Source: a virus
DNA: 64,000 bases
IMG/VR virus record: IMGVR_UViG_3300032579_000510
Coordinates: 1-64,000 of that record
Direction: 5' to 3' (one strand)
Notes under the pieces: generated by a model
Seen by the model: only the letters and a program-made list of their open reading frames with translations
What the model was told of the DNA's origin: nothing
Databases searched by the model: none
Shown here: positions 1-64,000 of the stretch, piece by piece
Position numbering within the stretch: the first letter of the stretch is position 1
How the letters are laid out: each line of letters opens with the position of its first letter
Translations under genes and position numbers: made by a program

Positions 1-1
1 T

Positions 2-943
2 ACTGGGTTTGTACGTAGTTGGACTAACAATAGTTGGTACTTGTTCAGTAACATTGCTGAACCTATAGCAGGCAATGTTAACGTCAGTGATGCTAACTTA
101 ATATACGATCCACTTTATACAGGATCACTAACGGTAACAGGATTCATTAACGCCAACGGCAACGTTATGGCCAGCACAGTCAATGCCGGGCAAATTAATA
201 CCACAGGTAATGTACTAGCCACTAACGCAGTACTTAACGCATTGACAGTTAACGGCAACGAATCAGTAACTGGATATTTGAATGTAACTGGTAATATATT
301 AACAGCACAATTAAATGCTGGGCAAATCAACACAACTGGCAATGTGTTAGCTACAAGTGGTATCTTTAACGCATTAACTGTCAACGGAGCAATTACATCA
401 ACTGGTTACTTTAATACCACTGCTAATATTTCAACAGCACAACTAAATGCCGGACAGATCAACACAACTGGCAACGTGTTAGCAGTTAATTTTGTCGGTA
501 GCGGTAGTTTATTGACAGCATTACCAGGATACGCATATAGTAACGTTAACATAGTTGCCTATACACAGACTATGGGTTATACCAATTACTCAAATGTTAA
601 CGTGGTAGCATACCTAGCAGGTAGTATCTCAACTGGCGCTATCACAGCAACTGGTTTCATTAACACCACAGGTAACGTAAGTGCCGCAACGGTTATTGCT
701 GGACAGATCAACACCACAGGTAATATCTTATCAACTGGAGCCATACACAACACCTTAACAGTCAACGGTACAGCTAGTACCAACGTAGCATCAGTGGCTT
801 CTACTATACTTGCTGGTGCTGTTGGTGTTACTGGTAACATTATTGCCAATGCCAGTGTTATCTATGGTAACACTTCAGGTGGCTATGGTGTGCGTCAATT
901 CTTTAATCCTATAACAAATAGTCTAGACACGGTGTTTGGCTAA
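2..943 (+). CDS. Tail-fibre repeat protein, 5' end outside window
   Basis: The frame is open from base 2, so this is the C-terminal part of a longer gene; an apparent TTG at 41 lies in continuous coding sequence and is not the start. The visible ~313 residues carry at least four copies of a ~35-residue unit with the core AGQINTTGN (near 185, 318, 450 and 698), spaced by Asn/Thr/Gly-rich beta-type sequence. Such repeats are typical of trimeric phage fibre shafts. The stop overlaps the next ATG (TAATG at 941-945), so the two are translationally coupled. The same repeat recurs in the gene at 1892. Role as a fibre or other virion appendage is inferred from composition and neighbours. Confidence 0.8.
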   Translation, partial: TGFVRSWTNNSWYLFSNIAEPIAGNVNVSDANLIYDPLYTGSLTVTGFINANGNVMASTVNAGQINTTGNVLATNAVLNALTVNGNESVTGYLNVTGNILTAQLNAGQINTTGNVLATSGIFNALTVNGAITSTGYFNTTANISTAQLNAGQINTTGNVLAVNFVGSGSLLTALPGYAYSNVNIVAYTQTMGYTNYSNVNVVAYLAGSISTGAITATGFINTTGNVSAATVIAGQINTTGNILSTGAIHNTLTVNGTASTNVASVASTILAGAVGVTGNIIANASVIYGNTSGGYGVRQFFNPITNSLDTVFG

Positions 944-1881
944 TGGTAACACTGGTTAGTCGTATATCTAGTACTGGTGTTTATTCAACTAATGCTAACT
1001 CTACTGTGGGCATTTTTGACGAAGTTTCTAATGCTGGAGTAAGTAAAAAAGTGTTTGCTAATGGTATGATAATGACCAGTGGCATCTTAGATGAAACTAG
1101 TATTGCGGGCTCAGCTACAGCAATGAGCGAATATCCTAACGGCAACATAGCAGTATCAGGATACTTTGATGAAGTAACAGGTGGGTTGGTAACTAATGGC
1201 TTACTGGCCTACATAGATGCCAGCAAACAAGAAAGCTATGTTAGATCAGGCACTAAAATATTTGATCTAGTCAACCCTGCTAATCCAGCAACTTTAAACG
1301 GTGCAGTTACCTGGGTAGCCAATGGTGCTAATAATAGTAGTAGCTACTGGTGGTGGCCAAGTCAAGCATCAACAAATTACATATCCAGTACAATTACACA
1401 AAACTATTTAGATTTTACTATTGTTTTCCAACCAGATTTCACACTTAATTCAAATTCTGCACTTGTGGGACTAATTGCTGCAAGCAACGATACTACCACC
1501 TATGATGAAAGTTTGAGATTAAGCGGTGCTAACGGCACAGGACCTTGGACCTTAATTAATCCCGACAATCAAAATGGATGGGCCAATGTTGCTACTACTT
1601 TTTATATCAATGGAGTGACTAGTACTACCAACGGAGCGGCTATAAATGCAGGTTGGAATGTCTTAGGTGGATATCGTACTAATCAGACCAGCACATTAGC
1701 TAATGGTACCTTTGGGCCGTTTAGTTATTTCTTAGGCACAGAAGGATACAGCACAGTACGTGACTTTCGCGGCAACATAGCCGCAGTGGCCTTATACAAC
1801 CGCCAACTATCAGCTGGTGAACAGATTAACAATTACAATTATTTTGCAGGTCGTTTTGGCCTACCATACATTGGCAGATAA
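943..1881 (+). CDS. Tail-fibre/adhesin with lectin-like (LamG/ConA) domain
   Basis: 312 residues. Residues ~1-85 are short Gly/Asn-rich beta repeats. Residues ~90-310 look like a concanavalin A/laminin-G jelly-roll: a GLLAYIDAS-type opening, aromatic strands (SYWWW), and near the end the characteristic FRGNIAAVALYNRQLS followed by a tail with Y and F spacing. Such domains bind surface glycans at fibre tips. It is coupled by stop/start overlap to the fibre repeat gene before it and precedes another fibre gene. Likely part of a receptor-binding appendage; the ligand is unknown. Confidence 0.7.
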   Translation: MVTLVSRISSTGVYSTNANSTVGIFDEVSNAGVSKKVFANGMIMTSGILDETSIAGSATAMSEYPNGNIAVSGYFDEVTGGLVTNGLLAYIDASKQESYVRSGTKIFDLVNPANPATLNGAVTWVANGANNSSSYWWWPSQASTNYISSTITQNYLDFTIVFQPDFTLNSNSALVGLIAASNDTTTYDESLRLSGANGTGPWTLINPDNQNGWANVATTFYINGVTSTTNGAAINAGWNVLGGYRTNQTSTLANGTFGPFSYFLGTEGYSTVRDFRGNIAAVALYNRQLSAGEQINNYNYFAGRFGLPYIGR

Positions 1882-1884
1882 ATA
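1877..1884 (+). promoter_or_regulatory. Late promoter box (GATAAATA), leaderless spacing
   Basis: GATAAATA matches the T4 gp55 late promoter TATAAATA at 7 of 8 positions. It ends 7 nt before ATG 1892 and no Shine-Dalgarno lies between, so transcription would start at or beside the start codon. Confidence 0.6.
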
Positions 1885-1891
1885 CTAAACT

Positions 1892-3349
1892 ATGGCTAAA
1901 CTACAATCAGGTACAGTAGTCTACGGTAACTTAACTGTAAACACATTTGCAAATATTAACGGTAACCTTATCTTAGGTGCGCAGATATATGCCGCAGGTT
2001 CACCTGGCGTTAACGGACAGGTCCTACAAAATGTAGGCGGTACTGGAGTAGCATGGGCTAACCCTAGTTCAGGCTCTAGTATCTTTAACGGTACTAGTAA
2101 CGTAACAGTATTATCATCAGGCAGTAACGTAGTTGTTTCAGTAGCAGGTGCTATTATTGCCAACATTGGCTCAAGTGGTATGACCATTATAGGTGGCTTA
2201 TCAGCAGGTTCTATCACAGGTAACGGTGCAGCCTTAACTGGATTGCCTGCAGGTTATAGTAACGTTAATGCCGCAACATATTTGCCAATTTACTCAGGTA
2301 CGGTGGGTGCTAGTTTTGTTAACTCAACAGGTAACGTTCTAGCGCAAGCTGGTGTATTTAACGCTCTTGGTATTAACGGTGCTATCACTGGTACTGGCTA
2401 TATTAATACCACAGCTAATATTTCAACAGCACAACTTAATGCTGGTCAGATTAACACAACTGGCAATATTTTATCAACTGGTGCTGTGCATAACGCACTC
2501 ACAGTTAACGGTGCAACTACTGTAACAGGTAATATTTCAGCTCCTACTATGAATGTTACACATACCACTATAGGTAGTACATACGGAAACCAATCAATTA
2601 TTGGGGTATGGAGTGGAAGTGATGGCAGTAATAACGAATTTTTAGAATTAACTAATACACGTACTGCAGCAGGGTCAACCTGGACTACAGCAGGTTACCG
2701 ACTACAACAAAAAATTGATGCTACATGGATGGGTTATGTACAGTTTAACGGTGCGTCAACTAACGGTGGCATTGCGTTTGGTACTGGTACTAATACTACT
2801 AACGCAGTATCAGTTACAGATAGTGTAAGGATTGACACCAACGGTGTAACCATTGTTGGTCTCAAAAATCAAACAGTAGCAATATCAAACGGTGGCACTA
2901 GCGGCGTAGGTAATATTGGTGCTGCAGGTGCTGTATTTAATACCATATTCGGTAAAGCAACCACAGCACAATACGCTGACTTGGCTGAGATCTATACCAG
3001 TGACTTTGACTATGAACCCGGTACAGTGGTCATCTTTGGCGGCACAGCAGAAGTCACAGTATCAACTCTAAGTCACGACACACGCATAGCTGGAGTGGTA
3101 AGTACAAACCCAGCATACTTGATGAACAGCACAGAAACTGGCGTAGAAGTAGCACTAATGGGGCGAGTACCTTGCTCTGTACTAGGTCCTGTGGCCAAAG
3201 GTGATCGTCTAGTTGCTAGCCAAACAGCAGGTGTTGCTCAACGACTTAACACCAATTTATACCAACCAGGTTGCATCATTGGCAAGGCCTTAGAAGCCAT
3301 TGATTCTGCAACAATTTCAACCATAGAAGTAGTAGTAGGACGCTTATAA
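1892..3349 (+). CDS. Tail-fibre protein with conserved C-terminal domain
   Basis: 485 residues. The N-terminal ~230 residues are Asn/Gly/Thr-rich beta repeats including the AGQINTTGN core (near 2441) also found in the first gene of the window. The C-terminal ~130 residues begin with the QYADLAEIYTSDFDYEPGTV block and continue to EVVVGRL. This block is widespread at the ends of marine T4-like phage fibres and resembles the peptidase G2/IMC-type terminal domains that help fibres trimerise; that function is not proven here. ATG at 1892 has no Shine-Dalgarno but lies 7 nt after a GATAAATA late-promoter box. Confidence 0.75.
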   Translation: MAKLQSGTVVYGNLTVNTFANINGNLILGAQIYAAGSPGVNGQVLQNVGGTGVAWANPSSGSSIFNGTSNVTVLSSGSNVVVSVAGAIIANIGSSGMTIIGGLSAGSITGNGAALTGLPAGYSNVNAATYLPIYSGTVGASFVNSTGNVLAQAGVFNALGINGAITGTGYINTTANISTAQLNAGQINTTGNILSTGAVHNALTVNGATTVTGNISAPTMNVTHTTIGSTYGNQSIIGVWSGSDGSNNEFLELTNTRTAAGSTWTTAGYRLQQKIDATWMGYVQFNGASTNGGIAFGTGTNTTNAVSVTDSVRIDTNGVTIVGLKNQTVAISNGGTSGVGNIGAAGAVFNTIFGKATTAQYADLAEIYTSDFDYEPGTVVIFGGTAEVTVSTLSHDTRIAGVVSTNPAYLMNSTETGVEVALMGRVPCSVLGPVAKGDRLVASQTAGVAQRLNTNLYQPGCIIGKALEAIDSATISTIEVVVGRL

Positions 3350-3354
3350 ATCAC

Positions 3355-3383
3355 TTGACTTTTTAACCAAAAGACTGTATAAT
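3355..3383 (+). promoter_or_regulatory. Sigma-70 promoter for SWIM/ligase operon
   Basis: TTGACT (3355-3360), 17-nt spacer, perfect TATAAT (3378-3383). The spacer contains TTTAACCAAAAGA, also found in the promoter at 9729. The -10 lies in a small inverted repeat, ACTGT-ATAAT-ACAGT. It likely drives the early genes from 3415. Confidence 0.8.
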
Positions 3384-3414
3384 ACAGTTATAAATTAGTT
3401 AAAAAGGTCCAAGT

Positions 3415-3783
3415 TTGAATCAAGTTACTGTTAGAACCCGCTTGTATCAGCCTAGTTTTCACCGTGCAGACTCTTACTGCGAGCACGAAATAACTGGCGA
3501 ATTACTCAACACTGTCAAGTGGTTAAAGCCTGACGAATTAGCTATAACGAACCCCCAACACCCAAACGGATTCAGTATCATACAAAAGAAAAATATTCTA
3601 TGGATGCGAGATCTAGCTGGTAAAAAATCCACAGTAACAGTAGATCCAGACTATCAGCAGTGGACTGTCAAAGGGTCAAAAGGCAATGAATATCTTGTAA
3701 TTCGTCAAAAAGGCCAGTATAATTGTACATGTCCAGGCTTTACATATCGCCATAATTGTCGTCACATCACGGAGGTCCAATGA
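3415..3783 (+). CDS. SWIM zinc-finger protein
   Basis: 122 residues from a TTG start preceded by AAAAAGGTCC. The C-terminus reads YNCTCPGFTYRHNCRH, a textbook CxCx8CxH SWIM zinc-binding motif; SWIM domains bind DNA or proteins. The N-terminal ~95 residues look like a small beta domain (WMRDLAGKKSTVTVDP). It sits directly behind a strong sigma-70 promoter and overlaps the DNA ligase start by 4 nt, so a role beside the ligase in DNA repair or replication is a reasonable inference. Confidence 0.7.
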   Translation: MNQVTVRTRLYQPSFHRADSYCEHEITGELLNTVKWLKPDELAITNPQHPNGFSIIQKKNILWMRDLAGKKSTVTVDPDYQQWTVKGSKGNEYLVIRQKGQYNCTCPGFTYRHNCRHITEVQ

Positions 3784-5093
3784 ATAATCCTTGGGATATA
3801 ATCCAAGAACTAGAATCAGATAACAGTCGCTTGGCTAAAGAAGCAGTCATTGAGCACGAAGCACTAGCAGACAATGTAGAATTCTTTGCTGGCTGTCGTT
3901 TGGCATTAGATGCTATGATTACCTTTGGTGTTAAAAAGGTAGACGAAACTGACTCAGATGGATTTGGATTAACTTGGGCAGAGTTCGCTCAACTAGCTGA
4001 TGCACTGGCCAATCGTGAACTAACAGGCAACAATGCACAGTCAGCTATAGAACAAGCACGCAAAAGTTCTACTAAGCTACAATGGAATCTTTGGTATCGT
4101 CGTATCTTAATCAAAGACCTACGCTGTGGAGTCAGTGAAAAAACTGTAAACACTGTGATCAAACGAGCTAAGAAACCTGCTTATGAGATTCCTGTATTCA
4201 GTTGTCAACTAGCGCATGACTCAGCTAATCATGATGGTAAACTTGCCGGTGCTAAATTAATTGAAGTTAAACTAGATGGTGTTCGTGTAATTACCATTGT
4301 TTACCCAAATGGACAAGTAGATCAATACAGTCGCAATGGTAAAGAGCTGGTAAACTTTCCACACATCAAACAACAGATTGCTTTGCACGCTGATTCATTT
4401 AAGGAACCTATGGTGCTTGATGGCGAAGTCATGTCAGCTAGTTTCCAAGATCTAATGAAAATGGTACATCGTAAGAGTGATGTTAAAAGCAATGATGCTG
4501 TGCTGAATTTGTTTGATGTTATTACTCTTAAAGAGTTCCAAGCAGGACAAGGCATTCATAGACAAATTGATCGTAGCATAAGTTTGGCCGCTTGGTATAG
4601 TCAAGTAGCTGATGATATGCCTAATGTTACTGTAGTAGGTCAAGAGCAGGTTAACCTAGATATACCAGCTGGGCAAGCTCGTTTCCTACAGATCAATCAA
4701 GAAGCTATTGATGGTGGGTACGAAGGTATTATGGTTAAGAATCCATTAGGGATTTATGAATGTAAACGCACTATCAATTGGTTAAAATTAAAACCATTTA
4801 TTGAAGTAAGTTTGGAGGTAACAGATGTCGAAGAAGGTACAGGCCGTAACCAAGGCCGTTTGGGGGCTTTGGTATGTAGTGGCCAAGACAATGGCCGTAA
4901 TATTACTGTTAACTGCGGTAGCGGGTTTACTGATAACGATCGCGGAGTATTTTGGGCCAACCGTGACAAGTTGGTTGGGCAAGTAGTTGAGGTACGTGCT
5001 GATGCTGTTACGCAAAATCAAGACGGTTCTTACTCCTTACGCTTTCCTAGGTTCTTGCGTTTTAGGGGGTTTGAAGTTGGCGAAAAACTATAA
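3780..5093 (+). CDS. ATP-dependent DNA ligase
   Basis: 437 residues. The nucleotidyltransferase core has motif I VKLDGVR with the adenylated lysine at K164, a motif III/IIIa region around LDGEVMSASF, motif IV EGIMVKN and motif V WLKLKP, followed by an OB-fold domain ending in FPRFLRFRGF. Length and lysine position are close to T4 gp30 (487 residues, K159). It seals nicks in replication and repair using ATP. The ATG at 3780 is chosen over an upstream TTG at 3756 because GGAGG (3771-3775) sits just ahead of it. It overlaps the SWIM gene by 4 nt. Confidence 0.93.
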   Translation: MNNPWDIIQELESDNSRLAKEAVIEHEALADNVEFFAGCRLALDAMITFGVKKVDETDSDGFGLTWAEFAQLADALANRELTGNNAQSAIEQARKSSTKLQWNLWYRRILIKDLRCGVSEKTVNTVIKRAKKPAYEIPVFSCQLAHDSANHDGKLAGAKLIEVKLDGVRVITIVYPNGQVDQYSRNGKELVNFPHIKQQIALHADSFKEPMVLDGEVMSASFQDLMKMVHRKSDVKSNDAVLNLFDVITLKEFQAGQGIHRQIDRSISLAAWYSQVADDMPNVTVVGQEQVNLDIPAGQARFLQINQEAIDGGYEGIMVKNPLGIYECKRTINWLKLKPFIEVSLEVTDVEEGTGRNQGRLGALVCSGQDNGRNITVNCGSGFTDNDRGVFWANRDKLVGQVVEVRADAVTQNQDGSYSLRFPRFLRFRGFEVGEKL

Positions 5094-5337
5094 GTTAGCT
5101 CAAGAAGCTGACAAAGATAAAGTCTACGGTGCTCTTAAAGAGTTCACTCGCAACTCTCGTCTATGGCGTTCAAGTCCAGTTGGTCGTGAATATTGCCACT
5201 TGACAGAAGAAGGCAGAGAAGTTATCATAGACATGATGCAGGATATGTTGCGTACTATTGATATATTAGAACGTAAGGCATTTGATCAACGTGCTAAAGA
5301 AATTGTGTTTGAAACACTGAAAGGTAAAGGTGAATAA
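5077..5337 (+). CDS. Small conserved-type phage protein
   Basis: 86 residues if it starts at TTG 5077, which lies 6 nt after AGGGGGT (5064-5070) inside the end of the ligase gene. Longer in-frame starts lack a ribosome site. The product is charged and helical with no recognised domain. It overlaps the next ATG by one base (TAATG). Function unknown. Confidence 0.6.
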   Translation: MAKNYKLAQEADKDKVYGALKEFTRNSRLWRSSPVGREYCHLTEEGREVIIDMMQDMLRTIDILERKAFDQRAKEIVFETLKGKGE

Positions 5338-5675
5338 TGGTTGCTGGTATGCGGCGTGATTTCGTAGAAGAACAGAGCGATACTAATCCTGTGGTATACT
5401 GTAAGGACTGCAAATATTACTATCGTACGTTTGGTATGTGGATGGCTCAAACGGAAGCACGATGTACTCGCGGTCGTCAACCTAAAGTCAATCTTGTCAC
5501 AGGTAAAATAGGGCCGCTTGATTACTATAACTTAGAACGTTGTCAACGTGAGCGGACTAATGAGTATATTGTTAATTGCGGCGAAGAAGGCAAATTTTGG
5601 TCTCCTCGCAAGCCTTCGCCAGAAACCACAATGTTAATGTTAAAAAGAAAGGTACCAAATGATTCTAACTCGTAA
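5337..5675 (+). CDS. Cysteine-containing small protein, function unknown
   Basis: 112 residues, coupled by TAATG to the gene before. CKDCKYYY near residue 22 and later single cysteines (RCTRG, ERCQR, VNCGE) suggest a metal-binding fold, but no family is recognised. It ends inside the next gene, so 17 nt overlap. It belongs to the early operon that starts at 3355. Confidence 0.6.
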   Translation: MVAGMRRDFVEEQSDTNPVVYCKDCKYYYRTFGMWMAQTEARCTRGRQPKVNLVTGKIGPLDYYNLERCQRERTNEYIVNCGEEGKFWSPRKPSPETTMLMLKRKVPNDSNS

Positions 5676-5931
5676 TGAACTTATTGAATCACTACAAGAT
5701 GGTATTGTAACTGTAACTTTTACCAAAGTAAATGGTGAGGTTCGTACTATGCCTTGTACTCTGCGTGAAGATATTGTTCCACCTAGGCCTACACCTGCTG
5801 AAGGTGCAGAAACTAAAACTAAGAAAAAGAATGATGGTGTAATTAGTGCGTGGTGCATTGATAAAGGTGCATGGCGCAGTTTTCGCTATGATAGTATTGT
5901 TAGTCTACAGTTTGATGGCAGTGGACAGTAA
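5659..5931 (+). CDS. WYL_2/Sm-like SH3-barrel phage protein
   Basis: 90 residues. The pattern DGIVTVTFTKVNGEVRTMPC, then CIDKGAWRSFRYDSI, matches the small Sm-like SH3-barrel protein (WYL_2 type) of T4-like marine phages. These proteins are thought to bind nucleic acid or ligands, but a defined role is not known. The mid-section is a charged linker (TPAEGAETKTKKKND). Start ATG overlaps the previous gene; AAAAAGAAAGG precedes it. Confidence 0.7.
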   Translation: MILTRNELIESLQDGIVTVTFTKVNGEVRTMPCTLREDIVPPRPTPAEGAETKTKKKNDGVISAWCIDKGAWRSFRYDSIVSLQFDGSGQ

Positions 5932-5946
5932 TTTAACCAAAATAGG

Positions 5947-5975
5947 TTGACATGTGCGTATTTTTCCGCTATTAT
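5947..5975 (+). promoter_or_regulatory. Sigma-70 promoter for H1-like gene
   Basis: TTGACA (5947-5952), 17-nt spacer, TATTAT (5970-5975). The TTTAACCAAAA element seen in other promoter spacers lies just upstream here (5933-5943). Confidence 0.7.
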
Positions 5976-6031
5976 ATATGTTCATGCTGTATTTTAAATA
6001 GCAAACTTTTAACTCTATGGAGAAGTAACAA

Positions 6032-6418
6032 ATGGCAAAAACTACTAAAGTAACAATGGCAACAGCACCAGCTAAGAAAGCACCTGCTAAGGCTCCAGCA
6101 AAAGCACCTGCTAAGGCTCCAGCAAAAGCACCTGCTAAGGCACCAGCTAAGGCTCCTAAAAAAGCTTCAGTTAACCTAGCTAAGGTAACTAACCAAAAAG
6201 CGTTCTTAGAAAAATACCTACGTGGTACAGGTCGTACCTTATCAGTAGCGCAAGCAAAAGCTAACTACGGTATTGCAAAATTGTCAGCACGTATTAGTGA
6301 AATGCGCGATGCTGGTTTAGTAATCTACACAGATGAAAACACCTCAGGTAAAGCAACTTACCGTATCGTTGCTCGTGACGTTGCAGGTTCACGTGCTAAA
6401 GTGTTTTCAGCAAACTAA
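6032..6418 (+). CDS. Histone H1-like repeat + winged-helix protein
   Basis: 128 residues in two parts. Residues ~8-45 are a run of KAPAKAP repeats, very like the tails of bacterial histone H1-like proteins (HctB, AlgP type); the DNA carries a near-perfect 24-nt tandem repeat. Residues ~50-125 form a helix-turn-helix or winged-helix-like domain (KYLRGTGRTLSVAQAKANYG... LSARISEMRDAGLVIYT). A basic disordered tail joined to a DNA-reading domain suggests nucleoid compaction or transcriptional control. It has its own sigma-70 promoter, the GGAGAAG ribosome site and its own terminator, so it is a single-gene unit. Confidence 0.75.
   Translation: MAKTTKVTMATAPAKKAPAKAPAKAPAKAPAKAPAKAPAKAPKKASVNLAKVTNQKAFLEKYLRGTGRTLSVAQAKANYGIAKLSARISEMRDAGLVIYTDENTSGKATYRIVARDVAGSRAKVFSAN
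6079..6155 (+). repeat. 24-nt tandem repeat coding KAPAKAPA
   Basis: Units of 24 nt (gct aag gct cca gca aaa / gca cct) follow each other in frame, about three copies with a few third-base changes. Copy number is probably variable through slippage. Confidence 0.8.
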
Positions 6419-6442
6419 TATCTAGGTAGATTTACCAAAGAT

Positions 6443-6469
6443 AAAAAAAGCCCCGTTTGGGGCTTTTTT
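6443..6469. terminator. Bidirectional intrinsic terminator
   Basis: AAAAAGCCCC-GTTT-GGGGCTTTTTT hairpin with A and T runs on both sides. It can end the H1-like gene on the plus strand and the minus-strand gene at 6484-6804. Confidence 0.92.
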
Positions 6470-6483
6470 GTTGGCTATAGATG

Positions 6484-6804
6484 TTAATTAACAATAGTGG
6501 CTAAATCAATAACGGTTTCATTAGTCCAATTAGTGGTATATGTTATACTGTGTGCTGATTTCCATGCATTGATATCTGCTATTAGCCCTGCGTCTGTTAA
6601 AGTATAAGTTGATACAAAAGAATTAGCTGCATCTGTATTGCTAAAAATCAAAATAGTTTTAGTAGTTGTGCCTGTTTTTTGGTTTAAAGAATTTGCTTCT
6701 AAGTAGGTTGCGATATTTTTAGCCCAATCACTAGCAGTGACTGATGGTGGAAATGGTCCAACGTTATTTGGATCTTCTACTGTAAAAGTATATACTACTG
6801 ACAT
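6484..6804 (-). CDS. Small protein of unknown function
   Basis: 106 residues on the minus strand, starting behind AAGGAATACC. It is Thr/Asn/Ala-rich (SVVYTFTVEDPNN... DWAKNIATYLEANS) and has the look of a small soluble alpha/beta protein; no family is recognised. It shares the bidirectional terminator at 6443-6469 with the convergent H1-like gene. Its own promoter lies in the short region facing the promoter at 6844 but is not clear. Confidence 0.6.
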   Translation of the reverse strand: MSVVYTFTVEDPNNVGPFPPSVTASDWAKNIATYLEANSLNQKTGTTTKTILIFSNTDAANSFVSTYTLTDAGLIADINAWKSAHSITYTTNWTNETVIDLATIVN

Positions 6805-6843
6805 ATGGTATTCCTTATTAAACTGTTATAGTTATTTATCTGA

Positions 6844-6872
6844 TTGACAAACAAATCAAAAGATGTTATAAT
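6844..6872 (+). promoter_or_regulatory. Sigma-70 promoter for wall-hydrolase operon
   Basis: TTGACA (6844-6849), 17-nt spacer ending ...TCAAAAGATGT, TATAAT (6867-6872). The spacer end matches the promoter at 9729. Confidence 0.8.
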
Positions 6873-6904
6873 ATACGCATATTAAACAATAAAGAAAGCG
6901 AACA

Positions 6905-7483
6905 ATGAGTACTCGTTTATACGTAGGACTTGGGGCAGCAATTTTTGTAGGTAATATAATCTATGCTCAATATGAAGATAGTCGTATTAGTAGCATAGAA
7001 GATAGTGTTATCCAAATTGGCAGTGATGTAGCAGAAATCAAACAGGCAGTGTTAGAACAACAAACAACGTCAATCAAATACACTAAAAAAGATGTTGAAT
7101 GCCTAGCACGCAATATCTACTACGAAGCAGGTGTAGAGCCGTTAATGGGCAAATATGCTGTGGCCAATGTAACTATTAACCGTGTTAAAAGCGGCTATTG
7201 GGGCTCGCATGTATGTGATGTAGTCTACGCCAAAGACCAGTTTAGTTGGACCAAAGAGAAAAAGCGTGCTTGGATACAACTAAAAGGCAGTAATTGGGCA
7301 ACTAGCCGTGCAGTGGCAGAGTCTGCACTAACACAGGGCATTCGTGTTAAGCAATTGAAGCACGCATTATTCTATCACGCAGATTACGTTAGTCCTACTT
7401 GGCGTGATCGTACTAAACAAGTACTTAAAGTAGGGCAACATATTTTTTACTCACAAGCAAAGGGCAGTAATTTATCAATATGA
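6905..7483 (+). CDS. SleB/CwlJ-type cell-wall hydrolase, membrane-anchored
   Basis: 192 residues. Residues ~5-21 (LYVGLGAAIFVGNIIYA) form a membrane segment or signal anchor, followed by a short helical linker. From ~residue 62 the SleB hydrolase core is clear: LARNIYYEAGVEP with the catalytic-type glutamate, then AVANVTINRV and KDQFSWT. These enzymes cleave peptidoglycan. It is the second wall hydrolase in the window besides the GH19 endolysin at 31858, and sits far from the lysis cassette behind an early-type promoter, so it may act on the wall early or in another role. It overlaps the next ATG (ATGA). Confidence 0.82.
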   Translation: MSTRLYVGLGAAIFVGNIIYAQYEDSRISSIEDSVIQIGSDVAEIKQAVLEQQTTSIKYTKKDVECLARNIYYEAGVEPLMGKYAVANVTINRVKSGYWGSHVCDVVYAKDQFSWTKEKKRAWIQLKGSNWATSRAVAESALTQGIRVKQLKHALFYHADYVSPTWRDRTKQVLKVGQHIFYSQAKGSNLSI

Positions 7484-7944
7484 AATATTTTAGTTATGGT
7501 ATGAACACAAACTTGGCCAGTATGGCAGTACGCTGCCCAAGTGCTCAGAGTCTAGGAGCTGCTGTTCTACCGCATTATGAATTTGAATTCAAATCATTTG
7601 CTACAATCTCACCTAAAATGGGCGCAGAAACCCACGGAGTTCTTTGGGAAATCACCCCCGAGTGCGAAAAGAGTTTGGACCGCTTAGAAGGATATCCCGT
7701 ATACTACGGTAAAATTATTGTATGGGTTGAACACAATGGTATGTTGACTCCGGCAATGACCTACCTAATGTATCCAGAAGAAGAACCTAACTATCCAAGT
7801 AATAGCTATGTGCGTATGTTAGAGGAAGGTTACACAGCACACGGCGTCAGCACAGATCAAATTAATCAAGCATTAGATCATTTAAATAACCACTTTGGTT
7901 TGACATCTGGTCTCAATGACACTACACTATACTCATACACCTAA
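7480..7944 (+). CDS. Gamma-glutamylcyclotransferase-like (AIG2) protein
   Basis: 154 residues. The opening KYFSYGMNTN is the YGxN substrate loop of the GGCT/AIG2 fold, and HGVLWEITPECEKSLDRLEGYP carries the conserved glutamate and LDxLEG motif. The family releases 5-oxoproline from gamma-glutamyl amines. T4-like phages often carry members without known substrate. It overlaps the hydrolase gene before by 4 nt. Confidence 0.78.
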   Translation: MKYFSYGMNTNLASMAVRCPSAQSLGAAVLPHYEFEFKSFATISPKMGAETHGVLWEITPECEKSLDRLEGYPVYYGKIIVWVEHNGMLTPAMTYLMYPEEEPNYPSNSYVRMLEEGYTAHGVSTDQINQALDHLNNHFGLTSGLNDTTLYSYT

Positions 7945-7955
7945 GGAGAAGCAAC

Positions 7956-8459
7956 ATGGCAATTTGGACCGTTAGTACCTATCATAAAAAATCTTGTCAA
8001 GAAACTGAACATTGGGTTCAGGACGAAGGCGAAGGCAGCATCACTGTTAGGAATGGTTTCCGTTATGGCGAGTGGACTGTAGAAACAGATGACGACAACC
8101 CTCCAGAATTTGAATTTACAGAAGTACCTGGTGGTGATGGTCGTAAAGACAGTATCAATATGTTGGACTGCGAAGTCAATAATATTGAAAGCGTTGAGCT
8201 TGTTGAAATGTTTGATGGCGGTTGCTGGTATGATATTACCATTGAAGGGCTTGACGAGGAAGCTGAGGAAGAACTACAAGAGTTTATTGATGAAAACAGC
8301 ATTTATGATCTAGAAGGCCGTGAAGACGACTCTTGGAGCCAAGATGATAGCGAATGGTGGATCTGGGGTCCAATTGAAATTAAAAACGAAGCTGGTGAAC
8401 GTGTACGTATTATCTGTGCAGATGATGCTGGTAATACCGTTGACTTTGTGGAAGAATAA
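7956..8459 (+). CDS. Acidic phage protein, function unknown
   Basis: 167 residues behind AAGGAGAAGC. Very acidic with many Asp/Glu and Trp residues (DDSEWWIWGP, DEEAEEELQEF). No domain is recognised. Such acidic phage proteins sometimes mimic DNA or inhibit host nucleases; that is speculation here. The stop overlaps the next ATG (TAATG). Confidence 0.65.
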   Translation: MAIWTVSTYHKKSCQETEHWVQDEGEGSITVRNGFRYGEWTVETDDDNPPEFEFTEVPGGDGRKDSINMLDCEVNNIESVELVEMFDGGCWYDITIEGLDEEAEEELQEFIDENSIYDLEGREDDSWSQDDSEWWIWGPIEIKNEAGERVRIICADDAGNTVDFVEE

Positions 8460-8626
8460 TGTCCAATAATAGTTCTTACGTTGGCATAAAAGTAGAATGC
8501 CCAAATGGCATTATTGGTACAGTTACTCACGAAAACGACGAGTGGATTATTATCCAAGATGATGCTGGTACTGGTGAATATATGTTTACCAAACTTGGTT
8601 GCAAAGTATTAAAGGATACAGAATAA
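8459..8626 (+). CDS. 55-residue protein, function unknown
   Basis: A short ORF between two genes, coupled at both ends by TAATG overlaps. The product begins MSNNSSYVGIKVECPNG and ends LGCKVLKDTE. It looks like a small beta-barrel (V-G-I-K-V-E-C / G-T-V / W-I-I-I-Q). Perfect packing between its neighbours supports it being real. Confidence 0.65.
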   Translation: MSNNSSYVGIKVECPNGIIGTVTHENDEWIIIQDDAGTGEYMFTKLGCKVLKDTE

Positions 8627-9042
8627 TGTCAGTCCACGTACCTAGTCAAGGTAATTACGGTAATATTACTATAGGTGCTGGTGTTATGTCTACTGCTGGG
8701 TCAGCTGGGTCAGGCACACATACTATCAGTATAACCAATGGTGGTAGTGGGTATCCAAATAGTGTGCTAACCGCCACTGGTACAGGAGCCACTACTTGGG
8801 CCAATAACACCAGTACTAAAATGAATGTAAAAGGTCAGCTTAACCTAGATGGAGAAGGTGCTGACATTGTTATGAATGGTGTTAGCCTTAAAGGTATCTT
8901 AAATGGTATCACTGATCGTTTAAGTATCCTACAGCCCAAACCAGATATGTTGGAAAAATATGACAACCTACGTCAGGCCTACGAACACTATAAAACTTTA
9001 GAAGCATTATTATACGATGATCAAGAACCTAGCAACAAGTAG
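8626..9042 (+). CDS. Small structural-like protein with helical C-terminal module
   Basis: 138 residues from ATG 8626 (TAATG coupling). The N-terminal ~75 residues are Gly/Thr/Ser-rich beta sequence typical of virion parts. Then a DGEGADIVMNGVSLKG strand block, and a helical tail PDMLEKYDNLRQAYEHYKTLEALL. Related tails end the next two proteins. Probably a small baseplate or head decoration protein; this is inferred. Confidence 0.6.
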   Translation: MSVHVPSQGNYGNITIGAGVMSTAGSAGSGTHTISITNGGSGYPNSVLTATGTGATTWANNTSTKMNVKGQLNLDGEGADIVMNGVSLKGILNGITDRLSILQPKPDMLEKYDNLRQAYEHYKTLEALLYDDQEPSNK

Positions 9043-9361
9043 TGCCTATGTAACAGTAACAGGAAACTATCCTCCAAACATTTACAATAATGGTATGTTA
9101 AATGTTGGGCAGATAAGATACAATCCTACCAATCAAAACATGGAAGTCTATGATGGCAGCATGTGGCAAGTAATGAGTCAGGGCGTGACTGTTGGCTTAA
9201 GTTGGGACGCTGATAGTGCTATTCGTTGGGCCATTGAAAAACAGCGAGAAGAAGCTACTCTTAAAGAGCGCATGGAAAAACATCCTGGGCTTAAAGATGC
9301 TTATGAGAAATTTCAAGTGATGGATATTCTTACCAGGGAAGAAGATGGCAAACCCGCGTAA
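9017..9361 (+). CDS. Small structural-like protein, shared C-terminal motif
   Basis: 114 residues. N-terminal beta sequence includes GQIRYNPTNQNMEVYDGSMWQ, which resembles the fibre motif in which a printed 'virtual object' strand is followed by DGxxW. The tail HPGLKDAYEKFQVMDIL is related to the tails of the proteins before and after. The start lies 26 nt inside the preceding gene. Confidence 0.6.
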   Translation: MIKNLATSSAYVTVTGNYPPNIYNNGMLNVGQIRYNPTNQNMEVYDGSMWQVMSQGVTVGLSWDADSAIRWAIEKQREEATLKERMEKHPGLKDAYEKFQVMDILTREEDGKPA

Positions 9362-9548
9362 TGGATCATACAATACTGTTGGCCCTGCTGGTTCAGGTGG
9401 CAGTGTTCATCCCACTAACTTTAAGCTAGTAGCAGAAAAACTAGTAGAGTGGGAATGGTACGAACGATTTATAGCACAAAATCCAGATCTTAAACTTCGT
9501 TGGGAACAACATAAAACATATGAGATATTAAACAATGAGCAAGAGTAA
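9345..9548 (+). CDS. Small protein with shared C-terminal motif
   Basis: 67 residues, nested 17 nt into the preceding gene. A flexible Gly/Ser N-terminus leads into WYERFIAQNPDLKLRWEQHKTYEIL, the third copy of the tail motif found in the two preceding proteins. Function unknown. Confidence 0.6.
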   Translation: MANPRNGSYNTVGPAGSGGSVHPTNFKLVAEKLVEWEWYERFIAQNPDLKLRWEQHKTYEILNNEQE

Positions 9549-9723
9549 ACTAACTATTCGCGTCACAAATCTTGACAAGATCAACAGCATTGCCAATTGG
9601 TGCAAGGCCAATTTAGACCATCACGAATGGGATATGACTCCTATACATATATTCAAACCAGACTATAAATTCCACTTTGAATGTGAGCAAACTCGCTTAC
9701 AAGTAATACTTCAACACCTATAA
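9535..9723 (+). CDS. 62-residue protein, function unknown
   Basis: Begins MSKSKLTIRVTNLDKINSIANWC and ends LQVILQHL. It overlaps the preceding gene by 14 nt and closes the operon before the promoter at 9729. No recognised domain. Confidence 0.6.
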   Translation: MSKSKLTIRVTNLDKINSIANWCKANLDHHEWDMTPIHIFKPDYKFHFECEQTRLQVILQHL

Positions 9724-9728
9724 ACCAC

Positions 9729-9757
9729 TTGACAATTTAACCAAAAGATGCTATAAT
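9729..9757 (+). promoter_or_regulatory. Sigma-70 promoter (full consensus)
   Basis: TTGACA (9729-9734), 17-nt spacer, TATAAT (9752-9757). The spacer TTTAACCAAAAGATG is nearly identical to that of the promoter at 3355. Confidence 0.85.
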
Positions 9758-9790
9758 TATACATATAATAACAATTTAGGCATAGATTAT

Positions 9791-10093
9791 ATGGAAATTT
9801 TAAAAGCATTTTTAACGGTTTACTGTATTATATCAGTTACGTTTACTACCTTTTTCCTAATTAATTTATTTAGAAATATTCGCAAAGAACTTGACATTGC
9901 CAAAGGTGTAGACACTGTTAAGAAAACTATGAAGTTAGTCTATGTAGAAGAAGTATGCGGTATGTTTCATATGTATGATATTGCCACCCATACATTTATC
10001 TGTCAAGCATACACTGAAGAAGAATTGTGGACTACGGCAAAAACTAAATTTCCAGACATGAAAGTAGTTAGTTTAGAAAAGGACAGCAAATGA
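9791..10093 (+). CDS. Small single-pass membrane protein
   Basis: 100 residues. Residues ~5-27 (KAFLTVYCIISVTFTTFFLI) form one membrane helix; the rest is cytoplasmic-looking and contains YVEEVCGMFHMYDIATHTF. First gene behind the strong promoter at 9729, with TTAGGCA as ribosome site. Its 3' end overlaps the next gene by 4 nt. Early, membrane-directed phage proteins often block superinfection or alter host envelope functions; nothing here proves that. Confidence 0.65.
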   Translation: MEILKAFLTVYCIISVTFTTFFLINLFRNIRKELDIAKGVDTVKKTMKLVYVEEVCGMFHMYDIATHTFICQAYTEEELWTTAKTKFPDMKVVSLEKDSK

Positions 10094-10503
10094 CCATGCA
10101 CATGTTACCGCCTATGTATTCAACAACAGGCAAGAAAAAAGGTAAACAGAAATTCCGTACAGCAGAACAGGCTAACAAAGCTCGTCGTAACGCAGAATCG
10201 TGGCAACAATTATTGGAGAAATATGATGCTAAAGTGGTGGTGGACAAATCTAAGTCCAACAGAAAAAATACTAGTAAAAGTGTGGTTACTAGTGGGAGTG
10301 ATTGGCGTAGCCGTGTTGACCCTAGCCGCCTTACTGATCATATACCAAGTCGTGACACAGGTGTCGCTGTAGCCGCTCGCCCAGCAGACAAAGTCTACAC
10401 AGGTGATGCTATGATTGGTATTGGACAACTACATAAGTCAAACGGTATTCCTGTATTCCGTCAAGAAGATGCTGTCGATGTTAGTAAAATGAGAAGAGGA
10501 TAA
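10090..10503 (+). CDS. Conserved basic phage protein
   Basis: 137 residues. The N-terminus MLPPMYSTTGKKKGKQKFRTAEQA is basic and helical; the C-terminus has GDAMIGIGQLHKSNGIPVF and ends in SKMRRG. This two-block layout recurs in many aquatic T4-like phages as a protein of unknown function; that is from memory of the family, not a search. It likely binds nucleic acid given its charge. Confidence 0.65.
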   Translation: MTMHMLPPMYSTTGKKKGKQKFRTAEQANKARRNAESWQQLLEKYDAKVVVDKSKSNRKNTSKSVVTSGSDWRSRVDPSRLTDHIPSRDTGVAVAARPADKVYTGDAMIGIGQLHKSNGIPVFRQEDAVDVSKMRRG

Positions 10504-10504
10504 T

Positions 10505-10999
10505 ATGAACCAAGAATTAATTAATATGGCATTTACTCGTAATCAACTTAGTAAGACTATGACGTTAAATGAAGCATTTTTTCTTTTTCATAAGGAGAAT
10601 CTTTTAAACGTAGGAGAATTAACTGAACGTGCTATTGTAAAACAAGGCAAATTAACACAGCATTCAAAAAACTTTAAAGGTAGTGATTTTAAAGAAGACA
10701 ACAGCGATAGTAAATATGTTCAGGTTCGCTATTATTCTACAGCTTATGCTACTATTGCCGGAATTCAAAATAAAATAGGAACATTGCGGGTTTTGTGTTT
10801 TGAACCTAAACAAAATAAAAATTATTATTTCTTAATTCCTTACAAAGTGTATGCTCCTTACACTTCAGCCAATGATTCATTAAAAATCTATTTTGATATG
10901 GAAGGCAATCCTAGAAGTCCTAAACGGTCGAATCGTCGATACGATTTATGGGATTATGTATGTACTAAAAAAGAATGGTATAAAAAATTAGCAAAATGA
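10505..10999 (+). CDS. Phage protein of unknown function
   Basis: 164 residues, more AT-rich than its neighbours. It contains a basic SPKRSNRRYDLWDYV stretch near the C-terminus and a central beta region (VQVRYYSTAYATIAGIQNKI, LRVLCFEPKQNKNYYFLIPYKVY). The overall shape recalls small nucleases or nucleic-acid-binding proteins, but no catalytic motif is certain. Overlaps the next ATG by 4 nt (ATGA). Confidence 0.55.
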   Translation: MNQELINMAFTRNQLSKTMTLNEAFFLFHKENLLNVGELTERAIVKQGKLTQHSKNFKGSDFKEDNSDSKYVQVRYYSTAYATIAGIQNKIGTLRVLCFEPKQNKNYYFLIPYKVYAPYTSANDSLKIYFDMEGNPRSPKRSNRRYDLWDYVCTKKEWYKKLAK

Positions 11000-11181
11000 A
11001 AAAAATAATTGGATATATTCTAAGTTGGACATTATATTGGCTAGGTGACTTTACTAGTAAACCTATGCACTACTTTGATTGGGGTTGGTTATATCCTGTG
11101 TATAATCATCTAATGATTTGGAGCACTGACGTACAAGATTGGTCAGGGTGTGATGGCCCGTGGGGAGAAGTCAATGGGTGA
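10996..11181 (+). CDS. Small membrane-associated phage protein
   Basis: 61 residues, Trp/Tyr-rich. MKKIIGYILSWTLYWLGDF followed by KPMHYFDW and YPVYNHLM. This short pattern recurs in T4-like phages near replication and small early genes. Function unknown. The next gene starts inside its 3' end. Confidence 0.6.
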   Translation: MKKIIGYILSWTLYWLGDFTSKPMHYFDWGWLYPVYNHLMIWSTDVQDWSGCDGPWGEVNG

Positions 11182-11458
11182 TGAAAGTCAATGGTATTGG
11201 AATGATTGGAAAGACTACCAATACGCAGTTAAAAAAGACCTTAACGTCGAGTATGAACTTTGGGAAAATACACCTAAAAATAACACTGTTATCTTTAATG
11301 CTGGCACAGATGACGAAATGCTTAAAATTACTCCTGATGGTTTTTATGTTCGTGGAGTAAAGGTAGAACAAGGCCCAGAGGAAGCAGAAGCAGTATACAA
11401 AGCGTTTAAAGAGTTTATGACTTGGGCTATTATCAGCAGGCCCGAAGAAGAGCAATAA
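11174..11458 (+). CDS. Conserved phage protein (MLKITPDGFYVRG type)
   Basis: 94 residues. ATG 11174 is preferred over the earlier in-frame starts because GGGGAGAAG lies just upstream. The C-terminal half MLKITPDGFYVRGVKVEQ followed by EAEAVYKAFKEFM is a block common to many T4-like aquatic phages; its function is not known. Confidence 0.65.
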   Translation: MGDESQWYWNDWKDYQYAVKKDLNVEYELWENTPKNNTVIFNAGTDDEMLKITPDGFYVRGVKVEQGPEEAEAVYKAFKEFMTWAIISRPEEEQ

Positions 11459-11461
11459 ATA
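11454..11461 (+). promoter_or_regulatory. Late promoter box (AATAAATA) before infA
   Basis: AATAAATA overlaps the stop of the gene before. A start ~7 nt downstream leaves a short leader with AAAGGAAAGG before TTG 11484. Confidence 0.5.
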
Positions 11462-11483
11462 GTATATTAAAGGAAAGGATCAA

Positions 11484-11699
11484 TTGGCAAAAGAAGACGT
11501 TATAAAACTATCAGGAACCGTAGAAGAAGTCTTAGGTAACAGTATGTTCCGTGTGAAATTAGAAAACAATCACATTGTTACCGCATATATTGGAGGTAAA
11601 CTCCGTATGCACACAATTAAGATTATCATGGGTGACGTAGTTGACGTTGAAATGACGCCATATGATTTAACCAAAGCCCGTATTACTTACAGACGATAA
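11484..11699 (+). CDS. infA: Translation initiation factor IF-1
   Basis: 71 residues from a TTG start behind AGGAAAGG. It is a near full-length bacterial IF-1 (72 residues in E. coli). It starts [17 protein letters not shown], then [21 protein letters not shown] and [17 protein letters not shown]; roughly half the residues match E. coli IF-1 by eye. It keeps the OB-fold strands and the loops that sit in the ribosomal A site of the 30S subunit. IF-1 helps IF-2 and IF-3 choose the initiator tRNA and start site. A phage copy could bias initiation toward phage mRNAs, including leaderless ones (inference). It follows a short late-promoter-like box. Confidence 0.93.
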
Positions 11700-11700
11700 G

Positions 11701-11806
11701 CGTCCAGCACCAATTTACCTTTAAGCCACATTGGCTGTGCTGTGCAAAAACAAGGAAAGTTCACAACTAGGGGTCCTTGGTAGCCTTGTTGACGACTGGA
11801 CATAGA
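11701..11806 (+). ncRNA. Possible structured RNA/leader before SOD gene
   Basis: A 122-nt non-coding gap. Pairing by eye: outer stem GTCCAG (11702-11707) with CTGGAC (about 11797-11802); inner stem AGCCA-CAT-TGGCT near 11724-11736; a second inner stem ACAAGG/CCTTGT enclosing 11753-11785. This makes a three-way junction. It is not a tRNA. It could be a riboswitch-like leader of the next gene or a small RNA. Confidence 0.35.
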
Positions 11807-11821
11807 TATTTATGGAAAATT

Positions 11822-12367
11822 ATGTATAACTTTATTAAATGGACATTAAACGAAGGCAAGGAGCCTAAAACACTTACCCAAACTCCACTGCCTTATGATC
11901 GTGGTGCTCTAGGTAAAAGTCTAAGCAAGGCCACATTAGACTATCACTATGGTAGCCTATACAAAGGCTATGTTGATCGCTACAACAAGGGCGAAGGTGA
12001 TGCAGACTTCAACGAAGCAGGCGCTTTCTTACATGACTTATACTTCACACAATTCCGTGCGCCAAAAAGCTCAAATCTACCCGTAGGTAAAAGTCTAGAG
12101 TTAATCAATGAACATTTTACAAGTTTTGATAAATTCAAAGAAGCTTTTGAAAAAGAAGCTATGAAGATACAGGGTTCAGGGTGGATCTATCTTTCATACC
12201 GTGGCGAGATTAAAACAATTAAAAATCACGAAGTTAGACGAGATATCGCACTGTTAGTTGACTGGTGGGAGCATGCATGGGCTCTTGACTATAAAGCAGA
12301 TAAAAAAGGCTACTTAACTAATCAATGGAAAATCATTGATTGGGACATTATTAATCAAAGGATCTAA
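11822..12367 (+). CDS. Fe/Mn superoxide dismutase family protein
   Basis: 181 residues from ATG 11822. LPYDRGALGKSLSKATLDYHYG is the SOD N-terminal helix hairpin with the first metal histidine (YHYG). AFLHDLYF holds the second, and VDWWEHAWALDY the Asp and last His, so all four metal ligands are present. The helper residues of the HH pair (KHHxxYV in bacterial SODs) are LY here. It converts superoxide to peroxide if active. Members are known from T4-like phages. The start lacks a strong ribosome site; an in-frame TTG upstream lies in the structured gap. Confidence 0.85.
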   Translation: MYNFIKWTLNEGKEPKTLTQTPLPYDRGALGKSLSKATLDYHYGSLYKGYVDRYNKGEGDADFNEAGAFLHDLYFTQFRAPKSSNLPVGKSLELINEHFTSFDKFKEAFEKEAMKIQGSGWIYLSYRGEIKTIKNHEVRRDIALLVDWWEHAWALDYKADKKGYLTNQWKIIDWDIINQRI

Positions 12368-13126
12368 ATGCGAACTCCTCTTGTACTAGTTGGTACACGA
12401 TACAACATCTTACCTTTATTAGAAATAGCTGAAGCAACTAATTACGAAGTAATTGGAATTTTAGATCGTTTTTATGTAGGACAGAAATTTGAAGGTATAG
12501 ATGTTATAGGATCTGATCTAGATCTACTAGACAAAGAAAATCAAACCATACAGGATCTTATTAGCACAGCTGAATTTTTTGTCTGTACCTATTTTCCAGG
12601 TTATACCAATACCGATAATCCCAACGAAAACACATTCTTATTAAGATTGCAACGCATTGATTTAGTTAAGCGTGCTGGATGTCAGTTGGCGAATCTAATA
12701 CACCCCAAAGCAGATATCAGCAAATATGCCACTGTTGGTAAAAATACGCTAGCACTGTTAAACTCGTATGTTGAGCCTAGATCCACCGTTGAGGATTTTT
12801 GTACCCTTATGCAAGGAGTTGGTATTGGGCACAACAGTATTGTAGGGGAAAATTGTTCATTCTCTGGTGATGGTGGAGTCGCAGGCAGTGTGACCATGGG
12901 CAAAAATGTCTACGTAGGTGTTAACGTTCGTATATTAAATACCATGGAAAAGAATGTCACAGTAGGTGACAATGTTATTATTGGCCCAGGACTAATAATT
13001 ATGAAAGACATACCTGCAGATACTATTGTGTATCCAAATGGTAAAATGGTTCCTAACTGTGATTTTGATCCAAAAAAATACGAAGGGAACGGAATATTCC
13101 CTTCGTACCAGCGACTAACTTCTTAA
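12368..13126 (+). CDS. PglD/NeuD-type sugar O-acyltransferase
   Basis: 252 residues. The N-terminal ~105 residues form a Rossmann-like sugar-binding part (PLVLVGTRYNILPLLEIAE... VIGILD). From ~110 a left-handed beta-helix of hexapeptide repeats follows (ADISKYATVGKNTLAL, VGIGHNSIVGENCSFSGDGG, VTMGKNVYVGVNVRIL, VTVGDNVIIGPG). Such enzymes transfer acetyl groups to UDP-amino sugars or sialic acid. It could alter host or virion glycans, together with the glycosyltransferases at 15324, 38694 and 51153. It starts right after the SOD stop with AAAGGATC as ribosome site. Its 3' end contains an antisense terminator. Confidence 0.82.
   Translation: MRTPLVLVGTRYNILPLLEIAEATNYEVIGILDRFYVGQKFEGIDVIGSDLDLLDKENQTIQDLISTAEFFVCTYFPGYTNTDNPNENTFLLRLQRIDLVKRAGCQLANLIHPKADISKYATVGKNTLALLNSYVEPRSTVEDFCTLMQGVGIGHNSIVGENCSFSGDGGVAGSVTMGKNVYVGVNVRILNTMEKNVTVGDNVIIGPGLIIMKDIPADTIVYPNGKMVPNCDFDPKKYEGNGIFPSYQRLTS
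13072..13107 (-). terminator. Intrinsic terminator for minus-strand oxygenase gene
   Basis: Perfect 11-bp inverted repeat TACGAAGGGAA / TTCCCTTCGTA with a 7-nt loop, followed on the minus strand by a run of seven T (13078 to 13072). It lies just past the stop of the minus-strand gene at 13129 and inside the coding 3' end of the convergent acyltransferase gene. Confidence 0.8.
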
Positions 13127-13128
13127 AC

Positions 13129-14175
13129 TTACATCACTTCAATATCAGCAGTGGCAATAGGGAATAGATCAACTCTATGCTTGCGTTCTTGATTGTATTC
13201 GTCTTGTGCAAATGGTAGGTATTCACCTGCTAGTTTATCATAATCAAATTGTAAACGTAGACCTACTCTGTCAGGTAAACGTCCCTTTGCAGGTTCAATT
13301 AGTCTACGATGTAAGGTAATTGAATTATCAAATATCATAAGGTCACGATCACCTTTGTACCAATGATCATACATGTACTCTGGAACAAAAATACCTTTTT
13401 TAATAGTTTCAAATATCTTTGTGCTTTCTTCTCTAGACATGCCCTCAATATAGTCAAGCGTGGTGATGCCTAAGTGAATACCTTTTACCCCACCAGGGCT
13501 AGTAATAACCAACGGTACTTTCATATCTGGCTCAGGGCATTGGTTTTCTTTATAAAATGCTTCTTGATCTGGTACTACTTCTGGGTGAACTCCTTTTTCG
13601 TGATAGTTATGTACTACTACCATTTCATCTAGTTCACTGCGGAAACTTTCACTAAGTGATTCATAATAGTCAGTGGTTGTACAAAACCCTGTAGCAGATC
13701 CTACGAAGTTTTCCCATCCCATCAAAGACACTCCAGGAGCAAAACTAACATCTGAACAGGCATTGCTGTGCCAATTCAACTCACCATCTCCAAAGATGCC
13801 AATAGATTGTCCACGACGATTTTTCTTAGGTGTTACGCGAACTAGTTGCATGTGCTTGTCAATTAACCAACGGCGAGCATTTTGAACTGATTCCATTTCT
13901 TCTGCATTGAGCTCATTGTTGAATATTAATTCTTTCAATGGCTTTCCATATTTTAAATATAGATTCACTGGACGCGGAAATCTTGGCGTGCCCCATTTTA
14001 ACATTAGTTCATTATAACGTGGATAGTCAAGAGTATTACCGCGAATAATAGTAACTAATCCCTGAAGATGTAAATTGCCAATTTCCATCCATTCTTCGTC
14101 AGAAATGGTATTTAAATCTACATCATCAATAAAATGGCCAAACCTTCCCAGGCCAGGAATTTTAGTAATTTTCAT
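13129..14175 (-). CDS. TauD/TfdA-like 2-oxoglutarate dioxygenase, atypical triad
   Basis: 348 residues. The TauD layout is recognisable: an N-terminal block GLVTIIRGNTLD; the metal-site region GELNWHSNACSDVSF at ~132-145; GVSLMGWENFVGSATGFCTTTDYYESLS; and a distal region FDNSITLHRRLIEP...DRVGLRLQF with His and Arg. The usual HxD/E is HSN here (His136, Asn138), so the iron site may lack the acidic ligand, as in halogenases where it is replaced, or a downstream Asp may serve. Start ATG has GAGGA behind it. Substrate unknown; conventional TauD proteins hydroxylate small acids or amino acids. Confidence 0.72.
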   Translation of the reverse strand: MKITKIPGLGRFGHFIDDVDLNTISDEEWMEIGNLHLQGLVTIIRGNTLDYPRYNELMLKWGTPRFPRPVNLYLKYGKPLKELIFNNELNAEEMESVQNARRWLIDKHMQLVRVTPKKNRRGQSIGIFGDGELNWHSNACSDVSFAPGVSLMGWENFVGSATGFCTTTDYYESLSESFRSELDEMVVVHNYHEKGVHPEVVPDQEAFYKENQCPEPDMKVPLVITSPGGVKGIHLGITTLDYIEGMSREESTKIFETIKKGIFVPEYMYDHWYKGDRDLMIFDNSITLHRRLIEPAKGRLPDRVGLRLQFDYDKLAGEYLPFAQDEYNQERKHRVDLFPIATADIEVM

Positions 14176-14321
14176 AAATTTTCCTCAAATAAATTTTAAT
14201 TAGATTTTATTGCTAGTGAGAAATCACACACGGAAGGCGTTCTAATTTAACAAATTAGTAAAAGGATTATTATCCCAGGCGTCTTAGTTTTCCGACGTCG
14301 ATGAATATCGGCGCTGCATAA

Positions 14322-14924
14322 TTATTTATGTTGTTTATAAACGCCAGCTAAATTATACATAGGTTCTGTGCCTAAGTTAAGCATAGCATAGTCATGTACA
14401 CCTTCGTTTAGGCAATATGCATGACCCATTTTAGGTTCAAAGTATCCGCGGTTCTCAACAGCAAAATACCTTTCAGCAACATAATTCAAAGGAATCCAAA
14501 ATATATTAAATCCTGCATTGATAGAATCTGTAGGCATGTGATATCTATCTTCAATCCTGGTGTGATTGTCAAAGAATCCCAAAGGATTCATTTTAATAAT
14601 GCGTAGCCCCAGGGGAGTAATACCTAATTTTTCAATTGTTTCTTTAAAAATTACAGTACTACTATCCCACTCAACAGTACAGGGATCTTGGTCAAAACTA
14701 AAACTACCATTATGTGAATAAATTAATTTATACTCCATATTACCAATGCTGTTTTCTTTAGGACGAGTAAATACTGATAACTCAATAGTCTGACAGAGTT
14801 GATATAACATACTGGTTGTATCAGCATCAATGTCTGCTATAGGGCGCATGAAATCATTTTCAACTAATGATTGATCTATTTCAGATAGCTTAGAAAAGAA
14901 ATTATAAGTAGCAAGGCTAGGCAT
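14322..14924 (-). CDS. Putative Asp/Asn beta-hydroxylase-like oxygenase
   Basis: 200 residues. The C-terminal half resembles the aspartyl/asparaginyl beta-hydroxylase fold: LRIIKMNPLGFFDNHTRIEDRYHMP, then FAVENRGYFEPKMGHAYCLNEGVHDYAMLNLG with a distal His. The first iron motif is NHTRIE rather than HxD. It lacks a Shine-Dalgarno, and an AATAAATA box on the minus strand ends 6 nt before the ATG. It is divergent from the Fe-S carrier gene. It may hydroxylate a protein side chain; the assignment is moderate. Confidence 0.5.
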   Translation of the reverse strand: MPSLATYNFFSKLSEIDQSLVENDFMRPIADIDADTTSMLYQLCQTIELSVFTRPKENSIGNMEYKLIYSHNGSFSFDQDPCTVEWDSSTVIFKETIEKLGITPLGLRIIKMNPLGFFDNHTRIEDRYHMPTDSINAGFNIFWIPLNYVAERYFAVENRGYFEPKMGHAYCLNEGVHDYAMLNLGTEPMYNLAGVYKQHK

Positions 14925-14930
14925 ACTTGA

Positions 14931-14938
14931 TATTTATT
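14931..14938 (-). promoter_or_regulatory. Late promoter box (AATAAATA), leaderless spacing
   Basis: Read on the minus strand, AATAAATA ends 6 nt before the ATG at 14924. No Shine-Dalgarno is present. Confidence 0.5.
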
Positions 14939-14957
14939 CTAATATATGCTATTATAA

Positions 14958-14965
14958 TATAAATA
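14958..14965 (+). promoter_or_regulatory. Late promoter box (TATAAATA) for Fe-S carrier gene
   Basis: Perfect TATAAATA octamer 16 nt before ATG 14982, with AAAGGACC as ribosome site in the short leader. Divergent from the box at 14931-14938. Confidence 0.65.
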
Positions 14966-14981
14966 TCTTAAAGGACCTAAT

Positions 14982-15314
14982 ATGGACTCATTTGTAACTG
15001 TAAAACCTGGTGCTATTGCTAAAGTTAAAGAACTCATAGCAGAAGAAAACAATCCTAATCTCAAATTGCGTATGTTTGTTAGCGGTGGTGGATGCAGTGG
15101 ATTCCAATATGGTTTTACTTTTGAAGAAGAAACCAATGACGATGATTGGAGTTTTGACTTTGATGGTGTTACACTAGTAATAGACAGCATGAGCAGTCAA
15201 TATCTGCAAGGCGCTGAAGTAGACTATACAGAAAGTCTACACGGTAGTCAATTTAGTATTAAAAATCCAAATGCGCAAACTACCTGTGGATGTGGTAGTA
15301 GTTTTTCAATTTAA
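14982..15314 (+). CDS. A-type Fe-S carrier (IscA/ErpA family)
   Basis: 110 residues, the usual size. The three cluster-binding cysteines are present: C38 in [17 protein letters not shown] and C102/C104 in TTCGCGSSF. These carriers accept Fe-S clusters from a scaffold and pass them to target enzymes. The window has a radical SAM enzyme at 27218 that needs a 4Fe-4S cluster, so a service role is plausible. It has a perfect TATAAATA late promoter. HesB/IscA genes are known in marine T4-like phages. Confidence 0.92.
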
Positions 15315-15323
15315 AGGGTTTCA

Positions 15324-16187
15324 ATGAGAATAGCACTTTGTTTTAGCGGGCAGAACCGCACAGGACATGTCACAGCAGAAAATATCAAACGTTATGTAGG
15401 CGACCTACTACCCGACTGTGATGTATTTGCACACTTTTGGGACAGCGAAACCCGCGGTACCAACTTTGCTAACCGTGAAGGTGCGGCCAGTACAGGTAAT
15501 GATTGGCATGATGCACAACTGTCCAGCAAAGACAAATTTGTCAAATTCTACAGTGAATGGATGCCACGTACTATCATGGTAGAAGAGTATGACCTACAGC
15601 CTAGCAAAAAACTTTGGGGTGGTCGTCGTTGGGATCCTGTAGCAGGCAAATATCAAGTCAGCATGTGGCGCAGTGTTTACGAAGCCAACAAGCTAAAAAT
15701 GGACTACGCTCAAAAGAATCAGATTGTGTACGACTACGCAGTGCGATTACGTAGCGACATTGTATTTGATTCAAGCAAAAGTCTAGCAGAAGACCTAAAA
15801 GAAATTCCTAATAATCAAACCATGTTACACGGAGATCATTATCATGTTTGGGATTATGATGGACATACCAGAGTAGAAGATATCTTTTGGTTAGGATCTA
15901 GTTCTTTAATGGATCAAGTATCAACTTATTGTTTTGCTCATTCTAACACTGTAGCTAATATAGACGACCCTACACAACCTGGATATGAAGATTGGCAATG
16001 GCATAGCTGTGCGTGGATTACCAAAACCCTAGGCTATAAAATCAACGCATTAACCAACAACATGATGCGTATCTACACAGAACAGGATATAACTTCTGGC
16101 ACTGATCCTTTAAACCCAGGATGGGGTCGTGCACCACTCTACGGTGCTTACAACGATAAAAACATAGAGAAAATCCGCCGTTGGTAA
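15324..16187 (+). CDS. Putative glycosyltransferase
   Basis: 287 residues. Opens MRIALCFSGQNRTGHVTAENIKRYV, the first Rossmann strand seen in phage and giant-virus glycosyltransferase-like proteins. YDYAVRLRSDIVFD holds the likely nucleotide-sugar/metal aspartate, followed by HGDHYHVWDY and WLGSSSLMDQV. It may glycosylate a virion protein or host surface sugar. AAAGGGTTTCA precedes the start, 9 nt after the Fe-S carrier stop. Confidence 0.65.
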   Translation: MRIALCFSGQNRTGHVTAENIKRYVGDLLPDCDVFAHFWDSETRGTNFANREGAASTGNDWHDAQLSSKDKFVKFYSEWMPRTIMVEEYDLQPSKKLWGGRRWDPVAGKYQVSMWRSVYEANKLKMDYAQKNQIVYDYAVRLRSDIVFDSSKSLAEDLKEIPNNQTMLHGDHYHVWDYDGHTRVEDIFWLGSSSLMDQVSTYCFAHSNTVANIDDPTQPGYEDWQWHSCAWITKTLGYKINALTNNMMRIYTEQDITSGTDPLNPGWGRAPLYGAYNDKNIEKIRRW

Positions 16188-16195
16188 GATAAATA
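16188..16195 (+). promoter_or_regulatory. Late promoter box (GATAAATA)
   Basis: Adjoins the stop of the glycosyltransferase gene. A start ~7 nt downstream leaves a leader with AAGAGGT before ATG 16218. Confidence 0.65.
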
Positions 16196-16217
16196 CTAGA
16201 TAATTAAGAGGTCTAGT

Positions 16218-16496
16218 ATGTCAATAACATTAGCAAACGTAAACTTAGGTACAGGTCCTGGTGCAGGCAATGGTGATCCATTACGTACCGCATTCAGCAC
16301 CATCAACAATAATTTTGCTGTCATACAGGCCAATATCAACAGTCCAGGAGTAACACCAGTAACACTAGTTAGCCCAGGACCAACACACAGCAACAGTTCA
16401 GGATCTTCAGGACAAGTAGCCGTAACTGGCGGTAATTTATACCTTTGCATTGCTCCTAACACCTGGGTCAAAACTTCAGTTATCACGTCATTCTAG
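16218..16496 (+). CDS. Small virion (fibre/baseplate) protein
   Basis: 92 residues. The N-terminus LGTGPGAGNGDPLRTAFSTINNNFAVI is the 'NDGTGD-LR-AF-KIN-NF' block that begins many phage fibre or baseplate proteins; the next gene has the same block. The short C-terminal part is beta (GGNLYLCIAPNTWVKT). It lies at the head of a structural operon with its own late promoter. Confidence 0.7.
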   Translation: MSITLANVNLGTGPGAGNGDPLRTAFSTINNNFAVIQANINSPGVTPVTLVSPGPTHSNSSGSSGQVAVTGGNLYLCIAPNTWVKTSVITSF

Positions 16497-16509
16497 TTTC
16501 TTAACCCTA

Positions 16510-16517
16510 GATAAATA
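16510..16517 (+). promoter_or_regulatory. Late promoter box (GATAAATA)
   Basis: Sits in the 52-nt gap before ATG 16549. The same GATAAATACTA string occurs at 1877, 16188 and 48100. Confidence 0.65.
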
Positions 16518-16548
16518 CTACAATATAGGATTCTTCTAGGTTACAATT

Positions 16549-17223
16549 ATGACTATTACCACAGTATCATTTAATACAGTAAACGTAGGTGCCGCGCCAA
16601 ACGATGGCACAGGTGATGATCTACGTGATGCCTTTATCAAGGTAAACACTAACTTTTCAGACATTTCAACCATCGGGTTTAATGCGGCCAACATTTATGC
16701 TCCTTCAGGTACTGTGCAAGCTAGATACTTTATAGGCGATGGTAGCCAATTAACTAACTTACTAGCTAGTCCTAGCGCATACAGTAACGTCAACGTAGCC
16801 GCATACCTAACCACTGGACTGGTTACTACTGTTAATACATCAGGTAACATCCTAAGTGCTGGTGCAACCCATAATTTATTAACTGTTAATGGGCCATTGA
16901 TCACCGCAGGTGCTAGAATTGTTGCAGGATACCAATACAGCAACGTATTAGCTAACGTTGGTATTACTATTGGTAACAGTGTAGAACGTTTGGTTTTAGA
17001 TCCAACACAGGTTATCAGCGATTATGTTACGGTAATTTTACCAAGTGCTAACGTTGATGCTACTTTGGTCACAGTCAGCACAACACAGACAATCCAATTC
17101 CTAAATGTTGTAGCTAACCCAGGAACAACATTACTTAACAGTGGTAATATCACATTAGCAGCAGGAACCAAAGCAGAATACTTCTATCATGCGGTAGAAA
17201 GTAAATGGTATAAAGTAGGATAA
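16549..17223 (+). CDS. Fibre protein with shared N- and C-terminal domains
   Basis: 224 residues. Begins with VNVGAAPNDGTGDDLRDAF, the attachment block also at the start of the preceding gene. A short fibre repeat (NTSGNILSAGATHNLLTVNG) follows, like those at 2-943 and 1892-3349. The C-terminal ~85 residues (RLVLDPTQ... LPSANVDATLVTVSTTQ... YFYHAVESKWYKVG) are paralogous to the end of the protein at 21536. Likely a short appendage protein. Confidence 0.75.
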   Translation: MTITTVSFNTVNVGAAPNDGTGDDLRDAFIKVNTNFSDISTIGFNAANIYAPSGTVQARYFIGDGSQLTNLLASPSAYSNVNVAAYLTTGLVTTVNTSGNILSAGATHNLLTVNGPLITAGARIVAGYQYSNVLANVGITIGNSVERLVLDPTQVISDYVTVILPSANVDATLVTVSTTQTIQFLNVVANPGTTLLNSGNITLAAGTKAEYFYHAVESKWYKVG

Positions 17224-17226
17224 CAC

Positions 17227-20200
17227 ATGGCATATCCAGTCTGGATAACACCTGCAGGTAATTTAGGCATAGTACCTGAAGAAGAGTTCTATCAACTGCC
17301 TCTTGACGCATTTGATGCCGCAGGTGGGCAACTAAAATTTTTCCAAGTGTCAGGTACTCTTCCGCCAGGTATGCAGGTAGTATCTGATACGGCCAATTCT
17401 AAAGGATACGTACAGGGTATTCCAGTAAGCACAGCAGGCCCTGATCAAAATCAAGAATACTCATTTACTGTGCGTGTACAGAATCTCAGTGATGGTGGCC
17501 TAGCTGATCGAAGTTTTACTTTAACAATCACCAACGTTGCTCCTCCTATTATTGTTCCACGTAATGTTGATCTTGGCACATACTTTGATGGTAGTTACGT
17601 CAACATACAATTAGAAGCACCAGAATATATTGTAGGTGCAATAGAAACTTGGACTGTTAAAACTGGTACACTACCTCCAGGGTTAACTTTAACAACATCA
17701 GGCCTATTGTCAGGATATCTGCAACCAATTCCAGCAAATGGCTACGCAGGTGAGCCAGGTTGGGACGACACACCCTGGGATGATCTAGGCTGGCAATTTC
17801 CTCTAGGGTCAATTAGTAAAAACTTTGACTTTAGTATAGAAGTATTTGATGGTGCTAACTATGATCTAAGCACTTATAAGATGTTAGTAGAGCCACGTGC
17901 TTATCTGACAGATGACAGCACATTGCTGACAGTTGATGCTACAACAGTCAATGGTAAACCACTAACCGTGGATACTGGTGCTAGACATTTTCCAATTATC
18001 ACAACTACACAAGCTGACTTTGTTCCAGAACGTCAGGGTGGTTGGTTTAGCCAACAGATACAGGCCATTGACCTTGACAGTGATGTTTTGCAGTATGTTA
18101 TCCCAACACTAGACGCTGGGTCGTTTGATGAACAGAATATAGTCAGTGAACCATCATATATCGATGCAGTGGTTACTAATAACAGTATCACTGTGGGTAC
18201 TAGCTCATTGGTTACTCCTACTATTGCACCATTGACCAACGGCACACAAATACAGGTCTTACAAAACTACACAGACCCAGACTCAGAGCAAACTAGTCTA
18301 GTTTGGTACAATGCCACTGTTAATAATTATACCACAGTCCAATTGACTGGTAATACTATTGTTCGCGGTAATGTTGGTGACTACATCACACAGGCCAGCA
18401 GTGGCGCTAATGCCACTATCAGTAATGTTAGTACAACTACAGGTTTTATGACCTTGGGCGGAGCCAGCTTAACAGGAACTATTGCTCTAGCAGGCGGGGT
18501 ACTAACAGCGACCAAAGGCAGTTATATCACACAAACTATCAGTGGTAATACTGCTAATGCTGTAGTAACTGGTAACGTAACCAATACCCTTGTTGTACCT
18601 GTGCAGTTTTTAACTGGCGGGTTTGTAACTACAACCAATAGCTATCTACAATTAAACGGCAGCAATCTTACAGTTTGGCCATTAACAGTGACTATTTCAC
18701 CAACTAGCGTAACATTCAATGCTAATATTGGTGACTATATCACACAACCTAGCACTGGTGCCAATGCTACTGTAATTGATCCGCATGGCACAATTGACAC
18801 TGACGGATGGAGTTCAAATGTTGTAAACCCATTTGTTCTAGCTGTACAATATACGTCAGGCACGTTTAACGTTGGTGCAGGTAACATACAGATCAATGGT
18901 AGTAATGTCAGCATATATCCAACCAGCGTGAGCTGTGTAACATCAGTAGCGGCACAGTACAACTCAGCAAATGCGTTTAGATTAATCAGTGGCAGTTATG
19001 CTTATATTAAAGGTGCCAATACCCGTAGTATCCCAACTAGTATCACTAGCGTAGGGGTAACTGTTGATGGTAGTCCAAATACACAAGGTGCAGGCTTTGA
19101 CGCAGGATATTTTGATCAAGGTAGTTTACAACTACCATCAACCTTATCTTGCGATGTTAATTCAGGGTGGATCACTGGATCTTTACCTGTGCAGATAGCC
19201 AATGAAACAACTTATAATTTCTCAATTGAAGTTTACAAACGAGATTATCCAGGATACATTACCAAACAACTATATACACTGACTATCTTAGGCGATTTGT
19301 ACAACAACATTGAATGGCTAACCCCTAGTTATTTGGGCACTATTGAAAATGGTGCAGTCAGTGATCTTAGCATCACAGCACTCAGCAGTGAAGGTAAGTC
19401 AGTTTACTATACCTATACACCAGGAGCATATCTCAGCTTACCACAGGGACTAGAACTACAACCAGACGGATTAATTTCAGGTCGTGTGAGTTTTGAGCTG
19501 TTTAGTTTAGACAATGGATACACTACATTTGATGTTAATAATGTTGCTGTAGCGAATCCCACTACATTTGACCACACATTTAACTTTAGTGTTGATGCTA
19601 TTGCCTTTGATCAAACTGCACGTGCTACGCAGACATTTAGTATTGTAGTCAGAGAAAGAAATACTAAACCATATGAGAATCTGTATCTCAAAGCATACTT
19701 AACTCCATACCAACGCAGAGAATTCCAAACTATCATGTTAGATTCTAGCGTGTTTCCGCCTGATGCAATCTACAGACACACTGACCCTTGGTTTGGTCGT
19801 AGTAAAGACATTAAAACTCTATTCCTAGCTGGGCTTAACCCTAGCACTGCTGCAGAATATGCTAACGCAGTTAAAACCAATCACTTTGGTAAACGCCTGC
19901 TGTTTGGTAATGTAAAAAGCGCCGTGGCTAGAACTGACAACGTCTATGACGTAACAGACAATAACACAGGCGCAGTAGTTGGTACTTGGAATCAAACTAC
20001 TTTGGTTTTTGTGCCTACTGATTATAGTTTAGGCTACACTGTATCTAATCAAATTCCAAACGGCACTACCATTGGTCAACAGCATATCAAGTATGATGTT
20101 GTTTATGTTGAAATCCAAGACGAAAATACTCCTCCTGTAGGACAAAATCGCGACAGTATCAACCTAACAGGTGTTATTGCTAATCCTTACTATGACACAG

Positions 20201-21474
20201 CCGGTAACGCATTTATCATTGCTACACCCAATTCATTTACTAACCTAGATGATGCTGTGGTCAATAACATTGGCTATGCTAACAAGGGTGCTTTGCCAGA
20301 CTGGATGACCAGTGTGCAACCAAACGGCAAACAACTAGGATTTGTTCGCGCAGTGGTCTTGGCTTATGTAGAACCAGGCATGGGCGACACTGTAGCTTGG
20401 CGTTTCCAACAACAGGGATATGACCTAAATGATCTCAACTTTGTTGTTGATCGCTACTTACTTGACAACAATTACACTGCTAACTACGATATTACAGCCA
20501 ATGCATTTATACCTAGCCGTGAAACTACATTTGATCGCTACCCAGCACTGAATACTATATTCACTGACGTTGGCACAGTTGACTATGCAGTTAACACATC
20601 GTTTGAAATTATCAATGAACGCAGTGTGTTAGAAATCAACAGTAGTGGTGGCCTTGACGGTATTACTTCATACTCTAGCGGACAAACCTTAGTGTTCTAC
20701 CGTCAAGAATTTGGCACAACTGGTACTAACTCATACAATCAAGGCTGGAGTGATAGCCTAGCACCGTGGGATGGCCCAACGCCAGCCAGTGAGTGGGACT
20801 ATCAAGGTTCAGAAGGTTGGGATGCTTCAACTTATGTACCAGGATACAAAGAATGGATTGACAATAGAGTTACCTCTGGAGTTACACACTATCCTACCTT
20901 AAACCAACGCATTGGCATTTGGACTGTGAACATTGACAGCAATGACTATGTGACTCTAACACCTACACTATTCCCTAGCTCAACTAGTAGCAGTATCACA
21001 GGCAATGTGTTGACTGTTGGTGGTACAGTTACAGCAACATTCTATGTAGGTATGGAAATATACGGTAATGCTATTGCAGGTGGCACTAGCGTGATCACAA
21101 CTAATACATATATCACTAGTCAATTGACATCTGCTGAACCTGGTGGTTCCCTAGGAAAACGTGGTACTTATCGTGTTAGCCAATACTACACTGTACCAAC
21201 AGGCAGTATACAGATCTATCAAGATATGATCTATAACAATGCACTGTATGTACGCCAAGGGTACACACATGGTGGTACACACATTTATTATGACCCTGTG
21301 ATTAAAACTGGTGCAACTTTACCAAATTACAGTGTTATTCCGCAACAGATTAAAACAGTCAATACAGAATTTGACGGAAATGGTACTAAATTCTATGACT
21401 ACAGAGACAAATACAGCATACCAGAATCTGGTGATAGTTACGTAATATTCCCGCATCAGAATGTTTTTAACTAG
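17227..21474 (+). CDS. Large virion protein with Ig-like domains
   Basis: 1415 residues. It starts AYPVWITPAGNLGIVPEEEF and contains several putative Ig (He_PIG-type) domains marked by phrases such as SGTLPPGMQ, TGTLPPGLTLT and LPQGLELQPDGLISG, which are typical of multi-domain baseplate or fibre proteins. A middle region repeats N(V/I)GDYITQxSxGANAT about three times. The C-terminal third has mixed alpha/beta sequence and Trp-rich segments (DSLAPWDGPTPASEWDY). It follows the fibre gene by 3 nt and precedes another fibre gene, so a baseplate wedge or fibre-connector role is inferred. Confidence 0.75.
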   Translation: MAYPVWITPAGNLGIVPEEEFYQLPLDAFDAAGGQLKFFQVSGTLPPGMQVVSDTANSKGYVQGIPVSTAGPDQNQEYSFTVRVQNLSDGGLADRSFTLTITNVAPPIIVPRNVDLGTYFDGSYVNIQLEAPEYIVGAIETWTVKTGTLPPGLTLTTSGLLSGYLQPIPANGYAGEPGWDDTPWDDLGWQFPLGSISKNFDFSIEVFDGANYDLSTYKMLVEPRAYLTDDSTLLTVDATTVNGKPLTVDTGARHFPIITTTQADFVPERQGGWFSQQIQAIDLDSDVLQYVIPTLDAGSFDEQNIVSEPSYIDAVVTNNSITVGTSSLVTPTIAPLTNGTQIQVLQNYTDPDSEQTSLVWYNATVNNYTTVQLTGNTIVRGNVGDYITQASSGANATISNVSTTTGFMTLGGASLTGTIALAGGVLTATKGSYITQTISGNTANAVVTGNVTNTLVVPVQFLTGGFVTTTNSYLQLNGSNLTVWPLTVTISPTSVTFNANIGDYITQPSTGANATVIDPHGTIDTDGWSSNVVNPFVLAVQYTSGTFNVGAGNIQINGSNVSIYPTSVSCVTSVAAQYNSANAFRLISGSYAYIKGANTRSIPTSITSVGVTVDGSPNTQGAGFDAGYFDQGSLQLPSTLSCDVNSGWITGSLPVQIANETTYNFSIEVYKRDYPGYITKQLYTLTILGDLYNNIEWLTPSYLGTIENGAVSDLSITALSSEGKSVYYTYTPGAYLSLPQGLELQPDGLISGRVSFELFSLDNGYTTFDVNNVAVANPTTFDHTFNFSVDAIAFDQTARATQTFSIVVRERNTKPYENLYLKAYLTPYQRREFQTIMLDSSVFPPDAIYRHTDPWFGRSKDIKTLFLAGLNPSTAAEYANAVKTNHFGKRLLFGNVKSAVARTDNVYDVTDNNTGAVVGTWNQTTLVFVPTDYSLGYTVSNQIPNGTTIGQQHIKYDVVYVEIQDENTPPVGQNRDSINLTGVIANPYYDTAGNAFIIATPNSFTNLDDAVVNNIGYANKGALPDWMTSVQPNGKQLGFVRAVVLAYVEPGMGDTVAWRFQQQGYDLNDLNFVVDRYLLDNNYTANYDITANAFIPSRETTFDRYPALNTIFTDVGTVDYAVNTSFEIINERSVLEINSSGGLDGITSYSSGQTLVFYRQEFGTTGTNSYNQGWSDSLAPWDGPTPASEWDYQGSEGWDASTYVPGYKEWIDNRVTSGVTHYPTLNQRIGIWTVNIDSNDYVTLTPTLFPSSTSSSITGNVLTVGGTVTATFYVGMEIYGNAIAGGTSVITTNTYITSQLTSAEPGGSLGKRGTYRVSQYYTVPTGSIQIYQDMIYNNALYVRQGYTHGGTHIYYDPVIKTGATLPNYSVIPQQIKTVNTEFDGNGTKFYDYRDKYSIPESGDSYVIFPHQNVFN

Positions 21475-21485
21475 GTACAAAATGC

Positions 21486-21513
21486 TATAAATACACTTGT
21501 AGTCTGATAAATA
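21486..21513 (+). promoter_or_regulatory. Two tandem late promoter boxes
   Basis: TATAAATA at 21486-21493 and GATAAATA at 21506-21513, before ATG 21536 with CGAGAG as a weak ribosome site. Confidence 0.65.
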
Positions 21514-21535
21514 AACACATAACGAGAGATTTTAA

Positions 21536-22693
21536 ATGAGTAATATTAATCCACAAAATATTGACGGAACATACCCAATAGCTGGGCAGGACAACAACAG
21601 CCAAGGTTTCCGCGATAATTTTACTAATACTGTCAATAACTTTACTTTTGCGGCTGCAGAATTAACAGATTTACAGACTTATGCTGTGTTAAAAGGACCA
21701 TTAGGTTCAGTAGGTCAAAGCGGTACACCTACTAACACAATGAACTATACCTATATTACACAACCACAACTATTACAAGCTGTTGAAACCAAATATGATT
21801 TTGGTACTATTTCAACAGGTGCAAGTTTTACAGTTGATTGGACTCAAGGACATTTCCAAACAGTAGCAGTCAGTGGTACAGCTACAATGGCATTTGCGGC
21901 TACTTGGCCAACAACTAATTTATACACACGACTAAGATTACAAGTTACTACAGCTAACACTACAGTATTGACCTTACCAAGCTCAATTACCAACGTTAGC
22001 ACATTACAAGGTTATACAAGTGGCACATCAGTTTCGTTGCCAGCTAGCACATACGTATTTGAATTTAGCACATACAACGCTGGCAGCACAGTGTTAATTA
22101 ACGATGTACTACGTAACTATAACGTAGAAATTGCAGGTAACGTAGGCAACTTTACTACTGCTAATATTACTGGTAATCTAAGTGTCAATGGTAGTATTAT
22201 TACCTGGGCAGGCAGTGGTGCTAATATCACACTTGATCCAGATGGCACAGCAGATGTTGTATTAACCAATAACACAGCATTATGGCTATTAGACACAACA
22301 CCAACAACGGGCCCAAATACAGGTACATTGATCAACTACGGTGGTGCAAGTATTGGTGGTAACTTATACACAGGTGGTGCTAGAATTATTGGTGGATATC
22401 AATATAGCTCACCAACTAGCGGATTTAGTGTTACTATTAACAACAACGTTGAACGTTTGATTATTGATCCAAGTACAAACAACGTACTAGCAACTGGTAC
22501 TATTACACTACCAAGTGCTAACGTTGATGCTACATTGGTTACTGTCAGCTCAACATATGGTATTACGGCATTGACTGTAAATCCAAATCCTGGCACAGTA
22601 GTTAAACCAAGTGGTACTATTACCTTAGCTAATAGCACTACTATTTCGTTCTTCTACCATTCAAGTGAATCAACTTGGTATAGATTAAGTTAA
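21536..22693 (+). CDS. Fibre/baseplate protein
   Basis: 385 residues. The N-terminus GQDNNSQGFRDNFTNTVNNF is the same type of attachment block as at 16218 and 16549. The middle has beta strands (VDWTQGHFQTVAVSGTATM). The C-terminal ~90 residues (RLIIDPSTN... LPSANVDATLVTVSSTYG... FFYHSSESTWYRLS) pair with the end of the 16549 protein. It ends the structural run that begins at 16218; a combined terminator/promoter follows. Confidence 0.75.
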   Translation: MSNINPQNIDGTYPIAGQDNNSQGFRDNFTNTVNNFTFAAAELTDLQTYAVLKGPLGSVGQSGTPTNTMNYTYITQPQLLQAVETKYDFGTISTGASFTVDWTQGHFQTVAVSGTATMAFAATWPTTNLYTRLRLQVTTANTTVLTLPSSITNVSTLQGYTSGTSVSLPASTYVFEFSTYNAGSTVLINDVLRNYNVEIAGNVGNFTTANITGNLSVNGSIITWAGSGANITLDPDGTADVVLTNNTALWLLDTTPTTGPNTGTLINYGGASIGGNLYTGGARIIGGYQYSSPTSGFSVTINNNVERLIIDPSTNNVLATGTITLPSANVDATLVTVSSTYGITALTVNPNPGTVVKPSGTITLANSTTISFFYHSSESTWYRLS

Positions 22694-22708
22694 TATCTAC
22701 CAAAATCA

Positions 22709-22738
22709 TTGACTCCTTATGCTGCATTAATATATAAT
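22709..22738 (+). promoter_or_regulatory. Sigma-70 promoter inside hairpin
   Basis: TTGACT (22709-22714), 18-nt spacer, TATAAT (22733-22738). The -10 covers the loop and inner 3' arm of the hairpin 22713-22751. Transcripts from here would start near 22745 and carry only the AAGGAG part of the 3' arm. Confidence 0.75.
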
Positions 22739-22760
22739 GTAGTATAAGGAGTTTTCTTTT
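22713..22760 (+). terminator. Terminator-like hairpin overlapping promoter and ribosome site
   Basis: A 17-bp stem (22713-22729 with 22735-22751, two G-U pairs) and an ATATA loop, followed by TTTTCTTTT. In read-through RNA the 3' arm hides the TAAGGAG ribosome site of the gene at 22761. Confidence 0.75.
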
Positions 22761-23003
22761 ATGCATCCATTAAGTCCAGATTTATCAAAATTATCAGATG
22801 AAGAGTTACACAGTAAACGAGCTGAGCTGCAGAATCGTCTAGGCTATGCTTACCGTATTGGTAGCGCAGACATGGTAAATCAATTAAATTTATTAATTCA
22901 AGACTATGCCCTAGAAGTAGAAGCACGTAATAAAAAAATGATGCAGGACGCTCAAAAATCAGGCAGACTAGGACCAGATGGTCCTAAGGATATTACCTAC
23001 TAA
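22761..23003 (+). CDS. Small helical phage protein
   Basis: 80 residues. Helical and charged: LSDEELHSKRAELQNRLGYAYRIGSADMVNQLNLLIQDY. Similar short proteins sit at the start of early operons in T4-like marine phages; function unknown. Its ribosome site is TAAGGAG at 22745-22751. The stop overlaps the next ATG (TAATG). Confidence 0.65.
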   Translation: MHPLSPDLSKLSDEELHSKRAELQNRLGYAYRIGSADMVNQLNLLIQDYALEVEARNKKMMQDAQKSGRLGPDGPKDITY

Positions 23004-23515
23004 TGAAGTACGATCAATACGGCAGAAGGTATACGGATAGTAACGAATTGTGTAACTTACTGTATAGTAATCCCAACTTGGATTTGAGTCTCTTTCAGGT
23101 CGAAGATCCGCAAGAGTACAATAAAAGTCGTGATGAATTACACGCAGAAGTTCCTTGGCTACGTGGATATGTTGAGCTTGGCGAAACAGTTAGTTTCTTT
23201 GACAATCGTTGGCAAAGCCACTGGCGCATGCCAGATGAATACAAAGAACTAGACATTGCTGCTTATGTTCTAGGCCTATGTACACAAGACTATGAACTAC
23301 AGCGAGTGGGCGAAGAATTACTGTTATTCCAAGAACGTGATGCTTTTAATTTGTTACGTTATATGAAATATCTAGTAGACACCTTACGTAAGAATAATGT
23401 AGTCTGGGGAGTAGGACGTGGGTCAAGTGTAGCAAGTTACGTATTGTTCTTATTAGGTGTACATAAAATCAACAGTATCTATTATAATTTAGACATAGAA
23501 GAATTCCTCAAATAA
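23003..23515 (+). CDS. DNA polymerase III alpha-like fragment protein
   Basis: 170 residues. The C-terminal block VVWGVGRGSSVASYVLFLLGVHKINSIYYNLDIEEFLK-type sequence mirrors the palm-entry motif of bacterial DnaE (GPGRGSGAGSLVAYALGI... L.FERFLN). The preceding residues do not show PHP or catalytic aspartates, so this is a stand-alone piece of the family. It could mimic a DnaE surface and bind its partners, or have a new role. It is short but intact, with clean overlaps with its neighbour. Confidence 0.65.
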   Translation: MKYDQYGRRYTDSNELCNLLYSNPNLDLSLFQVEDPQEYNKSRDELHAEVPWLRGYVELGETVSFFDNRWQSHWRMPDEYKELDIAAYVLGLCTQDYELQRVGEELLLFQERDAFNLLRYMKYLVDTLRKNNVVWGVGRGSSVASYVLFLLGVHKINSIYYNLDIEEFLK

Positions 23516-23518
23516 ATA
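23511..23518 (+). promoter_or_regulatory. Late promoter box (AATAAATA)
   Basis: Overlaps the stop of the DnaE-like gene. The leader carries TAGGAGAAAC before ATG 23543. Confidence 0.5.
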
Positions 23519-23542
23519 CGCATATATTAGGAGAAACAAAAG

Positions 23543-23983
23543 ATGGCAACAAATCACAGAACAGCCAGAGGTGTGCCAATTGACATGGATAGAATTCGTT
23601 TGTCAAACGAAACTACCATTGCTGTAGGCAATATGAATGTTAATGCCCGCGGTGATCAATTAGGACCAGGTGGCAAAATTATCAAAACTCGCGCACAGAT
23701 CATGGCTGACGCAAATAAATTACACAACAGCCCTTTGGCAGATGAAACTCCAATAAGTGAATCTGCTGATGCTGATCCAACTACACCACAACCAGCAGTA
23801 CTACAACCCACAGTAGATCACGACACCCCAGTTGTAGAGTCAAATGATCCTCCTGCGTATGTTAAACCTCGTGGCAGTTTTGCTGACAGCGTGGCTAATC
23901 AAGCAGATGTTACTCAAGAACTATTAGATCCAAGTGTTATTGGATTGGGTGATAAAAAATCTAACGGACCACAAAGGCTATAA
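23543..23983 (+). CDS. Conserved phage protein (virion-type)
   Basis: 146 residues. The N-terminus RTARGVPIDMDRIRLSNETT, then AVGNMNVNARGDQLGPGG and TRAQIMADANKLH, is a block common to T4-like aquatic phages, likely a virion or head-assembly part. The C-terminal half is Pro/Thr-rich and disordered. Late promoter and strong ribosome site. Function not known. Confidence 0.7.
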   Translation: MATNHRTARGVPIDMDRIRLSNETTIAVGNMNVNARGDQLGPGGKIIKTRAQIMADANKLHNSPLADETPISESADADPTTPQPAVLQPTVDHDTPVVESNDPPAYVKPRGSFADSVANQADVTQELLDPSVIGLGDKKSNGPQRL

Positions 23984-23984
23984 C

Positions 23985-24338
23985 ATGAGTGTATATGACG
24001 CAAAGAAAATTACCAAGTTTACTGCAATAAAAAATTATGTTGTTGTAACTGACATGAATTTCAAAGAAAAAATATCGCACGGTGGAATCATTATTCCACA
24101 CAGTGACGGTAAACTAGAAGGTGTTCACCCACGCTGGGGTAAGGTCTATGCTATTGGCCCTAACCAAAAAGATGTCAAGGTTGGCCAATATGTTCTAGTC
24201 AAACACGGTCGTTGGACCAGAGGTATATTAATTGAAGATACAGAAGGTGAGAAAACCATCCGCCGTATTGACGATGCAGACATTCTAATGGTCAGCGATG
24301 AACCTATGCAAGACGAAACAATTGGTCGCGGCTTGTAA
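23985..24338 (+). CDS. GroES-like co-chaperonin (gp31 analogue)
   Basis: 117 residues from ATG 23985. The 10-kDa chaperonin fold is visible: KNYVVVTDMNFKEK, then the mobile loop KISHGGIIIPHSD that docks on GroEL, GKVYAIGPNQKDVKVGQYVLVKHG, and a C-terminal DDADILMV. It caps GroEL during folding; T4 gp31 does so for the major capsid protein. No groEL is present in the window, so host GroEL is the expected partner. The ribosome site is AAAGG. Confidence 0.85.
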   Translation: MSVYDAKKITKFTAIKNYVVVTDMNFKEKISHGGIIIPHSDGKLEGVHPRWGKVYAIGPNQKDVKVGQYVLVKHGRWTRGILIEDTEGEKTIRRIDDADILMVSDEPMQDETIGRGL

Positions 24339-24566
24339 TTGGAAGACACACCCTTTATCCCCCACGAAGTAGTAAGCGCAATCAGGAAGCTGGCTCGTAT
24401 GGCCAGCGATCCTCATTCTGACGGATTTACTCAATGCACTTACAAACATGATCTTTATGTGTTAAAATGTTTTATAGAAGATGAATATAAACGCTGTCCA
24501 GACTTCCCACAGCAAGAAGCAGAGTGGGAGCGAGATCGTTTAATGGAGATACTCAAAAGAAAATGA
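24339..24566 (+). CDS. Small protein, function unknown
   Basis: 75 residues from a TTG directly after the GroES stop. Charged and helical: HEVVSAIRKLARMASDP, then YKHDLYVLKCFIEDEYKRCPDFP. No clear Shine-Dalgarno, so translation may be coupled to the GroES gene. Its stop overlaps the next start (ATGA). Confidence 0.55.
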   Translation: MEDTPFIPHEVVSAIRKLARMASDPHSDGFTQCTYKHDLYVLKCFIEDEYKRCPDFPQQEAEWERDRLMEILKRK

Positions 24567-24694
24567 TGATATTGACCTTGATTGTTTTGTTAGCATTTGT
24601 TATACTAGTACTATTAAACATTGGCAAGGACCGCAGTTGCTCAGGCAGTTGCTGTCAAGGCCGTAAACCATGTGATTGCAAGGATAACAAATGA
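24563..24694 (+). CDS. Tiny Cys-rich membrane protein
   Basis: 43 residues. One membrane helix (MMILTLIVLLAFVILVLLNI), then a short tail with five cysteines (KDRSCSGSCCQGRKPCDC). This is the layout of FeoB-associated Cys-rich membrane proteins. It overlaps both neighbours by 4 nt (ATGA), which supports it being expressed. Possible roles: metal handling or membrane anchoring. Confidence 0.6.
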   Translation: MMILTLIVLLAFVILVLLNIGKDRSCSGSCCQGRKPCDCKDNK

Positions 24695-25614
24695 AAGATT
24701 TATGGGTAGAAAAGTATAGACCAAAAACACTAGATGGCTATGTGTTTGTGGATAATCATCAACGTGACCAAGTTGCTAGCTGGATCAAAGCTGGGACCAT
24801 TCCGCACTTGATGTTTCACGGTGGTCCAGGAACAGGCAAGACCACACTGGCACGTATGCTGATTAATGAACTTGGTGTAGATGACTATGACGTACTTACT
24901 GCTAACGGAAGTAAAGAAGCACGTAAAGTAGAATGGATTGACAAACTTATTAATTTTTGTCAGACTATGCCATATGGTGCTTTTAAGGTAGTATTAATTG
25001 ACGAAGCTGACTATATGAATCCTGTGTCAGTACAACCAGCACTGCGTAATCTAATGGAAGAATACAGTCAAAGTGTACGCTTTATCTTAACCTGTAACTA
25101 TCCTAACAAGATTCTTCCTCCAATACACAGTCGTTGTCAAACCTTACAGATTGCCAAGGCAGATCATACAGAGTTCACAGCCAGAGTTGCTACAGTATTG
25201 GTCACAGAAGGCGTTGAATTTGATTTAGATAACCTAGACAGCTATGTCAAAGCTACCTATCCAGACCTACGTAAATGTTTGAATCTAGTGCAACAAAATA
25301 GCCAAGTTGGAGTACTACGTAAACCTAGCGATGGTGATGGTGCAGTAGGTGATTGGCGATTAGATGCTGTAGATTTATTCAAAGCAGGTAAAATCAAAGA
25401 AGCTCGTACACTGATCTGTAGTCAAGCAGCCGCAGAAGACATGGACGGTATGTATCGTTGGATGTATGACAATCTTGACATTTGGGGTAAAACCCCAGAG
25501 CAACAAGATGAAGCTATTGTTATTATTCGCAAAGGTCTAGTAAATGTACCTTTGGTTGCTGATCAAGAAATCAATTTAAGTGCAACACTTGTGGAGTTAA
25601 CACAAATTGCTTAA
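24691..25614 (+). CDS. 44: Clamp-loader ATPase subunit (gp44)
   Basis: 307 residues, near T4 gp44 (319). AAA+ motifs: Walker A GGPGTGKTT at ~44-52, Walker B VVLIDEAD at ~100, the SRC arginine-finger motif (PIHSRCQTL) at ~146. It loads the gp45 clamp (62872) onto primer-template junctions for gp43 (59179). Its partner gp62 is not recognised next to it; the following gene is an SGNH hydrolase-like ORF instead. Start overlaps the Cys-rich gene. Confidence 0.9.
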   Translation: MKDLWVEKYRPKTLDGYVFVDNHQRDQVASWIKAGTIPHLMFHGGPGTGKTTLARMLINELGVDDYDVLTANGSKEARKVEWIDKLINFCQTMPYGAFKVVLIDEADYMNPVSVQPALRNLMEEYSQSVRFILTCNYPNKILPPIHSRCQTLQIAKADHTEFTARVATVLVTEGVEFDLDNLDSYVKATYPDLRKCLNLVQQNSQVGVLRKPSDGDGAVGDWRLDAVDLFKAGKIKEARTLICSQAAAEDMDGMYRWMYDNLDIWGKTPEQQDEAIVIIRKGLVNVPLVADQEINLSATLVELTQIA

Positions 25615-26617
25615 TTACTCTGGAAGACTGTTTACCTTTGGGTGCAGTTTTACAAATTATGATTGGCCCACATGGGCAGATATCTTAGGGCGCAAATTTT
25701 CATATTACGAAAATTGGGGGCATGCTGGAGGTGGAAACCAATATATTTTTAATTCAGTAATAGAAGCTAATTTAAGAAATAAATTTACTGCCGACGATAC
25801 CATCATCATTATGTGGACATCTGTTACTAGGAATGACAGTTATTCAAAAGGTAATTGGATTTTCGACCCTGATCATATGGGAGATACTGCTGATTATCGT
25901 GGATTACTTATAAGAGATCTAGCATCAATTACTGCTATTAGTAATCTTCTTGAATCATTGGGCGTGTGTTATGAGTTCTTATCAATGCTTCCATTGACAT
26001 TAAGTCCGAATTTTGATCTATCCACTAGTAATTTCGAATTAACTGAATTTAATGACGAAGTTACTGATGTTATTGCATTATACTCCGAGACCGTAGATAA
26101 AATAAAACCAAGCTATTATGAGTTGGTAGCAAAGTTTGACTGGTTTAGTGGGCAAGGATTAACTCTAGATTACTTACCAACAGACCTTGAATTAACTAGA
26201 TTAGTCAAGGATACTGTAGATCTTCCTGGAGAATATTATAAATTTGTAGGAACTAATTTTCCTTCGTTTGAAGAATACTATTTTAATAATTATGATCATT
26301 ACCCAGATTTCGTTAAAAAAGAAATTAAAAAGTTTGACAAAATTAAAAAATCAATTTATGATCAAAACAAAAAAGAATTATTAAAATTAATCGATTATCG
26401 GACTGGATTAGTTCTAAAAAAACTTAAAAAATATCCCCGAGATCCACATCCTACCCCCAGTGAACATTTACGATATTTAGAAATGGTATTCCCTAAATTA
26501 CATGTCGACTCTGAAACCAGATATTGGGTTAGTGAATATAACACAAAAGTATTAAGTTATGAAATAGTTAGTATTTGGCAACAGTGGCAATCTCAAATAC
26601 CAAAAATTAGATTATAG
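25607..26617 (+). CDS. SGNH/GDSL-type hydrolase-like protein
   Basis: 336 residues from TTG 25607 with GGAG 10 nt upstream. SGNH blocks: I, FTFGCSFTNY with the candidate serine; II/III, WGHAGGGNQY and MWTSVTRND; V, DPHPTPSEH with Asp and His in the last quarter. The family cleaves ester bonds in lipids or sugars. Members open with GCSFT in T4-like marine phages. The gene is AT-richer than gp44 and starts inside it. Possible role: removal of acetyl groups from surface glycans. Confidence 0.72.
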   Translation: MLNYSGRLFTFGCSFTNYDWPTWADILGRKFSYYENWGHAGGGNQYIFNSVIEANLRNKFTADDTIIIMWTSVTRNDSYSKGNWIFDPDHMGDTADYRGLLIRDLASITAISNLLESLGVCYEFLSMLPLTLSPNFDLSTSNFELTEFNDEVTDVIALYSETVDKIKPSYYELVAKFDWFSGQGLTLDYLPTDLELTRLVKDTVDLPGEYYKFVGTNFPSFEEYYFNNYDHYPDFVKKEIKKFDKIKKSIYDQNKKELLKLIDYRTGLVLKKLKKYPRDPHPTPSEHLRYLEMVFPKLHVDSETRYWVSEYNTKVLSYEIVSIWQQWQSQIPKIRL

Positions 26618-26627
26618 GAATTTTACC

Positions 26628-26942
26628 ATGGCAAATTTAAACATTTATCTAGTAGCTCAATATGTAGCTAGACCTAAAGACTCCACTAAAACAGCTCAAC
26701 CTGGTTATATGACAAATCCTGAGAATATTGAGTGGGATGAGCGTATGTATATCACGCAAGGTATACGTAAAAAAGATGAACAAATGAACGTGATTTTAGA
26801 CCTAACCGAAGAGAAAATCATTAAAAATAGCTTCGAAAGTGGCAAGAAATTTAATGAGATGTTTGAATACTTCTACGAGGCTTATGGCAATTATATCGAC
26901 GAGTGCATAACTACTATCAATGAAACGAACAACCTTAAATAA
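26628..26942 (+). CDS. Conserved phage protein, function unknown
   Basis: 104 residues. Begins MANLNIYLVAQYVARPKDSTKT, a pattern shared with other T4-like phages, and ends in a helical region (SFESGKKFNEMFEYFYEAYGN). It starts behind TAGGAATTT. No enzymatic motif. Overlaps the cupin gene by 23 nt. Confidence 0.6.
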   Translation: MANLNIYLVAQYVARPKDSTKTAQPGYMTNPENIEWDERMYITQGIRKKDEQMNVILDLTEEKIIKNSFESGKKFNEMFEYFYEAYGNYIDECITTINETNNLK

Positions 26943-27240
26943 TTGCGGAGCCCGTGGTTGGTTTATAGGCAACTTCGATGGTGCTGTGCATCGGACCACT
27001 GATTTCGAAATATGTTACCAAAAGAATCCACGTGGGCAAACTGCTAGCCATATTCATAAACTGGCTTACGAAATAACTCTGGTTATTAGTGGTCGACAAA
27101 TTTGCAATGGGCAAATGTTCACTGCCGGAGAAATTTGCGTGTTAGAGCCCGGTGATATTAGTCAAATCGAATACCTTGAAGAAACTGAAGTAGTTACTAT
27201 TAAAACTCCTAGCATACCTACTGACAAGCATTATCTATAA
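26920..27240 (+). CDS. Cupin-fold small protein
   Basis: 106 residues. SHIHKLAYEITLVISGRQICNGQMFTAGEI is a cupin strand pattern with two metal-type histidines, then LEPGDISQIEYLEET. Cupins bind metals and act as isomerases or oxygenases in sugar and small-molecule pathways, among others. It is convergent with, and overlaps, the radical SAM gene by 23 nt. With its neighbours it may belong to a small modification pathway. Confidence 0.7.
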   Translation: MKRTTLNNCGARGWFIGNFDGAVHRTTDFEICYQKNPRGQTASHIHKLAYEITLVISGRQICNGQMFTAGEICVLEPGDISQIEYLEETEVVTIKTPSIPTDKHYL

Positions 27241-29197
27241 CTATTTCTATGACTTTGTTTTTAACTAGAATATTCTTATAGAAAGCAGATCGTTTAGCCG
27301 AACTTCGATTTTTTAAACTATCCATTCCTTGAAATTTTATATACAACGGGCGAGTTATAGTTAATTCTTTTTGTTTTGCGTTTATAGTTATTCTATTGTC
27401 TGTAAATGATAAGTTTGATCGATAATCGACTGATTCAGTTGACCCCGGTAGTGCTAAACATCCAATCGTAATAGCCTGTTCCATATGTTCATGCATATGA
27501 CCTACCATTGATAATAGATCTGAAACTAAACTGCCTTGATTAAATTTACTAATTACTCGTTCTATCAAAACCTCATCGGCAGTAATGTGTGACTTGCCCA
27601 CTGAATTATACATAGCACCATGCATAATCCAATCAGTAACTGATTTTCTAGATATATCAACATTTAACCAAGATCTATCTGTTAAGAATCGATTAACTAT
27701 GGGTTGATAAAATTCATAAGCAGTATATCCGTTAAGTTTTGCTAATTGCCTAGCCATTTTAAGCACATAAAATTCTTCTAAGAATTTTAAGAAATTATGC
27801 ATAACTATTTGATTTATTAAATCATCAACAGTAAAAGAACTACAACTTTTAATATATCTAATTTGACTTGTATATTTTGGAGTAATACCAGCTTCACCAC
27901 CAAACTCTAAAAAACTTCTTTTACTATAAAACCATTCAATTGAATTGTCGTTGACAAATGCAGGTTCACTCATTGGCGCCTGTGGGCTGACTTCTAACAT
28001 ATGACATTGTGTATGTCCTTCAACATCGTAGTATCTACAATGACTGGTTAATTCTATAGAAGAATTGCTACCTGGAAGACCTAGAATAATTTGGAACTTT
28101 ATTGGCCAAGGTTCGTTTTCATAATCATAATAGCCAGCAAGTTTTTCTGGACTTAATTGTACTCGTTTGATTGCTTGTAAAACTCCTTCGTCAGCATTCT
28201 GCATAGGAATATATTTTTGATTATTGTCTGCTATGTCGTGATCAAACTCACTGGCCTGATATTTGTTAAAAATATCTAAGATTTTTTTGACTCTGTCAGG
28301 GTTATTTTTTGCAAAACTACCGTAAATTAAGTAAGATTTCTTGTTGTACTTGTTTAATAGTTGATCCAATGTACAGGTAATTTGATAGTCTTCTTCAAAA
28401 ATACCAAAATTTGCATCACTTAAAAATAATCCTGGCCAATACTTGACTATGAGTTCAATTTCTTGTTCTAGATGCTGATGATTTCTACGTCTGACTTTTT
28501 GTTGTATACCACCACCCCAGTCACAGAAAACACAACCATATGGACATCCACGTGCAGTTTGCCAATAAAACATGGTATGTGTAAATGTTGGCGATTGTTT
28601 TTCTTTGTCTACATCAGTTAATATTTCATTGATGTTTTCCAATAAACAACTGTAAGAAACATAAGTGAATCCCAACATATTCTTAGAACCTTTTCCGTTT
28701 GAATATGCAATTCTACTGGCTAAATTTGTTGGTTTAATAAAAGAATCATTTTTTCTTAGCCATAGTCCATCTATGTTATCAATTGGCAAATGGTCATGAT
28801 ATCTGTCAATTAACTCTGTGATTGGGACTTCACCTTCACCTTCAATTATTCCCAAGACGTTTGAAAGAGATAACATTTCTGAATGGTCATTTAAATCAAT
28901 ATCAGGTCCACCACAGAATACAGGAACGTTAGGCCAAACACTATGGCATAGATTAATGAGATCTAACATAAATGCCTTGTTCCACACATATAGGCTTAAG
29001 AAGATAATATCAGGCGGAGTATCACATAAATTAATAATATCTTGTGGCGATTCGTGATAAAGAGGACAGATTTTCATCCAATTTATGTCGTCAGGGTATT
29101 GACCGTAATGTTTGTAGTGAGTTTTAAAAAGGTAATATATTTCACTAAACCCTTGATGATCTGTACACAAAGGGCGGCCATAAATTAATACATTCAT
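27218..29197 (-). CDS. B12-binding-type radical SAM enzyme
   Basis: 659 residues on the minus strand. The first ~150 residues are Rossmann-like (MNVLIYGRPL, IIFLSLYVWN, VPVFCGGPDID, GIIEGEGEVPITELI), as in the cobalamin-binding domains of B12 radical SAM proteins; the DxHxxG B12 ligand motif is absent. The 4Fe-4S motif is GCPYGCVFCDW (Cys218, 222, 225). The rest is a TIM-barrel plus a long C-terminal domain. It could methylate or rearrange a peptide, sugar or lipid. A phage Fe-S carrier at 14982 could supply its cluster. Start has no clear ribosome site. Confidence 0.85.
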   Translation of the reverse strand: MNVLIYGRPLCTDHQGFSEIYYLFKTHYKHYGQYPDDINWMKICPLYHESPQDIINLCDTPPDIIFLSLYVWNKAFMLDLINLCHSVWPNVPVFCGGPDIDLNDHSEMLSLSNVLGIIEGEGEVPITELIDRYHDHLPIDNIDGLWLRKNDSFIKPTNLASRIAYSNGKGSKNMLGFTYVSYSCLLENINEILTDVDKEKQSPTFTHTMFYWQTARGCPYGCVFCDWGGGIQQKVRRRNHQHLEQEIELIVKYWPGLFLSDANFGIFEEDYQITCTLDQLLNKYNKKSYLIYGSFAKNNPDRVKKILDIFNKYQASEFDHDIADNNQKYIPMQNADEGVLQAIKRVQLSPEKLAGYYDYENEPWPIKFQIILGLPGSNSSIELTSHCRYYDVEGHTQCHMLEVSPQAPMSEPAFVNDNSIEWFYSKRSFLEFGGEAGITPKYTSQIRYIKSCSSFTVDDLINQIVMHNFLKFLEEFYVLKMARQLAKLNGYTAYEFYQPIVNRFLTDRSWLNVDISRKSVTDWIMHGAMYNSVGKSHITADEVLIERVISKFNQGSLVSDLLSMVGHMHEHMEQAITIGCLALPGSTESVDYRSNLSFTDNRITINAKQKELTITRPLYIKFQGMDSLKNRSSAKRSAFYKNILVKNKVIEIVIDNACQ

Positions 29198-29224
29198 ATT
29201 TTTATTTAACGATAATACCGCTCC

Positions 29225-29232
29225 TATAAATA
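29225..29232 (+). promoter_or_regulatory. Late promoter box (TATAAATA), leaderless spacing
   Basis: A perfect octamer that ends 6 nt before ATG 29239, with no ribosome site between them. Confidence 0.6.
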
Positions 29233-29238
29233 ATTTAT

Positions 29239-29847
29239 ATGACTCCTAACAGACCCTCATGGTTTTTTAAACCAATTAACATCCCAGAACTAGATGCTAT
29301 TCAACAAGAATTTATAAAGTTGTTTGATCAACATTATTCACATATATTTGATGAACACAAAGCAAATTTTGTACACATAGATGTGGAACTAATCAAACAA
29401 AACTGCCCTACATTTATTAGTTTACTTACACGTTTAAATCTATTAGATCGTTGGTATAGTATTATCTGGGCTGGAACAAATAAAGCAGGTGCAGAAGCCT
29501 GTATACATGTTGACGAAATTAAATGGTGGGAAAGATGTATGGCCTTGAACATTCCTATACAAAACTACCATGATAGCTATACTGTATGGTACGATGCTGA
29601 TATTGAAGCTGGAATCCCTGGGTATAGTACCAGTGCTAGATATCCTGGATCATTAGGATGGCCTGAAGAAATAACTAGGGGAGAAGCGGCACGATTGCCA
29701 GTATCACAACCAGCATTTGTTAATAATGGTTTACCTCATCGCCCAATAACTAACCACAATGAACCTAGGCTGATAATTTCAGCCCGGTTCAGTCCTGAAT
29801 TATTTGATTACGATTTTGATCGTTTAGATTTCGCCATAGATCGATAG
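29239..29847 (+). CDS. Putative 2OG-Fe(II) hydroxylase (Asp/Asn-type)
   Basis: 202 residues. Iron-site pattern: ACIHVDEIKWW (HxD) near residue 94 and a distal histidine in NNGLPHRPITNHNEPRLIISARF, whose Arg would bind 2-oxoglutarate. This fits the aspartyl/asparaginyl hydroxylase superfamily. It overlaps the convergent PhoH gene by 24 nt. It is the third oxygenase-like protein of the window. No Shine-Dalgarno; a perfect TATAAATA ends 6 nt before the ATG. Confidence 0.65.
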   Translation: MTPNRPSWFFKPINIPELDAIQQEFIKLFDQHYSHIFDEHKANFVHIDVELIKQNCPTFISLLTRLNLLDRWYSIIWAGTNKAGAEACIHVDEIKWWERCMALNIPIQNYHDSYTVWYDADIEAGIPGYSTSARYPGSLGWPEEITRGEAARLPVSQPAFVNNGLPHRPITNHNEPRLIISARFSPELFDYDFDRLDFAIDR

Positions 29848-30558
29848 AATCTCCTTTACAGCTGGGTGACGAGCTATGTCTCTAGATTGGAATTCAACAC
29901 CGGCCACGTACTTACTTTGTTGGTATCGTTCAACAAGATGTTTGAAATCTAGTAATCCGTTGTCACTATCACTACGGTCTGCCTGACGTGTATCACCTGT
30001 TACTACTATTTTAGAACCTTCACCGAGTCGCGTTAGGAGCATCTTTATCTGTCCAGGGGTGGCGTTTTGCATTTCATCTGCAACGACCCAACTTCCCTTA
30101 AATGTGCGACCTCTCATGAATGCTAGTGGAGAAATCTCAATTATCTGTTCTTCTAGCATACGGGCTACTTCTCTAGGACTATAGTACTCTTGTATAACAT
30201 CAAACAAGGGTTTAGTCCATGGTTCCATCTTAGCATTAATATTACCTGGTAGGAAGCCGTGCTTTTCATCGTCCACTCCTACCGCTGGACGTGTTAGAAT
30301 TAGTTTGCTTACTGATCCTTCTTTGTAGGCTTTAATACCAGCCAGCATGGCCAGCATGGTTTTACCTGTGCCCGCAGGGCCTGTAGCAAATACTATGTGT
30401 TTGGTTTCGTCTGTGAGTAATTCTATATATGTTTCTTGATTGAGGCTTTTGGGTATTAAATGTACTGTCTTTCTCTGTTGAACGTATTGGTTAAAACTAA
30501 GTGTATTGTTTGTTTCTACTGCTGCTAGGTGTCTACTGCTAGTTCTACGTTTTGGCAT
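29824..30558 (-). CDS. phoH: PhoH-like ATPase
   Basis: 244 residues. Walker A GPAGTGKT at 60-67, Walker B WVVADEMQNATP, then GSKIVVTGDTRQAD. This is the PhoH core, a P-loop ATPase related to helicases and common in T4-like phages; its function, perhaps RNA handling under phosphate stress, is unsettled. Ribosome site AGGGAGC precedes the ATG. It is divergent from the 30744 gene across a 185-nt gap with paired palindromes. Confidence 0.93.
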   Translation of the reverse strand: MPKRRTSSRHLAAVETNNTLSFNQYVQQRKTVHLIPKSLNQETYIELLTDETKHIVFATGPAGTGKTMLAMLAGIKAYKEGSVSKLILTRPAVGVDDEKHGFLPGNINAKMEPWTKPLFDVIQEYYSPREVARMLEEQIIEISPLAFMRGRTFKGSWVVADEMQNATPGQIKMLLTRLGEGSKIVVTGDTRQADRSDSDNGLLDFKHLVERYQQSKYVAGVEFQSRDIARHPAVKEILSIYGEI

Positions 30559-30630
30559 AATGCTCCCTGTTGAAGTGTCGGTAGATTAAAGGCATCTACA
30601 AAGGTATTTAAGAGAAGGTTTTTTGTTTTT

Positions 30631-30663
30631 TAGTGACTAGTTAAATTTTATTTCTAGTGACTA
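30631..30663. promoter_or_regulatory. Two TAGTGACTA palindromes (possible operator)
   Basis: TAGTGACTA at 30631-30639 and 30655-30663 have centres 24 bp apart. Each is a 9-bp palindrome with a free middle base. They sit in the 185-nt region between divergent phoH and the 30744 gene. A hairpin GTAGAT...ATCTAC near 30582-30600 lies in the phoH leader. Confidence 0.35.
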
Positions 30664-30715
30664 AATATTAAGCTGTCTTCACAACTATCCTTTCATAACT
30701 CAATCCTATAATCTG

Positions 30716-30723
30716 CATAAATA
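30716..30723 (+). promoter_or_regulatory. Late promoter box (CATAAATA)
   Basis: One mismatch from TATAAATA; GAGCAGGA in the short leader before ATG 30744. Confidence 0.5.
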
Positions 30724-30743
30724 ATACAAAAGAGCAGGATCAT

Positions 30744-31286
30744 ATGAGTAAAGCCATACACGACGTAATAGAAAACACTAAAGAAATCTTTATGACAGAT
30801 TCAAGTCTTAGCACCCTCTGTGACTTTGAGCGTGTGTTAGATGAACTTGATACCTATGTTTTTGCCCACTGGAAAGAAGGCGAACTAGTAGAAGGCCCAA
30901 TTTACGAAAAATACTTTGTAACCTGTACTTTTATGTGGCCTTATAAAATGATGCCAGATCCACGCGGCGGTGAACGTCTACTAGACTATGACTGCGAAGT
31001 ATACTACAGTAAAGATATTTTAGAATATCCTATGAAAGTAGAAAAGCCAGAAGATTTTGAACCAGGCACTAAGATGCCTAAACTAAAGAAAACTCCTGTT
31101 TGGTTAGTTAAAATTGTAATGCCTAAAAAGCTCATGCAAGAAATTCAACAGGGTAGTTTGGAACTAGAAGGTGAAAACCTAGACCTAGAAGACATCAACA
31201 ACGCCTATGAAGAAGGCGATGATCAAGCACAATTTAATCAAGACGAACAACAAGAACAATCACAAAATGCCGAACCACAATTCTAG
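30744..31286 (+). CDS. Conserved T4-like phage protein
   Basis: 180 residues. SKAIHDVIENTKEIFMTDSS, then CDFERVLDELDTYVF and FMWPYKMMPDPRGGERLL are strongly patterned and, from memory of the family, shared by many marine T4-like phages. The C-terminal ~35 residues are acidic and Gln-rich. It sits next to a second such protein in the late region, so a head or morphogenesis role is a reasonable guess. Function is not established. Confidence 0.7.
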   Translation: MSKAIHDVIENTKEIFMTDSSLSTLCDFERVLDELDTYVFAHWKEGELVEGPIYEKYFVTCTFMWPYKMMPDPRGGERLLDYDCEVYYSKDILEYPMKVEKPEDFEPGTKMPKLKKTPVWLVKIVMPKKLMQEIQQGSLELEGENLDLEDINNAYEEGDDQAQFNQDEQQEQSQNAEPQF

Positions 31287-31833
31287 ACTATTAAGAGAAA
31301 ATCTTGAAATGGGCGATTTAAAACGCCTAGTTCACAACGAACTGCACATTGACGAATACAAAAGTAAAATGGGCAGTGATGCTGACGTTGTTGTAGTCAG
31401 TTTCAAAGTTGCAGGCAAAGAGCCAAGTGCTGACTTGGTTAGTTTTGTAGAAAAAGGCTATGACTACGTATTAGACGCAGACGTTAGCTCAGGTGAAAAA
31501 GAAGGTGGTGACTATCTGGTGTTCATTGAAGTAGAACGTACAGCAGAACTTCCAGAACAACTAGTGCAGATGATGGAAGATCTAATGAACCTAACAGAAC
31601 AAAAGATTGAAGATTGGCGTGTTAGATATCAAAAATCAAGCAAGGATCATCCTATGACTGTTGATACTATAAAAAGTATTGTACCACTAACTCCAGAAGA
31701 GTATGAAAAGAAATACGGTGACATCCATGCTGAACTTGACAGTATGAAAGCCATAGCCGGAGTACCAGTAACAACTAAAGCACCTAAGAATGAATACACG
31801 GAGAGCTTAAGAGTAGCCGCAGGCATTAAATAG
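31267..31833 (+). CDS. Conserved T4-like phage protein (virion-type)
   Basis: 188 residues from ATG 31267, which overlaps the preceding gene by 20 nt; an alternative start is ATG 31309. It contains LVHNELHIDEYKSKMGSDAD and VDVSSGEKEGGDYLVF-like sequence. This pair of genes occurs together in related phages. The C-terminal YTESLRVAAGIK is similar to C-termini of other virion-associated proteins here (e.g. ELRRLAGLQ). Function unknown. Confidence 0.68.
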   Translation: MPNHNSRLLRENLEMGDLKRLVHNELHIDEYKSKMGSDADVVVVSFKVAGKEPSADLVSFVEKGYDYVLDADVSSGEKEGGDYLVFIEVERTAELPEQLVQMMEDLMNLTEQKIEDWRVRYQKSSKDHPMTVDTIKSIVPLTPEEYEKKYGDIHAELDSMKAIAGVPVTTKAPKNEYTESLRVAAGIK

Positions 31834-31857
31834 TAATATAATTGAAAGGAATCAACA

Positions 31858-32469
31858 ATGGAAATCACAGCAGACTTAATCAAATCACTTTACCCGCAGT
31901 ACAAATATCCACAAGACCTTGCAGAGGTCCTAACAGAACAATTTCAAAAATATGAAATCAACACTGTTAATCGTGCCGCAGGATTCCTAGCACAATGTGG
32001 ACATGAATCAAACGGATTTACAGTATTAAAAGAAAACCTAAACTATTCAGCAGAAGGACTTAACAAGATATTCCATAAGTACTTCCCAACTGTAGCAGAT
32101 GCTCAACCATATGCACGTAATCCTGAAAAGATTGCTAACCGAGTCTATGCTAACCGCATGGGCAATGGTCCAGAATCATCAGGTGATGGTTACAAATTCC
32201 GTGGACGTGGTGCTATCCAATTAACAGGTCATGACAACTACAGCAAATTTGCTGCCAGTGTTGGTTATAGCCTAGATGACTGTGTTGCTGACTTAGAAAC
32301 ACTTGACGGTGCAATTGAATCAGCCTGTTGGTTTTGGGAAACCAACGGGTTAAATGCTATCTGTGATGCAGATGATATTGTACACATGACTAAAAAGATC
32401 AATGGTGGTACTATTGGCCTAGATGATCGCAAAGCACACTATGAAAAAGCCAAAGGACTATTAGGATAA
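31858..32469 (+). CDS. Endolysin, GH19 chitinase-like
   Basis: 203 residues. AGFLAQCGHESNGFTVLKENLNYSAEGL is the GH19 active-site region with catalytic Glu50 and second Glu59; FRGRGAIQLTGHDNY follows. These enzymes cleave the glycan strands of peptidoglycan. No signal peptide, so it depends on a holin. It heads a lysis cassette with coupled starts (ATG right at the stop for the next gene). Ribosome site AAAGGAATC. Confidence 0.92.
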   Translation: MEITADLIKSLYPQYKYPQDLAEVLTEQFQKYEINTVNRAAGFLAQCGHESNGFTVLKENLNYSAEGLNKIFHKYFPTVADAQPYARNPEKIANRVYANRMGNGPESSGDGYKFRGRGAIQLTGHDNYSKFAASVGYSLDDCVADLETLDGAIESACWFWETNGLNAICDADDIVHMTKKINGGTIGLDDRKAHYEKAKGLLG

Positions 32470-32927
32470 TGTGGTTATTACATTTTATCCCTGACAGCCT
32501 AATAGTACTAGTTATCAATGTTATATTATTAGGTGGCGTCGGCCTTACTGTTGGCAGTTTGTTTATGGGATTTATTCCATTTATTAAACAATACAAATTC
32601 CCATTGGAAGCCATTGGTATATCATTATTAGTAGTAGGTGCTTACCTCAAAGGTGGGTTTGGCGTAGATGCAGAAATGCGTGAGCAGGTCAAAGAACTAG
32701 AAGCCAAAATAGCAGTCGCTGAACAAAAATCTAATGCTGCTAATGCGCAAGTGCAGACTAAAATTGTCACTAAAATTCTTAAAATACATGACAAGGCCAA
32801 TGCTGCTAAAGAAACAATACGCAGAAATAAAGACACAATTAATGCAGGATGCACTTTATCTGACGAAGCAATTGATGCTTACAATTACAGTATTACAAAA
32901 ACTAAAACACCAACGGAGACAAAATAA
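32469..32927 (+). CDS. Inner-membrane lysis protein (i-spanin-like)
   Basis: 152 residues. Two N-terminal membrane helices (~residues 10-35 and ~45-63) and then an extended coiled-coil (VKELEAKIAVAEQKSNAANAQ...KIHDKANAAKETIRRNK). A tethered coiled coil after an endolysin and before lipoprotein genes fits an inner-membrane spanin subunit. It could also act as a holin. Overlaps the next gene by one base. Confidence 0.68.
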   Translation: MWLLHFIPDSLIVLVINVILLGGVGLTVGSLFMGFIPFIKQYKFPLEAIGISLLVVGAYLKGGFGVDAEMREQVKELEAKIAVAEQKSNAANAQVQTKIVTKILKIHDKANAAKETIRRNKDTINAGCTLSDEAIDAYNYSITKTKTPTETK

Positions 32928-33193
32928 TGCGCAAACTATTATTAATCTCTATACTGGCATTAACTGGATGTGCTACTAGCATTCCGGTCAAAATGAGTTT
33001 TCCACAAATTCCAGAGGCATTAAGTAAACCATGTGATCGTTTATTGCCCTTAGAACAAGGCAAGAAACAGCTCACAGACCTATTAGAAAATACAGTTGAT
33101 AACTATGCCAAGGCAAAAGAATGTTATGCTAAAGATCAAGCATGGCAAGAATGGTATGCAACACAGAAACAAATTTTTGAGGAAGTCAAATGA
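32927..33193 (+). CDS. Outer-membrane lipoprotein (o-spanin-like)
   Basis: 88 residues. MRKLLLISILALTGCATS is a lipoprotein signal with lipobox LTGC, so the mature protein begins at Cys15. The short mature part is Pro- and Lys-containing then helical (TVDNYAKAKECYAKDQ), typical of an o-spanin. It pairs with the coiled-coil inner-membrane protein just before it. Overlaps the next start by 4 nt. Confidence 0.72.
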   Translation: MRKLLLISILALTGCATSIPVKMSFPQIPEALSKPCDRLLPLEQGKKQLTDLLENTVDNYAKAKECYAKDQAWQEWYATQKQIFEEVK

Positions 33194-33609
33194 AAAAATT
33201 ACTAATTGCATTGGCTATTGTATCACTGACTGGCTGTGCTACTATTCAACAAACTACTATCTACAAAGCTATTGTTATGGCTAAGTTTGACAACAATGAA
33301 TACAGTCAAATCAACAGCATTCGTACACAGGCTAATCTAGGTGCAGCTAAATGCGGCACGCCAGAGGTAGTACCTGTAGTAGAAAACTTATACTATAAAT
33401 CAGTAGAATTAAAAAATTACTCAGCTAGTATTCCGCATAATGAAGAAGCAACCAAGATGGGCGCAGAACTTGCTGAAATAGTCAAAGGACTAAATGAAAG
33501 ATATCACGGCACAGAACCTGTAAGCTCTGGCTATTGTACTCTTAAATTTGGTACTATTGAGAAAAATGCAGTAACCATTCAAAATGTTATAGGAGCGAAA
33601 CCAAGATGA
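33190..33609 (+). CDS. Second lysis-cassette lipoprotein
   Basis: 139 residues. MKKLLIALAIVSLTGCATI has the lipobox LTGC. The mature part is helical with single cysteines and an IHNEEATKMG-like stretch. Two lipoproteins in a row in one cassette is unusual; it may be a second o-spanin or a periplasmic accessory. Overlaps the next start by 4 nt. Confidence 0.65.
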   Translation: MKKLLIALAIVSLTGCATIQQTTIYKAIVMAKFDNNEYSQINSIRTQANLGAAKCGTPEVVPVVENLYYKSVELKNYSASIPHNEEATKMGAELAEIVKGLNERYHGTEPVSSGYCTLKFGTIEKNAVTIQNVIGAKPR

Positions 33610-33800
33610 GTACCATAGCACAAGCACAGGAATTAGAAGCACAACACAATGCTGGACAATTATCATCCAGTGAATATAAAGAATTATTAGAAGACTTACA
33701 ACACACTGCCGCTGTAGAAGAAGCCGCAGGTGACATGGCAAAATTAACTCAGATACACCAAGTAATAGAAGGATTAAAAGTAGCCGCTGGTCTAGTTTAA
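33606..33800 (+). CDS. Small helical protein of the lysis operon
   Basis: 64 residues, almost all helical (MSTIAQAQELEAQHNAGQLS... IHQVIEGLKVAAGLV). Start overlaps the lipoprotein stop. Function unknown. Confidence 0.6.
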   Translation: MSTIAQAQELEAQHNAGQLSSSEYKELLEDLQHTAAVEEAAGDMAKLTQIHQVIEGLKVAAGLV

Positions 33801-33809
33801 TCCAAAATC

Positions 33810-33817
33810 AATAAATA
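33810..33817 (+). promoter_or_regulatory. Late promoter box (AATAAATA) before holin
   Basis: Followed by a short leader with TTAGGAGCT before ATG 33849. Confidence 0.55.
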
Positions 33818-33848
33818 CTATTATAATCAAGCATTAGGAGCTTAGACA

Positions 33849-34424
33849 ATGACAACAAAAGTAGAAAAACCAAAAGAAGATTTTATGACCAGCAAGTGGC
33901 GCCCAATGATGGCTATGACATACATGGCTACTATTTGGTTTGACTTTATCTTAGGTCCAATTTTATTCAACATTTTACAGTATTACAATCCAGGACAAGC
34001 AGTTACTAGTTGGACACCGTTGACCTTACAAGGTGGTGGCCTATATCACTTGGCAATGGGTACTATTTTAGGTATCTCAGCATACACACGTGGTAAAGAA
34101 AAAGTAGCGGCTATTGAGAACGAAAAACCTTTTAGTGAAGGGTTTGGAGGCACCCCAGTAGCAAGTCCTTCAGCAGAGCCACAATGGGTTAGTGCTCCGC
34201 CGCAACAAGGCATTACTCCACAACAAACATGGGCTCAGCCAGCAGCACCTGTAGCAGATCCAACACCTGCTCCAGTGGTTCCAGCACCAACAACACCAAC
34301 ACCTGCTCCAGTAGACACTGGTCCTGCTCCAGTAGACAACAGTGTAGTTAGTGATGCACCAGCAGCTGCACCAGCAGTAGATCCAACAGACCCAGATCGT
34401 CCACTACGTCGCGTAAAAAAATAA
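33849..34424 (+). CDS. Holin (3TM type) with Pro-rich tail
   Basis: 191 residues. Residues ~15-80 are the holin core (WRPMMAMTYMATIWFDFILG, then PILFNILQYYN, LYHLAMGTILGISAYTRG), as in the 3-TM phage holin family. The C-terminal ~100 residues are Pro/Ala/Thr repeats (e.g. PAPVVPAPTTPTPAPVDTGP). The tail is longer than usual for holins and could tune timing. It is the last gene of the lysis region and is followed by a terminator. Confidence 0.78.
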   Translation: MTTKVEKPKEDFMTSKWRPMMAMTYMATIWFDFILGPILFNILQYYNPGQAVTSWTPLTLQGGGLYHLAMGTILGISAYTRGKEKVAAIENEKPFSEGFGGTPVASPSAEPQWVSAPPQQGITPQQTWAQPAAPVADPTPAPVVPAPTTPTPAPVDTGPAPVDNSVVSDAPAAAPAVDPTDPDRPLRRVKK

Positions 34425-34436
34425 ACTAGACATTAG

Positions 34437-34465
34437 TTGACATTAAATAAAAGGTAAGCTATAAT
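34437..34465 (+). promoter_or_regulatory. Sigma-70 promoter inside terminator hairpin
   Basis: TTGACA (34437-34442), 17-nt spacer, TATAAT (34460-34465). The -10 lies at the inner stem and loop of the hairpin 34449-34484. Transcripts would start near 34472 and lose the 5' arm. Confidence 0.8.
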
Positions 34466-34487
34466 AACATATAGTTTACCTTTTTTT
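34449..34487 (+). terminator. Intrinsic terminator overlapping a promoter
   Basis: 15-bp stem AAAAGGTAAGCTATA / TATAGTTTACCTTTT with one G-U pair, a 6-nt loop and a run of seven T. It ends the lysis operon and covers the promoter of the next gene. Confidence 0.85.
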
Positions 34488-34505
34488 ATCAATCAGGAGT
34501 TTGGA

Positions 34506-35222
34506 ATGTTACAAGGCGAAGAGCAAGGACCTCTATTAGAAAGTCTAATCTATTTAAATCAAAGTAAAGTTATCGTAGAGGTAGGCGTTGCTGAAGCTAA
34601 ATCTACACACTTCTTATGCGAAGGTGCTAAGGCAGTTGGTGGATTTGTATATGGTTATGATCTATGGGACACACATGGATTAAACAATCAATTTGAACAT
34701 TGGTCTAGCAAAGAAAAATGTGAAGATTACCTAAAATCAAAAGGTCATGTAAATTTTGAACTCACTAAGATCAACAGCAAAACTCCTGAGTTTCATGAAT
34801 TAATTAAGTCAAAGCATCCACGTATTGATCTAGCATTCATTGATGGATGTCACAGCTATGAAGGTATCTTAAATGACTTTAATGCAATCTACCCACAACT
34901 AAGTGAAACTGGTGTTATTGTATTCCATGATACTATGAGTATTGACGGTTGCAGAGAATTAATGATTGACCTACGTACTAAATTCTTTGATGGTACATTT
35001 GATTTAATCACATTCCCGTATGGTAGTATGGTCTATGGGGATGGCAACAAAGTTGATCGCCGCACAGGCATCAGCGTACTGGCCAAACGTGGATTTGCTA
35101 CAATACCACAGGCCTGTGACGAAATCTGTAACCTAGATGATCATACACAAGATATCTATGTTAAAGAAGAAGAGTGGTATGAGTCAGAGCTTAAAAAAGC
35201 TAAAAAAGTAAAAACTAAATAA
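34506..35222 (+). CDS. SAM-dependent methyltransferase (class I)
   Basis: 238 residues. VIVEVGVAEAKSTHFL is motif I of a class I methyltransferase, GFVYGYDLWD motif II, and PRIDLAFIDGCHSYEGILNDF plus ETGVIVFHDT the substrate and metal-type sites typical of the Methyltransf_24/cephalosporin-hydroxylase group. It may act on sugars or small molecules, in line with the glycan-directed enzymes nearby. It starts behind CAGGAG and the promoter at 34437. Confidence 0.82.
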   Translation: MLQGEEQGPLLESLIYLNQSKVIVEVGVAEAKSTHFLCEGAKAVGGFVYGYDLWDTHGLNNQFEHWSSKEKCEDYLKSKGHVNFELTKINSKTPEFHELIKSKHPRIDLAFIDGCHSYEGILNDFNAIYPQLSETGVIVFHDTMSIDGCRELMIDLRTKFFDGTFDLITFPYGSMVYGDGNKVDRRTGISVLAKRGFATIPQACDEICNLDDHTQDIYVKEEEWYESELKKAKKVKTK

Positions 35223-35224
35223 TA

Positions 35225-35253
35225 TTGACAAAACCTTAATTTTATTGTAATAT
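35225..35253 (+). promoter_or_regulatory. Sigma-70 promoter, near-leaderless DnaJ transcript
   Basis: TTGACA (35225-35230), 17-nt spacer, TAATAT (35248-35253), with TATAAT also at 35251. The start codon ATG 35260 lies 6 nt after the -10 and has no Shine-Dalgarno. Confidence 0.65.
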
Positions 35254-35259
35254 AATAAT

Positions 35260-36117
35260 ATGGCAAACGCATATGAAATATTAGGAGTGCCTAAAGGGGC
35301 TTCTGATTCAGACATTAAAAAGGCTTACCGCAGGCTTGCGGGCCAACATCACCCTGACAAAGGTGGTGATACAGCCAAATTCCAAGAAATACAAAATGCT
35401 TATGAAACCCTAAGCGATCCTCAAAAACGTGCTCAACATGATAATCCAAATCCATTTGGGCACGGATTCCAAGGGCATCCAGGTGGCAGTCATTTTGAAT
35501 TCCACTTTGGTGGAGGTGGTCCAGAAGACATATTCCAACAGTTTTTTAACCAAGGATTTGGCGGACATAACCCATTTCAAAGACATCAACAACCCCGTCG
35601 TAATAAAGATCTACGTGTGCAATTGACTATTAGTCTAGCCAGCACCTTAGAACAACAAAAGAAAACAATCTCAGTACAGACTACCAAAGGCGATCGTTAC
35701 AATGTAGATGTTGATATCCCTAGAGGTATTAACAATGGCACTACTATCAAGTACACTCAATTGGGTGATAACATGTTTGATACCTTGACAAGAGGTGATT
35801 TATATGTTATAATTAACGTAGAAAATGACAGTCGCTTTGAGATACATGGTATCAACCTAGTAGCTAATTTGGAAATAAACAGCATAGAAGCTATGCTAGG
35901 TGTAGATAAAATTGTCCAAGGCGTTGATGGAAAAGAGTACGCAGTTAAAATTCCACAAGGCTGTCAATACGGTACTAAATTTGGCCTACAAGGTCAAGGC
36001 TTATATCAAATGAACACACAACATCGTGGGGATTTGATTGTTAACGTTGTAGTTAAGACTCCAGTATTATCTGAACTACAATTAAACATGCTTAGAAACA
36101 TTAACATCATTCAATAA
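35260..36117 (+). CDS. DnaJ/CbpA-like co-chaperone
   Basis: 285 residues. A J-domain at 1-66 with the HPD motif at ~31 ([11 protein letters not shown]) that stimulates DnaK; a Gly/Phe-rich linker ([20 protein letters not shown]); and the beta-sheet C-terminal client domains. There is no zinc-finger (CXXCXGXG), so it is a class B/CbpA type. DnaK is absent, so host DnaK is the likely partner. The ClpA gene follows 23 nt later. Confidence 0.92.
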
Positions 36118-36120
36118 ATA
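36113..36120 (+). promoter_or_regulatory. Late promoter box (AATAAATA) before clpA
   Basis: It overlaps the DnaJ stop codon; TAGGAC leads into the TTG start of the ClpA gene at 36141. Confidence 0.45.
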
Positions 36121-36140
36121 TTTTTATATAGGACATAATC

Positions 36141-38444
36141 TTGGCTGACATGCAAAACAATCCTGAGATAGAACACATCATTAACACTGCCTGTGTTCTA
36201 GCCAAAGACTACAAACATGAATATGTTACACTAGAACATCTATTAATTGCCTTAATAGAATCTAAAAACTTTAACAAGTTAGTCACTGACTATGGTGTTG
36301 ATGTAGAAAATCTTCTACGCGACTTATATGATTATATTGGTCGTCAAACACATCTAGTCAACGAAATTAAACCAGATCTAACCCCAATGCGTACACACAG
36401 CCTAGAGCGTGTGTTTAATCGTGCATTTACACAGGTCTTGTTTAGTGCTCGTGATCAAATGGAACCTATTGATTTATTCTTGAGCATTAGTCAAGAACCT
36501 AATAGCCATGCAGCATACTTTATGCTCAAATGGGGTATTAACCGCAAACAACTAATTGACTTTTTTGCAGAACAAAACAGCGATCGTTTTAATCGTGCTA
36601 AGAAAGTTGAAAGTACTAAGAAAGACTTTGCTGATAAGATTCTAGCAGAATACTGCACAGACTTAAACGCACAGGTCGTAGAAGGTAAGATTGATCCCGT
36701 AATTGGTCGTGCTTATGAATTAGAAGAAATTGCACAGGTTCTAGCACGTCGTAATAAATCCAATGTACTTATGATTGGTGATCCTGGTGTGGGCAAGACT
36801 GCTATTGCAGAAGGCCTAGCATATAAGATTGTCAATGGTGAAGTACCAGAATATTTAAAACCTTACACAGTATTCAACTTAGAAATTGGCAGTTTACTAG
36901 CTGGTAGTAAGTATCGTGGCGAGTTTGAAGAAAAACTCAAAGATGTACTACACGCCCTAGGTCAAAAAGGCAACTCAATCTTGTTTATTGATGAAGCACA
37001 TCAAATGCAAGGTGCTGGGTCAGGTGGCTCTAGTCAAGTAGACTTTGCTAATATGCTTAAACCAGCATTGGCCAAGGGCAAGATTAAAGTTATTGCATCA
37101 ACTACGTTTGAAGAGTATACTCAATCGTTTGAAAAAGATCGTGCGCTAATGCGCAGATTCTACAAACTAAATGTAGATGAACCTACGCCAGCTGTGGCCA
37201 AAGATATCTTGTACGGATTAAGAACACACTTTGAAAAATTCCACGGCGGGGTTATCACAGATGATGCTATTGAAGCCGCAGTGGATCTAAGTGTACGTTA
37301 TCAAACAGACAAACGTTTGCCAGACAAGGCCATTGATTTGATTGACATGAGTTCAGCTAAACTTAAGATTCAAAATCCAGACTTTGTAGTTACTAAACTA
37401 GACATTGTTGATACTATCAGCAAAGCCACTAAGATTCCTAAAGAGAATTTGTTAAGTGAAAAAGCCACAGAAAGTCTAGTTAACCTTGAAGCTACAATCA
37501 AGGACAAACTATACGGCCAAGATAGTGCTGTAGATCAAGTATTAGAAAAGATCTATGTTGCCAAAGCTGGTATGAAATCACACAACAAGCCTGTAGGTAA
37601 CTTCTTGTTCCTAGGACCAACTGGTACTGGTAAAACAGAACTATGTAAACTACTCAGCGAATCGTTGAGCATGAAACTCTTACGCTTTGATATGAGTGAA
37701 TATCAAGAGAAGCATGCTATGGCTAAACTTATTGGTGCTCCCCCAGGCTATGTTGGCTATGAAGACGGCAATCTAGGTGGTGGCTTATTGATCAGTGAAA
37801 TTGAACGTAACCCACATGCTATTATCTTGTTAGATGAAATTGAAAAAGCACACCCAGATATCAGTAACTTATTGTTACAGATCATGGATGAGGGCTACAT
37901 TACAGGATCTAACGGTAAGAAAGCAGATGCACGTCACTGTATCCTTATCCTTACTTCAAATCTAGGTGCTGCAGATGGTGAACAAAATGCTATTGGTTTT
38001 GGTAGATCATTGCAAAAAGAAGGCACAGATGACGAAGCGGCTAAGAAGTTCTTTAAACCAGAATTCCGTAACAGACTTGATGCTGTAGTTAAGTTTGGTA
38101 AACTTGATAAATTGGCTATGAAGAAAATTGTTGTCAAATTCTTAAATGAATTAAATGACCTACTAGAAGAAAAGAATATCAAAGTTCGTTCATCAGAAGC
38201 CCTAGTAGATCACTTAACAGAAGTTGGATTTGATCCTGCAATGGGCGCACGCCCGCTAGCACGTAAGATTAACGAACTTATCAAAGTACCGCTAAGTAAG
38301 AAAATCTTATTTGAGCACATAGAATCTGGTAGTGTAGTTACCGCTGATTACAGTGAAGATGTTGTTAAATTTATTGTAATTCCGCCTGCACTTGATCTAT
38401 TAGAAAACAAAACCGTTGACGAAAACGGCTACATTGTAGCATAA
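36141..38444 (+). CDS. clpA: ClpA-like AAA+ unfoldase
   Basis: 767 residues, close to E. coli ClpA (758). Residues ~5-75 are a Clp_N repeat domain ([23 protein letters not shown]). AAA domain 1: Walker [10 protein letters not shown] at ~213, then [13 protein letters not shown]. Domain 2: Walker [10 protein letters not shown] at ~493, [20 protein letters not shown] at ~616 is the IGF/IGL loop used to bind the ClpP ring. No ClpP is seen, so it likely works with host ClpP. It starts with TTG behind TAGGAC. Confidence 0.93.
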
Positions 38445-38504
38445 TAATTTTAGCCGTGAATTTTGCCCTGGTAAATAATAGCATATTATTTAGGAATTAT
38501 AATC

Positions 38505-38669
38505 GTGGCAAAATTACATGAAGAAACCGTAGTAATCACAGTGAGTAAACTGCTAAAGAATGACGAAGATGCTTCAGAAATCTTAACCAGTGACACTGTA
38601 GCAAGTCTAGAGGCAGTAGTAGCAGAACTCGCTGGCGCAGGTGCGTTAGTAGAAATAACAGTAGCATAA
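38505..38669 (+). CDS. 54-residue protein, function unknown
   Basis: GTG start behind TAGGAATTATAATC. The product begins MAKLHEETVVITVSKLLKNDED and ends ALVEITVA. Acidic with a beta-alpha-beta feel. It lies in an otherwise empty 250-nt gap, and its minus-strand overlaps are less convincing. A hairpin AAATAATA-GCA-TATTATTT (38473-38491) precedes it. Confidence 0.55.
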   Translation: MAKLHEETVVITVSKLLKNDEDASEILTSDTVASLEAVVAELAGAGALVEITVA

Positions 38670-38693
38670 TTCAATTTAAAAGAGAGATTTTCA

Positions 38694-39536
38694 ATGAGCA
38701 AACAATCAAAACGTATCAAACCTAACTCACCTAAAATGATGCAGGTTAATGTTCCAGCAGCAAATGCACAATCACAAGCGCAATCTGGACAATTTGACTT
38801 TAGTAAAGTACATGTCCACTTTGGTATCCCAGCATATGGCGGTATGATTACAGAACCTTGCTTTACTAGTTTCTTACGTTTTATCTTAATGGCAAGTAAG
38901 ATGAACCTACAATGGTCATTAGACACTATGGTTAATGAGTCATTGGTTACACGTGCTCGTAACAACTTGATGGCTAAGATGATGACCAACACTGCGGCCA
39001 CACACTTTATGTTCATTGACGCAGACATCCGCTTCCAACCAGAAGCTATCTTTATGATGCTGGCCACTGATAAAGATGTTATTGGTGGATTGTATCCTAA
39101 GAAAGCACTACCAATTAGCTATGTAATTAACGTTAAACCTGGTACAATGATTCAAAATGATATTTTCCCAGTAGACACAATGGGCACAGGCTTTATGATG
39201 TTCAAACGTCATGTATATGAAAAACTATGTGCTGCACATCCAGAAACAAAATACGTGGATGATGTGGGTCTAGGTAAACAATACGAGCCAACCATGTATG
39301 CTATCTTTGACTGTGAGATTGATGAAAAAGGTCACTATCTAAGTGAAGATTGGACATTCTGTCGTCGTTGGGCTAAACTAGGTGGTGAGATCTATGCTCA
39401 CGCTAAAGTGTTACTAAACCACAGTGGTCACTATGAGTTTGCAGGTGATCTAAGTGTGTTAACTGGTGGTAAACCAACAATGCCTGATATTACTCCAGAC
39501 CAAATAGCTGCAAAACAAGCACAACAAGCAGCCTAA
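38694..39536 (+). CDS. Glycosyltransferase, GT-A type
   Basis: 280 residues. After a Gln/Ala-rich lead the GT-A core follows: GIPAYGGMITEPCFTSFLRF, ARNNLMAKMM, and HFMFIDADIRFQPEAI with the DxD-type metal motif; then GGLYPKK and LSEDWTFCRRWAKLGG. Likely transfers a sugar to a virion or host target. AGAGAGA precedes the ATG. It overlaps the next gene by one base. Confidence 0.8.
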   Translation: MSKQSKRIKPNSPKMMQVNVPAANAQSQAQSGQFDFSKVHVHFGIPAYGGMITEPCFTSFLRFILMASKMNLQWSLDTMVNESLVTRARNNLMAKMMTNTAATHFMFIDADIRFQPEAIFMMLATDKDVIGGLYPKKALPISYVINVKPGTMIQNDIFPVDTMGTGFMMFKRHVYEKLCAAHPETKYVDDVGLGKQYEPTMYAIFDCEIDEKGHYLSEDWTFCRRWAKLGGEIYAHAKVLLNHSGHYEFAGDLSVLTGGKPTMPDITPDQIAAKQAQQAA

Positions 39537-39982
39537 TGACCGAAGAAAAACTGAGTTTCGTAGTAACCCTTAGTGGTACATTTTGGGAGAAACGACCTCA
39601 GTTTTCTATTTGGCTTGATGATCACATTGTCATACAGAGTGAAATTCCTGATTCTGCTCAACACCTTATAAAGTTTGAGCATACAATTGGTGAAGGCCCA
39701 CATAGTCTTAAAATTCGTTTAGAAAACAAGACCAATGATGACACTGTAATTGAGAATGGTGAAGTCATTAAAGATATGTTGCTGAACATAGATGACATTA
39801 CCATTGATGATATTAGCCTTGGCAATCTATTATGGACTGCTGAATACAAATTAGACAAACCCCAACAATATAATAATCAAACTATTGATCATTTAGATAG
39901 CTGTGTTAATCTAGGGTGGAATGGTACTTACATTCTTAATTTTAGTAGTCCGTTTTACATCTGGTTACTTGAGAAACTCTAA
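39536..39982 (+). CDS. Beta-sandwich, carbohydrate-binding-like protein
   Basis: 148 residues. LSFVVTLSGTFWEKRPQFSIWLDD, then GEGPHSLKIRLENKT and ITIDDISLGNL. The arrangement suggests a CBM-like beta-sandwich as seen in xylan-binding modules. It is coupled by overlap to the glycosyltransferase, so binding of glycans is plausible. The protein at 40807 is a similar type. Confidence 0.55.
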   Translation: MTEEKLSFVVTLSGTFWEKRPQFSIWLDDHIVIQSEIPDSAQHLIKFEHTIGEGPHSLKIRLENKTNDDTVIENGEVIKDMLLNIDDITIDDISLGNLLWTAEYKLDKPQQYNNQTIDHLDSCVNLGWNGTYILNFSSPFYIWLLEKL

Positions 39983-39990
39983 GATAAATA
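39983..39990 (+). promoter_or_regulatory. Late promoter box (GATAAATA)
   Basis: The box is 22 nt before ATG 40013, with a weak ACGGA between them. Confidence 0.6.
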
Positions 39991-40012
39991 TAGTAACATC
40001 TACGGATTTACT

Positions 40013-40804
40013 ATGTTATTAACTGAATTATACGAAACTAAACAACCCAAGCATGCAGCATTTTGTTTTGGCCGCATGAACCCGCCTACCATTGGTCACG
40101 CTCAACTAATGGCCACCACACAAAAAGCTGGTAAAGGTGGTGACTATTACATATTCCTTAGTCACACACAAGATCGCAAAGACAATCCCCTAGACTACGA
40201 TACTAAAATCAAATTTATTAAACAGATGTTTCCTAAATATGCTGGCCATGTTAGCACAACTGAGTTACGCACTATCATAGAAATAGCTGGATTTTTATAT
40301 GATCATGGATACACACATGTTACCTTTGTAGCGGGTAGTGATAGACTAGAAGCATTCCAAAAACTACTCACCAGTTATAATGGTGTAGAAGGCAAGAAAA
40401 CCTACTATAAATTTGCTAATATTGATTTTGTATCAAGTGGCGAACGTGAAGACGGTGCAGAAGGCGTAGAAGGCGTTAGTGCTAGTCAAGCACGTGCGGC
40501 CGCAATGGCCAATAATATGCAGGCTTTTTCACAGGCCACAGGTGCAGGTAAATTTGCACAGTCACTATTCCAAGCAGTTAGAGCTGGTATGGGTCTAACT
40601 GAAAATATTGCTGAAGCAGGTGGAGTGGGTGTAGTTAAAGGTGGCGATCGTAGATATAATAACAGTCTAACAGTAGATGTAAAACCTAACACACTTGGTA
40701 AAGAAATGAAAGCATTTGGTCTAGTAGGCCGCAAAAATCCAGGTGCACCAACACGACAAATTCCAGTTGGTAAGAATGTAGGCAAAGGCAAGAAACCTGT
40801 TTAA
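40013..40804 (+). CDS. NMN/cytidylyltransferase-like enzyme with CTS-like N-terminus
   Basis: 263 residues. AFCFGRMNPPTIGHAQL is the nucleotidyltransferase GxxNPxxxGH signature (residues ~17-32); GVSASQARAAA is the ISSTxIR-like second site. Such enzymes join a nucleotide to NMN, pantetheine-P or a sugar-P; NMN adenylyltransferase is the best guess. The C-terminal ~80 residues are basic and disordered. The N-terminus MLLTELYE resembles T4 Alt (MELITELFDE), a capsid-targeting peptide with the (L)xE cut site of gp21. This suggests it is packed in the head (inference). Confidence 0.8.
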   Translation: MLLTELYETKQPKHAAFCFGRMNPPTIGHAQLMATTQKAGKGGDYYIFLSHTQDRKDNPLDYDTKIKFIKQMFPKYAGHVSTTELRTIIEIAGFLYDHGYTHVTFVAGSDRLEAFQKLLTSYNGVEGKKTYYKFANIDFVSSGEREDGAEGVEGVSASQARAAAMANNMQAFSQATGAGKFAQSLFQAVRAGMGLTENIAEAGGVGVVKGGDRRYNNSLTVDVKPNTLGKEMKAFGLVGRKNPGAPTRQIPVGKNVGKGKKPV

Positions 40805-40806
40805 TC

Positions 40807-41121
40807 ATGGCAGAAGTTAGTCTGAGTGTACAAGTGCAGGTACTGCAGCCTAGATGGATTGATCATGAACGTAATCGTTATCGCTTGTATGTCAATGATG
40901 ATCTAATTACAGAACGTACTTGGATTTGGAACATAGACACTGTAATTGAAGAAAATATACTAGTTGATGTTCCCCCACACCTATCACATACTGTTAGAAT
41001 AGAACCTATCCTAGAACCTAGGTCTATAGCACAATTTGGCCTACGTAATTTCAAAGTAAACAATTGGCCTAAACCAGATTGGGGTGGTGCGAAGACTCAA
41101 CTAAGTTTTATTATAGAATAA
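40807..41121 (+). CDS. Small beta-sandwich protein
   Basis: 104 residues. VSLSVQVQVLQPRWIDHERN, RTWIWNIDTVIEENILVDVP and a C-terminal WGGAKTQLSFIIE. All-beta sequence akin to the 39536 protein and perhaps a related binding module. It starts just after the preceding stop. Confidence 0.55.
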   Translation: MAEVSLSVQVQVLQPRWIDHERNRYRLYVNDDLITERTWIWNIDTVIEENILVDVPPHLSHTVRIEPILEPRSIAQFGLRNFKVNNWPKPDWGGAKTQLSFIIE

Positions 41122-41124
41122 ATA
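41117..41124 (+). promoter_or_regulatory. Late promoter box (AATAAATA)
   Basis: Overlaps the preceding stop; leader with TTAGGAAAT before ATG 41145. Confidence 0.5.
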
Positions 41125-41144
41125 CACTATATTAGGAAATTATT

Positions 41145-41540
41145 ATGAAACCATCAGAATTTATTAAAGAAGAATTTGACAGCAAAGAATACAATGATGA
41201 AGCAGGTATGGTAGAAAACAACCTTGTAACTATCATGCGTTCATTAGTAGACTTGGCCAATCACATCAAACACGATGACAATCTACCTGAATGGTGCCAA
41301 GAAAAAATCGCCGCAGTTAAGGGTATGATGGTTAGTGTTAGTGATTATATTGTCAGTCAAAAATCATTAGGTATTGATCCTAAAGTAGACCAAGTATCAG
41401 AAGATGCCAGTGGCGGTGGTACATCAAGCGGTGGTATTGCTACTACTCCTATGGGTGGCATGGCTAAACGTAGCCAAGTAGGTAGCTTGTTTGGTGGCAC
41501 TTACCAACAACCTAAAAAAAGCAAGGCTAAAAAGAAATAA
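41145..41540 (+). CDS. Putative internal head protein with CTS-like N-terminus
   Basis: 131 residues. MKPSEFIKE is a short amphipathic start ending in IxE, very like T4 capsid-targeting sequences (IPIII MKTYQEFIAE). The middle is helical (VTIMRSLVDLANHIKH, IAAVKGMMVSVSDYI). The C-terminus is Gly/Ser-rich and basic (QQPKKSKAKKK), as in DNA-associated internal proteins. It overlaps the Dps gene (TAATGG). Confidence 0.6.
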   Translation: MKPSEFIKEEFDSKEYNDEAGMVENNLVTIMRSLVDLANHIKHDDNLPEWCQEKIAAVKGMMVSVSDYIVSQKSLGIDPKVDQVSEDASGGGTSSGGIATTPMGGMAKRSQVGSLFGGTYQQPKKSKAKKK

Positions 41541-41980
41541 TGGATAAGTTTTCAACGCAGTTAAAGATTGCTTTTGCTAGCCAATATGCGTTTGCTATCA
41601 AAGCACAGAACTTTCACTGGAACGTGGAAGGTCCAGAGTTCTATCAACTGCATTTGTTGTTTGAAACAATCTACAACGAAGTCTACGGTGCCGTGGATGA
41701 TTTTGCAGAAAATATCCGTAAGATCAAAGCCTATACTCCAGCAAGCCTAGAACGTTTTTCATCATTGACCGCAGTTGATGATGAACTAGCAGTTTTAGAT
41801 CCACAGGCTATGGTAGCAGAATTATTGGGCGATGCTGAAAAAATGCAAGAAATTATGAAAGTGTTGTTTGTTGAAGCTGAAAGTCTTGGGCATCACGGCC
41901 TAAGCAACTTCCTAGCAGATCGTCAAGATGCATTTGCTAAACACGCTTGGTTCTTACGTGCAACACTTAAAGGTAACTAA
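41540..41980 (+). CDS. dps: Dps/ferritin-like protein
   Basis: 146 residues. The Dps four-helix bundle with the ferroxidase residues: QNFHWNVEGPEF (His26), YQLHLLFE (His38), and AVDDFAENI (Asp53, Glu57). Dps shells bind DNA and oxidise iron, which protects DNA from hydroxyl radicals. A phage copy could protect phage or degraded host DNA, or be packaged. It starts one base before the end of the gene with a CTS-like start. Its own N-terminus is an ordinary Dps start. Confidence 0.9.
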   Translation: MDKFSTQLKIAFASQYAFAIKAQNFHWNVEGPEFYQLHLLFETIYNEVYGAVDDFAENIRKIKAYTPASLERFSSLTAVDDELAVLDPQAMVAELLGDAEKMQEIMKVLFVEAESLGHHGLSNFLADRQDAFAKHAWFLRATLKGN

Positions 41981-41982
41981 TT

Positions 41983-43935
41983 ATGGACATGAAAAAACTT
42001 TTAGAATCAATTACTAGACTAGAAGGCAAAGAGTCTATGAAGGGTGCCGAAAAGGCGCCTACAGGCCCTAAGTTTACAGGCTATTGGAAAGGCACAGACT
42101 CAGCAACACCAGGTAACAAAATGGTAGGCGGTGGTGCAGAAGAATATGACGAAAGTATTCTAAAAGACCTAAGCAAAGGTCCTAAGGCCAAAACCGTTGA
42201 AGAAGAACTAGCAGAAGCCTATGCACAGTTTATGGAAGATGACCTAGGTGTAGAACCTAAACGTCCAAGTCGCAAAGGCAGTCGCCCGGAACGTGAATAT
42301 ACTAAACACGGTAAACCAAGTAAACGTTATAAAGAAGTTAGCGTAAATGAACATGGAGATCAAGAAGATTACAAACCATGGGGATCACAGGATTTAGAGC
42401 CAGGACAAAAAGCTGTTCAAGGTAAACCTGTAAAAGATACTAAAAAATTTACTAAAGATCTAGCTAAAGATTTTGGCAAACATTTAGGTCAAGATGACGA
42501 CGACTTAGAAGAAGGTGTTGCTGATCGTGTTTATACTGTAAACATTGTGCGCCGCAGTAGTTTTGGTGGCGAAGATAGAACACGTTCAACATCAGGTACT
42601 ATTCCAGAATTGCTAGACTATTTTGGCTACACATTAGAAACAGGCAAATCATACGAACACGAACGTGGTCGTTACAAAATCAACATGGCACCTAAGAACA
42701 TTAAGAGTCTAGTTGACAACTTAAACAAAGCCGCAAGTAACGCTGCCAGAAATGGACACAGTAGTACATATTACGAAGTAGGCAGTGAAGAACAACAAGT
42801 CACAGAAGGTCGTGTTAAAGACGTTGCCATTGACCTCAAAGAACTATCTGACGAAGAATTTCTTAAAAAATACAAAAAAACCAAAGCAGAAATGCGTTCA
42901 GCACTAAGTGAAGCAATCAATCCAGCACAGCAAGCGGCTATTGCTATTTCAATGAAGAAAGCTCATAAGAAACCTAAAAATGAAGGTTGGGGTGCTGATG
43001 CGGCCAATGCTCGTCACGCAGAACAACAAAGTGACTGGGACAAAACTTTAGAAAAATACAAAAACGATCCTAAAATGACCAGTAGATTAAAACATCTACG
43101 TAGTTGGAAAGCTAGTGAAGCTGAAAAAGCCGCACACGCTGGCGAATACGTTGTTCGTGGTCGTGGACATAAATTCCCAGGTGAAGACTTAGATGAAGCT
43201 ACATCTACTGTAAAATACGGTGTGTTTGCCAAAGGTGGTAGCGTTGGTAGTGATAACAGCAAACCATACAAGGTATTTGACACTAAAGAAGAAGCCCTTG
43301 CTTGTGCTAAAAGATATCGTTCACAGTTAACACCAGGTGAACGTGACTACTATAAAATGGGCTTTGTAACCAAGGCTATTAAAGAAAGTAGCGGACATAA
43401 AGTAATTGATAAGAAATTAAAGGATCGTGACAGTTGGCAACGTTTCTTAGATCAAACTCCAGAAGAACGTGCTGCTCACGAAAAGAAAAATGCAGAGATT
43501 GCAAAAAAATTAGCCAAAGACTACAAAAGTCCATTCAAACATTCAATCTGGAAAGATGAAGTAGAAGAAGACATTGTGCCAATGGCTAATCCACAGTCTA
43601 CTGGTTCTGTTAATCCAGCCAATCAACCTACAGATCAACAAGCTGAACAAGATCCTAAAACAGCGGCACAGACTGCTATTGCATTAAACACTCTTAAATC
43701 TGCTGCAGGAATCACAGCACAGCCAAAAGATATTGCCAAAGCACTAGATGATGTTAGCCAAGGTAAACAGGTTAATCAACAGGATATGACTAAACTTAAA
43801 CCTATGATGGATGTGATGAAAACTGCTGGCACTGACCCAAAGGTTGCACAACAGTTTAAAAATCTATCAACACAGGCCAAGCAAACACAGCTACAACAAC
43901 AGCAACAACAGGCCAAACAACAACCTAAGACTTAG
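41983..43935 (+). CDS. Large basic, disordered virion-type protein
   Basis: 650 residues, rich in Lys/Glu with long low-complexity parts. It starts MDMKKLLESITRLEG. LLE at residues 6-8 fits (L/I)xE. Several internal stretches look like further cut sites (VEEELAEAYAQFMEDDLGVE, MRSALSEAINPAQQ, GEDLDEATSTVKY). The final ~25 residues are Gln-rich (TQLQQQQQQAKQQPKT). The size and composition fit a precursor of internal head peptides processed by a prohead protease. Similar long proteins occur in T4-like aquatic phages. The 3' end overlaps the convergent minus gene by 4 nt. Confidence 0.6.
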   Translation: MDMKKLLESITRLEGKESMKGAEKAPTGPKFTGYWKGTDSATPGNKMVGGGAEEYDESILKDLSKGPKAKTVEEELAEAYAQFMEDDLGVEPKRPSRKGSRPEREYTKHGKPSKRYKEVSVNEHGDQEDYKPWGSQDLEPGQKAVQGKPVKDTKKFTKDLAKDFGKHLGQDDDDLEEGVADRVYTVNIVRRSSFGGEDRTRSTSGTIPELLDYFGYTLETGKSYEHERGRYKINMAPKNIKSLVDNLNKAASNAARNGHSSTYYEVGSEEQQVTEGRVKDVAIDLKELSDEEFLKKYKKTKAEMRSALSEAINPAQQAAIAISMKKAHKKPKNEGWGADAANARHAEQQSDWDKTLEKYKNDPKMTSRLKHLRSWKASEAEKAAHAGEYVVRGRGHKFPGEDLDEATSTVKYGVFAKGGSVGSDNSKPYKVFDTKEEALACAKRYRSQLTPGERDYYKMGFVTKAIKESSGHKVIDKKLKDRDSWQRFLDQTPEERAAHEKKNAEIAKKLAKDYKSPFKHSIWKDEVEEDIVPMANPQSTGSVNPANQPTDQQAEQDPKTAAQTAIALNTLKSAAGITAQPKDIAKALDDVSQGKQVNQQDMTKLKPMMDVMKTAGTDPKVAQQFKNLSTQAKQTQLQQQQQQAKQQPKT

Positions 43936-44378
43936 TCATCTAGGTCTTCTGGTTCTTGCCCAGCTGATTGCAGTTCCTTGTCTAGCTTTTTAATTGCTGA
44001 TTTTACACTTGCTAGTTTATTAAACAGTTTAGCACCGCGTTTACCATTGATGTACAAGCAGAACTTACCAGTTAGGTCTGCTTTGACTTCTGCTAGCATA
44101 TCACCTTTAAATCCAATCTTAGCAGTGTATACTGGAGCAACATCAGCTAGAGTGTCAAACCCTAGTAGAATACTGTCACCTTGAGCACCAATCTTAACTA
44201 ATCGTTGATCAAATACGCCACTTGAATTAGCTTTACGCATGATCATAGCAGCTACTCGAACATTGTTTTCTGCTACTTGAATAGTACCATCATCGTCAAT
44301 CCAAAAATCTTCACCTTCAAATGGCCCGTCAAACGGATCTGAAATAATGTTGGTTAACTGTTTGTTGAATGTAGTCAT
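43932..44378 (-). CDS. Small soluble phage protein (early-type, minus strand)
   Basis: 148 residues from ATG 44378, behind TAGGTG. It has a beta-rich mid-section (FWIDDDGTIQVAENNVRVAAMIMRK... GDSILLGFDTLADV) and a helical C-terminus. No family recognised. It has its own perfect sigma-70 promoter and lies alone on the minus strand within a late plus-strand region, so it is probably an early gene of independent control. The stop overlaps that of the convergent gene. Confidence 0.6.
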   Translation of the reverse strand: MTTFNKQLTNIISDPFDGPFEGEDFWIDDDGTIQVAENNVRVAAMIMRKANSSGVFDQRLVKIGAQGDSILLGFDTLADVAPVYTAKIGFKGDMLAEVKADLTGKFCLYINGKRGAKLFNKLASVKSAIKKLDKELQSAGQEPEDLDD

Positions 44379-44411
44379 TGTTGGGTTCACCTAATGGTTA
44401 ATAATACGTCT

Positions 44412-44440
44412 ATTATACACTCAAAATCTAAAGTTGTCAA
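44412..44440 (-). promoter_or_regulatory. Sigma-70 promoter (minus)
   Basis: On the minus strand: TTGACA (44440-44435), 17-nt spacer, TATAAT (44417-44412). Drives the gene at 43932-44378. Confidence 0.8.
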
Positions 44441-44452
44441 GTGTTAAATCAT

Positions 44453-44460
44453 GATAAATA
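44453..44460 (+). promoter_or_regulatory. Late promoter box (GATAAATA), leaderless spacing
   Basis: It ends 5 nt before ATG 44466 with no ribosome site. It lies beside the divergent early promoter at 44412-44440. Confidence 0.55.
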
Positions 44461-44465
44461 CTCTT

Positions 44466-44930
44466 ATGCTGATTACAGAATTTTTCTTTGAAACTAAACG
44501 TAAACAATCTCAAACCAATGAGTTTAAAGATTGTATAGTCCCAGTTCCTCGCCCGCTTAAAAGCAAGACCCCTGTAGCTGAAGACCAGTGGACTAACCAG
44601 GACAATACCTATCACACAGGCAACGGGCAATGGCACGAAAATGGTGGTGAATGGTCGGGTGGTAGCAACAGTACCTATCACACAGGTCAGGGCATGTGGG
44701 AAGACCTAGCCACAAGTAACTATATCACCAATGAAAATGAACATGTAGATTTTGGTGACATTATCACAGCACGCAACCTAATAGGATTGTCCTTAGATAA
44801 TCCAAAAGAACACAAGCACAAGTATTTTGAATTTTTAAAACATCTTAGAAATAAAGCAGGTGAAGAATACAGTACACAAGTACATCAACTTGCGGCCAAA
44901 CTAGCCAAATCAGCTAAGGACTCAGACTAA
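44466..44930 (+). CDS. Protein with CTS-like start, function unknown
   Basis: 154 residues from ATG 44466, chosen because a late box ends 5 nt before it. MLITEFFFETKRK resembles the T4 Alt capsid-targeting start MELITELFDE. The middle has two related repeats (NTYHTGNGQWHENG, STYHTGQGMWEDL) and the C-terminus is helical (LAAKLAKSAKD). It overlaps the next ATG by one base. Possible head-packaged protein. Confidence 0.55.
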   Translation: MLITEFFFETKRKQSQTNEFKDCIVPVPRPLKSKTPVAEDQWTNQDNTYHTGNGQWHENGGEWSGGSNSTYHTGQGMWEDLATSNYITNENEHVDFGDIITARNLIGLSLDNPKEHKHKYFEFLKHLRNKAGEEYSTQVHQLAAKLAKSAKDSD

Positions 44931-46846
44931 TGGCATCATTACAGTATTATTATATATCAAGCACACCAGGCCCAAAGGCGTTTACTATGCCCAAAGGATT
45001 CCAAGCTAATGTAGAAGTACATTGCTGGGGAGCAGGTGGTGGTGACGGCACTGGCGGAGTTGGTGGCGGTGGTGGATATGTTAAATCTCTGGTTACTATC
45101 AATCCAGGCGATATTGTTGAAATTGGCGTTGGCCTACAGGGTGCGGCTGCTAGTGGGCAAAGTGCAGGCGCAGGTGGCGGTAGTAGTATTGGTTTTAGCT
45201 ATGCCGGCGGTTCAGGCGGCGGTAGTGGCGACGAAGATGCAGACATGGGCGCAGGTGGTGGTGGTGGTGGAGCTACCGTAGTAGAAGTTAACGGAATACC
45301 TGTAGCTGTAGCCGCTGGTGGCGGTGGTGGTGGTGGTAACGGAGACGATGGTGGCGCCGGTGGAGCGGGATTACCTGGCGGAGTGCAGGCAAGTGCCACT
45401 GGGTGGTATCCAGTATCACTAAGCTGGGCTTGGAATAGTTTTATGAATAGCTATGCTATTTGGACTGGTGGTAGTCAAGATGTTACTACTAATGTCTATA
45501 CTACTATTGTAAATTTCCCTACATCAGGCACATATACATTTAATCTATCAACAGACAACTATGGTAGTCTAACTTTAGATTCAACATTGATAATAAGTTA
45601 TAGCGATTTTACCACAACTGGAACTACTACACACGCAGTTACCGCAGGCAATCATACTATAACATTAAGTATCACTAACCAAGGTGGCCCAGCAGGTATT
45701 GCAGCACAGATTTTAAATCCAGACAGTTCAGAACTATGGGATACTAGAAATCCGCAGAACTTCCCACAACTAAATTCAACCACACAAGGCGCAGCAGGTG
45801 CTTATGGATCAGCTGGTGGCGGCGGAGGAGGCGGTGGTGTATTTGGAGGCCTTGGCGGCACTGCCACAGGCGATGACCAGGGAGGTGCTCCAGGCGGTAG
45901 CGGCGGACTTCAACTAGGCGATACTAAACTGCCAGGATCAGGAGAATTTGCAGGTGGCCGTACAACCACTTATGCGCCAACTGCACCATATGGTAATGCT
46001 GGATATGGTGGGTATGCTATATTGGTGTTGACACGTAGATTCCAGCTTTGGAATAAAGTAACTGGTGCGTGGAATCAAATTACCAATGCTTGGCAAAAAG
46101 TAAATGGCCAATGGCAAAGTATCTCTCAAATTTATATAAAAAATAATGGTGCTTGGAATCCACTACTAAGTACTACTGTAATTAACGACAAACGTAGTGT
46201 ACAATATACTACACAGGGCACTTATAGTTGGATCTGTCCAGCGGATATTATTCGTGTTAAAGCCAGAGTATATGGTGCAGGCGGAGCAGGAACAGGTGGT
46301 GCTGGTGGCGCAGGTGGATATGCAGAAAAGTATCTAACAGTTACCCCAGGTGCAACCTATACCGCAGTAGTTGGTGCAGGAACTAGTGCCACAGGACAGG
46401 ACAGTAGTTTTAATAGTACTATAATTGCACACGGTGGCGGAGCAGGTGCTAGCCAAACTGGCGGAACAGATGCTGGTGGTAGTGGTGGTACAGCCACAGG
46501 TGGCGATACAAACTTAACTGGTGCCGCAGGTACCAGTGGGCAAGCTGTTTATTCTTACTACTACTGGTGGTGGGGCTGGGGCGGCTGGGGCTGGAACGGC
46601 TACTATAATGGGTACTGGAACGGCTATTATGGCAATGCATACTATAATAATGGTTACTATGGGTATGGTTACTATAATTATGGTTGGGGTTGGGGTGGTT
46701 ACTGGAATTGGGGATGGCCATATTATGGTACATACCAAACAGGATATACCTACGGTGTACCTGGTACAGGCTATGACAACATAGGCAGTGGTGCTGTTGG
46801 TCCTGGTTCTACAGGAGCACCAGGCGCAGTATTTTTAATTTATTAA
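44930..46846 (+). CDS. Glycine-rich adhesin with aromatic tail
   Basis: 638 residues. Residues ~35-150 and ~285-365 are Gly-rich (GGGGG, GGAGG), like the polyglycine helices of T4-like gp38 adhesins. Between them a PA14-like beta region occurs (TSGTYTFNLSTDNYGSLTLD... TAGNHTITLSITNQGGPAGI). At ~370-415 come three short W-repeats (LWNKVTGAWNQI, AWQKVNGQWQSI, YIKNNGAWNPLL). The end has a Gly domain plus a stretch of ~75 residues made almost only of Tyr, Trp, Gly and Asn (46545-46740). A receptor-binding role at the fibre tip is inferred. Confidence 0.75.
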   Translation: MASLQYYYISSTPGPKAFTMPKGFQANVEVHCWGAGGGDGTGGVGGGGGYVKSLVTINPGDIVEIGVGLQGAAASGQSAGAGGGSSIGFSYAGGSGGGSGDEDADMGAGGGGGGATVVEVNGIPVAVAAGGGGGGGNGDDGGAGGAGLPGGVQASATGWYPVSLSWAWNSFMNSYAIWTGGSQDVTTNVYTTIVNFPTSGTYTFNLSTDNYGSLTLDSTLIISYSDFTTTGTTTHAVTAGNHTITLSITNQGGPAGIAAQILNPDSSELWDTRNPQNFPQLNSTTQGAAGAYGSAGGGGGGGGVFGGLGGTATGDDQGGAPGGSGGLQLGDTKLPGSGEFAGGRTTTYAPTAPYGNAGYGGYAILVLTRRFQLWNKVTGAWNQITNAWQKVNGQWQSISQIYIKNNGAWNPLLSTTVINDKRSVQYTTQGTYSWICPADIIRVKARVYGAGGAGTGGAGGAGGYAEKYLTVTPGATYTAVVGAGTSATGQDSSFNSTIIAHGGGAGASQTGGTDAGGSGGTATGGDTNLTGAAGTSGQAVYSYYYWWWGWGGWGWNGYYNGYWNGYYGNAYYNNGYYGYGYYNYGWGWGGYWNWGWPYYGTYQTGYTYGVPGTGYDNIGSGAVGPGSTGAPGAVFLIY

Positions 46847-46860
46847 TAAAGGAAAGTTCA

Positions 46861-47571
46861 ATGAAAAAACTATTAGTAGCAGTAGCATTATTAGCAACAT
46901 CAATGTCAGCATTTGCTGGCCTTAAAGATTGTAGTCAGTTTGAAGTAGCATTACCAACATACACAGCTAAACCAGGTGACCAAGAACTATGTCACATGAA
47001 CTACGCTGTTATTCATCGTTGCGATGTTAAAGCACCAGAAGCAGTATTTGAGCATTTAACACCAGCAGCAATTAGTGGTCCAGCAAAACGCAAGGACAAT
47101 TTCCACCCAGACACAAGTGTAACACCAGCATGTTCAGCTAGCCTAGCAGATTATGCTATTGTTGGTAAAACACATGATCGTGGTCATATGGCTCCAGCAG
47201 GTAACAACACACAAAGTGATGCTATCATGAGTGAAAGTTTTAACTTGTCAAATATGGTTCCACAAGTAGCTAACAACAACCGTGGTATTTGGAAACAAGC
47301 AGAAACATTTGAACGTCAATGGGCTCTAACACCAAACACAGACTACTATGTTATCAGTGGTGGTATTTGGGATCAAGGTTATCAAAAGATTGGTAGCGGT
47401 TTAGGTATTCCTACACGTTTATACAAAATTGTATACGAAAAGAAAAGCAAAAAAGTTACAGCATGGTTAATGCCAAACGCAGCACTACCAGTAGCAGACT
47501 TACCTAAGTATGCAACTACAGTGGCTAACATTGAAGCGGCTACAGGTATCAAATTTAACTTACCACAGTAA
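46861..47571 (+). CDS. Secreted DNA/RNA non-specific endonuclease
   Basis: 236 residues. MKKLLVAVALLATSMSAFA is a Sec signal peptide with AFA cleavage before Gly20. The nuclease core shows DRGHMAP with catalytic His109, and SFNLSNMVPQ...NN for the metal site, as in Serratia-type/NUC1 nucleases. It would act in the periplasm on single- or double-stranded nucleic acid. AAAGGAAAG precedes the ATG. Confidence 0.9.
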   Translation: MKKLLVAVALLATSMSAFAGLKDCSQFEVALPTYTAKPGDQELCHMNYAVIHRCDVKAPEAVFEHLTPAAISGPAKRKDNFHPDTSVTPACSASLADYAIVGKTHDRGHMAPAGNNTQSDAIMSESFNLSNMVPQVANNNRGIWKQAETFERQWALTPNTDYYVISGGIWDQGYQKIGSGLGIPTRLYKIVYEKKSKKVTAWLMPNAALPVADLPKYATTVANIEAATGIKFNLPQ

Positions 47572-47595
47572 TCAAATTTAAAAGGATTTTCAATT

Positions 47596-48012
47596 ATGGT
47601 AGATACCGTCCAAGTACAGGTTCCAGCACCACAATCAGTGGTGCCTTGGGGCTTTCATGGAATCTTTGATTGCAGTGGATGTGATCTAGATAAAATTCAA
47701 AGTGCAGACAACATCAAGTCTTGGTTATCATCATTGCTGACCGCTATTGATATGACCGCAGTAGGTGATCCTATTGTGACTATGACTGGTGTTGGCATGC
47801 CTGATAAAGAAGGCTACACTGCTATACAGATCATTGTAACCAGCAGTATTGTAGCACATTTTATTGACAGCACACAGCATATCTACATTGATGTGTTTAG
47901 CTGTAAAGAATTTGATCCTACAAAAGTAGAAGCTAGTATTAGCTCATTCTTTGGCGCAAACACCAAGATTAACAAGATGTTAATTCCACGGAACGCGGCC
48001 TTACAAGTTTAA
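47596..48012 (+). CDS. S-adenosylmethionine decarboxylase-like (SpeD) protein
   Basis: 138 residues, normal for class 1b SpeD. The fold is visible in WLSSLLTAIDMTAVG, GYTAIQIIVTSSIVAHF and YIDVFSCKEFDPTKVEASISSF. Aligning by eye with the ESHxxIHTWPE...DxFTC motif: the pyruvoyl Ser is kept (Ser83), His88 and Cys103 are kept, but Glu is Thr and the next His is Ser. Spermidine synthesis is the usual role; here the protein may be altered or inactive. Cyanophage relatives are known. Confidence 0.65.
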   Translation: MVDTVQVQVPAPQSVVPWGFHGIFDCSGCDLDKIQSADNIKSWLSSLLTAIDMTAVGDPIVTMTGVGMPDKEGYTAIQIIVTSSIVAHFIDSTQHIYIDVFSCKEFDPTKVEASISSFFGANTKINKMLIPRNAALQV

Positions 48013-48027
48013 CATAACTTAACAAAC

Positions 48028-48053
48028 AACCACTCGCAAGGGTGGTTTTTTAT
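48028..48053 (+). terminator. Intrinsic terminator after SpeD-like gene
   Basis: AACCACTC-GCAA-GGGTGGTT hairpin (one G-U pair, GNRA-type loop) followed by TTT TATT. The sigma-70 promoter at 48053 begins directly after it. Confidence 0.85.
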
Positions 48054-48081
48054 TGACTTTTTTACCAAATTCGTGTATAAT
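48053..48081 (+). promoter_or_regulatory. Sigma-70 promoter
   Basis: TTGACT (48053-48058), 17-nt spacer, TATAAT (48076-48081); TTTACCAAA lies in the spacer. It serves the nucleotidase gene together with the late box at 48100. Confidence 0.8.
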
Positions 48082-48099
48082 GCTTGTATCTTAAATCAC

Positions 48100-48107
48100 G
48101 ATAAATA
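48100..48107 (+). promoter_or_regulatory. Late promoter box (GATAAATA), leaderless spacing
   Basis: It ends 7 nt before ATG 48115; no ribosome site. The same gene has a sigma-70 promoter 20 nt upstream, so it can be expressed early and late. Confidence 0.6.
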
Positions 48108-48114
48108 CTACATC

Positions 48115-48654
48115 ATGCAAGCAAAAGACCTAATTAGAGCAACAGACAACACTAAAATTTACCTAGACATGGATGGAGTCCTTGCAGACTTTTTTGCAGA
48201 ATATGCAAAACTAGCTGGGGTTACTAGCGGTAGCTACAGAGATATACCACCAGCTAAAGCTGATCCTACCCTAGACAAAATGATTGGCACTGATTTCTTT
48301 GCTCGCTTGCCTATGTTTAGCACAGCGCCAAACTTAATACAACTAGTATTGAGTTACGTACCACACTATAACATCTGTTCAAGTCCTTTACGTGGGGATC
48401 ACGAGAATAGCAGTAAATGGAAACGTGTATGGATCGCTAAACATCTAAGCCCACAACCCAGTGACGTTGTTATCACAGGGCAAAAAGAACGTCATGCAGT
48501 AAACCCAGATGGTAGCCCAAATATCTTAATTGATGATCGCGGCACTAACATTGTTGCTTGGCGTGCCCGTGGTGGTATTGGCATTAAGTATCAAGCAGAT
48601 GAAGACAGTTTAGACGTAGTAGCAAAAGGACTAGCACACGCATATGGCTATTAA
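48115..48654 (+). CDS. HAD-type 5'-nucleotidase
   Basis: 179 residues from ATG 48115. KIYLDMDGVLADFF holds the HAD nucleophile and acid Asp (18, 20); KWKRVWIAKHL the conserved Lys region; NILIDDRGTNIVAWRARGG motif IV. This matches the 5'(3')-deoxyribonucleotidase family, which dephosphorylates nucleotides. The start MQAKDLIRATDN resembles the start of the 49381 protein (MRAKDLVKGN) but lacks the Glu cut site. It overlaps the next gene by 11 nt. Confidence 0.85.
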   Translation: MQAKDLIRATDNTKIYLDMDGVLADFFAEYAKLAGVTSGSYRDIPPAKADPTLDKMIGTDFFARLPMFSTAPNLIQLVLSYVPHYNICSSPLRGDHENSSKWKRVWIAKHLSPQPSDVVITGQKERHAVNPDGSPNILIDDRGTNIVAWRARGGIGIKYQADEDSLDVVAKGLAHAYGY

Positions 48655-49384
48655 TTTATATGAAGGCGGTAATGTTTTTAAAGACGAAAAGGGTCAACCC
48701 GCAACTATTCGTATCACTCGCAACAATGTGGTTCCAACAGTACAATGGTTAGAGAAGCTAACTGGACTGAATCTAGTAGACAATATGCTAGGCAGTACAG
48801 GTTACAAAGAAACTTCAGGTGATCTAGACCTAGGTGTAGATGTTAGTAAAATCTCAAAAGAAACGTTAATAAATCAGCTGATTAAGAAGGGAATTGACCC
48901 AAAAGACATCAGAAAAACAGGCGATAGTGTGCATTTAAAGACACCTATCCTAGGTGATGCAGCTAACGGTTATGTACAAACTGATTTTATGTTTGGCGAG
49001 CCTAGTTGGCAGAAATTTAGTCTAACTGGTAGCCCAGAAGGTAGCCCATACAAAGGACTACATCGCCATATTTTACTCAGCAGTATTGCTAAAGCTCAGG
49101 GACTAAAATGGAGTCAAAAATACGGCCTAGTTGATCGTGCTACCAATGAAGTTATTACACAAGATCCTAAAGAAATTGCTGCACGCCTAGTAGACGGAGT
49201 TCCAGCAGACTTAGCCAGCGTTGAAAGTATTATTAAAAAAATCAAAGGTCGTCAAGACTACGACCAACTAACAGCAGATGCACGCGAATCATTTGCTAAA
49301 GATCAGTTAGTATTACCAGAATCTGCACCACTTCCAGGTACAGGTGCTTGGTTCCGTCAGTTTGTAAACATGGATCATATATGA
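48644..49384 (+). CDS. Nucleotidyltransferase-fold protein
   Basis: 246 residues. MLGSTGYKETSGDLDLGVD at ~48-66 is the GS...DxD signature of the DNA polymerase-beta nucleotidyltransferase superfamily, followed by KTGDSVHLKTPILGD... YVQTDFMFG with a third Asp. Such enzymes transfer nucleotides to RNA, proteins or small molecules. The neighbouring gene has the same fold. Ends inside the next start (ATGA). Confidence 0.78.
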   Translation: MAINLYEGGNVFKDEKGQPATIRITRNNVVPTVQWLEKLTGLNLVDNMLGSTGYKETSGDLDLGVDVSKISKETLINQLIKKGIDPKDIRKTGDSVHLKTPILGDAANGYVQTDFMFGEPSWQKFSLTGSPEGSPYKGLHRHILLSSIAKAQGLKWSQKYGLVDRATNEVITQDPKEIAARLVDGVPADLASVESIIKKIKGRQDYDQLTADARESFAKDQLVLPESAPLPGTGAWFRQFVNMDHI

Positions 49385-50568
49385 GAGCAAAAGATCTAGT
49401 CAAAGGTAACATTGCTTACCATGAAGAATTAAATCCAGAAGTATGGGATGATGTATTTGGCAAAGGTTATAAACTTCGTATTGACGTGCGCTATAGGCTA
49501 TTAGAAATAGCACATCGTTTTATTGAATACTTAGAAGTACCCGACTTTAAACTATCAGGTATCTTATTACGTGGTAGTCTAGCTAACTATAACTATACTC
49601 CCTACAGTGACTTTGATCTACACCTAGTTACCAACTATGCTGATCTAGGCTGTGATATCACAGAACAGTTTTACATGGCCAAGAAAAAGATATGGAACGA
49701 CGAACATGACATTACTATCAAAGGCTATGAAGTAGAACTTTATGTAGAAGACGTTGATGCTAAAAACGTCAGCTCAGGCACATACGATATCTTAGATGAT
49801 AAATGGGTAAGTGTGCCTAAACACGAAGAGCCTACTATAGATGACCGTGCTGTTAATGCCAAAGCCCGTGACCTAATGACCCAGGTCAATCGCGCAGTTA
49901 AATCAGGTAGTGTAGAAGACCTAGACAGACTAAAAGACAAAATTAAAACAATGCGTCAAGCTGGTTTAGATGCTAACGGTGAGTTTAGTACAGAAAATCT
50001 AGCATTTAAAATCCTGCGTAACAAAGGTTACATGGATAAACTATACAAAGCCAAAAATCAAAAGTTTGATCAGGAATTGAGCTTAGATGAACAAGTTATT
50101 AACGAACTAAGAAACAAGTTGCAGGATTATCTACAGCAACAGTTTCCTACATGGCCACCGTATGTGGTAAATGATCTACTGTATAAAAATGCCAAAGGTA
50201 TAACTGATTCTGCAGAGTTAGAAGATTGGATCGCTGGCATTAAGAAAGACTACAAAGTTAAACGTTGGGAGTTGATTAATGACATGCCTATTACGTTTAA
50301 GATGTTTCATCCAGAAACCAGAAAACAATTAATAGCACGTGGGGTAGGTACAGATACTATTCAAAATCCTTATAATGTACCAAAAGACGACGAACGTCAT
50401 GCTCAACAGGCCGCAATGATACAACAACGTGGCATTAGTCCAGAGCCTATTGTGTTAATGAAAGGTCGTCATCAATACTACCTAATAGAAGGCTGGCATA
50501 GAACTATACAGCACTTCAAAGCAAACCCACAAGGATACAAAGGTCCTGCGTGGGTAGGATATCTATGA
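49381..50568 (+). CDS. Nucleotidyltransferase with C-terminal ParB-like segment
   Basis: 395 residues from ATG 49381. ILLRGSLANYNYTPYSDFDLHLV (~61-83) is the GS...DxD nucleotidyltransferase signature. EVELYVEDV adds the third acid. The C-terminal ~50 residues (PEPIVLMKGRHQYYLIEGWHRTIQHF) recall the ParB/sulfiredoxin phosphate-binding loop (LIEGWHR). MRAKDLVKGN begins the protein, as in its neighbour (MQAKDLIRA). Paired with the 48644 enzyme. Confidence 0.75.
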   Translation: MRAKDLVKGNIAYHEELNPEVWDDVFGKGYKLRIDVRYRLLEIAHRFIEYLEVPDFKLSGILLRGSLANYNYTPYSDFDLHLVTNYADLGCDITEQFYMAKKKIWNDEHDITIKGYEVELYVEDVDAKNVSSGTYDILDDKWVSVPKHEEPTIDDRAVNAKARDLMTQVNRAVKSGSVEDLDRLKDKIKTMRQAGLDANGEFSTENLAFKILRNKGYMDKLYKAKNQKFDQELSLDEQVINELRNKLQDYLQQQFPTWPPYVVNDLLYKNAKGITDSAELEDWIAGIKKDYKVKRWELINDMPITFKMFHPETRKQLIARGVGTDTIQNPYNVPKDDERHAQQAAMIQQRGISPEPIVLMKGRHQYYLIEGWHRTIQHFKANPQGYKGPAWVGYL

Positions 50569-50651
50569 GAGAATATTTTACATTTGAAAACTTACCCCTG
50601 ACCATAGTAGTTGGACTTGTTGCTTGGTCATGGGCTATTGTTTTACTGTGA
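50565..50651 (+). CDS. Tiny membrane peptide
   Basis: 28 residues, one membrane helix (LTIVVGLVAWSWAIVLL) after MREYFTFENLP. It starts in an ATGA overlap with the preceding gene and ends just before ATG 50659. It is short, so support is moderate. Confidence 0.45.
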   Translation: MREYFTFENLPLTIVVGLVAWSWAIVLL

Positions 50652-50658
50652 TCTTATC

Positions 50659-51063
50659 ATGAGAGCAAACGAATTCTTAAAAGAAGACTCCCATATACCG
50701 CGTTATCTATATAAATGGGTGAACGGTCAACAATTCCAGAAGTATATTGATGCAGGCAAGCTGCCGGTTAAACGTAAGTATGCTCACTATATTGATGCTG
50801 TTGATAGGTTAGTTCCAGGCAATAGTTTTACAGATGAAGCACATATTGGCAGATGGACTGGTGATACATTAATTAGAATTGACGCGAGCAAACTGTCTAA
50901 TAACATATATCCCATTGCTGGTAATAGAACATATCTAAAAACAATGGGGATGACACACAGTGAGTACGATCCAAATGCGTGGGAATACGAGCCGGAAGAA
51001 ATAGACGAATATTGGATTGAAGGCCCTGTTGATATTAGTTCAGCGGAAATAATTAAGAAGTAA
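50659..51063 (+). CDS. Protein with CTS-like start, ART-like features
   Basis: 134 residues from ATG 50659. MRANEFLKEDSH is a strong CTS-like start: FLKE at 6-9 is (L)xE. Then LYKWVNGQQFQKYIDAG, PGNSFTDEAH, DTLIRIDASKL and DEYWIEGPVDI. The Y..-S-F-T- and WIEGP order recalls ADP-ribosyltransferase-like proteins of phages, such as T4 Alt, but no certain RSE motif is seen. Identity tentative. Confidence 0.5.
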   Translation: MRANEFLKEDSHIPRYLYKWVNGQQFQKYIDAGKLPVKRKYAHYIDAVDRLVPGNSFTDEAHIGRWTGDTLIRIDASKLSNNIYPIAGNRTYLKTMGMTHSEYDPNAWEYEPEEIDEYWIEGPVDISSAEIIKK

Positions 51064-51152
51064 AGAACACCCTGCCTTAGGACTGTTAGGTGTGGCCGGC
51101 TGCTGGCCTGGAGGGATGCCAAAAGTGAGCAACTATTTAGAAAGTAAAAACA
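51064..51152 (+). other. Non-coding gap with GC-rich pairing potential
   Basis: Unlike the rest of the window this stretch is GC-rich. ACACC (51067-51071) can pair with GGTGT, and GGCC pairs with GGCC around GGCTGCT. A ribosome site is not obvious before ATG 51153. It may be a leader structure of the next gene; weak. Confidence 0.25.
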
Positions 51153-51926
51153 ATGAAAACAGTAATTTGCCATTTCTATAACGAAGAACATCTATTACCC
51201 TGGTGGCTAGAACATCATAAACGTATCTTTGATCATGGTATTATGATTGACTATCATAGCACTGATCGCAGTATGGAAATCATCAGAGAGATATGCCCTA
51301 ATTGGGAATTACGTTACACTCGTAATAAATTTTTTGACAGTGGACCTATTGATCAAGAAGTAATGAACATAGAAAAGGTTCTAGGTGGTTGGCGCATGGC
51401 ATTAAATGTCACAGAGTTCTTATATGGTAACACTGACCATTTGCGTGACTTACCTGACCCAACACAGTATTTTATTGGCAACTATGTGTTTGTTGACATG
51501 GAAAATCCTGAACAAGGACAAACGCTATTAGATCACAGACATCCCCTACACCAACAACGCTATTGGGGCTATGATGACTTTGCTAATACTGGTGCTCCTA
51601 GACATGGACCAATAATGAGTCGCATGAGTCGTAGCATACACAACTATCCTGTAACCTATACAGGTGGGCGTCATTGGAATGGACACGAAAAATCATTTAA
51701 TGATCTGGTGATATTTTACTATGGTTGGGCTGACTTTAGTGAAGCTGGGATTAAACGTAAAGATCAAATCAAAACTAAAATCAGTGAGGGTGCTACAGTG
51801 CATCATCACTCCGCAGATGACTTTAGAAATTGGGGTCGTGCTAGGAAAGTAGACAGTAGAGATCTACGCCCAGAGATTGCTACGATCCTAGAACACAATC
51901 GTAGAATAACTGGATCTGAGTGGTAA
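51153..51926 (+). CDS. Glycosyltransferase-like protein (GT2/GT92 type)
   Basis: 257 residues. YNEEHLLPWWLEHHKRIFDHGIMIDYHSTDRS is the opening of Glyco_tranf_2_4/GT92-type enzymes: NEE, W-LEHH, then D-x-S-TD. YFIGNYVFVDME follows the DxD-type pattern loosely, and VHHHSADDFRNW the acceptor region. Third glycosyltransferase of the window. It follows an 89-nt GC-rich gap. Confidence 0.75.
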   Translation: MKTVICHFYNEEHLLPWWLEHHKRIFDHGIMIDYHSTDRSMEIIREICPNWELRYTRNKFFDSGPIDQEVMNIEKVLGGWRMALNVTEFLYGNTDHLRDLPDPTQYFIGNYVFVDMENPEQGQTLLDHRHPLHQQRYWGYDDFANTGAPRHGPIMSRMSRSIHNYPVTYTGGRHWNGHEKSFNDLVIFYYGWADFSEAGIKRKDQIKTKISEGATVHHHSADDFRNWGRARKVDSRDLRPEIATILEHNRRITGSEW

Positions 51927-51934
51927 GATAAATA
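51927..51934 (+). promoter_or_regulatory. Late promoter box (GATAAATA)
   Basis: It adjoins the stop of the glycosyltransferase gene. A GACAGGAA site is in the leader, but ~20 nt before ATG 51966. Confidence 0.55.
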
Positions 51935-51965
51935 CATAAAGACAGGAATTTGTTAAAAGTTAATC

Positions 51966-54900
51966 ATGCGTTACAGTCAAATTAAAAAAGCCCTACGAGA
52001 AGCAGAGATCATTGATGAAGTATCAATGAGTCCAACCAGCCTTGAAAAATTTGCCAATAGTCCAGAAGCAGAAGGCATGCTTATGGGCATTGAATTTGAA
52101 ATGTGCGTACCTAATGCATCATCAGGCGATGACGAACCTGAATGGGAATACGACTGGGACGCTAACGAAAGTGCCTACGACATTGACGAAATTATTAACT
52201 TCTTCCGTATGGGCGAATTTAGTAACATGAGTCGCAGTGATGCTGATCGCCTACGCAGTCAGTTATACGATGAATACCTAGAATGGCAGTACGAAGCTGC
52301 ACAAAACTACGTAGACGAAAATACTACTGATGTTATTGAGAAAACTCGTGAGTATTTACAAGATGATGCTCGTGATGCCAGCAATGATCATTACGATGAA
52401 TTTGTCGCAGATGCTAAAGAAGAACTAGGCAAACTATTACCAGACGATGATGCCGCTATAGAAGAGCGTGTTCGTGCATTAACATTAGCATGGATGGATC
52501 GTTGGATAGATGAACAAATAGAAGAAGCAGATAGCCGCGCATACGATAACGCACGTGAAGCTGCTGAAGAAGAACTACGAGAAGAGTACCGTGACAACTA
52601 TGCTAGCCAAACAGATTGGCTAGAGTCAATTGGCGTTGATGACATGCAGGATGCACATCGCCATTGGAACTTAGATTGGCCACACATGTATGATGCTAAC
52701 TACAGCGACGAAGGTAGTGCTGACGTAGATCAAGTAGCAGATGATTTCTACGGTGCTACAGGTTACGAAGCACGTGGTTACAGCAACTACCATGCTGCTA
52801 GCCGCAGTGACCAACAAGCAAAAGGTTATTTCATTATTGAACCAGATGGCTCAATTGATGCTGATAGTGGTGATGCAGGCTTGGAGTTTATTAGCCCAGC
52901 AATGCCACTTAAAGACGGCATTGAAATGATCAAGCGAGTTAAACAATGGGCTAAGGCAGCTGGTTGTTACACTAACAAGTCAACTGGCCTACACATGAAC
53001 ATCAGTGTTCCTGGAATGACTATTGAGAATCTAGACTATGTTAAACTAGCATTGTTCCTAGGTGACGAACACGTACTTAAAGAGTTTGGTCGTCAATACA
53101 ATAGTTTCTGTAAAAGTGCAATGAAGATTGTTAAAGAAAAGATTGAACAGAATCCAGAAAATGCCACAGCCTTATTAAACAAGATGAAAGAACATCTTGG
53201 TGCGGCTGCTAGTAAACTAATCCACAGTGGCGTTACACAAAAGTATACAAGTATTAACACCAAAGACAAGTATGTAGAATTCCGTGGTCCTGGTGGCGAT
53301 TATCTAAACGAAGACATACCTAAATTAATCAGCACTGCTCTTCGTCTAGCACAGGCTCTACGCATTGCTACAGATGATAATGCTTACAAACAAGAATACG
53401 CTAAGAAGTTATACAAATTAGTAAGTCCAAATGAAGGTGATTGGACGGATCCTAACAATTCAGTATCTCTATTCAGTCGCTATGCTCTAGGCGAAATTAA
53501 GAAAGATGAATTAGTCAGCAATGTACGTCAAGCACAGGTAGCTCGTAAAGAGAAGAAAGGTGAAGAACAACAGTACTGGGTTATGAACAAAGACGGTACT
53601 GGCGGCAAGCAAATGGTCTTTGCTCAAAGTACTACAGATGCTATCATCAAAGGTGGTAAGCAATTAGGCATGAAGCGTGAGGACAGTATTAGCAAACTTA
53701 AGGCCGTGCCGTTTGAACGTACTCCTCCAGGTCCAGCACCAACTAAACCAGCACCAGAATCATTGACTGGTGGTTGGATCAATTGGATCAAAGATAAAGC
53801 ACCAATAGTAGACGCAAATGAACTGTTCAGAATTGAACAAGAACTTAAAGCCGGAAATTTTAGTTACCTAGATGATGAGAGTACACAATATCTATTAGAC
53901 TATATTAATGAACTAATAGAATTCCGTAAAGAATCTAGTACACAAATCCCAGACTCAGTACCCGAAGGATGGAAAGGTTGGGTTGAAGATACCCTACCAC
54001 ATGTTACATTAGCAATAGCAAACGAAGTTAGAGCGAGAATTAAAGACGGCAGGGATGGTTTAGATCAAGCGGCTAATGTTTGGATTATCCAACAAATTGA
54101 CAAAGAACTACGTCGTAGACAAAGCGGTACAGCAGATAATGGTGGTGTTGTCGACAATAATGAAACACGCTGGAAGGTTAATTCTGCAAGTGGTAGTTCA
54201 GTATATGTTGATGCTGATAGCCCACGTCAAGCCAAAGTTAAAGCAGTAGAATTGTTTGCAAGAGAACATGGATTAAATGTTGATGCTAATGATTTAGAAG
54301 CCATTGCTACTACGCAGGATAGTGGTGCGTTACATGCTATTCCACAACAATGGCGTAACTGGGTTGATACATTACCTAATAGACGCACAGAAGTTATTGC
54401 TGACTTTAGACGCCAAATTGAACAAGGTGAACATAATCCTAGTTTAGAATCACAAGCGCAACGCGATGCTGTGATTAGAGTTATTGATGATGAACTACGC
54501 CGTAGACAAGATGCTGGTGAAACTGGTGAAGAACAAGAATGGTCTATTAGAGATGGATTGGGTAGATATGTAGGTACAACAAACGCAAGAACACAGGCCG
54601 AAGCACTACATATATACGGTAGTGTTAATAATGTTGATCCTAGAAACTATACAGCAACTTTAACTGATGATAATCCTCCACATGCGGGCATGTCTACTAC
54701 CAGCAGAGAAGTGTTTGATAGTTTACCAGAAGGTACTAGATCTTGGCTAGAGCGTGTAGGTGAGCATCACGATTTAGAACTACGTCAGGCTCTAGATCAT
54801 CTTGCGGCAGGTAGAGGTATCGGTAGTGGACTATATAGTAATCAAGTAGCATTTGTTAAAACAGCTATTGAGACTGAACTACGCCGTCGTAGCAATAATG

Positions 54901-55289
54901 CTGCTGTAGAAAACGATGATACTACCAGAAATCCAGTGTTTGATACACTACCACAGCACTGGAAAGATTACATTGCTAATGATCTAAGTTATAGTGCAGA
55001 TATGCATCTTATCAATATGTTAAGAAATCTATCGCGTGAGGATGCTGGCCGTAATCTTACTCTAAGCGATCAACAGTTAGCCTACATTAGAATTTTACTT
55101 AAACGTCAATTGCGTGCTAACGGTATTAACCCAGACGATGAATCAACTCCGTCACCAACTACTACTTACGCAGATGATGCTGATGAGCGTGAACGTATGC
55201 GTCGTGAGCGTGAGCAGATTTCACAGGATATGGCACAACAAACAAACGAAAGTATTAAAGAACTACGCAGACTAGCAGGATTACAATAA
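51966..55289 (+). CDS. Amidoligase-domain protein with C-terminal repeats
   Basis: 1107 residues. Start MRYSQIKKALREAEIIDE contains LRE, an (L)xE site. The COOH-NH2 amidoligase core (glutamine synthetase superfamily) is visible: GIEFEM at ~40, STGLHMNISVPG at ~338, KYVEFRGPGG at ~434. These enzymes form isopeptide bonds. After ~530 come repeats of two kinds: a ~45-residue W-x-V beta module (near 534, 733, 856) and a ~60-residue helical module starting W..W (near 602, 668, 796, 924, 999). It ends NESIKELRRLAGLQ, a C-terminal motif known from other phage virion proteins. May cross-link or tag proteins. Confidence 0.72.
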   Translation: MRYSQIKKALREAEIIDEVSMSPTSLEKFANSPEAEGMLMGIEFEMCVPNASSGDDEPEWEYDWDANESAYDIDEIINFFRMGEFSNMSRSDADRLRSQLYDEYLEWQYEAAQNYVDENTTDVIEKTREYLQDDARDASNDHYDEFVADAKEELGKLLPDDDAAIEERVRALTLAWMDRWIDEQIEEADSRAYDNAREAAEEELREEYRDNYASQTDWLESIGVDDMQDAHRHWNLDWPHMYDANYSDEGSADVDQVADDFYGATGYEARGYSNYHAASRSDQQAKGYFIIEPDGSIDADSGDAGLEFISPAMPLKDGIEMIKRVKQWAKAAGCYTNKSTGLHMNISVPGMTIENLDYVKLALFLGDEHVLKEFGRQYNSFCKSAMKIVKEKIEQNPENATALLNKMKEHLGAAASKLIHSGVTQKYTSINTKDKYVEFRGPGGDYLNEDIPKLISTALRLAQALRIATDDNAYKQEYAKKLYKLVSPNEGDWTDPNNSVSLFSRYALGEIKKDELVSNVRQAQVARKEKKGEEQQYWVMNKDGTGGKQMVFAQSTTDAIIKGGKQLGMKREDSISKLKAVPFERTPPGPAPTKPAPESLTGGWINWIKDKAPIVDANELFRIEQELKAGNFSYLDDESTQYLLDYINELIEFRKESSTQIPDSVPEGWKGWVEDTLPHVTLAIANEVRARIKDGRDGLDQAANVWIIQQIDKELRRRQSGTADNGGVVDNNETRWKVNSASGSSVYVDADSPRQAKVKAVELFAREHGLNVDANDLEAIATTQDSGALHAIPQQWRNWVDTLPNRRTEVIADFRRQIEQGEHNPSLESQAQRDAVIRVIDDELRRRQDAGETGEEQEWSIRDGLGRYVGTTNARTQAEALHIYGSVNNVDPRNYTATLTDDNPPHAGMSTTSREVFDSLPEGTRSWLERVGEHHDLELRQALDHLAAGRGIGSGLYSNQVAFVKTAIETELRRRSNNAAVENDDTTRNPVFDTLPQHWKDYIANDLSYSADMHLINMLRNLSREDAGRNLTLSDQQLAYIRILLKRQLRANGINPDDESTPSPTTTYADDADERERMRREREQISQDMAQQTNESIKELRRLAGLQ

Positions 55290-55894
55290 TGAATATAATT
55301 GATTTGTTTGAAGAAATGGAAGTAAACAATCTAACCCTAATTGATGCACTACGTGACTTCCTGCCGTTGGCTGTGCGTCATTTAAAACTTCCTGGTATTC
55401 CTAAAATTACTTTAGAAAAAAACATAGAAAAATCTAATGTTCCTACCTTTGGTCGCTTTACTAACGAAGACGATCATGTATATGTAGCCATTAATAATCG
55501 CAACCCCAATGATATTCTACGTACACTAGCACACGAAATGTGCCATTTCAAACAACGTACAGAACATCAACTAAGTGGTGGTAGCTGGCACACAGGTAGC
55601 CCAGAAGAAAATCAAGCACACGATCAAGCTGGTATTATCATGCGTGAGTTTAACAGCAAATTTCCACAATACCTACGTATGAAACCTATTATTTTACCTA
55701 ATTCAGCACCTAGCAAGGACTTAGATGAAAACTTTGCAGATGGCAAGGGTCCGGGTCGCCCAGGTGATAGTCAACGCTATGGCATTCCAAAACATGCTAC
55801 TATGTCTGAATTAGAACGAGCCAGCCACAGCAAAGGCCGTAAAGGACAGCTAGCTCGTTGGCAACTAAATATGCGTAGAGGGCATAAAAAATGA
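55289..55894 (+). CDS. SprT-like zinc metallopeptidase
   Basis: 201 residues. HEMCHFKQ at 82-89 is the HExxH zinc motif, with a candidate third ligand in NQAHDQAGI. MNIIDLFEE at the start is CTS-like (LFE). The C-terminal part (ELERASHSKGRKGQLARWQLNMRRGHKK) is basic. Eukaryotic Spartan proteins cut DNA-protein cross-links; a packaged protease could clear host proteins from DNA. Coupled to the amidoligase by TAATG and to the next gene by 4 nt. Confidence 0.78.
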   Translation: MNIIDLFEEMEVNNLTLIDALRDFLPLAVRHLKLPGIPKITLEKNIEKSNVPTFGRFTNEDDHVYVAINNRNPNDILRTLAHEMCHFKQRTEHQLSGGSWHTGSPEENQAHDQAGIIMREFNSKFPQYLRMKPIILPNSAPSKDLDENFADGKGPGRPGDSQRYGIPKHATMSELERASHSKGRKGQLARWQLNMRRGHKK

Positions 55895-56439
55895 GAGCCA
55901 TTGAATTTTTAACAGAAGTTAAACAACGTTTAGACGCTAAATGCTGGAAGGGCAAACACAAAGAAGGTACCAAGATCAAAGGTGGCGTTCGTGTTAATAA
56001 CTGTGTACCAAATGAAAGCCTAGAACTAGAAGAAGAGTTTAATCTTATTGAGTCTATCATTGACAATCTTGCACTACGCAATCAAGTTGATAGTGAAGTG
56101 ATCTGGGAAGATTTAGAATCCTTGTCAGATGACGAGCTATATGTATTTGCTGTTACACAAGAGCCAGTGAACGAAGATTGGCAAAAGGTCAACAAGAAAG
56201 ACAAAACAGATGGTATGAGTAAGAAAGCTGTTAGTGCATACCGCCGTGAACACCCTGGCAGTAAATTAAAAACAGCCGTTACTACTAAACCTAGTAAACT
56301 AAAGAAAGGTAGCAAGGCCAGCAAGCGTCGTAAGAGCTACTGCTCACGTAGTAAAGGTCAAATGAAAATGCACAATATCAGCTGTGCTAAAACTCCAGAT
56401 AAGGCAATTTGTAAAGCACGTCGTCGCTGGAACTGCTAA
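55891..56439 (+). CDS. Basic internal-type protein with CTS-like start
   Basis: 182 residues. MRAIEFLTEVKQ ends in LTE, the best CTS-like match in the window. CWKGKHKEGTKIKGGVRVNNC is a block common in such phage proteins. The C-terminal ~80 residues (GMSKKAVSAYRREHPGSKLK... CSRSKGQMKMH... ARRRWNC) are highly basic, the DUF6321-type domain. The composition fits DNA-bound internal head protein. Overlaps its neighbour. Confidence 0.68.
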   Translation: MRAIEFLTEVKQRLDAKCWKGKHKEGTKIKGGVRVNNCVPNESLELEEEFNLIESIIDNLALRNQVDSEVIWEDLESLSDDELYVFAVTQEPVNEDWQKVNKKDKTDGMSKKAVSAYRREHPGSKLKTAVTTKPSKLKKGSKASKRRKSYCSRSKGQMKMHNISCAKTPDKAICKARRRWNC

Positions 56440-56441
56440 CA

Positions 56442-56954
56442 ATGTTTCTTGCTGAATTTGGGCCGCCCAAAAACCTAGACCACTATCTTTACAAACTTTG
56501 TAAAGAACTAGTATTTGCACAAAAAGTCAAACCTGAATACTATGGTTGGGTAGCTGCAGGTATCCTAGATCCACGCAATCGTTTTATATGGGCCATTAAC
56601 ATTCCTGCAGGTGAAGGCGATCGTTTACATGCTGAACCAGCGGCCATGCAGAAATATCAAGCAACCTACGGTGATATTCCAAAGGGCAGTATCTTACTTA
56701 CTACGCTAAGTCCTTGCAGTGAATTTATGAATGATCGTGATGGTCCTAGCTGTACAGAGATTGTTGATAACAGTCCTATACGCAGAGTCTATTGCGGGTT
56801 CATTGATCCTACACAAGGTGAAAGTGCAGCATATCAAAACAAGCAGTTTACTTTAATTGCTACTAAAAATAAAAAAATACACGAAATGTGCAAGGGCTTT
56901 GCAGAAGAGTTTTTGGGCAGTTTAGCCGACACCCACGTTAACAAGGAAAATTAA
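56442..56954 (+). CDS. Cytidine/deoxycytidylate deaminase-fold protein
   Basis: 170 residues. LHAEPAAM holds His63/Glu65, the zinc ligand and catalytic acid. SPCSEFMNDRDGPSC holds Cys92 and Cys104, so the spacing PCx11C is longer than the classic PCxxC. This fits the deaminase superfamily with an altered loop. The start MFLAEFG loosely resembles a CTS (LAE). Substrate not known: a nucleotide, nucleoside, or DNA/RNA base. Confidence 0.72.
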   Translation: MFLAEFGPPKNLDHYLYKLCKELVFAQKVKPEYYGWVAAGILDPRNRFIWAINIPAGEGDRLHAEPAAMQKYQATYGDIPKGSILLTTLSPCSEFMNDRDGPSCTEIVDNSPIRRVYCGFIDPTQGESAAYQNKQFTLIATKNKKIHEMCKGFAEEFLGSLADTHVNKEN

Positions 56955-56955
56955 C

Positions 56956-57375
56956 ATGACCAATTGGGAAACCTACGTTAAGGAATCCTATGAATTAGTT
57001 CGCAGAGCAGAATGCGAACTCACTGTTAATTTGACACACGAATTAGAAGCCTATGTAGTACACTTATTTGCCTATTATCTAGATAAACCTTTGGTCAACA
57101 CAGTGCCAGTGGGAATTAAACTACTGTCAGCCAGCAATTTGCCTGTTACCACTCGCAAGGAAGTATTCAAATCAGTAGGAGACGAATGTCTACTAATCAA
57201 CGCAATGGAATGGGGTCGTCGTCGCTGGCCCAGTGATAATTACTATGCTGACATGGGGCAAATGGCCTACTTAAATCGTGCTTACGCAGAACGCCCACCA
57301 GAAGATCTATATGATGATTTGGCATTGGAATTTCAAACTGCCACTCGTATACTCAGAAAATGTAGAGTAAATTAG
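56956..57375 (+). CDS. Phage protein of unknown function
   Basis: 139 residues, helical: TYVKESYELVRRAECELTVNL, HLFAYYLDKPL, AMEWGRRRWPSDNYY, ALEFQTATRILRK. The family is not recognised. Overlaps the convergent desaturase gene by 4 nt. Acidic and Arg-rich; perhaps an adaptor. Confidence 0.58.
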   Translation: MTNWETYVKESYELVRRAECELTVNLTHELEAYVVHLFAYYLDKPLVNTVPVGIKLLSASNLPVTTRKEVFKSVGDECLLINAMEWGRRRWPSDNYYADMGQMAYLNRAYAERPPEDLYDDLALEFQTATRILRKCRVN

Positions 57376-58490
57376 ACAATATTATTTGTTTGTATATTGT
57401 AAAACAATCTGATAAAATAATATTGTATATTAATATATTTTAACAATCTAGGTCCAAGTATCAATGCATTTTTTCTATGATGGCTAGCATGATAAGCGTA
57501 TTCTGGACAAATTAAAAATAGTTTAGGATGATCTTTTTCTGTTTGTCTGGTAGCAGACCCTGGGTGTGCTACAATTTCACCAAAGAATAAAGAATATATT
57601 TTGTTTATCCAAATTTGTAAAAATACAAAAAAGAAGTAATATTTTAATCCCAACAATGCTAATAGTATTATGTGCAGTGTTAAAAATACCTTTGTATAAT
57701 TATTTTCAATGAACAAAGAAAATTTATCCAAAGACTTTAAGTAAGTTGGGTTAAGGTCGGCGACAAATGATTCAGCTAGTTTATTATTTTTATTATTAAT
57801 TTTCATATTTAAAAACAAATAGACTAACCAATGATTTTCAGCTAGATTTCCCTGTACATCATCTTCCTCTTTGCGCCACTCTTTATGATGGTATAGATGT
57901 CTACAGGTCCAGTGTAGTCTAGCAGATTTAGTAGTTTCGTGCCAAAACACAACACCAATTAAACTTAGTATCATGCTTATTAATTTATTTTTAGGAGTTA
58001 CGTATCTGTGTGACCATCCCATGTGCCCAACTACTACTAGACAATTACACACAATGTATGCTTCTATCAGCGCATATCCAATCAAATCAAATTGAAAATA
58101 CAAAAGGCCAGCAATAACACAGACTAACTGTAATGGAATACTGTTAATTAATTCATTAACATATTTCATTGTTTGAAAATATTTAATTTTTAGTTTTTGC
58201 TCTGTTGGCAGTGTTGTGGTATGTGATTGTAAAGATTCTAAGGTAGTTGGAAATTGATTTAAATCATAGCAAATCAAATCAATACCACGATTTCTTAATA
58301 ATTTTTGTACCAAGGCTTCATCTTCTAGTGTTAAATTAGCCCAAGTAGTAATTTTGTTAGCCGCAATTTTATTAACTAACTCAAAATTTGGTGAATTGTC
58401 TATGTCGGAATATGATAAGATTTCTCTTTGCTCCCAGCGAGCATACTCATCAAATGGCTTTCCGCCCCAATTAGCTGTGTCTATTTGCAT
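57372..58490 (-). CDS. Membrane fatty-acid desaturase
   Basis: 372 residues from ATG 58490 (an upstream in-frame ATG is less likely). Histidine boxes: HMGWSH (156-161), HLYHH (198-202) and HASHH near 340, as in acyl-lipid/acyl-CoA desaturases with a di-iron centre. Membrane helices at ~118-140, 145-160, 170-185 and ~255-290. An N-terminal ~105-residue soluble part is unusual. It could change membrane fluidity. No Shine-Dalgarno; a perfect TATAAATA ends 7 nt before the ATG. AT-rich. Confidence 0.85.
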   Translation of the reverse strand: MQIDTANWGGKPFDEYARWEQREILSYSDIDNSPNFELVNKIAANKITTWANLTLEDEALVQKLLRNRGIDLICYDLNQFPTTLESLQSHTTTLPTEQKLKIKYFQTMKYVNELINSIPLQLVCVIAGLLYFQFDLIGYALIEAYIVCNCLVVVGHMGWSHRYVTPKNKLISMILSLIGVVFWHETTKSARLHWTCRHLYHHKEWRKEEDDVQGNLAENHWLVYLFLNMKINNKNNKLAESFVADLNPTYLKSLDKFSLFIENNYTKVFLTLHIILLALLGLKYYFFFVFLQIWINKIYSLFFGEIVAHPGSATRQTEKDHPKLFLICPEYAYHASHHRKNALILGPRLLKYINIQYYFIRLFYNIQTNNIV

Positions 58491-58497
58491 GGTTAAA

Positions 58498-58505
58498 TAT
58501 TTATA
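58498..58505 (-). promoter_or_regulatory. Late promoter box (TATAAATA), leaderless spacing
   Basis: Read on the minus strand, a perfect octamer ends 7 nt before ATG 58490. Confidence 0.65.
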
Positions 58506-58571
58506 GCTAACCACTAGACATGCATATATAATTAATGTATACTTAAATTTTAAACGCAAGAGGAATCTTAA

Positions 58572-58829
58572 ATGGCACAAATGTTTTCAAGTGAGCAAAA
58601 AGCTAAATTAACTCAAATAGTTAACGAAGGTATTGCAGTATTACAAGAAGTAGAAGATCTGACAGCAGGCTTAAATGATACTGTTAAAGCTGTTGCAGAA
58701 GAACTACAAATCAAACCAGCTATCTTAAAGAAAGCCATTAAGATTGCACAAAAAGCTAAATTTGGTGAAACTAATCAAGATCACGAAACACTACAAGACA
58801 TTCTTGAAACTGTTGGCCGTACGCTTTAA
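58572..58829 (+). CDS. DsbA-like dsDNA-binding protein
   Basis: 85 residues, helical: EQKAKLTQIVNEGIAVLQEVEDLTAGL, DTVKAVAEELQIKPAILKKAIKIAQKA. This resembles the small double-stranded DNA-binding protein of T4-like marine phages, T4 dsbA being a partner in late transcription. It begins an operon before gp43. Ribosome site AGAGGAATC. A TATAAT-like string at 58527-58532 may be its -10. Confidence 0.65.
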   Translation: MAQMFSSEQKAKLTQIVNEGIAVLQEVEDLTAGLNDTVKAVAEELQIKPAILKKAIKIAQKAKFGETNQDHETLQDILETVGRTL

Positions 58830-59119
58830 TGCGTATAGATTGGCACGAAACTGTCAATTTTATTAAGCGAGATTGGCAGAGTAATCCTCTAAGGCTAATA
58901 CTAGAAACTATAAATTGGTTATTGAATTTAACTATAGGTTTGATATTTGCATTCACGGTGCCTGATGTTCCGTTGCTATTATGCTATAGTTTATTTTTAA
59001 TTTCTATATCAACCAGTATATATACTAGTATTAGCCGTGGGAGCTTTGGGTTATTGGCCACAAGTCTTACGATTTTTACCATTGACTTAGTCACTTGGAT
59101 TAAGTTATTATATAGTTAA
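58829..59119 (+). CDS. Small membrane protein
   Basis: 96 residues, starting on the last base of the preceding gene. Two to three membrane helices (INWLLNLTIGLIFAF, LLLCYSLFLISIST, LLATSLTIFTIDLV) after an amphipathic N-terminus (DWHETVNFIKRDW). Unknown function; similar proteins lie by gp43 in other T4-like phages. Confidence 0.6.
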   Translation: MRIDWHETVNFIKRDWQSNPLRLILETINWLLNLTIGLIFAFTVPDVPLLLCYSLFLISISTSIYTSISRGSFGLLATSLTIFTIDLVTWIKLLYS

Positions 59120-59120
59120 A

Positions 59121-59178
59121 CGCCCATATAGGGCATGTAGAGTGTGTGTGAGCTAGAAGTCGCACAAAAAGGAAAAAT
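59121..59178 (+). promoter_or_regulatory. gp43 leader with small hairpin
   Basis: GCCC-ATATA-GGGC (59122-59134) followed by AAAAAGGAAAA ribosome site. T4 gp43 represses its own mRNA through a leader hairpin; this is a possible counterpart, not a proven one. Confidence 0.3.
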
Positions 59179-61836
59179 ATGAGTTATGTAGACGCACTGT
59201 TCGATCGTGCTAAAGATCGTATCTATATTGTAGAAAGAGTTAATGGCCTGAGGGAATATCGCGAATATCCTGCCAATTATACTTTTTACTATGATGATCC
59301 CCGTGGTAAGTTTCGCACTATTTACGACACACCTGTTAGCCGTTTCAACACACGTAACGGTAAAGAATTCCACAAAGAACTGAAGATCAATTCAGGCAAG
59401 CGTATTTGGGAAAGTGATATTAATCCAGTATTCCGTTGCCTAGAAGACAATTATCTAGGACAAAAGTCACCTAAACTACAAACAGCGTTCTTTGACATTG
59501 AAGTTGACTTTGATCCTGTGCGTGGCTTTAGTCGTCCAGAAGATCCATTTAATCCCATAACTGCGGTATCAGTATACTTGGACTGGTTAGACAAACTGGT
59601 TACTATGGTTATCCCGCCCAAGAGCATGAGCTGGGAAACTGCTGAAGAGATCTGTGCCAAATACGACAACTGTTTCCTTATGGCTCGTGAAGAGGACCTA
59701 TTAAAAACGTTCTTGGATCTAATTGATGATGCAGACATCTTAAGTGGGTGGAACTCAGAGGGCTTTGATATCCCGTACATGGTACAGCGTACCAATCGTG
59801 TGCTGAGCAAAGATGACACACGTAGATTCTGCCTATGGGGACAGTACCCTAAACAGCGTGAGTTTGAACGGTTTGGTGCTAGCAATATTACCTTTGACCT
59901 AATCGGTCGCGTGCATATGGACTATATGCAACTGTATCGCAAGTATACCTATGAAGAACGTCACAGCTACAGTCTAGATGCTATCGCTGAATATGAACTA
60001 GATGAACGCAAAACACAGTATGAAGGCACATTAGATCAACTGTACAATCAAGACTTTCCTAAATTTATTGAGTATAACCGTCAAGATACCGCACTGTTAC
60101 ACAAACTAGATGCTAAACTGCGTTTCTTAGATCTAGCCAATGAACTAGCACATGATAACACTGTATTGTTACAAACAACCATGGGTGCTGTGGCTGTTAC
60201 AGAGCAGGCGATTATCAACGAAGCACATCAACTTGGTATGATTGTGCCCAATCGCAGTAGAGATGAACAGTTTGACACACAGGCCGCAGGTGCGTATGTA
60301 GCAACTCCCAAAGCAGGTATGCATGACTACATTGGCGCTATTGACATTAACAGTCTATATCCAAGTGCGATTCGCGCATTAAACATGGGTCCAGAAACTA
60401 TTGTTGGACAGTTAAGACCTGTGATGACAGAACACTACATCAAAGAAAAACAGCAAGGAGGTTCGTCATTTGCTGACGCATGGGAAGGTTTGTTTGGATC
60501 ACTAGAATATACCAGTGTAATGAACATGGAACCAGGCACTGAAATTACCATTGATTGGGCCAATGGCTCCAGTGATGTAGTTAGTGCCGCAGACTGTTGG
60601 AGACTTATATTTGACAGTAATAAACCTTGGATTTTAAGTGCCAATGGTACTATTTTTAGTAATGAACGCAAAGGCGTTATACCAGGCCTACTAGAACGTT
60701 GGTATGCTGAACGTAAAGAAATGCAGGCTAAGAAAAAGGAATCAACTACAAATGAAGATATTGCATTTTGGGACAAAAGACAGCTGGTTAAGAAAATTAA
60801 TCTTAACAGCTTGTATGGTGCTATTCTTAATCCTGGTTGTCGCTTCTTTGATAAGCGTATTGGACAATCCACTACCCTTACCGGTCGTACCATTGCCAAA
60901 CACATGGATGCCTACATAAATGAATGTATCACAGGCAAATATGATCACGTAGGTGAAGCAATTATCTATGGTGATACTGACTCATGTTACTTCTCAGCTT
61001 GGCCTGCGGTCAAAGCAGACGTTGAAGCGGGTCGTATGGAATGGAACAAAGACATCGCTGTGGGCTTGTATGATACTATTGCTGATCAAGTCAATGAAAG
61101 TTTTCCAGCATTTTGTGAGCGTGCTTTCCATACTCCACGCAAGCAAGGCGAGCTTATCAAAGGTGGGCGTGAACTAGTAGCACTTAAAGGCTTGTTTATT
61201 AAGAAGAAACGCTATGCTGTACTGATCTATGACATGGAAGGCAAGCGTCTAGATACACACAGTAATCCAGGTAAAGTAAAAGCCATGGGACTAGACTTAA
61301 AACGCAGTGATACTCCTAAGGTTATTCAAGACTTCTTAAGTGAAATCTTGTTAGATACCTTAACTGGCGCTACCCGTGAAGCTATTATTGACAAAGTGCG
61401 CGAGTTTAAATTGGTATTTACAGAGCGTCCAGCTTGGGAAAAAGGTACACCTAAACGTGTTAACAACTTGACCAAGTACAGCAAGGAAGAAGAACGCCTA
61501 GGTAAAGCCAACATGCCAGGGCATGTACGTGCAGCAATGAATTGGAACAACCTGCGCCGTATGCACAGTGACAACTATTCAATGGCTATTGTTGATGGTA
61601 TGAAGACTATTGTATGTAAACTTAAAGATAATCCTCTAGGTTATACAAGTATTGGATATCCAACAGACGAGTCGCATATTCCAGCGTGGTTCAAAGAATT
61701 ACCATTTGATCAAGATTCAATGGAAGCTGGTATTGTAGACCAAAAGGTAGAAAACTTACTAGGTGTACTCAATTGGAAGATTGGCGAAAACACACAGATT
61801 GCCACAACGTTTGATAATCTATTTACGTTTGAATAA
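59179..61836 (+). CDS. 43: DNA polymerase, family B (gp43)
   Basis: 885 residues, close to T4 gp43 (898). Exonuclease: FFDIEVDF at ~105 (ExoI), DILSGWNSEGFDIPY (ExoII), IEYNRQDTALL (ExoIII). Polymerase: DINSLYPSAIRALN at ~389 (motif A), KKINLNSLYGAI at ~540 (motif B), IYGDTDSCYF at ~597 (motif C), KKKRYAVLIYDMEGK. It uses clamp gp45 (62872) and loader gp44 (24691). The C-terminal clamp-binding tail ends TTFDNLFTFE. It overlaps the next gene by one base. Confidence 0.98.
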   Translation: MSYVDALFDRAKDRIYIVERVNGLREYREYPANYTFYYDDPRGKFRTIYDTPVSRFNTRNGKEFHKELKINSGKRIWESDINPVFRCLEDNYLGQKSPKLQTAFFDIEVDFDPVRGFSRPEDPFNPITAVSVYLDWLDKLVTMVIPPKSMSWETAEEICAKYDNCFLMAREEDLLKTFLDLIDDADILSGWNSEGFDIPYMVQRTNRVLSKDDTRRFCLWGQYPKQREFERFGASNITFDLIGRVHMDYMQLYRKYTYEERHSYSLDAIAEYELDERKTQYEGTLDQLYNQDFPKFIEYNRQDTALLHKLDAKLRFLDLANELAHDNTVLLQTTMGAVAVTEQAIINEAHQLGMIVPNRSRDEQFDTQAAGAYVATPKAGMHDYIGAIDINSLYPSAIRALNMGPETIVGQLRPVMTEHYIKEKQQGGSSFADAWEGLFGSLEYTSVMNMEPGTEITIDWANGSSDVVSAADCWRLIFDSNKPWILSANGTIFSNERKGVIPGLLERWYAERKEMQAKKKESTTNEDIAFWDKRQLVKKINLNSLYGAILNPGCRFFDKRIGQSTTLTGRTIAKHMDAYINECITGKYDHVGEAIIYGDTDSCYFSAWPAVKADVEAGRMEWNKDIAVGLYDTIADQVNESFPAFCERAFHTPRKQGELIKGGRELVALKGLFIKKKRYAVLIYDMEGKRLDTHSNPGKVKAMGLDLKRSDTPKVIQDFLSEILLDTLTGATREAIIDKVREFKLVFTERPAWEKGTPKRVNNLTKYSKEEERLGKANMPGHVRAAMNWNNLRRMHSDNYSMAIVDGMKTIVCKLKDNPLGYTSIGYPTDESHIPAWFKELPFDQDSMEAGIVDQKVENLLGVLNWKIGENTQIATTFDNLFTFE

Positions 61837-62807
61837 TGTCAACCTTAAGCGAATTAGTAAAATTTAAAAATGATCTGTTGGAGTTGATCGCTGATCTATC
61901 TTTAGACCGTGCAATCAATGAAAAAATACACTTATTTGATTCATTGCGATTGCGTAACGAATCTGTAGACTATAATCAACTGATACAGCAACACGTCGGC
62001 GACTATCAAAATTTAATTGTTCACAGTAATGATATTATTACTAGAATAAAAAATTCAATTAATATTGTTGACAACGACATTACTCAACTGGCTAGTACCG
62101 TTGATAATAGTAAATTCACTGAAGAAAACATGTGTTTTCTTTTGCCAACCTCTGATGAAATAGAAAAGATATTACAGTCTAAAATCAGTGCATCAGGAGA
62201 TTGGCATTTTCCAGGGCTACAACTTTGTAGATATATTTCAGATGATCATTGGCAATTCTCAGCAAAATTACAGGAATTTGCAAATGCAAAAACACGCATG
62301 GACTATATGATAGCCTGTGATCCCCTGTATATCGTTGGTCAGAATTTCAGCATTTTAGAAAAGATTATTGAACCGTTTCCTGATGCATATCAACGTAGAT
62401 TAAGACTCTATGAGATTAAAAATAGAAACTACAGTGAGTTGCCGCATGATCAATTTGGTCTAATACTGTGTTGGGATTATTTTAATTATCTACCAATCGA
62501 TACCATTGAACAGTATCTTAGATCAATCATTAAATTATTACGTCCAGGTGGCAAACTAGTGTTTAGTTATACCAATGGAGAAATTGTATCTTCAGCAAAA
62601 TTGGTTGAGGAACACAAAGCACCTTGGGCCACTGCTAGACTTTTAACAGATATGATTACTGGTCTAGGATATGAATTTATTGTTGCTGAGAATTTCCCAA
62701 CTAACGATATGTTTGACTCTTGGATCAGTTGGATGGAAATAAAGAAACCTGGTGAACTAACCACAGTAAAAAGAGCCCAAGCAGTGGGGGCGGTATTAGC
62801 AAAATAA
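61836..62807 (+). CDS. SAM-dependent methyltransferase-like protein
   Basis: 323 residues. The N-terminal ~120 residues are helical coiled-coil. A methyltransferase core follows: DYMIACDPLYIVG, DQFGLILCWDYFNYLP (motif IV-like), LLRPGGKLVFSYTNGE. The glycine-rich motif I is weak. Known as a companion of gp43 in some marine T4-like phages. Substrate unknown. AT-rich. Starts in the gp43 stop codon (TAATG). Confidence 0.7.
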   Translation: MSTLSELVKFKNDLLELIADLSLDRAINEKIHLFDSLRLRNESVDYNQLIQQHVGDYQNLIVHSNDIITRIKNSINIVDNDITQLASTVDNSKFTEENMCFLLPTSDEIEKILQSKISASGDWHFPGLQLCRYISDDHWQFSAKLQEFANAKTRMDYMIACDPLYIVGQNFSILEKIIEPFPDAYQRRLRLYEIKNRNYSELPHDQFGLILCWDYFNYLPIDTIEQYLRSIIKLLRPGGKLVFSYTNGEIVSSAKLVEEHKAPWATARLLTDMITGLGYEFIVAENFPTNDMFDSWISWMEIKKPGELTTVKRAQAVGAVLAK

Positions 62808-62833
62808 ATTTATCAAAACCATTGCACGATCTA

Positions 62834-62841
62834 AATAAATC
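62834..62841 (+). promoter_or_regulatory. Weak late promoter-like box (AATAAATC)
   Basis: Two mismatches from TATAAATA. Followed by CAAAGGAGAAC before ATG 62872 of gp45. Confidence 0.35.
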
Positions 62842-62871
62842 ATATACACTATATTATCAAAGGAGAACTAC

Positions 62872-63603
62872 ATGAGAGACCATCTATTAGACATCGTTAA
62901 AAACACTTACGGCTTGGGCGGAATTAGCCTAGTCAAAATTACAGGCACAGCTAAAGACACTACCATTGAAGCATTAGCAGAAGATCGTTCAGTGATTGTT
63001 CAAGGTAAATTAAACAATCCAGTAGCAGAATTCATTGGCACATTTGGTATGCCAAACTTAGATAAACTTAACATTATCTTAGGTATTAGCGAATACAAAG
63101 AAAACGCTAAGATCACATTAACCACACAAGATCGCAATGGCGAAACAGTTCCAGTGGGCTTACATTTTGAAAATGCCGCAGGCGACTTTAAAAATGACTA
63201 TCGTTTTATGAGTCAAGAGATTGTCAATGACAAACTAAAAACAGTTAAGATGCGCACAGTAAACTGGAATGTTGAATTTGAACCAACTGTAGCAAATATC
63301 CAACGTTTAAAATTTATGGCGTCAGCTAACGCAGAAGAAAACAATTTTACTGCTAAAACTAACAACGGTAACTTAGAATTATCATTTGGTGATCATTCAA
63401 GCCACGCAGGTAACTTTGTATTCCAAGCAGGTGTTACAGGCGCACTAAGTAAAGGTTGGTCGTGGCCAGTAGCGGCATTCAGCGCAATCTTAGGTTTATC
63501 TGGTGATAAAACTGTTAAGATTTCAGATGAAGGTGCGGCACAGATCACTGTTAACTCAGGTCTAGCAACTTACAACTATATTTTACCAGCACAAAGTAAA
63601 TAA
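62872..63603 (+). CDS. 45: Sliding clamp (gp45)
   Basis: 243 residues (T4 gp45: 228). The AEDRSVIVQGKL... PVAEFIGTFGMPNLDKLNIILGI pattern matches gp45 of marine T4-like phages. The trimeric ring holds gp43 on DNA and, in T4, also activates late transcription with gp33/gp55. A strong AAGGAG ribosome site precedes it. Confidence 0.88.
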   Translation: MRDHLLDIVKNTYGLGGISLVKITGTAKDTTIEALAEDRSVIVQGKLNNPVAEFIGTFGMPNLDKLNIILGISEYKENAKITLTTQDRNGETVPVGLHFENAAGDFKNDYRFMSQEIVNDKLKTVKMRTVNWNVEFEPTVANIQRLKFMASANAEENNFTAKTNNGNLELSFGDHSSHAGNFVFQAGVTGALSKGWSWPVAAFSAILGLSGDKTVKISDEGAAQITVNSGLATYNYILPAQSK

Positions 63604-63605
63604 CT

Positions 63606-64000
63606 GTGGAAAAAGACAACTTAACCAGTAAGCAAAAAGATTATGCTGTATTCTTGCCTGCATTGAGTGGCTTCTATGCTACTTATGTAGGCAAACAACG
63701 CTACCCTGATGCCAACGGTAACTTGTATGTTGAGTCAACTCGCGTACCAGCAGACTTTGAACATGGCATTGAAGGACTTAATTGGCTTAATCCAACTGAA
63801 GCATACTTTCCCTATCAATGGAGTCTATACTCAGCAGGTCATGCTGAACTAGATATAAACAAGCACAGTCCAAAAGAAGATATGGTGCGTAACAGAGATC
63901 GTACTAAATCGTTTATCTTGGGTGACAGTGGTGGTTTCCAGATTGGTAAAGGTGTTTGGGAGGGTGATTGGAAGAATCCTAACTGCCCTAAAGCACAAAA
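63606..64000 (+). CDS. TGT/DpdA-like protein, cut by window end
   Basis: The visible 131 residues from GTG 63606 lie 2 nt after the gp45 stop. SFILGDSGGFQIGKG is the DSGGFQ signature of tRNA-guanine transglycosylases, which exchange guanine for a 7-deazaguanine. Phage DpdA proteins of this fold insert such bases into DNA. AVFLPALSGFYATYVGKQRYP is also conserved. The rest of the gene is outside the window, so the DNA- or tRNA-acting type cannot be decided. Confidence 0.75.
   Translation, partial: MEKDNLTSKQKDYAVFLPALSGFYATYVGKQRYPDANGNLYVESTRVPADFEHGIEGLNWLNPTEAYFPYQWSLYSAGHAELDINKHSPKEDMVRNRDRTKSFILGDSGGFQIGKGVWEGDWKNPNCPKAQ

Follow-up and report, generated by a model that had tools for sequence, protein, structure and literature searches.

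Why do so many unrelated proteins in one cluster of a phage genome begin with peptides that recall the capsid-targeting leaders of T4, and could these proteins travel inside the virus particle? The cluster lies in IMG/VR record IMGVR_UViG_3300032579_000510, from an uncultured T4-like water phage; the record is 68.6 kb long and probably a fragment, and the window analysed here is its first 64,000 nucleotides. Proteins are named by the first nucleotide of their genes. Because the cluster enzymes start with a swappable, T4-like head-loading peptide, a ready-made enzyme kit probably travels inside the particles of this phage and of its relatives.

We hold with good confidence that the cluster is a late-expressed, T4-like region of head-loaded cargo, with leaders, gp21-type cutting that includes the seams between modules, packing with DNA, and delivery to the host. 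What we infer is that these proteins are packed, cut and injected by this phage, and what part the enzymes play in the cell; the earlier proposal that they act before transcription found no confirmation. An N-terminal capsid-targeting leader would bring most cluster proteins into the prohead core, where a gp21-type prohead protease would cut after [LIV]xE and free the body within the maturing head. Second cuts by this protease would fall at module seams, so that fused proteins would act as polyproteins. Copies of the capsid N-terminal arm (41145) and the scaffold C-terminal tail (51966) would probably serve as extra docking signals, and the freed enzymes would be packed alongside DNA and then delivered to the host.

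Leaders encoded in the window

All eleven start peptides listed by an earlier, sequence-only reading are encoded at the coordinates in the table, those of 44466, 48115, 49381 and 50659 from in-frame ATGs rather than longest-ORF starts. Genes were our own calls (ORFs of at least 60 aa; 20 in the cluster and 61 elsewhere in the window). With these four ATG starts, a leader ending in [LIVMFY]xE at residues 7-12 was found in 11/20 cluster ORFs vs 6/61 elsewhere (Fisher p = 7.9e-5); one of the 11, a glycosyltransferase (51153), is probably a chance match. Two leaders extend the earlier list, 48644 (NLYE↓GGNVFK; arrows mark leader ends, seams or cut sites) and 56956 (YVKE↓SYEL).

Leaders end in LxE or IxE in 40013, 41145, 41983, 48644, 50659, 51966 and 55891. 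Six of the seven proteins earlier assigned to this class are among them, but the seventh, 55289, ends in FxE, as does 44466; these two and 56956 (VxE) fall outside strict L/I. As to the looser cases, 44466 (FFE) stood, but 48115 and 49381 have no Glu at the expected leader end and 56442 has LAE at residues 3-5 only. No leader precedes the neighbouring Dps-like and NucA-like proteins, and that of the deaminase is degenerate. A length-flexible form of the T4 targeting positions (IPIII positions 4 and 7, hydrophobic) is fitted by 55289, 55891 and 56956, but in 41145 and 50659 position 4 is polar.

Within the window such starts are concentrated in the cluster. Over the whole record, a looser pattern was found 9 times against 3.8 expected. 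It gave 11 against 9.6 in G002, 12 against 9.0 in G001, 10 against 8.3 in G003 and 23 against 14.3 in T4. With enrichment weak or absent, this expression was set aside as non-specific and counts against reading loose motifs; what carries the case is therefore that leaders are conserved and that unrelated proteins share them.

Features of the cluster, by nucleotide position in the window
Feature	Coordinates	Strand	Leader or site	Match or remark
NMNAT/cytidyltransferase-like enzyme	40013..40804	+	MLLTELYE (LYE 40028-40036)	phrog_3041 E 1.5e-49
131-aa protein	41145..41540	+	MKPSEFIKE (IKE 41163-41171)	
Capsid-arm-like segment of 41145	41403-41444	+	after VSE (41394-41402)	
650-aa mosaic protein	41983..43935	+	MDMKKLLES (LLE 41998-42006)	
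Internal sites of 41983	42505-42513; 42904-42912	+	LEE; LSE in LSE↓AINPAQQAAIA	
154-aa protein	44466..44930	+	MLITEFFFE (FFE 44484-44492)	start uncertain, ATG also at 44451
5'-nucleotidase (NT5C)	48115..48654	+	MQAKDLIRA, no Glu	PF06941, phrog_2643
Nucleotidyltransferase-like protein	48644..49384	+	M-AIN-LYE↓GGNVFK (LYE 48656-48664)	GS..D.D motif by eye
Nucleotidyltransferase domain + C-terminal module	49381..50568	+	MRAKDLVKG, no Glu; seam VINE↓LRNK (INE 50098-50106)	
134-aa protein	50659..51063	+	MRANEFLKE (LKE 50677-50685)	start uncertain, as TTG 50611 opens a longer ORF
1,107-aa amidoligase-like protein	51966..55289	+	MRYSQIKKALRE (LRE 51993-52001)	phrog_2443 E 1.1e-6, aa 266-477
C-terminal tail of 51966	55245-55286	+	NESIKELRRLAGLQ	
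HExxH metallopeptidase-like protein	55289..55894	+	MNIIDLFEE (FEE 55307-55315); seam LDE↓NFADGK (LDE 55721-55729)	
DUF6321 protein	55891..56439	+	MRAIEFLTE (LTE 55909-55917); second seam VNE↓DWQKVN	PF19846 aa 103-180
dCMP/cytidine deaminase-like protein	56442..56954	+	MFLAEFG, degenerate	PF00383 E 8.7e-8
139-aa protein	56956..57375	+	MTNWETYVKE (VKE 56977-56985)	

The nucleotidase and deaminase proposed nearby have family matches (see table). For 55289, the SprT label was not confirmed: an HExxH motif is present, but neither Pfam (E 0.05) nor PHROG (0.001) gave a match. The amidoligase label for 51966 has its PHROG match, but Pfam gave no amidoligase family at E 0.05; among isolates, blastn with part of this gene gave no match, and tblastn of the amidoligase matched solely Agrobacterium phage Atu_ph07 (two records; 33% over 18% of the query). 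Neither PHROG nor Pfam gave a match for the 48644 protein. In the predicted model of 49381, confidence is limited to the nucleotidyltransferase domain, and the best fold match, to nucleotidyltransferases, is weak (E 1.3e-3). A guess that 50659 is an ADP-ribosyltransferase was dropped because the predicted structure was of low confidence (mean pLDDT 43.6, two sequences); the best hit of a PDB sequence search was at E 0.63.

Exchange of leaders and seams between modules

Most orthologues retain the leader. That of 40013 reads MLLTELYE in the window and MFLTELFE in both G002 and G003, that of 41145 MKPSEFIKE, MKPSEFINE and MKPSEFIKE across three phages, and that of 51966 MRYSQIKKALRE, MRYSQIKKALLE and MRYTEIKQALIE among orthologues. 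For 41983, MDMKKLLES recurs in G003, and G002 has MDFKKILAKIDLFEG. Relatives of 44466 begin MLVKDLFEY, MLLTEFFSS or MLLTEFFSQ, and orthologues of 48115 begin MRAEELIRA, MRANELIKA or MRANELTGA. The hydrophobic start of 55289 is kept, with Glu (MNIIDLFEE, MNLFEMFEQE, MNLFEMFDTE, MNLFEMFDLE) or without it (MNLFEMFEDK, MNLFEMFDPN, MNLFEMFDRN). Leaders of 48644 differ, yet LxE precedes GGNVFK in the window, G002 and G003; it is absent from the L006 counterpart, as called. Relatives of 56956 keep W[ED]xYV[KR]E.

The same kind of leader also stands before different bodies. In relatives, leaders of the M[RK]xx[DE][FI][LI]xE kind occur on 30 single-linkage body groups without detected similarity to each other. 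Among 1,888 non-redundant ORF products from related loci, most of them fetched by homology to 55891, the pattern M[RKHQ].{1,3}[DE][FLIM][LIFVAMT].E, itself derived from these data, matched 126 starts, and it followed 6/7,980 internal Met. A pattern built on the mutation-tested positions of T4 IPIII, applied to loci fetched with 49381, matched 26/669 starts vs 4/2,687 internal Met (p = 5e-15), several of the 26 being closely homologous and some known before the test. Of 23 nucleotidyltransferases, 16 have a leader if up to five residues are allowed between Glu and body (one of these 16, MQED, is clearly a false match), against 4 under a spacing that proved too tight. A superoxide dismutase in a relative starts 11-12 residues ahead of solved SODs, and the extension is the leader. 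MRLREFIVE precedes a body similar to 51966 in L106, 56442 resembles, by eye, the start of a tagged L132 protein (leader MKLLEFFVE), and the amidoligase family PF12224 was matched by one of 91 tagged relatives.

Modules that are separate proteins in one phage, each with a leader, occur fused in another, where [LIVMF]xE often persists at the seam. The C-terminal module of 49381 is separate in L004 and L006 (MRSKEFITE↓LRN[KR]LQDY). The NFADGK module stands alone in L006 (MRANEFIIE↓NFADGK) and begins MRASEFITE↓NFADGK in L062. In L149, a 1,270-aa HD + PolyA_pol protein contains a module 67% identical to 50659 (seam KLQE↓D), and in G002 the DUF6321 protein of the 55891 type is fused behind the metallopeptidase (seam MLPE↓TKQRLDAKCW). 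Segments of 41983 match two separate places in G002, and an AANPAQQAAIA-type module, comparable to its AINPAQQAAIA, comes after xE in several proteins.

[LIVMF]xE was found exactly at the mapped seam in 46.9% of 228 contexts, with at most 13.2% at other offsets, and after thinning in 66/146, with at most 18 elsewhere. The fraction with a hydrophobic P3 was 0.50 at the seam offset vs 0.01-0.35 at others. Leaders and inter-domain seams follow one code, which goes beyond the earlier reading, and from sequence the fused proteins look like head-loaded polyproteins divided by a protease. A less likely reading, although one of real weight, accepts that the leaders target the head and are cut and takes the [LIV]xE seams as linker composition or a conserved first module residue, the fused proteins staying whole. 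More than half of the mapped seams are without [LIVMF]xE, the 49381 seam is modelled within a low-confidence helix with no clear loose linker, and the NFADGK contexts listed keep Glu while P3 varies; some of the Glu signal could stem from a conserved first module residue. Against it, the signal peaks sharply at a single offset, extends to P3 and is common to unrelated modules, and in T4 both gp22 and gp67 are known to be cut by gp21 into several fragments (PMC9026906).

Probable links to the head

The T4 major capsid protein is cut at the letters FLTE, as in the leader MRAIEFLTE, and capsid proteins of five relatives have LxE↓[NST]A at the inferred site. Leader ends agree with both this site and the L/I-x-E of gp21, which upholds the proposal of T4-type capsid-targeting leaders as a sequence-based prediction. 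Copies of capsid and scaffold sequence in some proteins are a further feature beyond the earlier reading. The capsid 15-mer after the inferred site has a similar 15-mer in 16 other proteins, 13 of them with [LIVMF] at P3. The arm-like segment of 41145 scored 43.8 vs shuffled maxima of 30.4-35.2. The tail NESIKELRRLAGLQ of 51966 resembles the C-termini of scaffold gp22, with a profile score barely above shuffles.

A comparison with gp21 had been suggested earlier. Neither gp21 nor gp23 had a match in the window record, G001 or G003, but among 26 records searched a gp21-type protease was found in G002, G008, G009 and G022. gp23 was sought in 11 of the 26 and found in five; four of these have the protease, and the fifth has gp23 right at the start of its contig.

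Late expression is suggested by NATAAATA, which we take to be a late promoter, 16-40 nt upstream of 40013, 41145, 48115 and 51966. It lies at -29 of 41145 and at -16 of 48115, in three phages each, and GATAAATA lies 31 nt upstream of 40013 and at -40 of 51966. The late-type motif was found at 14/81 genes vs 0/782 coding windows.

Virion association through tail, baseplate or neck, with the leader as an amphipathic interaction helix rather than a head-core signal, is improbable. It could draw on the 5/91 tagged proteins that match GH19 chitinase/endolysin, a type often found in tails. The leader ends, however, fit the head protease consensus and the inferred capsid cut site, the T4 equivalents are head-core proteins, and the capsid-arm and scaffold-tail copies point to the head.

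Virion proteomes and known systems

When nine window proteins were compared with all 501 proteins of cyanophages S-CREM2 and S-SCSM1, the five matches all fell among 100 flagged virion proteins. Homologues of 40013 detected in virions by mass spectrometry (MS) are S-SCSM1 ORF91 (39%, MKSFLQFLKE) and S-CREM2 gp154 (36%, MKNFSSFLTE), that of 49381 is S-CREM2 gp156 (35% over 233 aa), and the DUF6321 part of 55891 is homologous to the C-termini of S-CREM2 gp137 (72% over 97 aa) and S-SCSM1 ORF29 (39% over 87 aa). By analogy with these phages, the proposed head-packaged enzyme set gains partial support. In S-CREM2, five of the six proteins matching the T4 leader positions were detected in virions (5/52 detected vs 1/167 undetected, p = 0.0032; 5/26 vs 1/167 without 24 structural proteins and two endolysins, p = 1.7e-4); the matches include a SAM hydrolase, an APH-like kinase and a cytidylyltransferase. 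The pattern was not enriched among flagged S-SCSM1 virion proteins (1/48 vs 1/234), and four further patterns tested there gave nothing significant.

That the start motifs are chance or composition, and the enzymes ordinary late or auxiliary metabolic enzymes of the infected cell, is the least probable reading: loose patterns are not clearly enriched in whole proteomes or among S-SCSM1 virion proteins, and virion detection might be carry-over of abundant proteins, as the cyanophage authors note. Against this stand leaders that are conserved and exchanged between unrelated bodies yet almost absent after internal Met, and a T4-derived pattern enriched among S-CREM2 virion proteins as well as in loci fetched separately; for the whole tagged set the reading is already hard to hold.

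Head loading may extend beyond this cluster. For aquatic T4-like phages in general, we see about even chances that the leader M[RK]xx[DE][FI][LI]xE is a cargo code able to load any late gene, that cargo polyproteins are divided at [LIV]xE seams inside the head, that capsid-arm and scaffold-tail copies are further addresses, and that the delivered kit comprises superoxide dismutase, NMNAT, HD/PolyA-polymerase, amidoligase, Nudix, zeta-toxin-like kinase, deaminase and metallopeptidases. If true, the first nine or ten residues would suffice to predict many 'hypothetical' proteins of aquatic phages to be injected effectors, and the NMNAT, kinase and SAM hydrolase of cyanophage virions would have a reason to be there. 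If the seams are cut, phages would deliver enzymes by a polyprotein strategy.

Ejection proteins of SPN3US and phiKZ, giant phages of another group, are reportedly alike: many head proteins are cut by a prohead protease and ejected. The searchable portion of the open-licence PMC literature gave no description of such leaders outside T4's own relatives. S-SCSM1 and S-CREM2 resemble the window in that their virions contain homologues of 40013, of 49381 and of the DUF6321 part of 55891; S-SCSM1 ORF91 and five virion proteins of S-CREM2 have T4-type leaders. The proteins described from these virions include NMNAT-like, kinase, SAM hydrolase and Cas9-like ones; the available excerpts give no loading signal for the virion enzymes (PMC9602691; PMC10665884), and the link to leaders is new here.

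T4 itself is closest. The T4-position pattern matches 5/304 called ORFs there, namely IPII, IPIII, Alt, gp24 and gp61.1. The last (54 aa, 'hypothetical protein' in NC_000866) has the leader MKTFKEFIKE, and its body matches gp23 right after the cut site (score 69; 0/2,000 shuffles), apparently the same plan as in the short arm-like proteins of the cluster and its relatives. IPI-IPIII and Alt (PMC9026906), whose class has propeptides of about 7-19 residues, share with the cluster a short N-terminal leader and, with part of its members, hydrophobic targeting positions and an L/I-x-E end, and with its relatives a gp21-type protease; Alt, an enzyme delivered to the host, is also like the proposed kit. 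Such proteins are few in T4, and mostly small and basic (PMC9026906); the cluster and its relatives have many enzyme families. They also differ from T4 in the shorter MRAxEFLxE leader form, in multi-module proteins with seams, and in capsid-arm and scaffold-tail copies. Our verdict is that the cluster is the T4-type loading code in a new, enzyme-rich and modular form.

Leader conservation and exchange between protein bodies

The sequence-only reading had assigned eleven clustered proteins of the window (named by start coordinate) short N-terminal leaders of the T4 capsid-targeting type, seven ending in (L/I)xE and four of a looser form. All 11 peptides are encoded in the window, and the assignment is well supported by homologues. 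The record that holds the window has 68,644 bases and a DNA polymerase with its best match in PHROG 262. Its amidoligase-like protein (51966) is found with 100% identity, in the same called cluster, on a related 149-kb contig (G001), and with 70% and 53% identity on contigs of 189 kb (G002) and 158 kb (G003), respectively. When inner ATG starts were used for four proteins, [LIVMFY]xE was located at residues 7-12 in 11 of 20 cluster proteins versus 6 of the 61 other window proteins. This loose form is frequent by chance, and stronger evidence was therefore sought in conservation and swapping.

Leaders are mostly retained across orthologues despite sequence drift. In three phages, 48644 begins with M-AIN-LYE, M-VTK-LLE, or M-I-LKE, each followed by GGNVFK; its homologue in the related locus L006, as called, starts with MHMGGNVFK and does not fit the pattern. 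Some relatives of the metallopeptidase-like 55289 are without the Glu (MNLFEMFDPN, MNLFEMFDRN). Ahead of similar DEVSM bodies, the amidoligase of the window has the leader MRYSQIKKALRE and its L106 counterpart has MRLREFIVE. A narrow pattern, M[RKHQ].{1,3}[DE][FLIM][LIFVAMT].E, was matched by 126 starts among 1,888 non-redundant ORF products of related loci versus 6 of 7,980 internal Met, although it was derived from the same data and the majority of loci were fetched with 55891 (DUF6321). It is found on 30 single-linkage body groups of these products. A second pattern was built on the mutation-tested positions of T4 IPIII, which are 4, 7, 8, and 10 (PMC9026906). In loci fetched with the nucleotidyltransferase 49381, this T4-position pattern matched 26 of 669 starts, including near-duplicates and several known before the test was run, versus 4 of 2,687 internal Met; the corresponding counts for the narrow pattern were 10 and 6. 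Among the 49381 homologues, [LIVMF]xE lies at most 5 residues from the body in 16 of 23 distinct leaders (one a false match), and the window leader (VKG) is among those without it.

The late-promoter-type motif NATAAATA occurs upstream of 14 of 81 genes in the window record, including 40013, 41145, 48115, and 51966, versus 0 of 782 coding windows. The respective counts are 22/208 versus 1/2,276 in G002 and 28/222 versus 1/1,632 in G003.

Enzyme families and module seams

Pfam searches (E <= 0.01) of 91 leader-bearing (tagged) representatives identified DUF6321 in 22, GH19 in 5, and CTP_transf_like in 2, with single matches each to SOD, Nudix, M48, M78, amidoligase, deaminase, and zeta toxin. 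The alignment of the SOD-like protein of G002 to solved SODs begins at residue 14 or 15; thus, it starts 11-12 residues before them, and this extension is the leader. A superoxide dismutase-like enzyme is of an unexpected kind for a phage head.

Locations of individual proteins in the window and in related loci
Protein	Location	Strand	Observations
HD + PolyA_pol protein, 1,270 aa	L149:139-3951		HD_4, PolyA_pol, 50659 module, NFADGK module; start MKISDLTE
Fe/Mn superoxide dismutase-like	L008:14556-15089		leader MRA[RTV][DE]FLTE; relatives in L010, L067, L068
ADP-ribosyltransferase-like (LYHVT, FHYTS) and small kinase, by eye	L085:2344, L085:4241, L107:2287, L106:9242		tagged; no Pfam match at E 0.05 for L085:4241 and L106:9242
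NucA-type DNA/RNA non-specific endonuclease (PF01223)	window 46861-47571		within cluster, without leader; apparent secretion signal MKKLLVAVALLATSMSAFAG
Dps/ferritin-like	window 41540-41980		without leader, flanked by two leader proteins; G002 copy 83% identical
Amidoligase-like	window 51966-55289		seemingly several degenerate ~60-aa repeats with W-rich cores (by eye)
gp61.1 of T4	L044:18966-19130	minus	CTS-like leader and copy of gp23 sequence directly after the cut site

Leader endings also occur at seams, the junctions between modules of fused proteins. In L006 the NFADGK module is a separate protein with the leader MRANEFIIE; in the window it ends 55289, preceded by LDE. The KQRLDAKCW module, which in the window constitutes 55891 with its leader MRAIEFLTE, is part of a fusion in G002, where MLPE precedes it. 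For the C-terminal module of 49381, the window has a fusion with VINE at the junction, and L004 and L006 have a free-standing form with the leader MRSKEFITE. The 1,270-aa protein contains 50659 as an inner module preceded by KLQE. In a systematic survey, bodies without their leaders were located inside other proteins. [LIVMF]xE lay exactly at the mapped seam in 46.9% of 228 contexts, more than half being without it, versus at most 13.2% at other offsets from -20 to +20. When only 146 contexts that differ in their upstream sequence were kept, which still have common ancestry, it was at the seam in 66 and in no more than 18 at other offsets within -12 to +12.

Links to virions and to the phage head

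Nine window proteins were searched against all 501 annotated proteins of the cyanophages S-CREM2 and S-SCSM1 (E <= 1e-3). All five matches, namely the NMNAT-like 40013 to ORF91 (S-SCSM1) and gp154 (S-CREM2), 49381 to gp156, and 55891 to gp137 and ORF29, fall within the 100 proteins flagged as virion-detected. ORF91 starts with MKSFLQFLKE and gp154 with MKNFSSFLTE. Table 3 of PMC10665884 gives 52 proteins detected in S-CREM2 virions. The T4-position pattern was matched by five of these versus 1 of 167 undetected proteins (Fisher p 0.0032; several N-termini were already known before the formal test): a SAM hydrolase (MKDFDSFLEE), gp13 (MKDLHSFLTE), an APH-like kinase (MKRFDAFLTE), gp136 (MQTFSMFFSE), and gp154. 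The Cas9-like nuclease, in which FASFMAE occupies residues 19-25, does not fit the pattern, and in the whole S-SCSM1 proteome leader patterns were not enriched among flagged virion proteins. The authors of both cyanophage papers allow for carry-over of such enzymes (PMC9602691, PMC10665884). Injection of the tagged enzymes, as had been proposed, and the effects they may have are what we infer.

Searches of two sets of records gave matches to the prohead protease gp21 (PF03420) in 1 of 5 and in 3 of 21, respectively; the major capsid protein gp23 was found in 5 of 11. Of these five, four also have gp21, and in the remaining one gp23 lies at the start of the contig. The capsid proteins of all five show LxE/[NST]A where cleavage is inferred. 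A 15-mer resembling the capsid sequence from the cut-site Glu onward was found in 16 non-capsid proteins with scores of 36.6-53.0 (cut-off 36, set after the list was seen) versus shuffled maxima of 30.4-35.2, and is frequently located immediately behind a leader; it is also present in 41145 of the window. The amidoligase C-terminus NESIKELRRLAGLQ is similar to NVIDIKRLAGLK of the scaffold. The short tail motif is located at the C-terminus of 13 of the 1,888 proteins and at 11 internal places in 439,148 residues. Eight of the 11 distinct C-termini listed belong to amidoligase orthologues or fragments thereof, and the other three to the scaffold, a 373-aa tagged-type protein, and an unrelated one; tail profile scores are just slightly above those of shuffles (9.8-12.2 versus up to 10). 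The seams and the mimicry of head proteins exceed the sequence-only reading and are the newest part of the analysis.

In T4 itself, the T4-position pattern is matched by 5 of 304 called ORFs, which are IPII, IPIII, Alt, gp24, and gp61.1; IPI as annotated (MKTFKEFTST) does not match. T4 gp23 has FLTE at residues 62-65, consistent with the 65-residue propeptide given in PMC9026906. The alignment of gp61.1 to the gp23 sequence after this site scored 69, a value reached by 0 of 2,000 shuffles.
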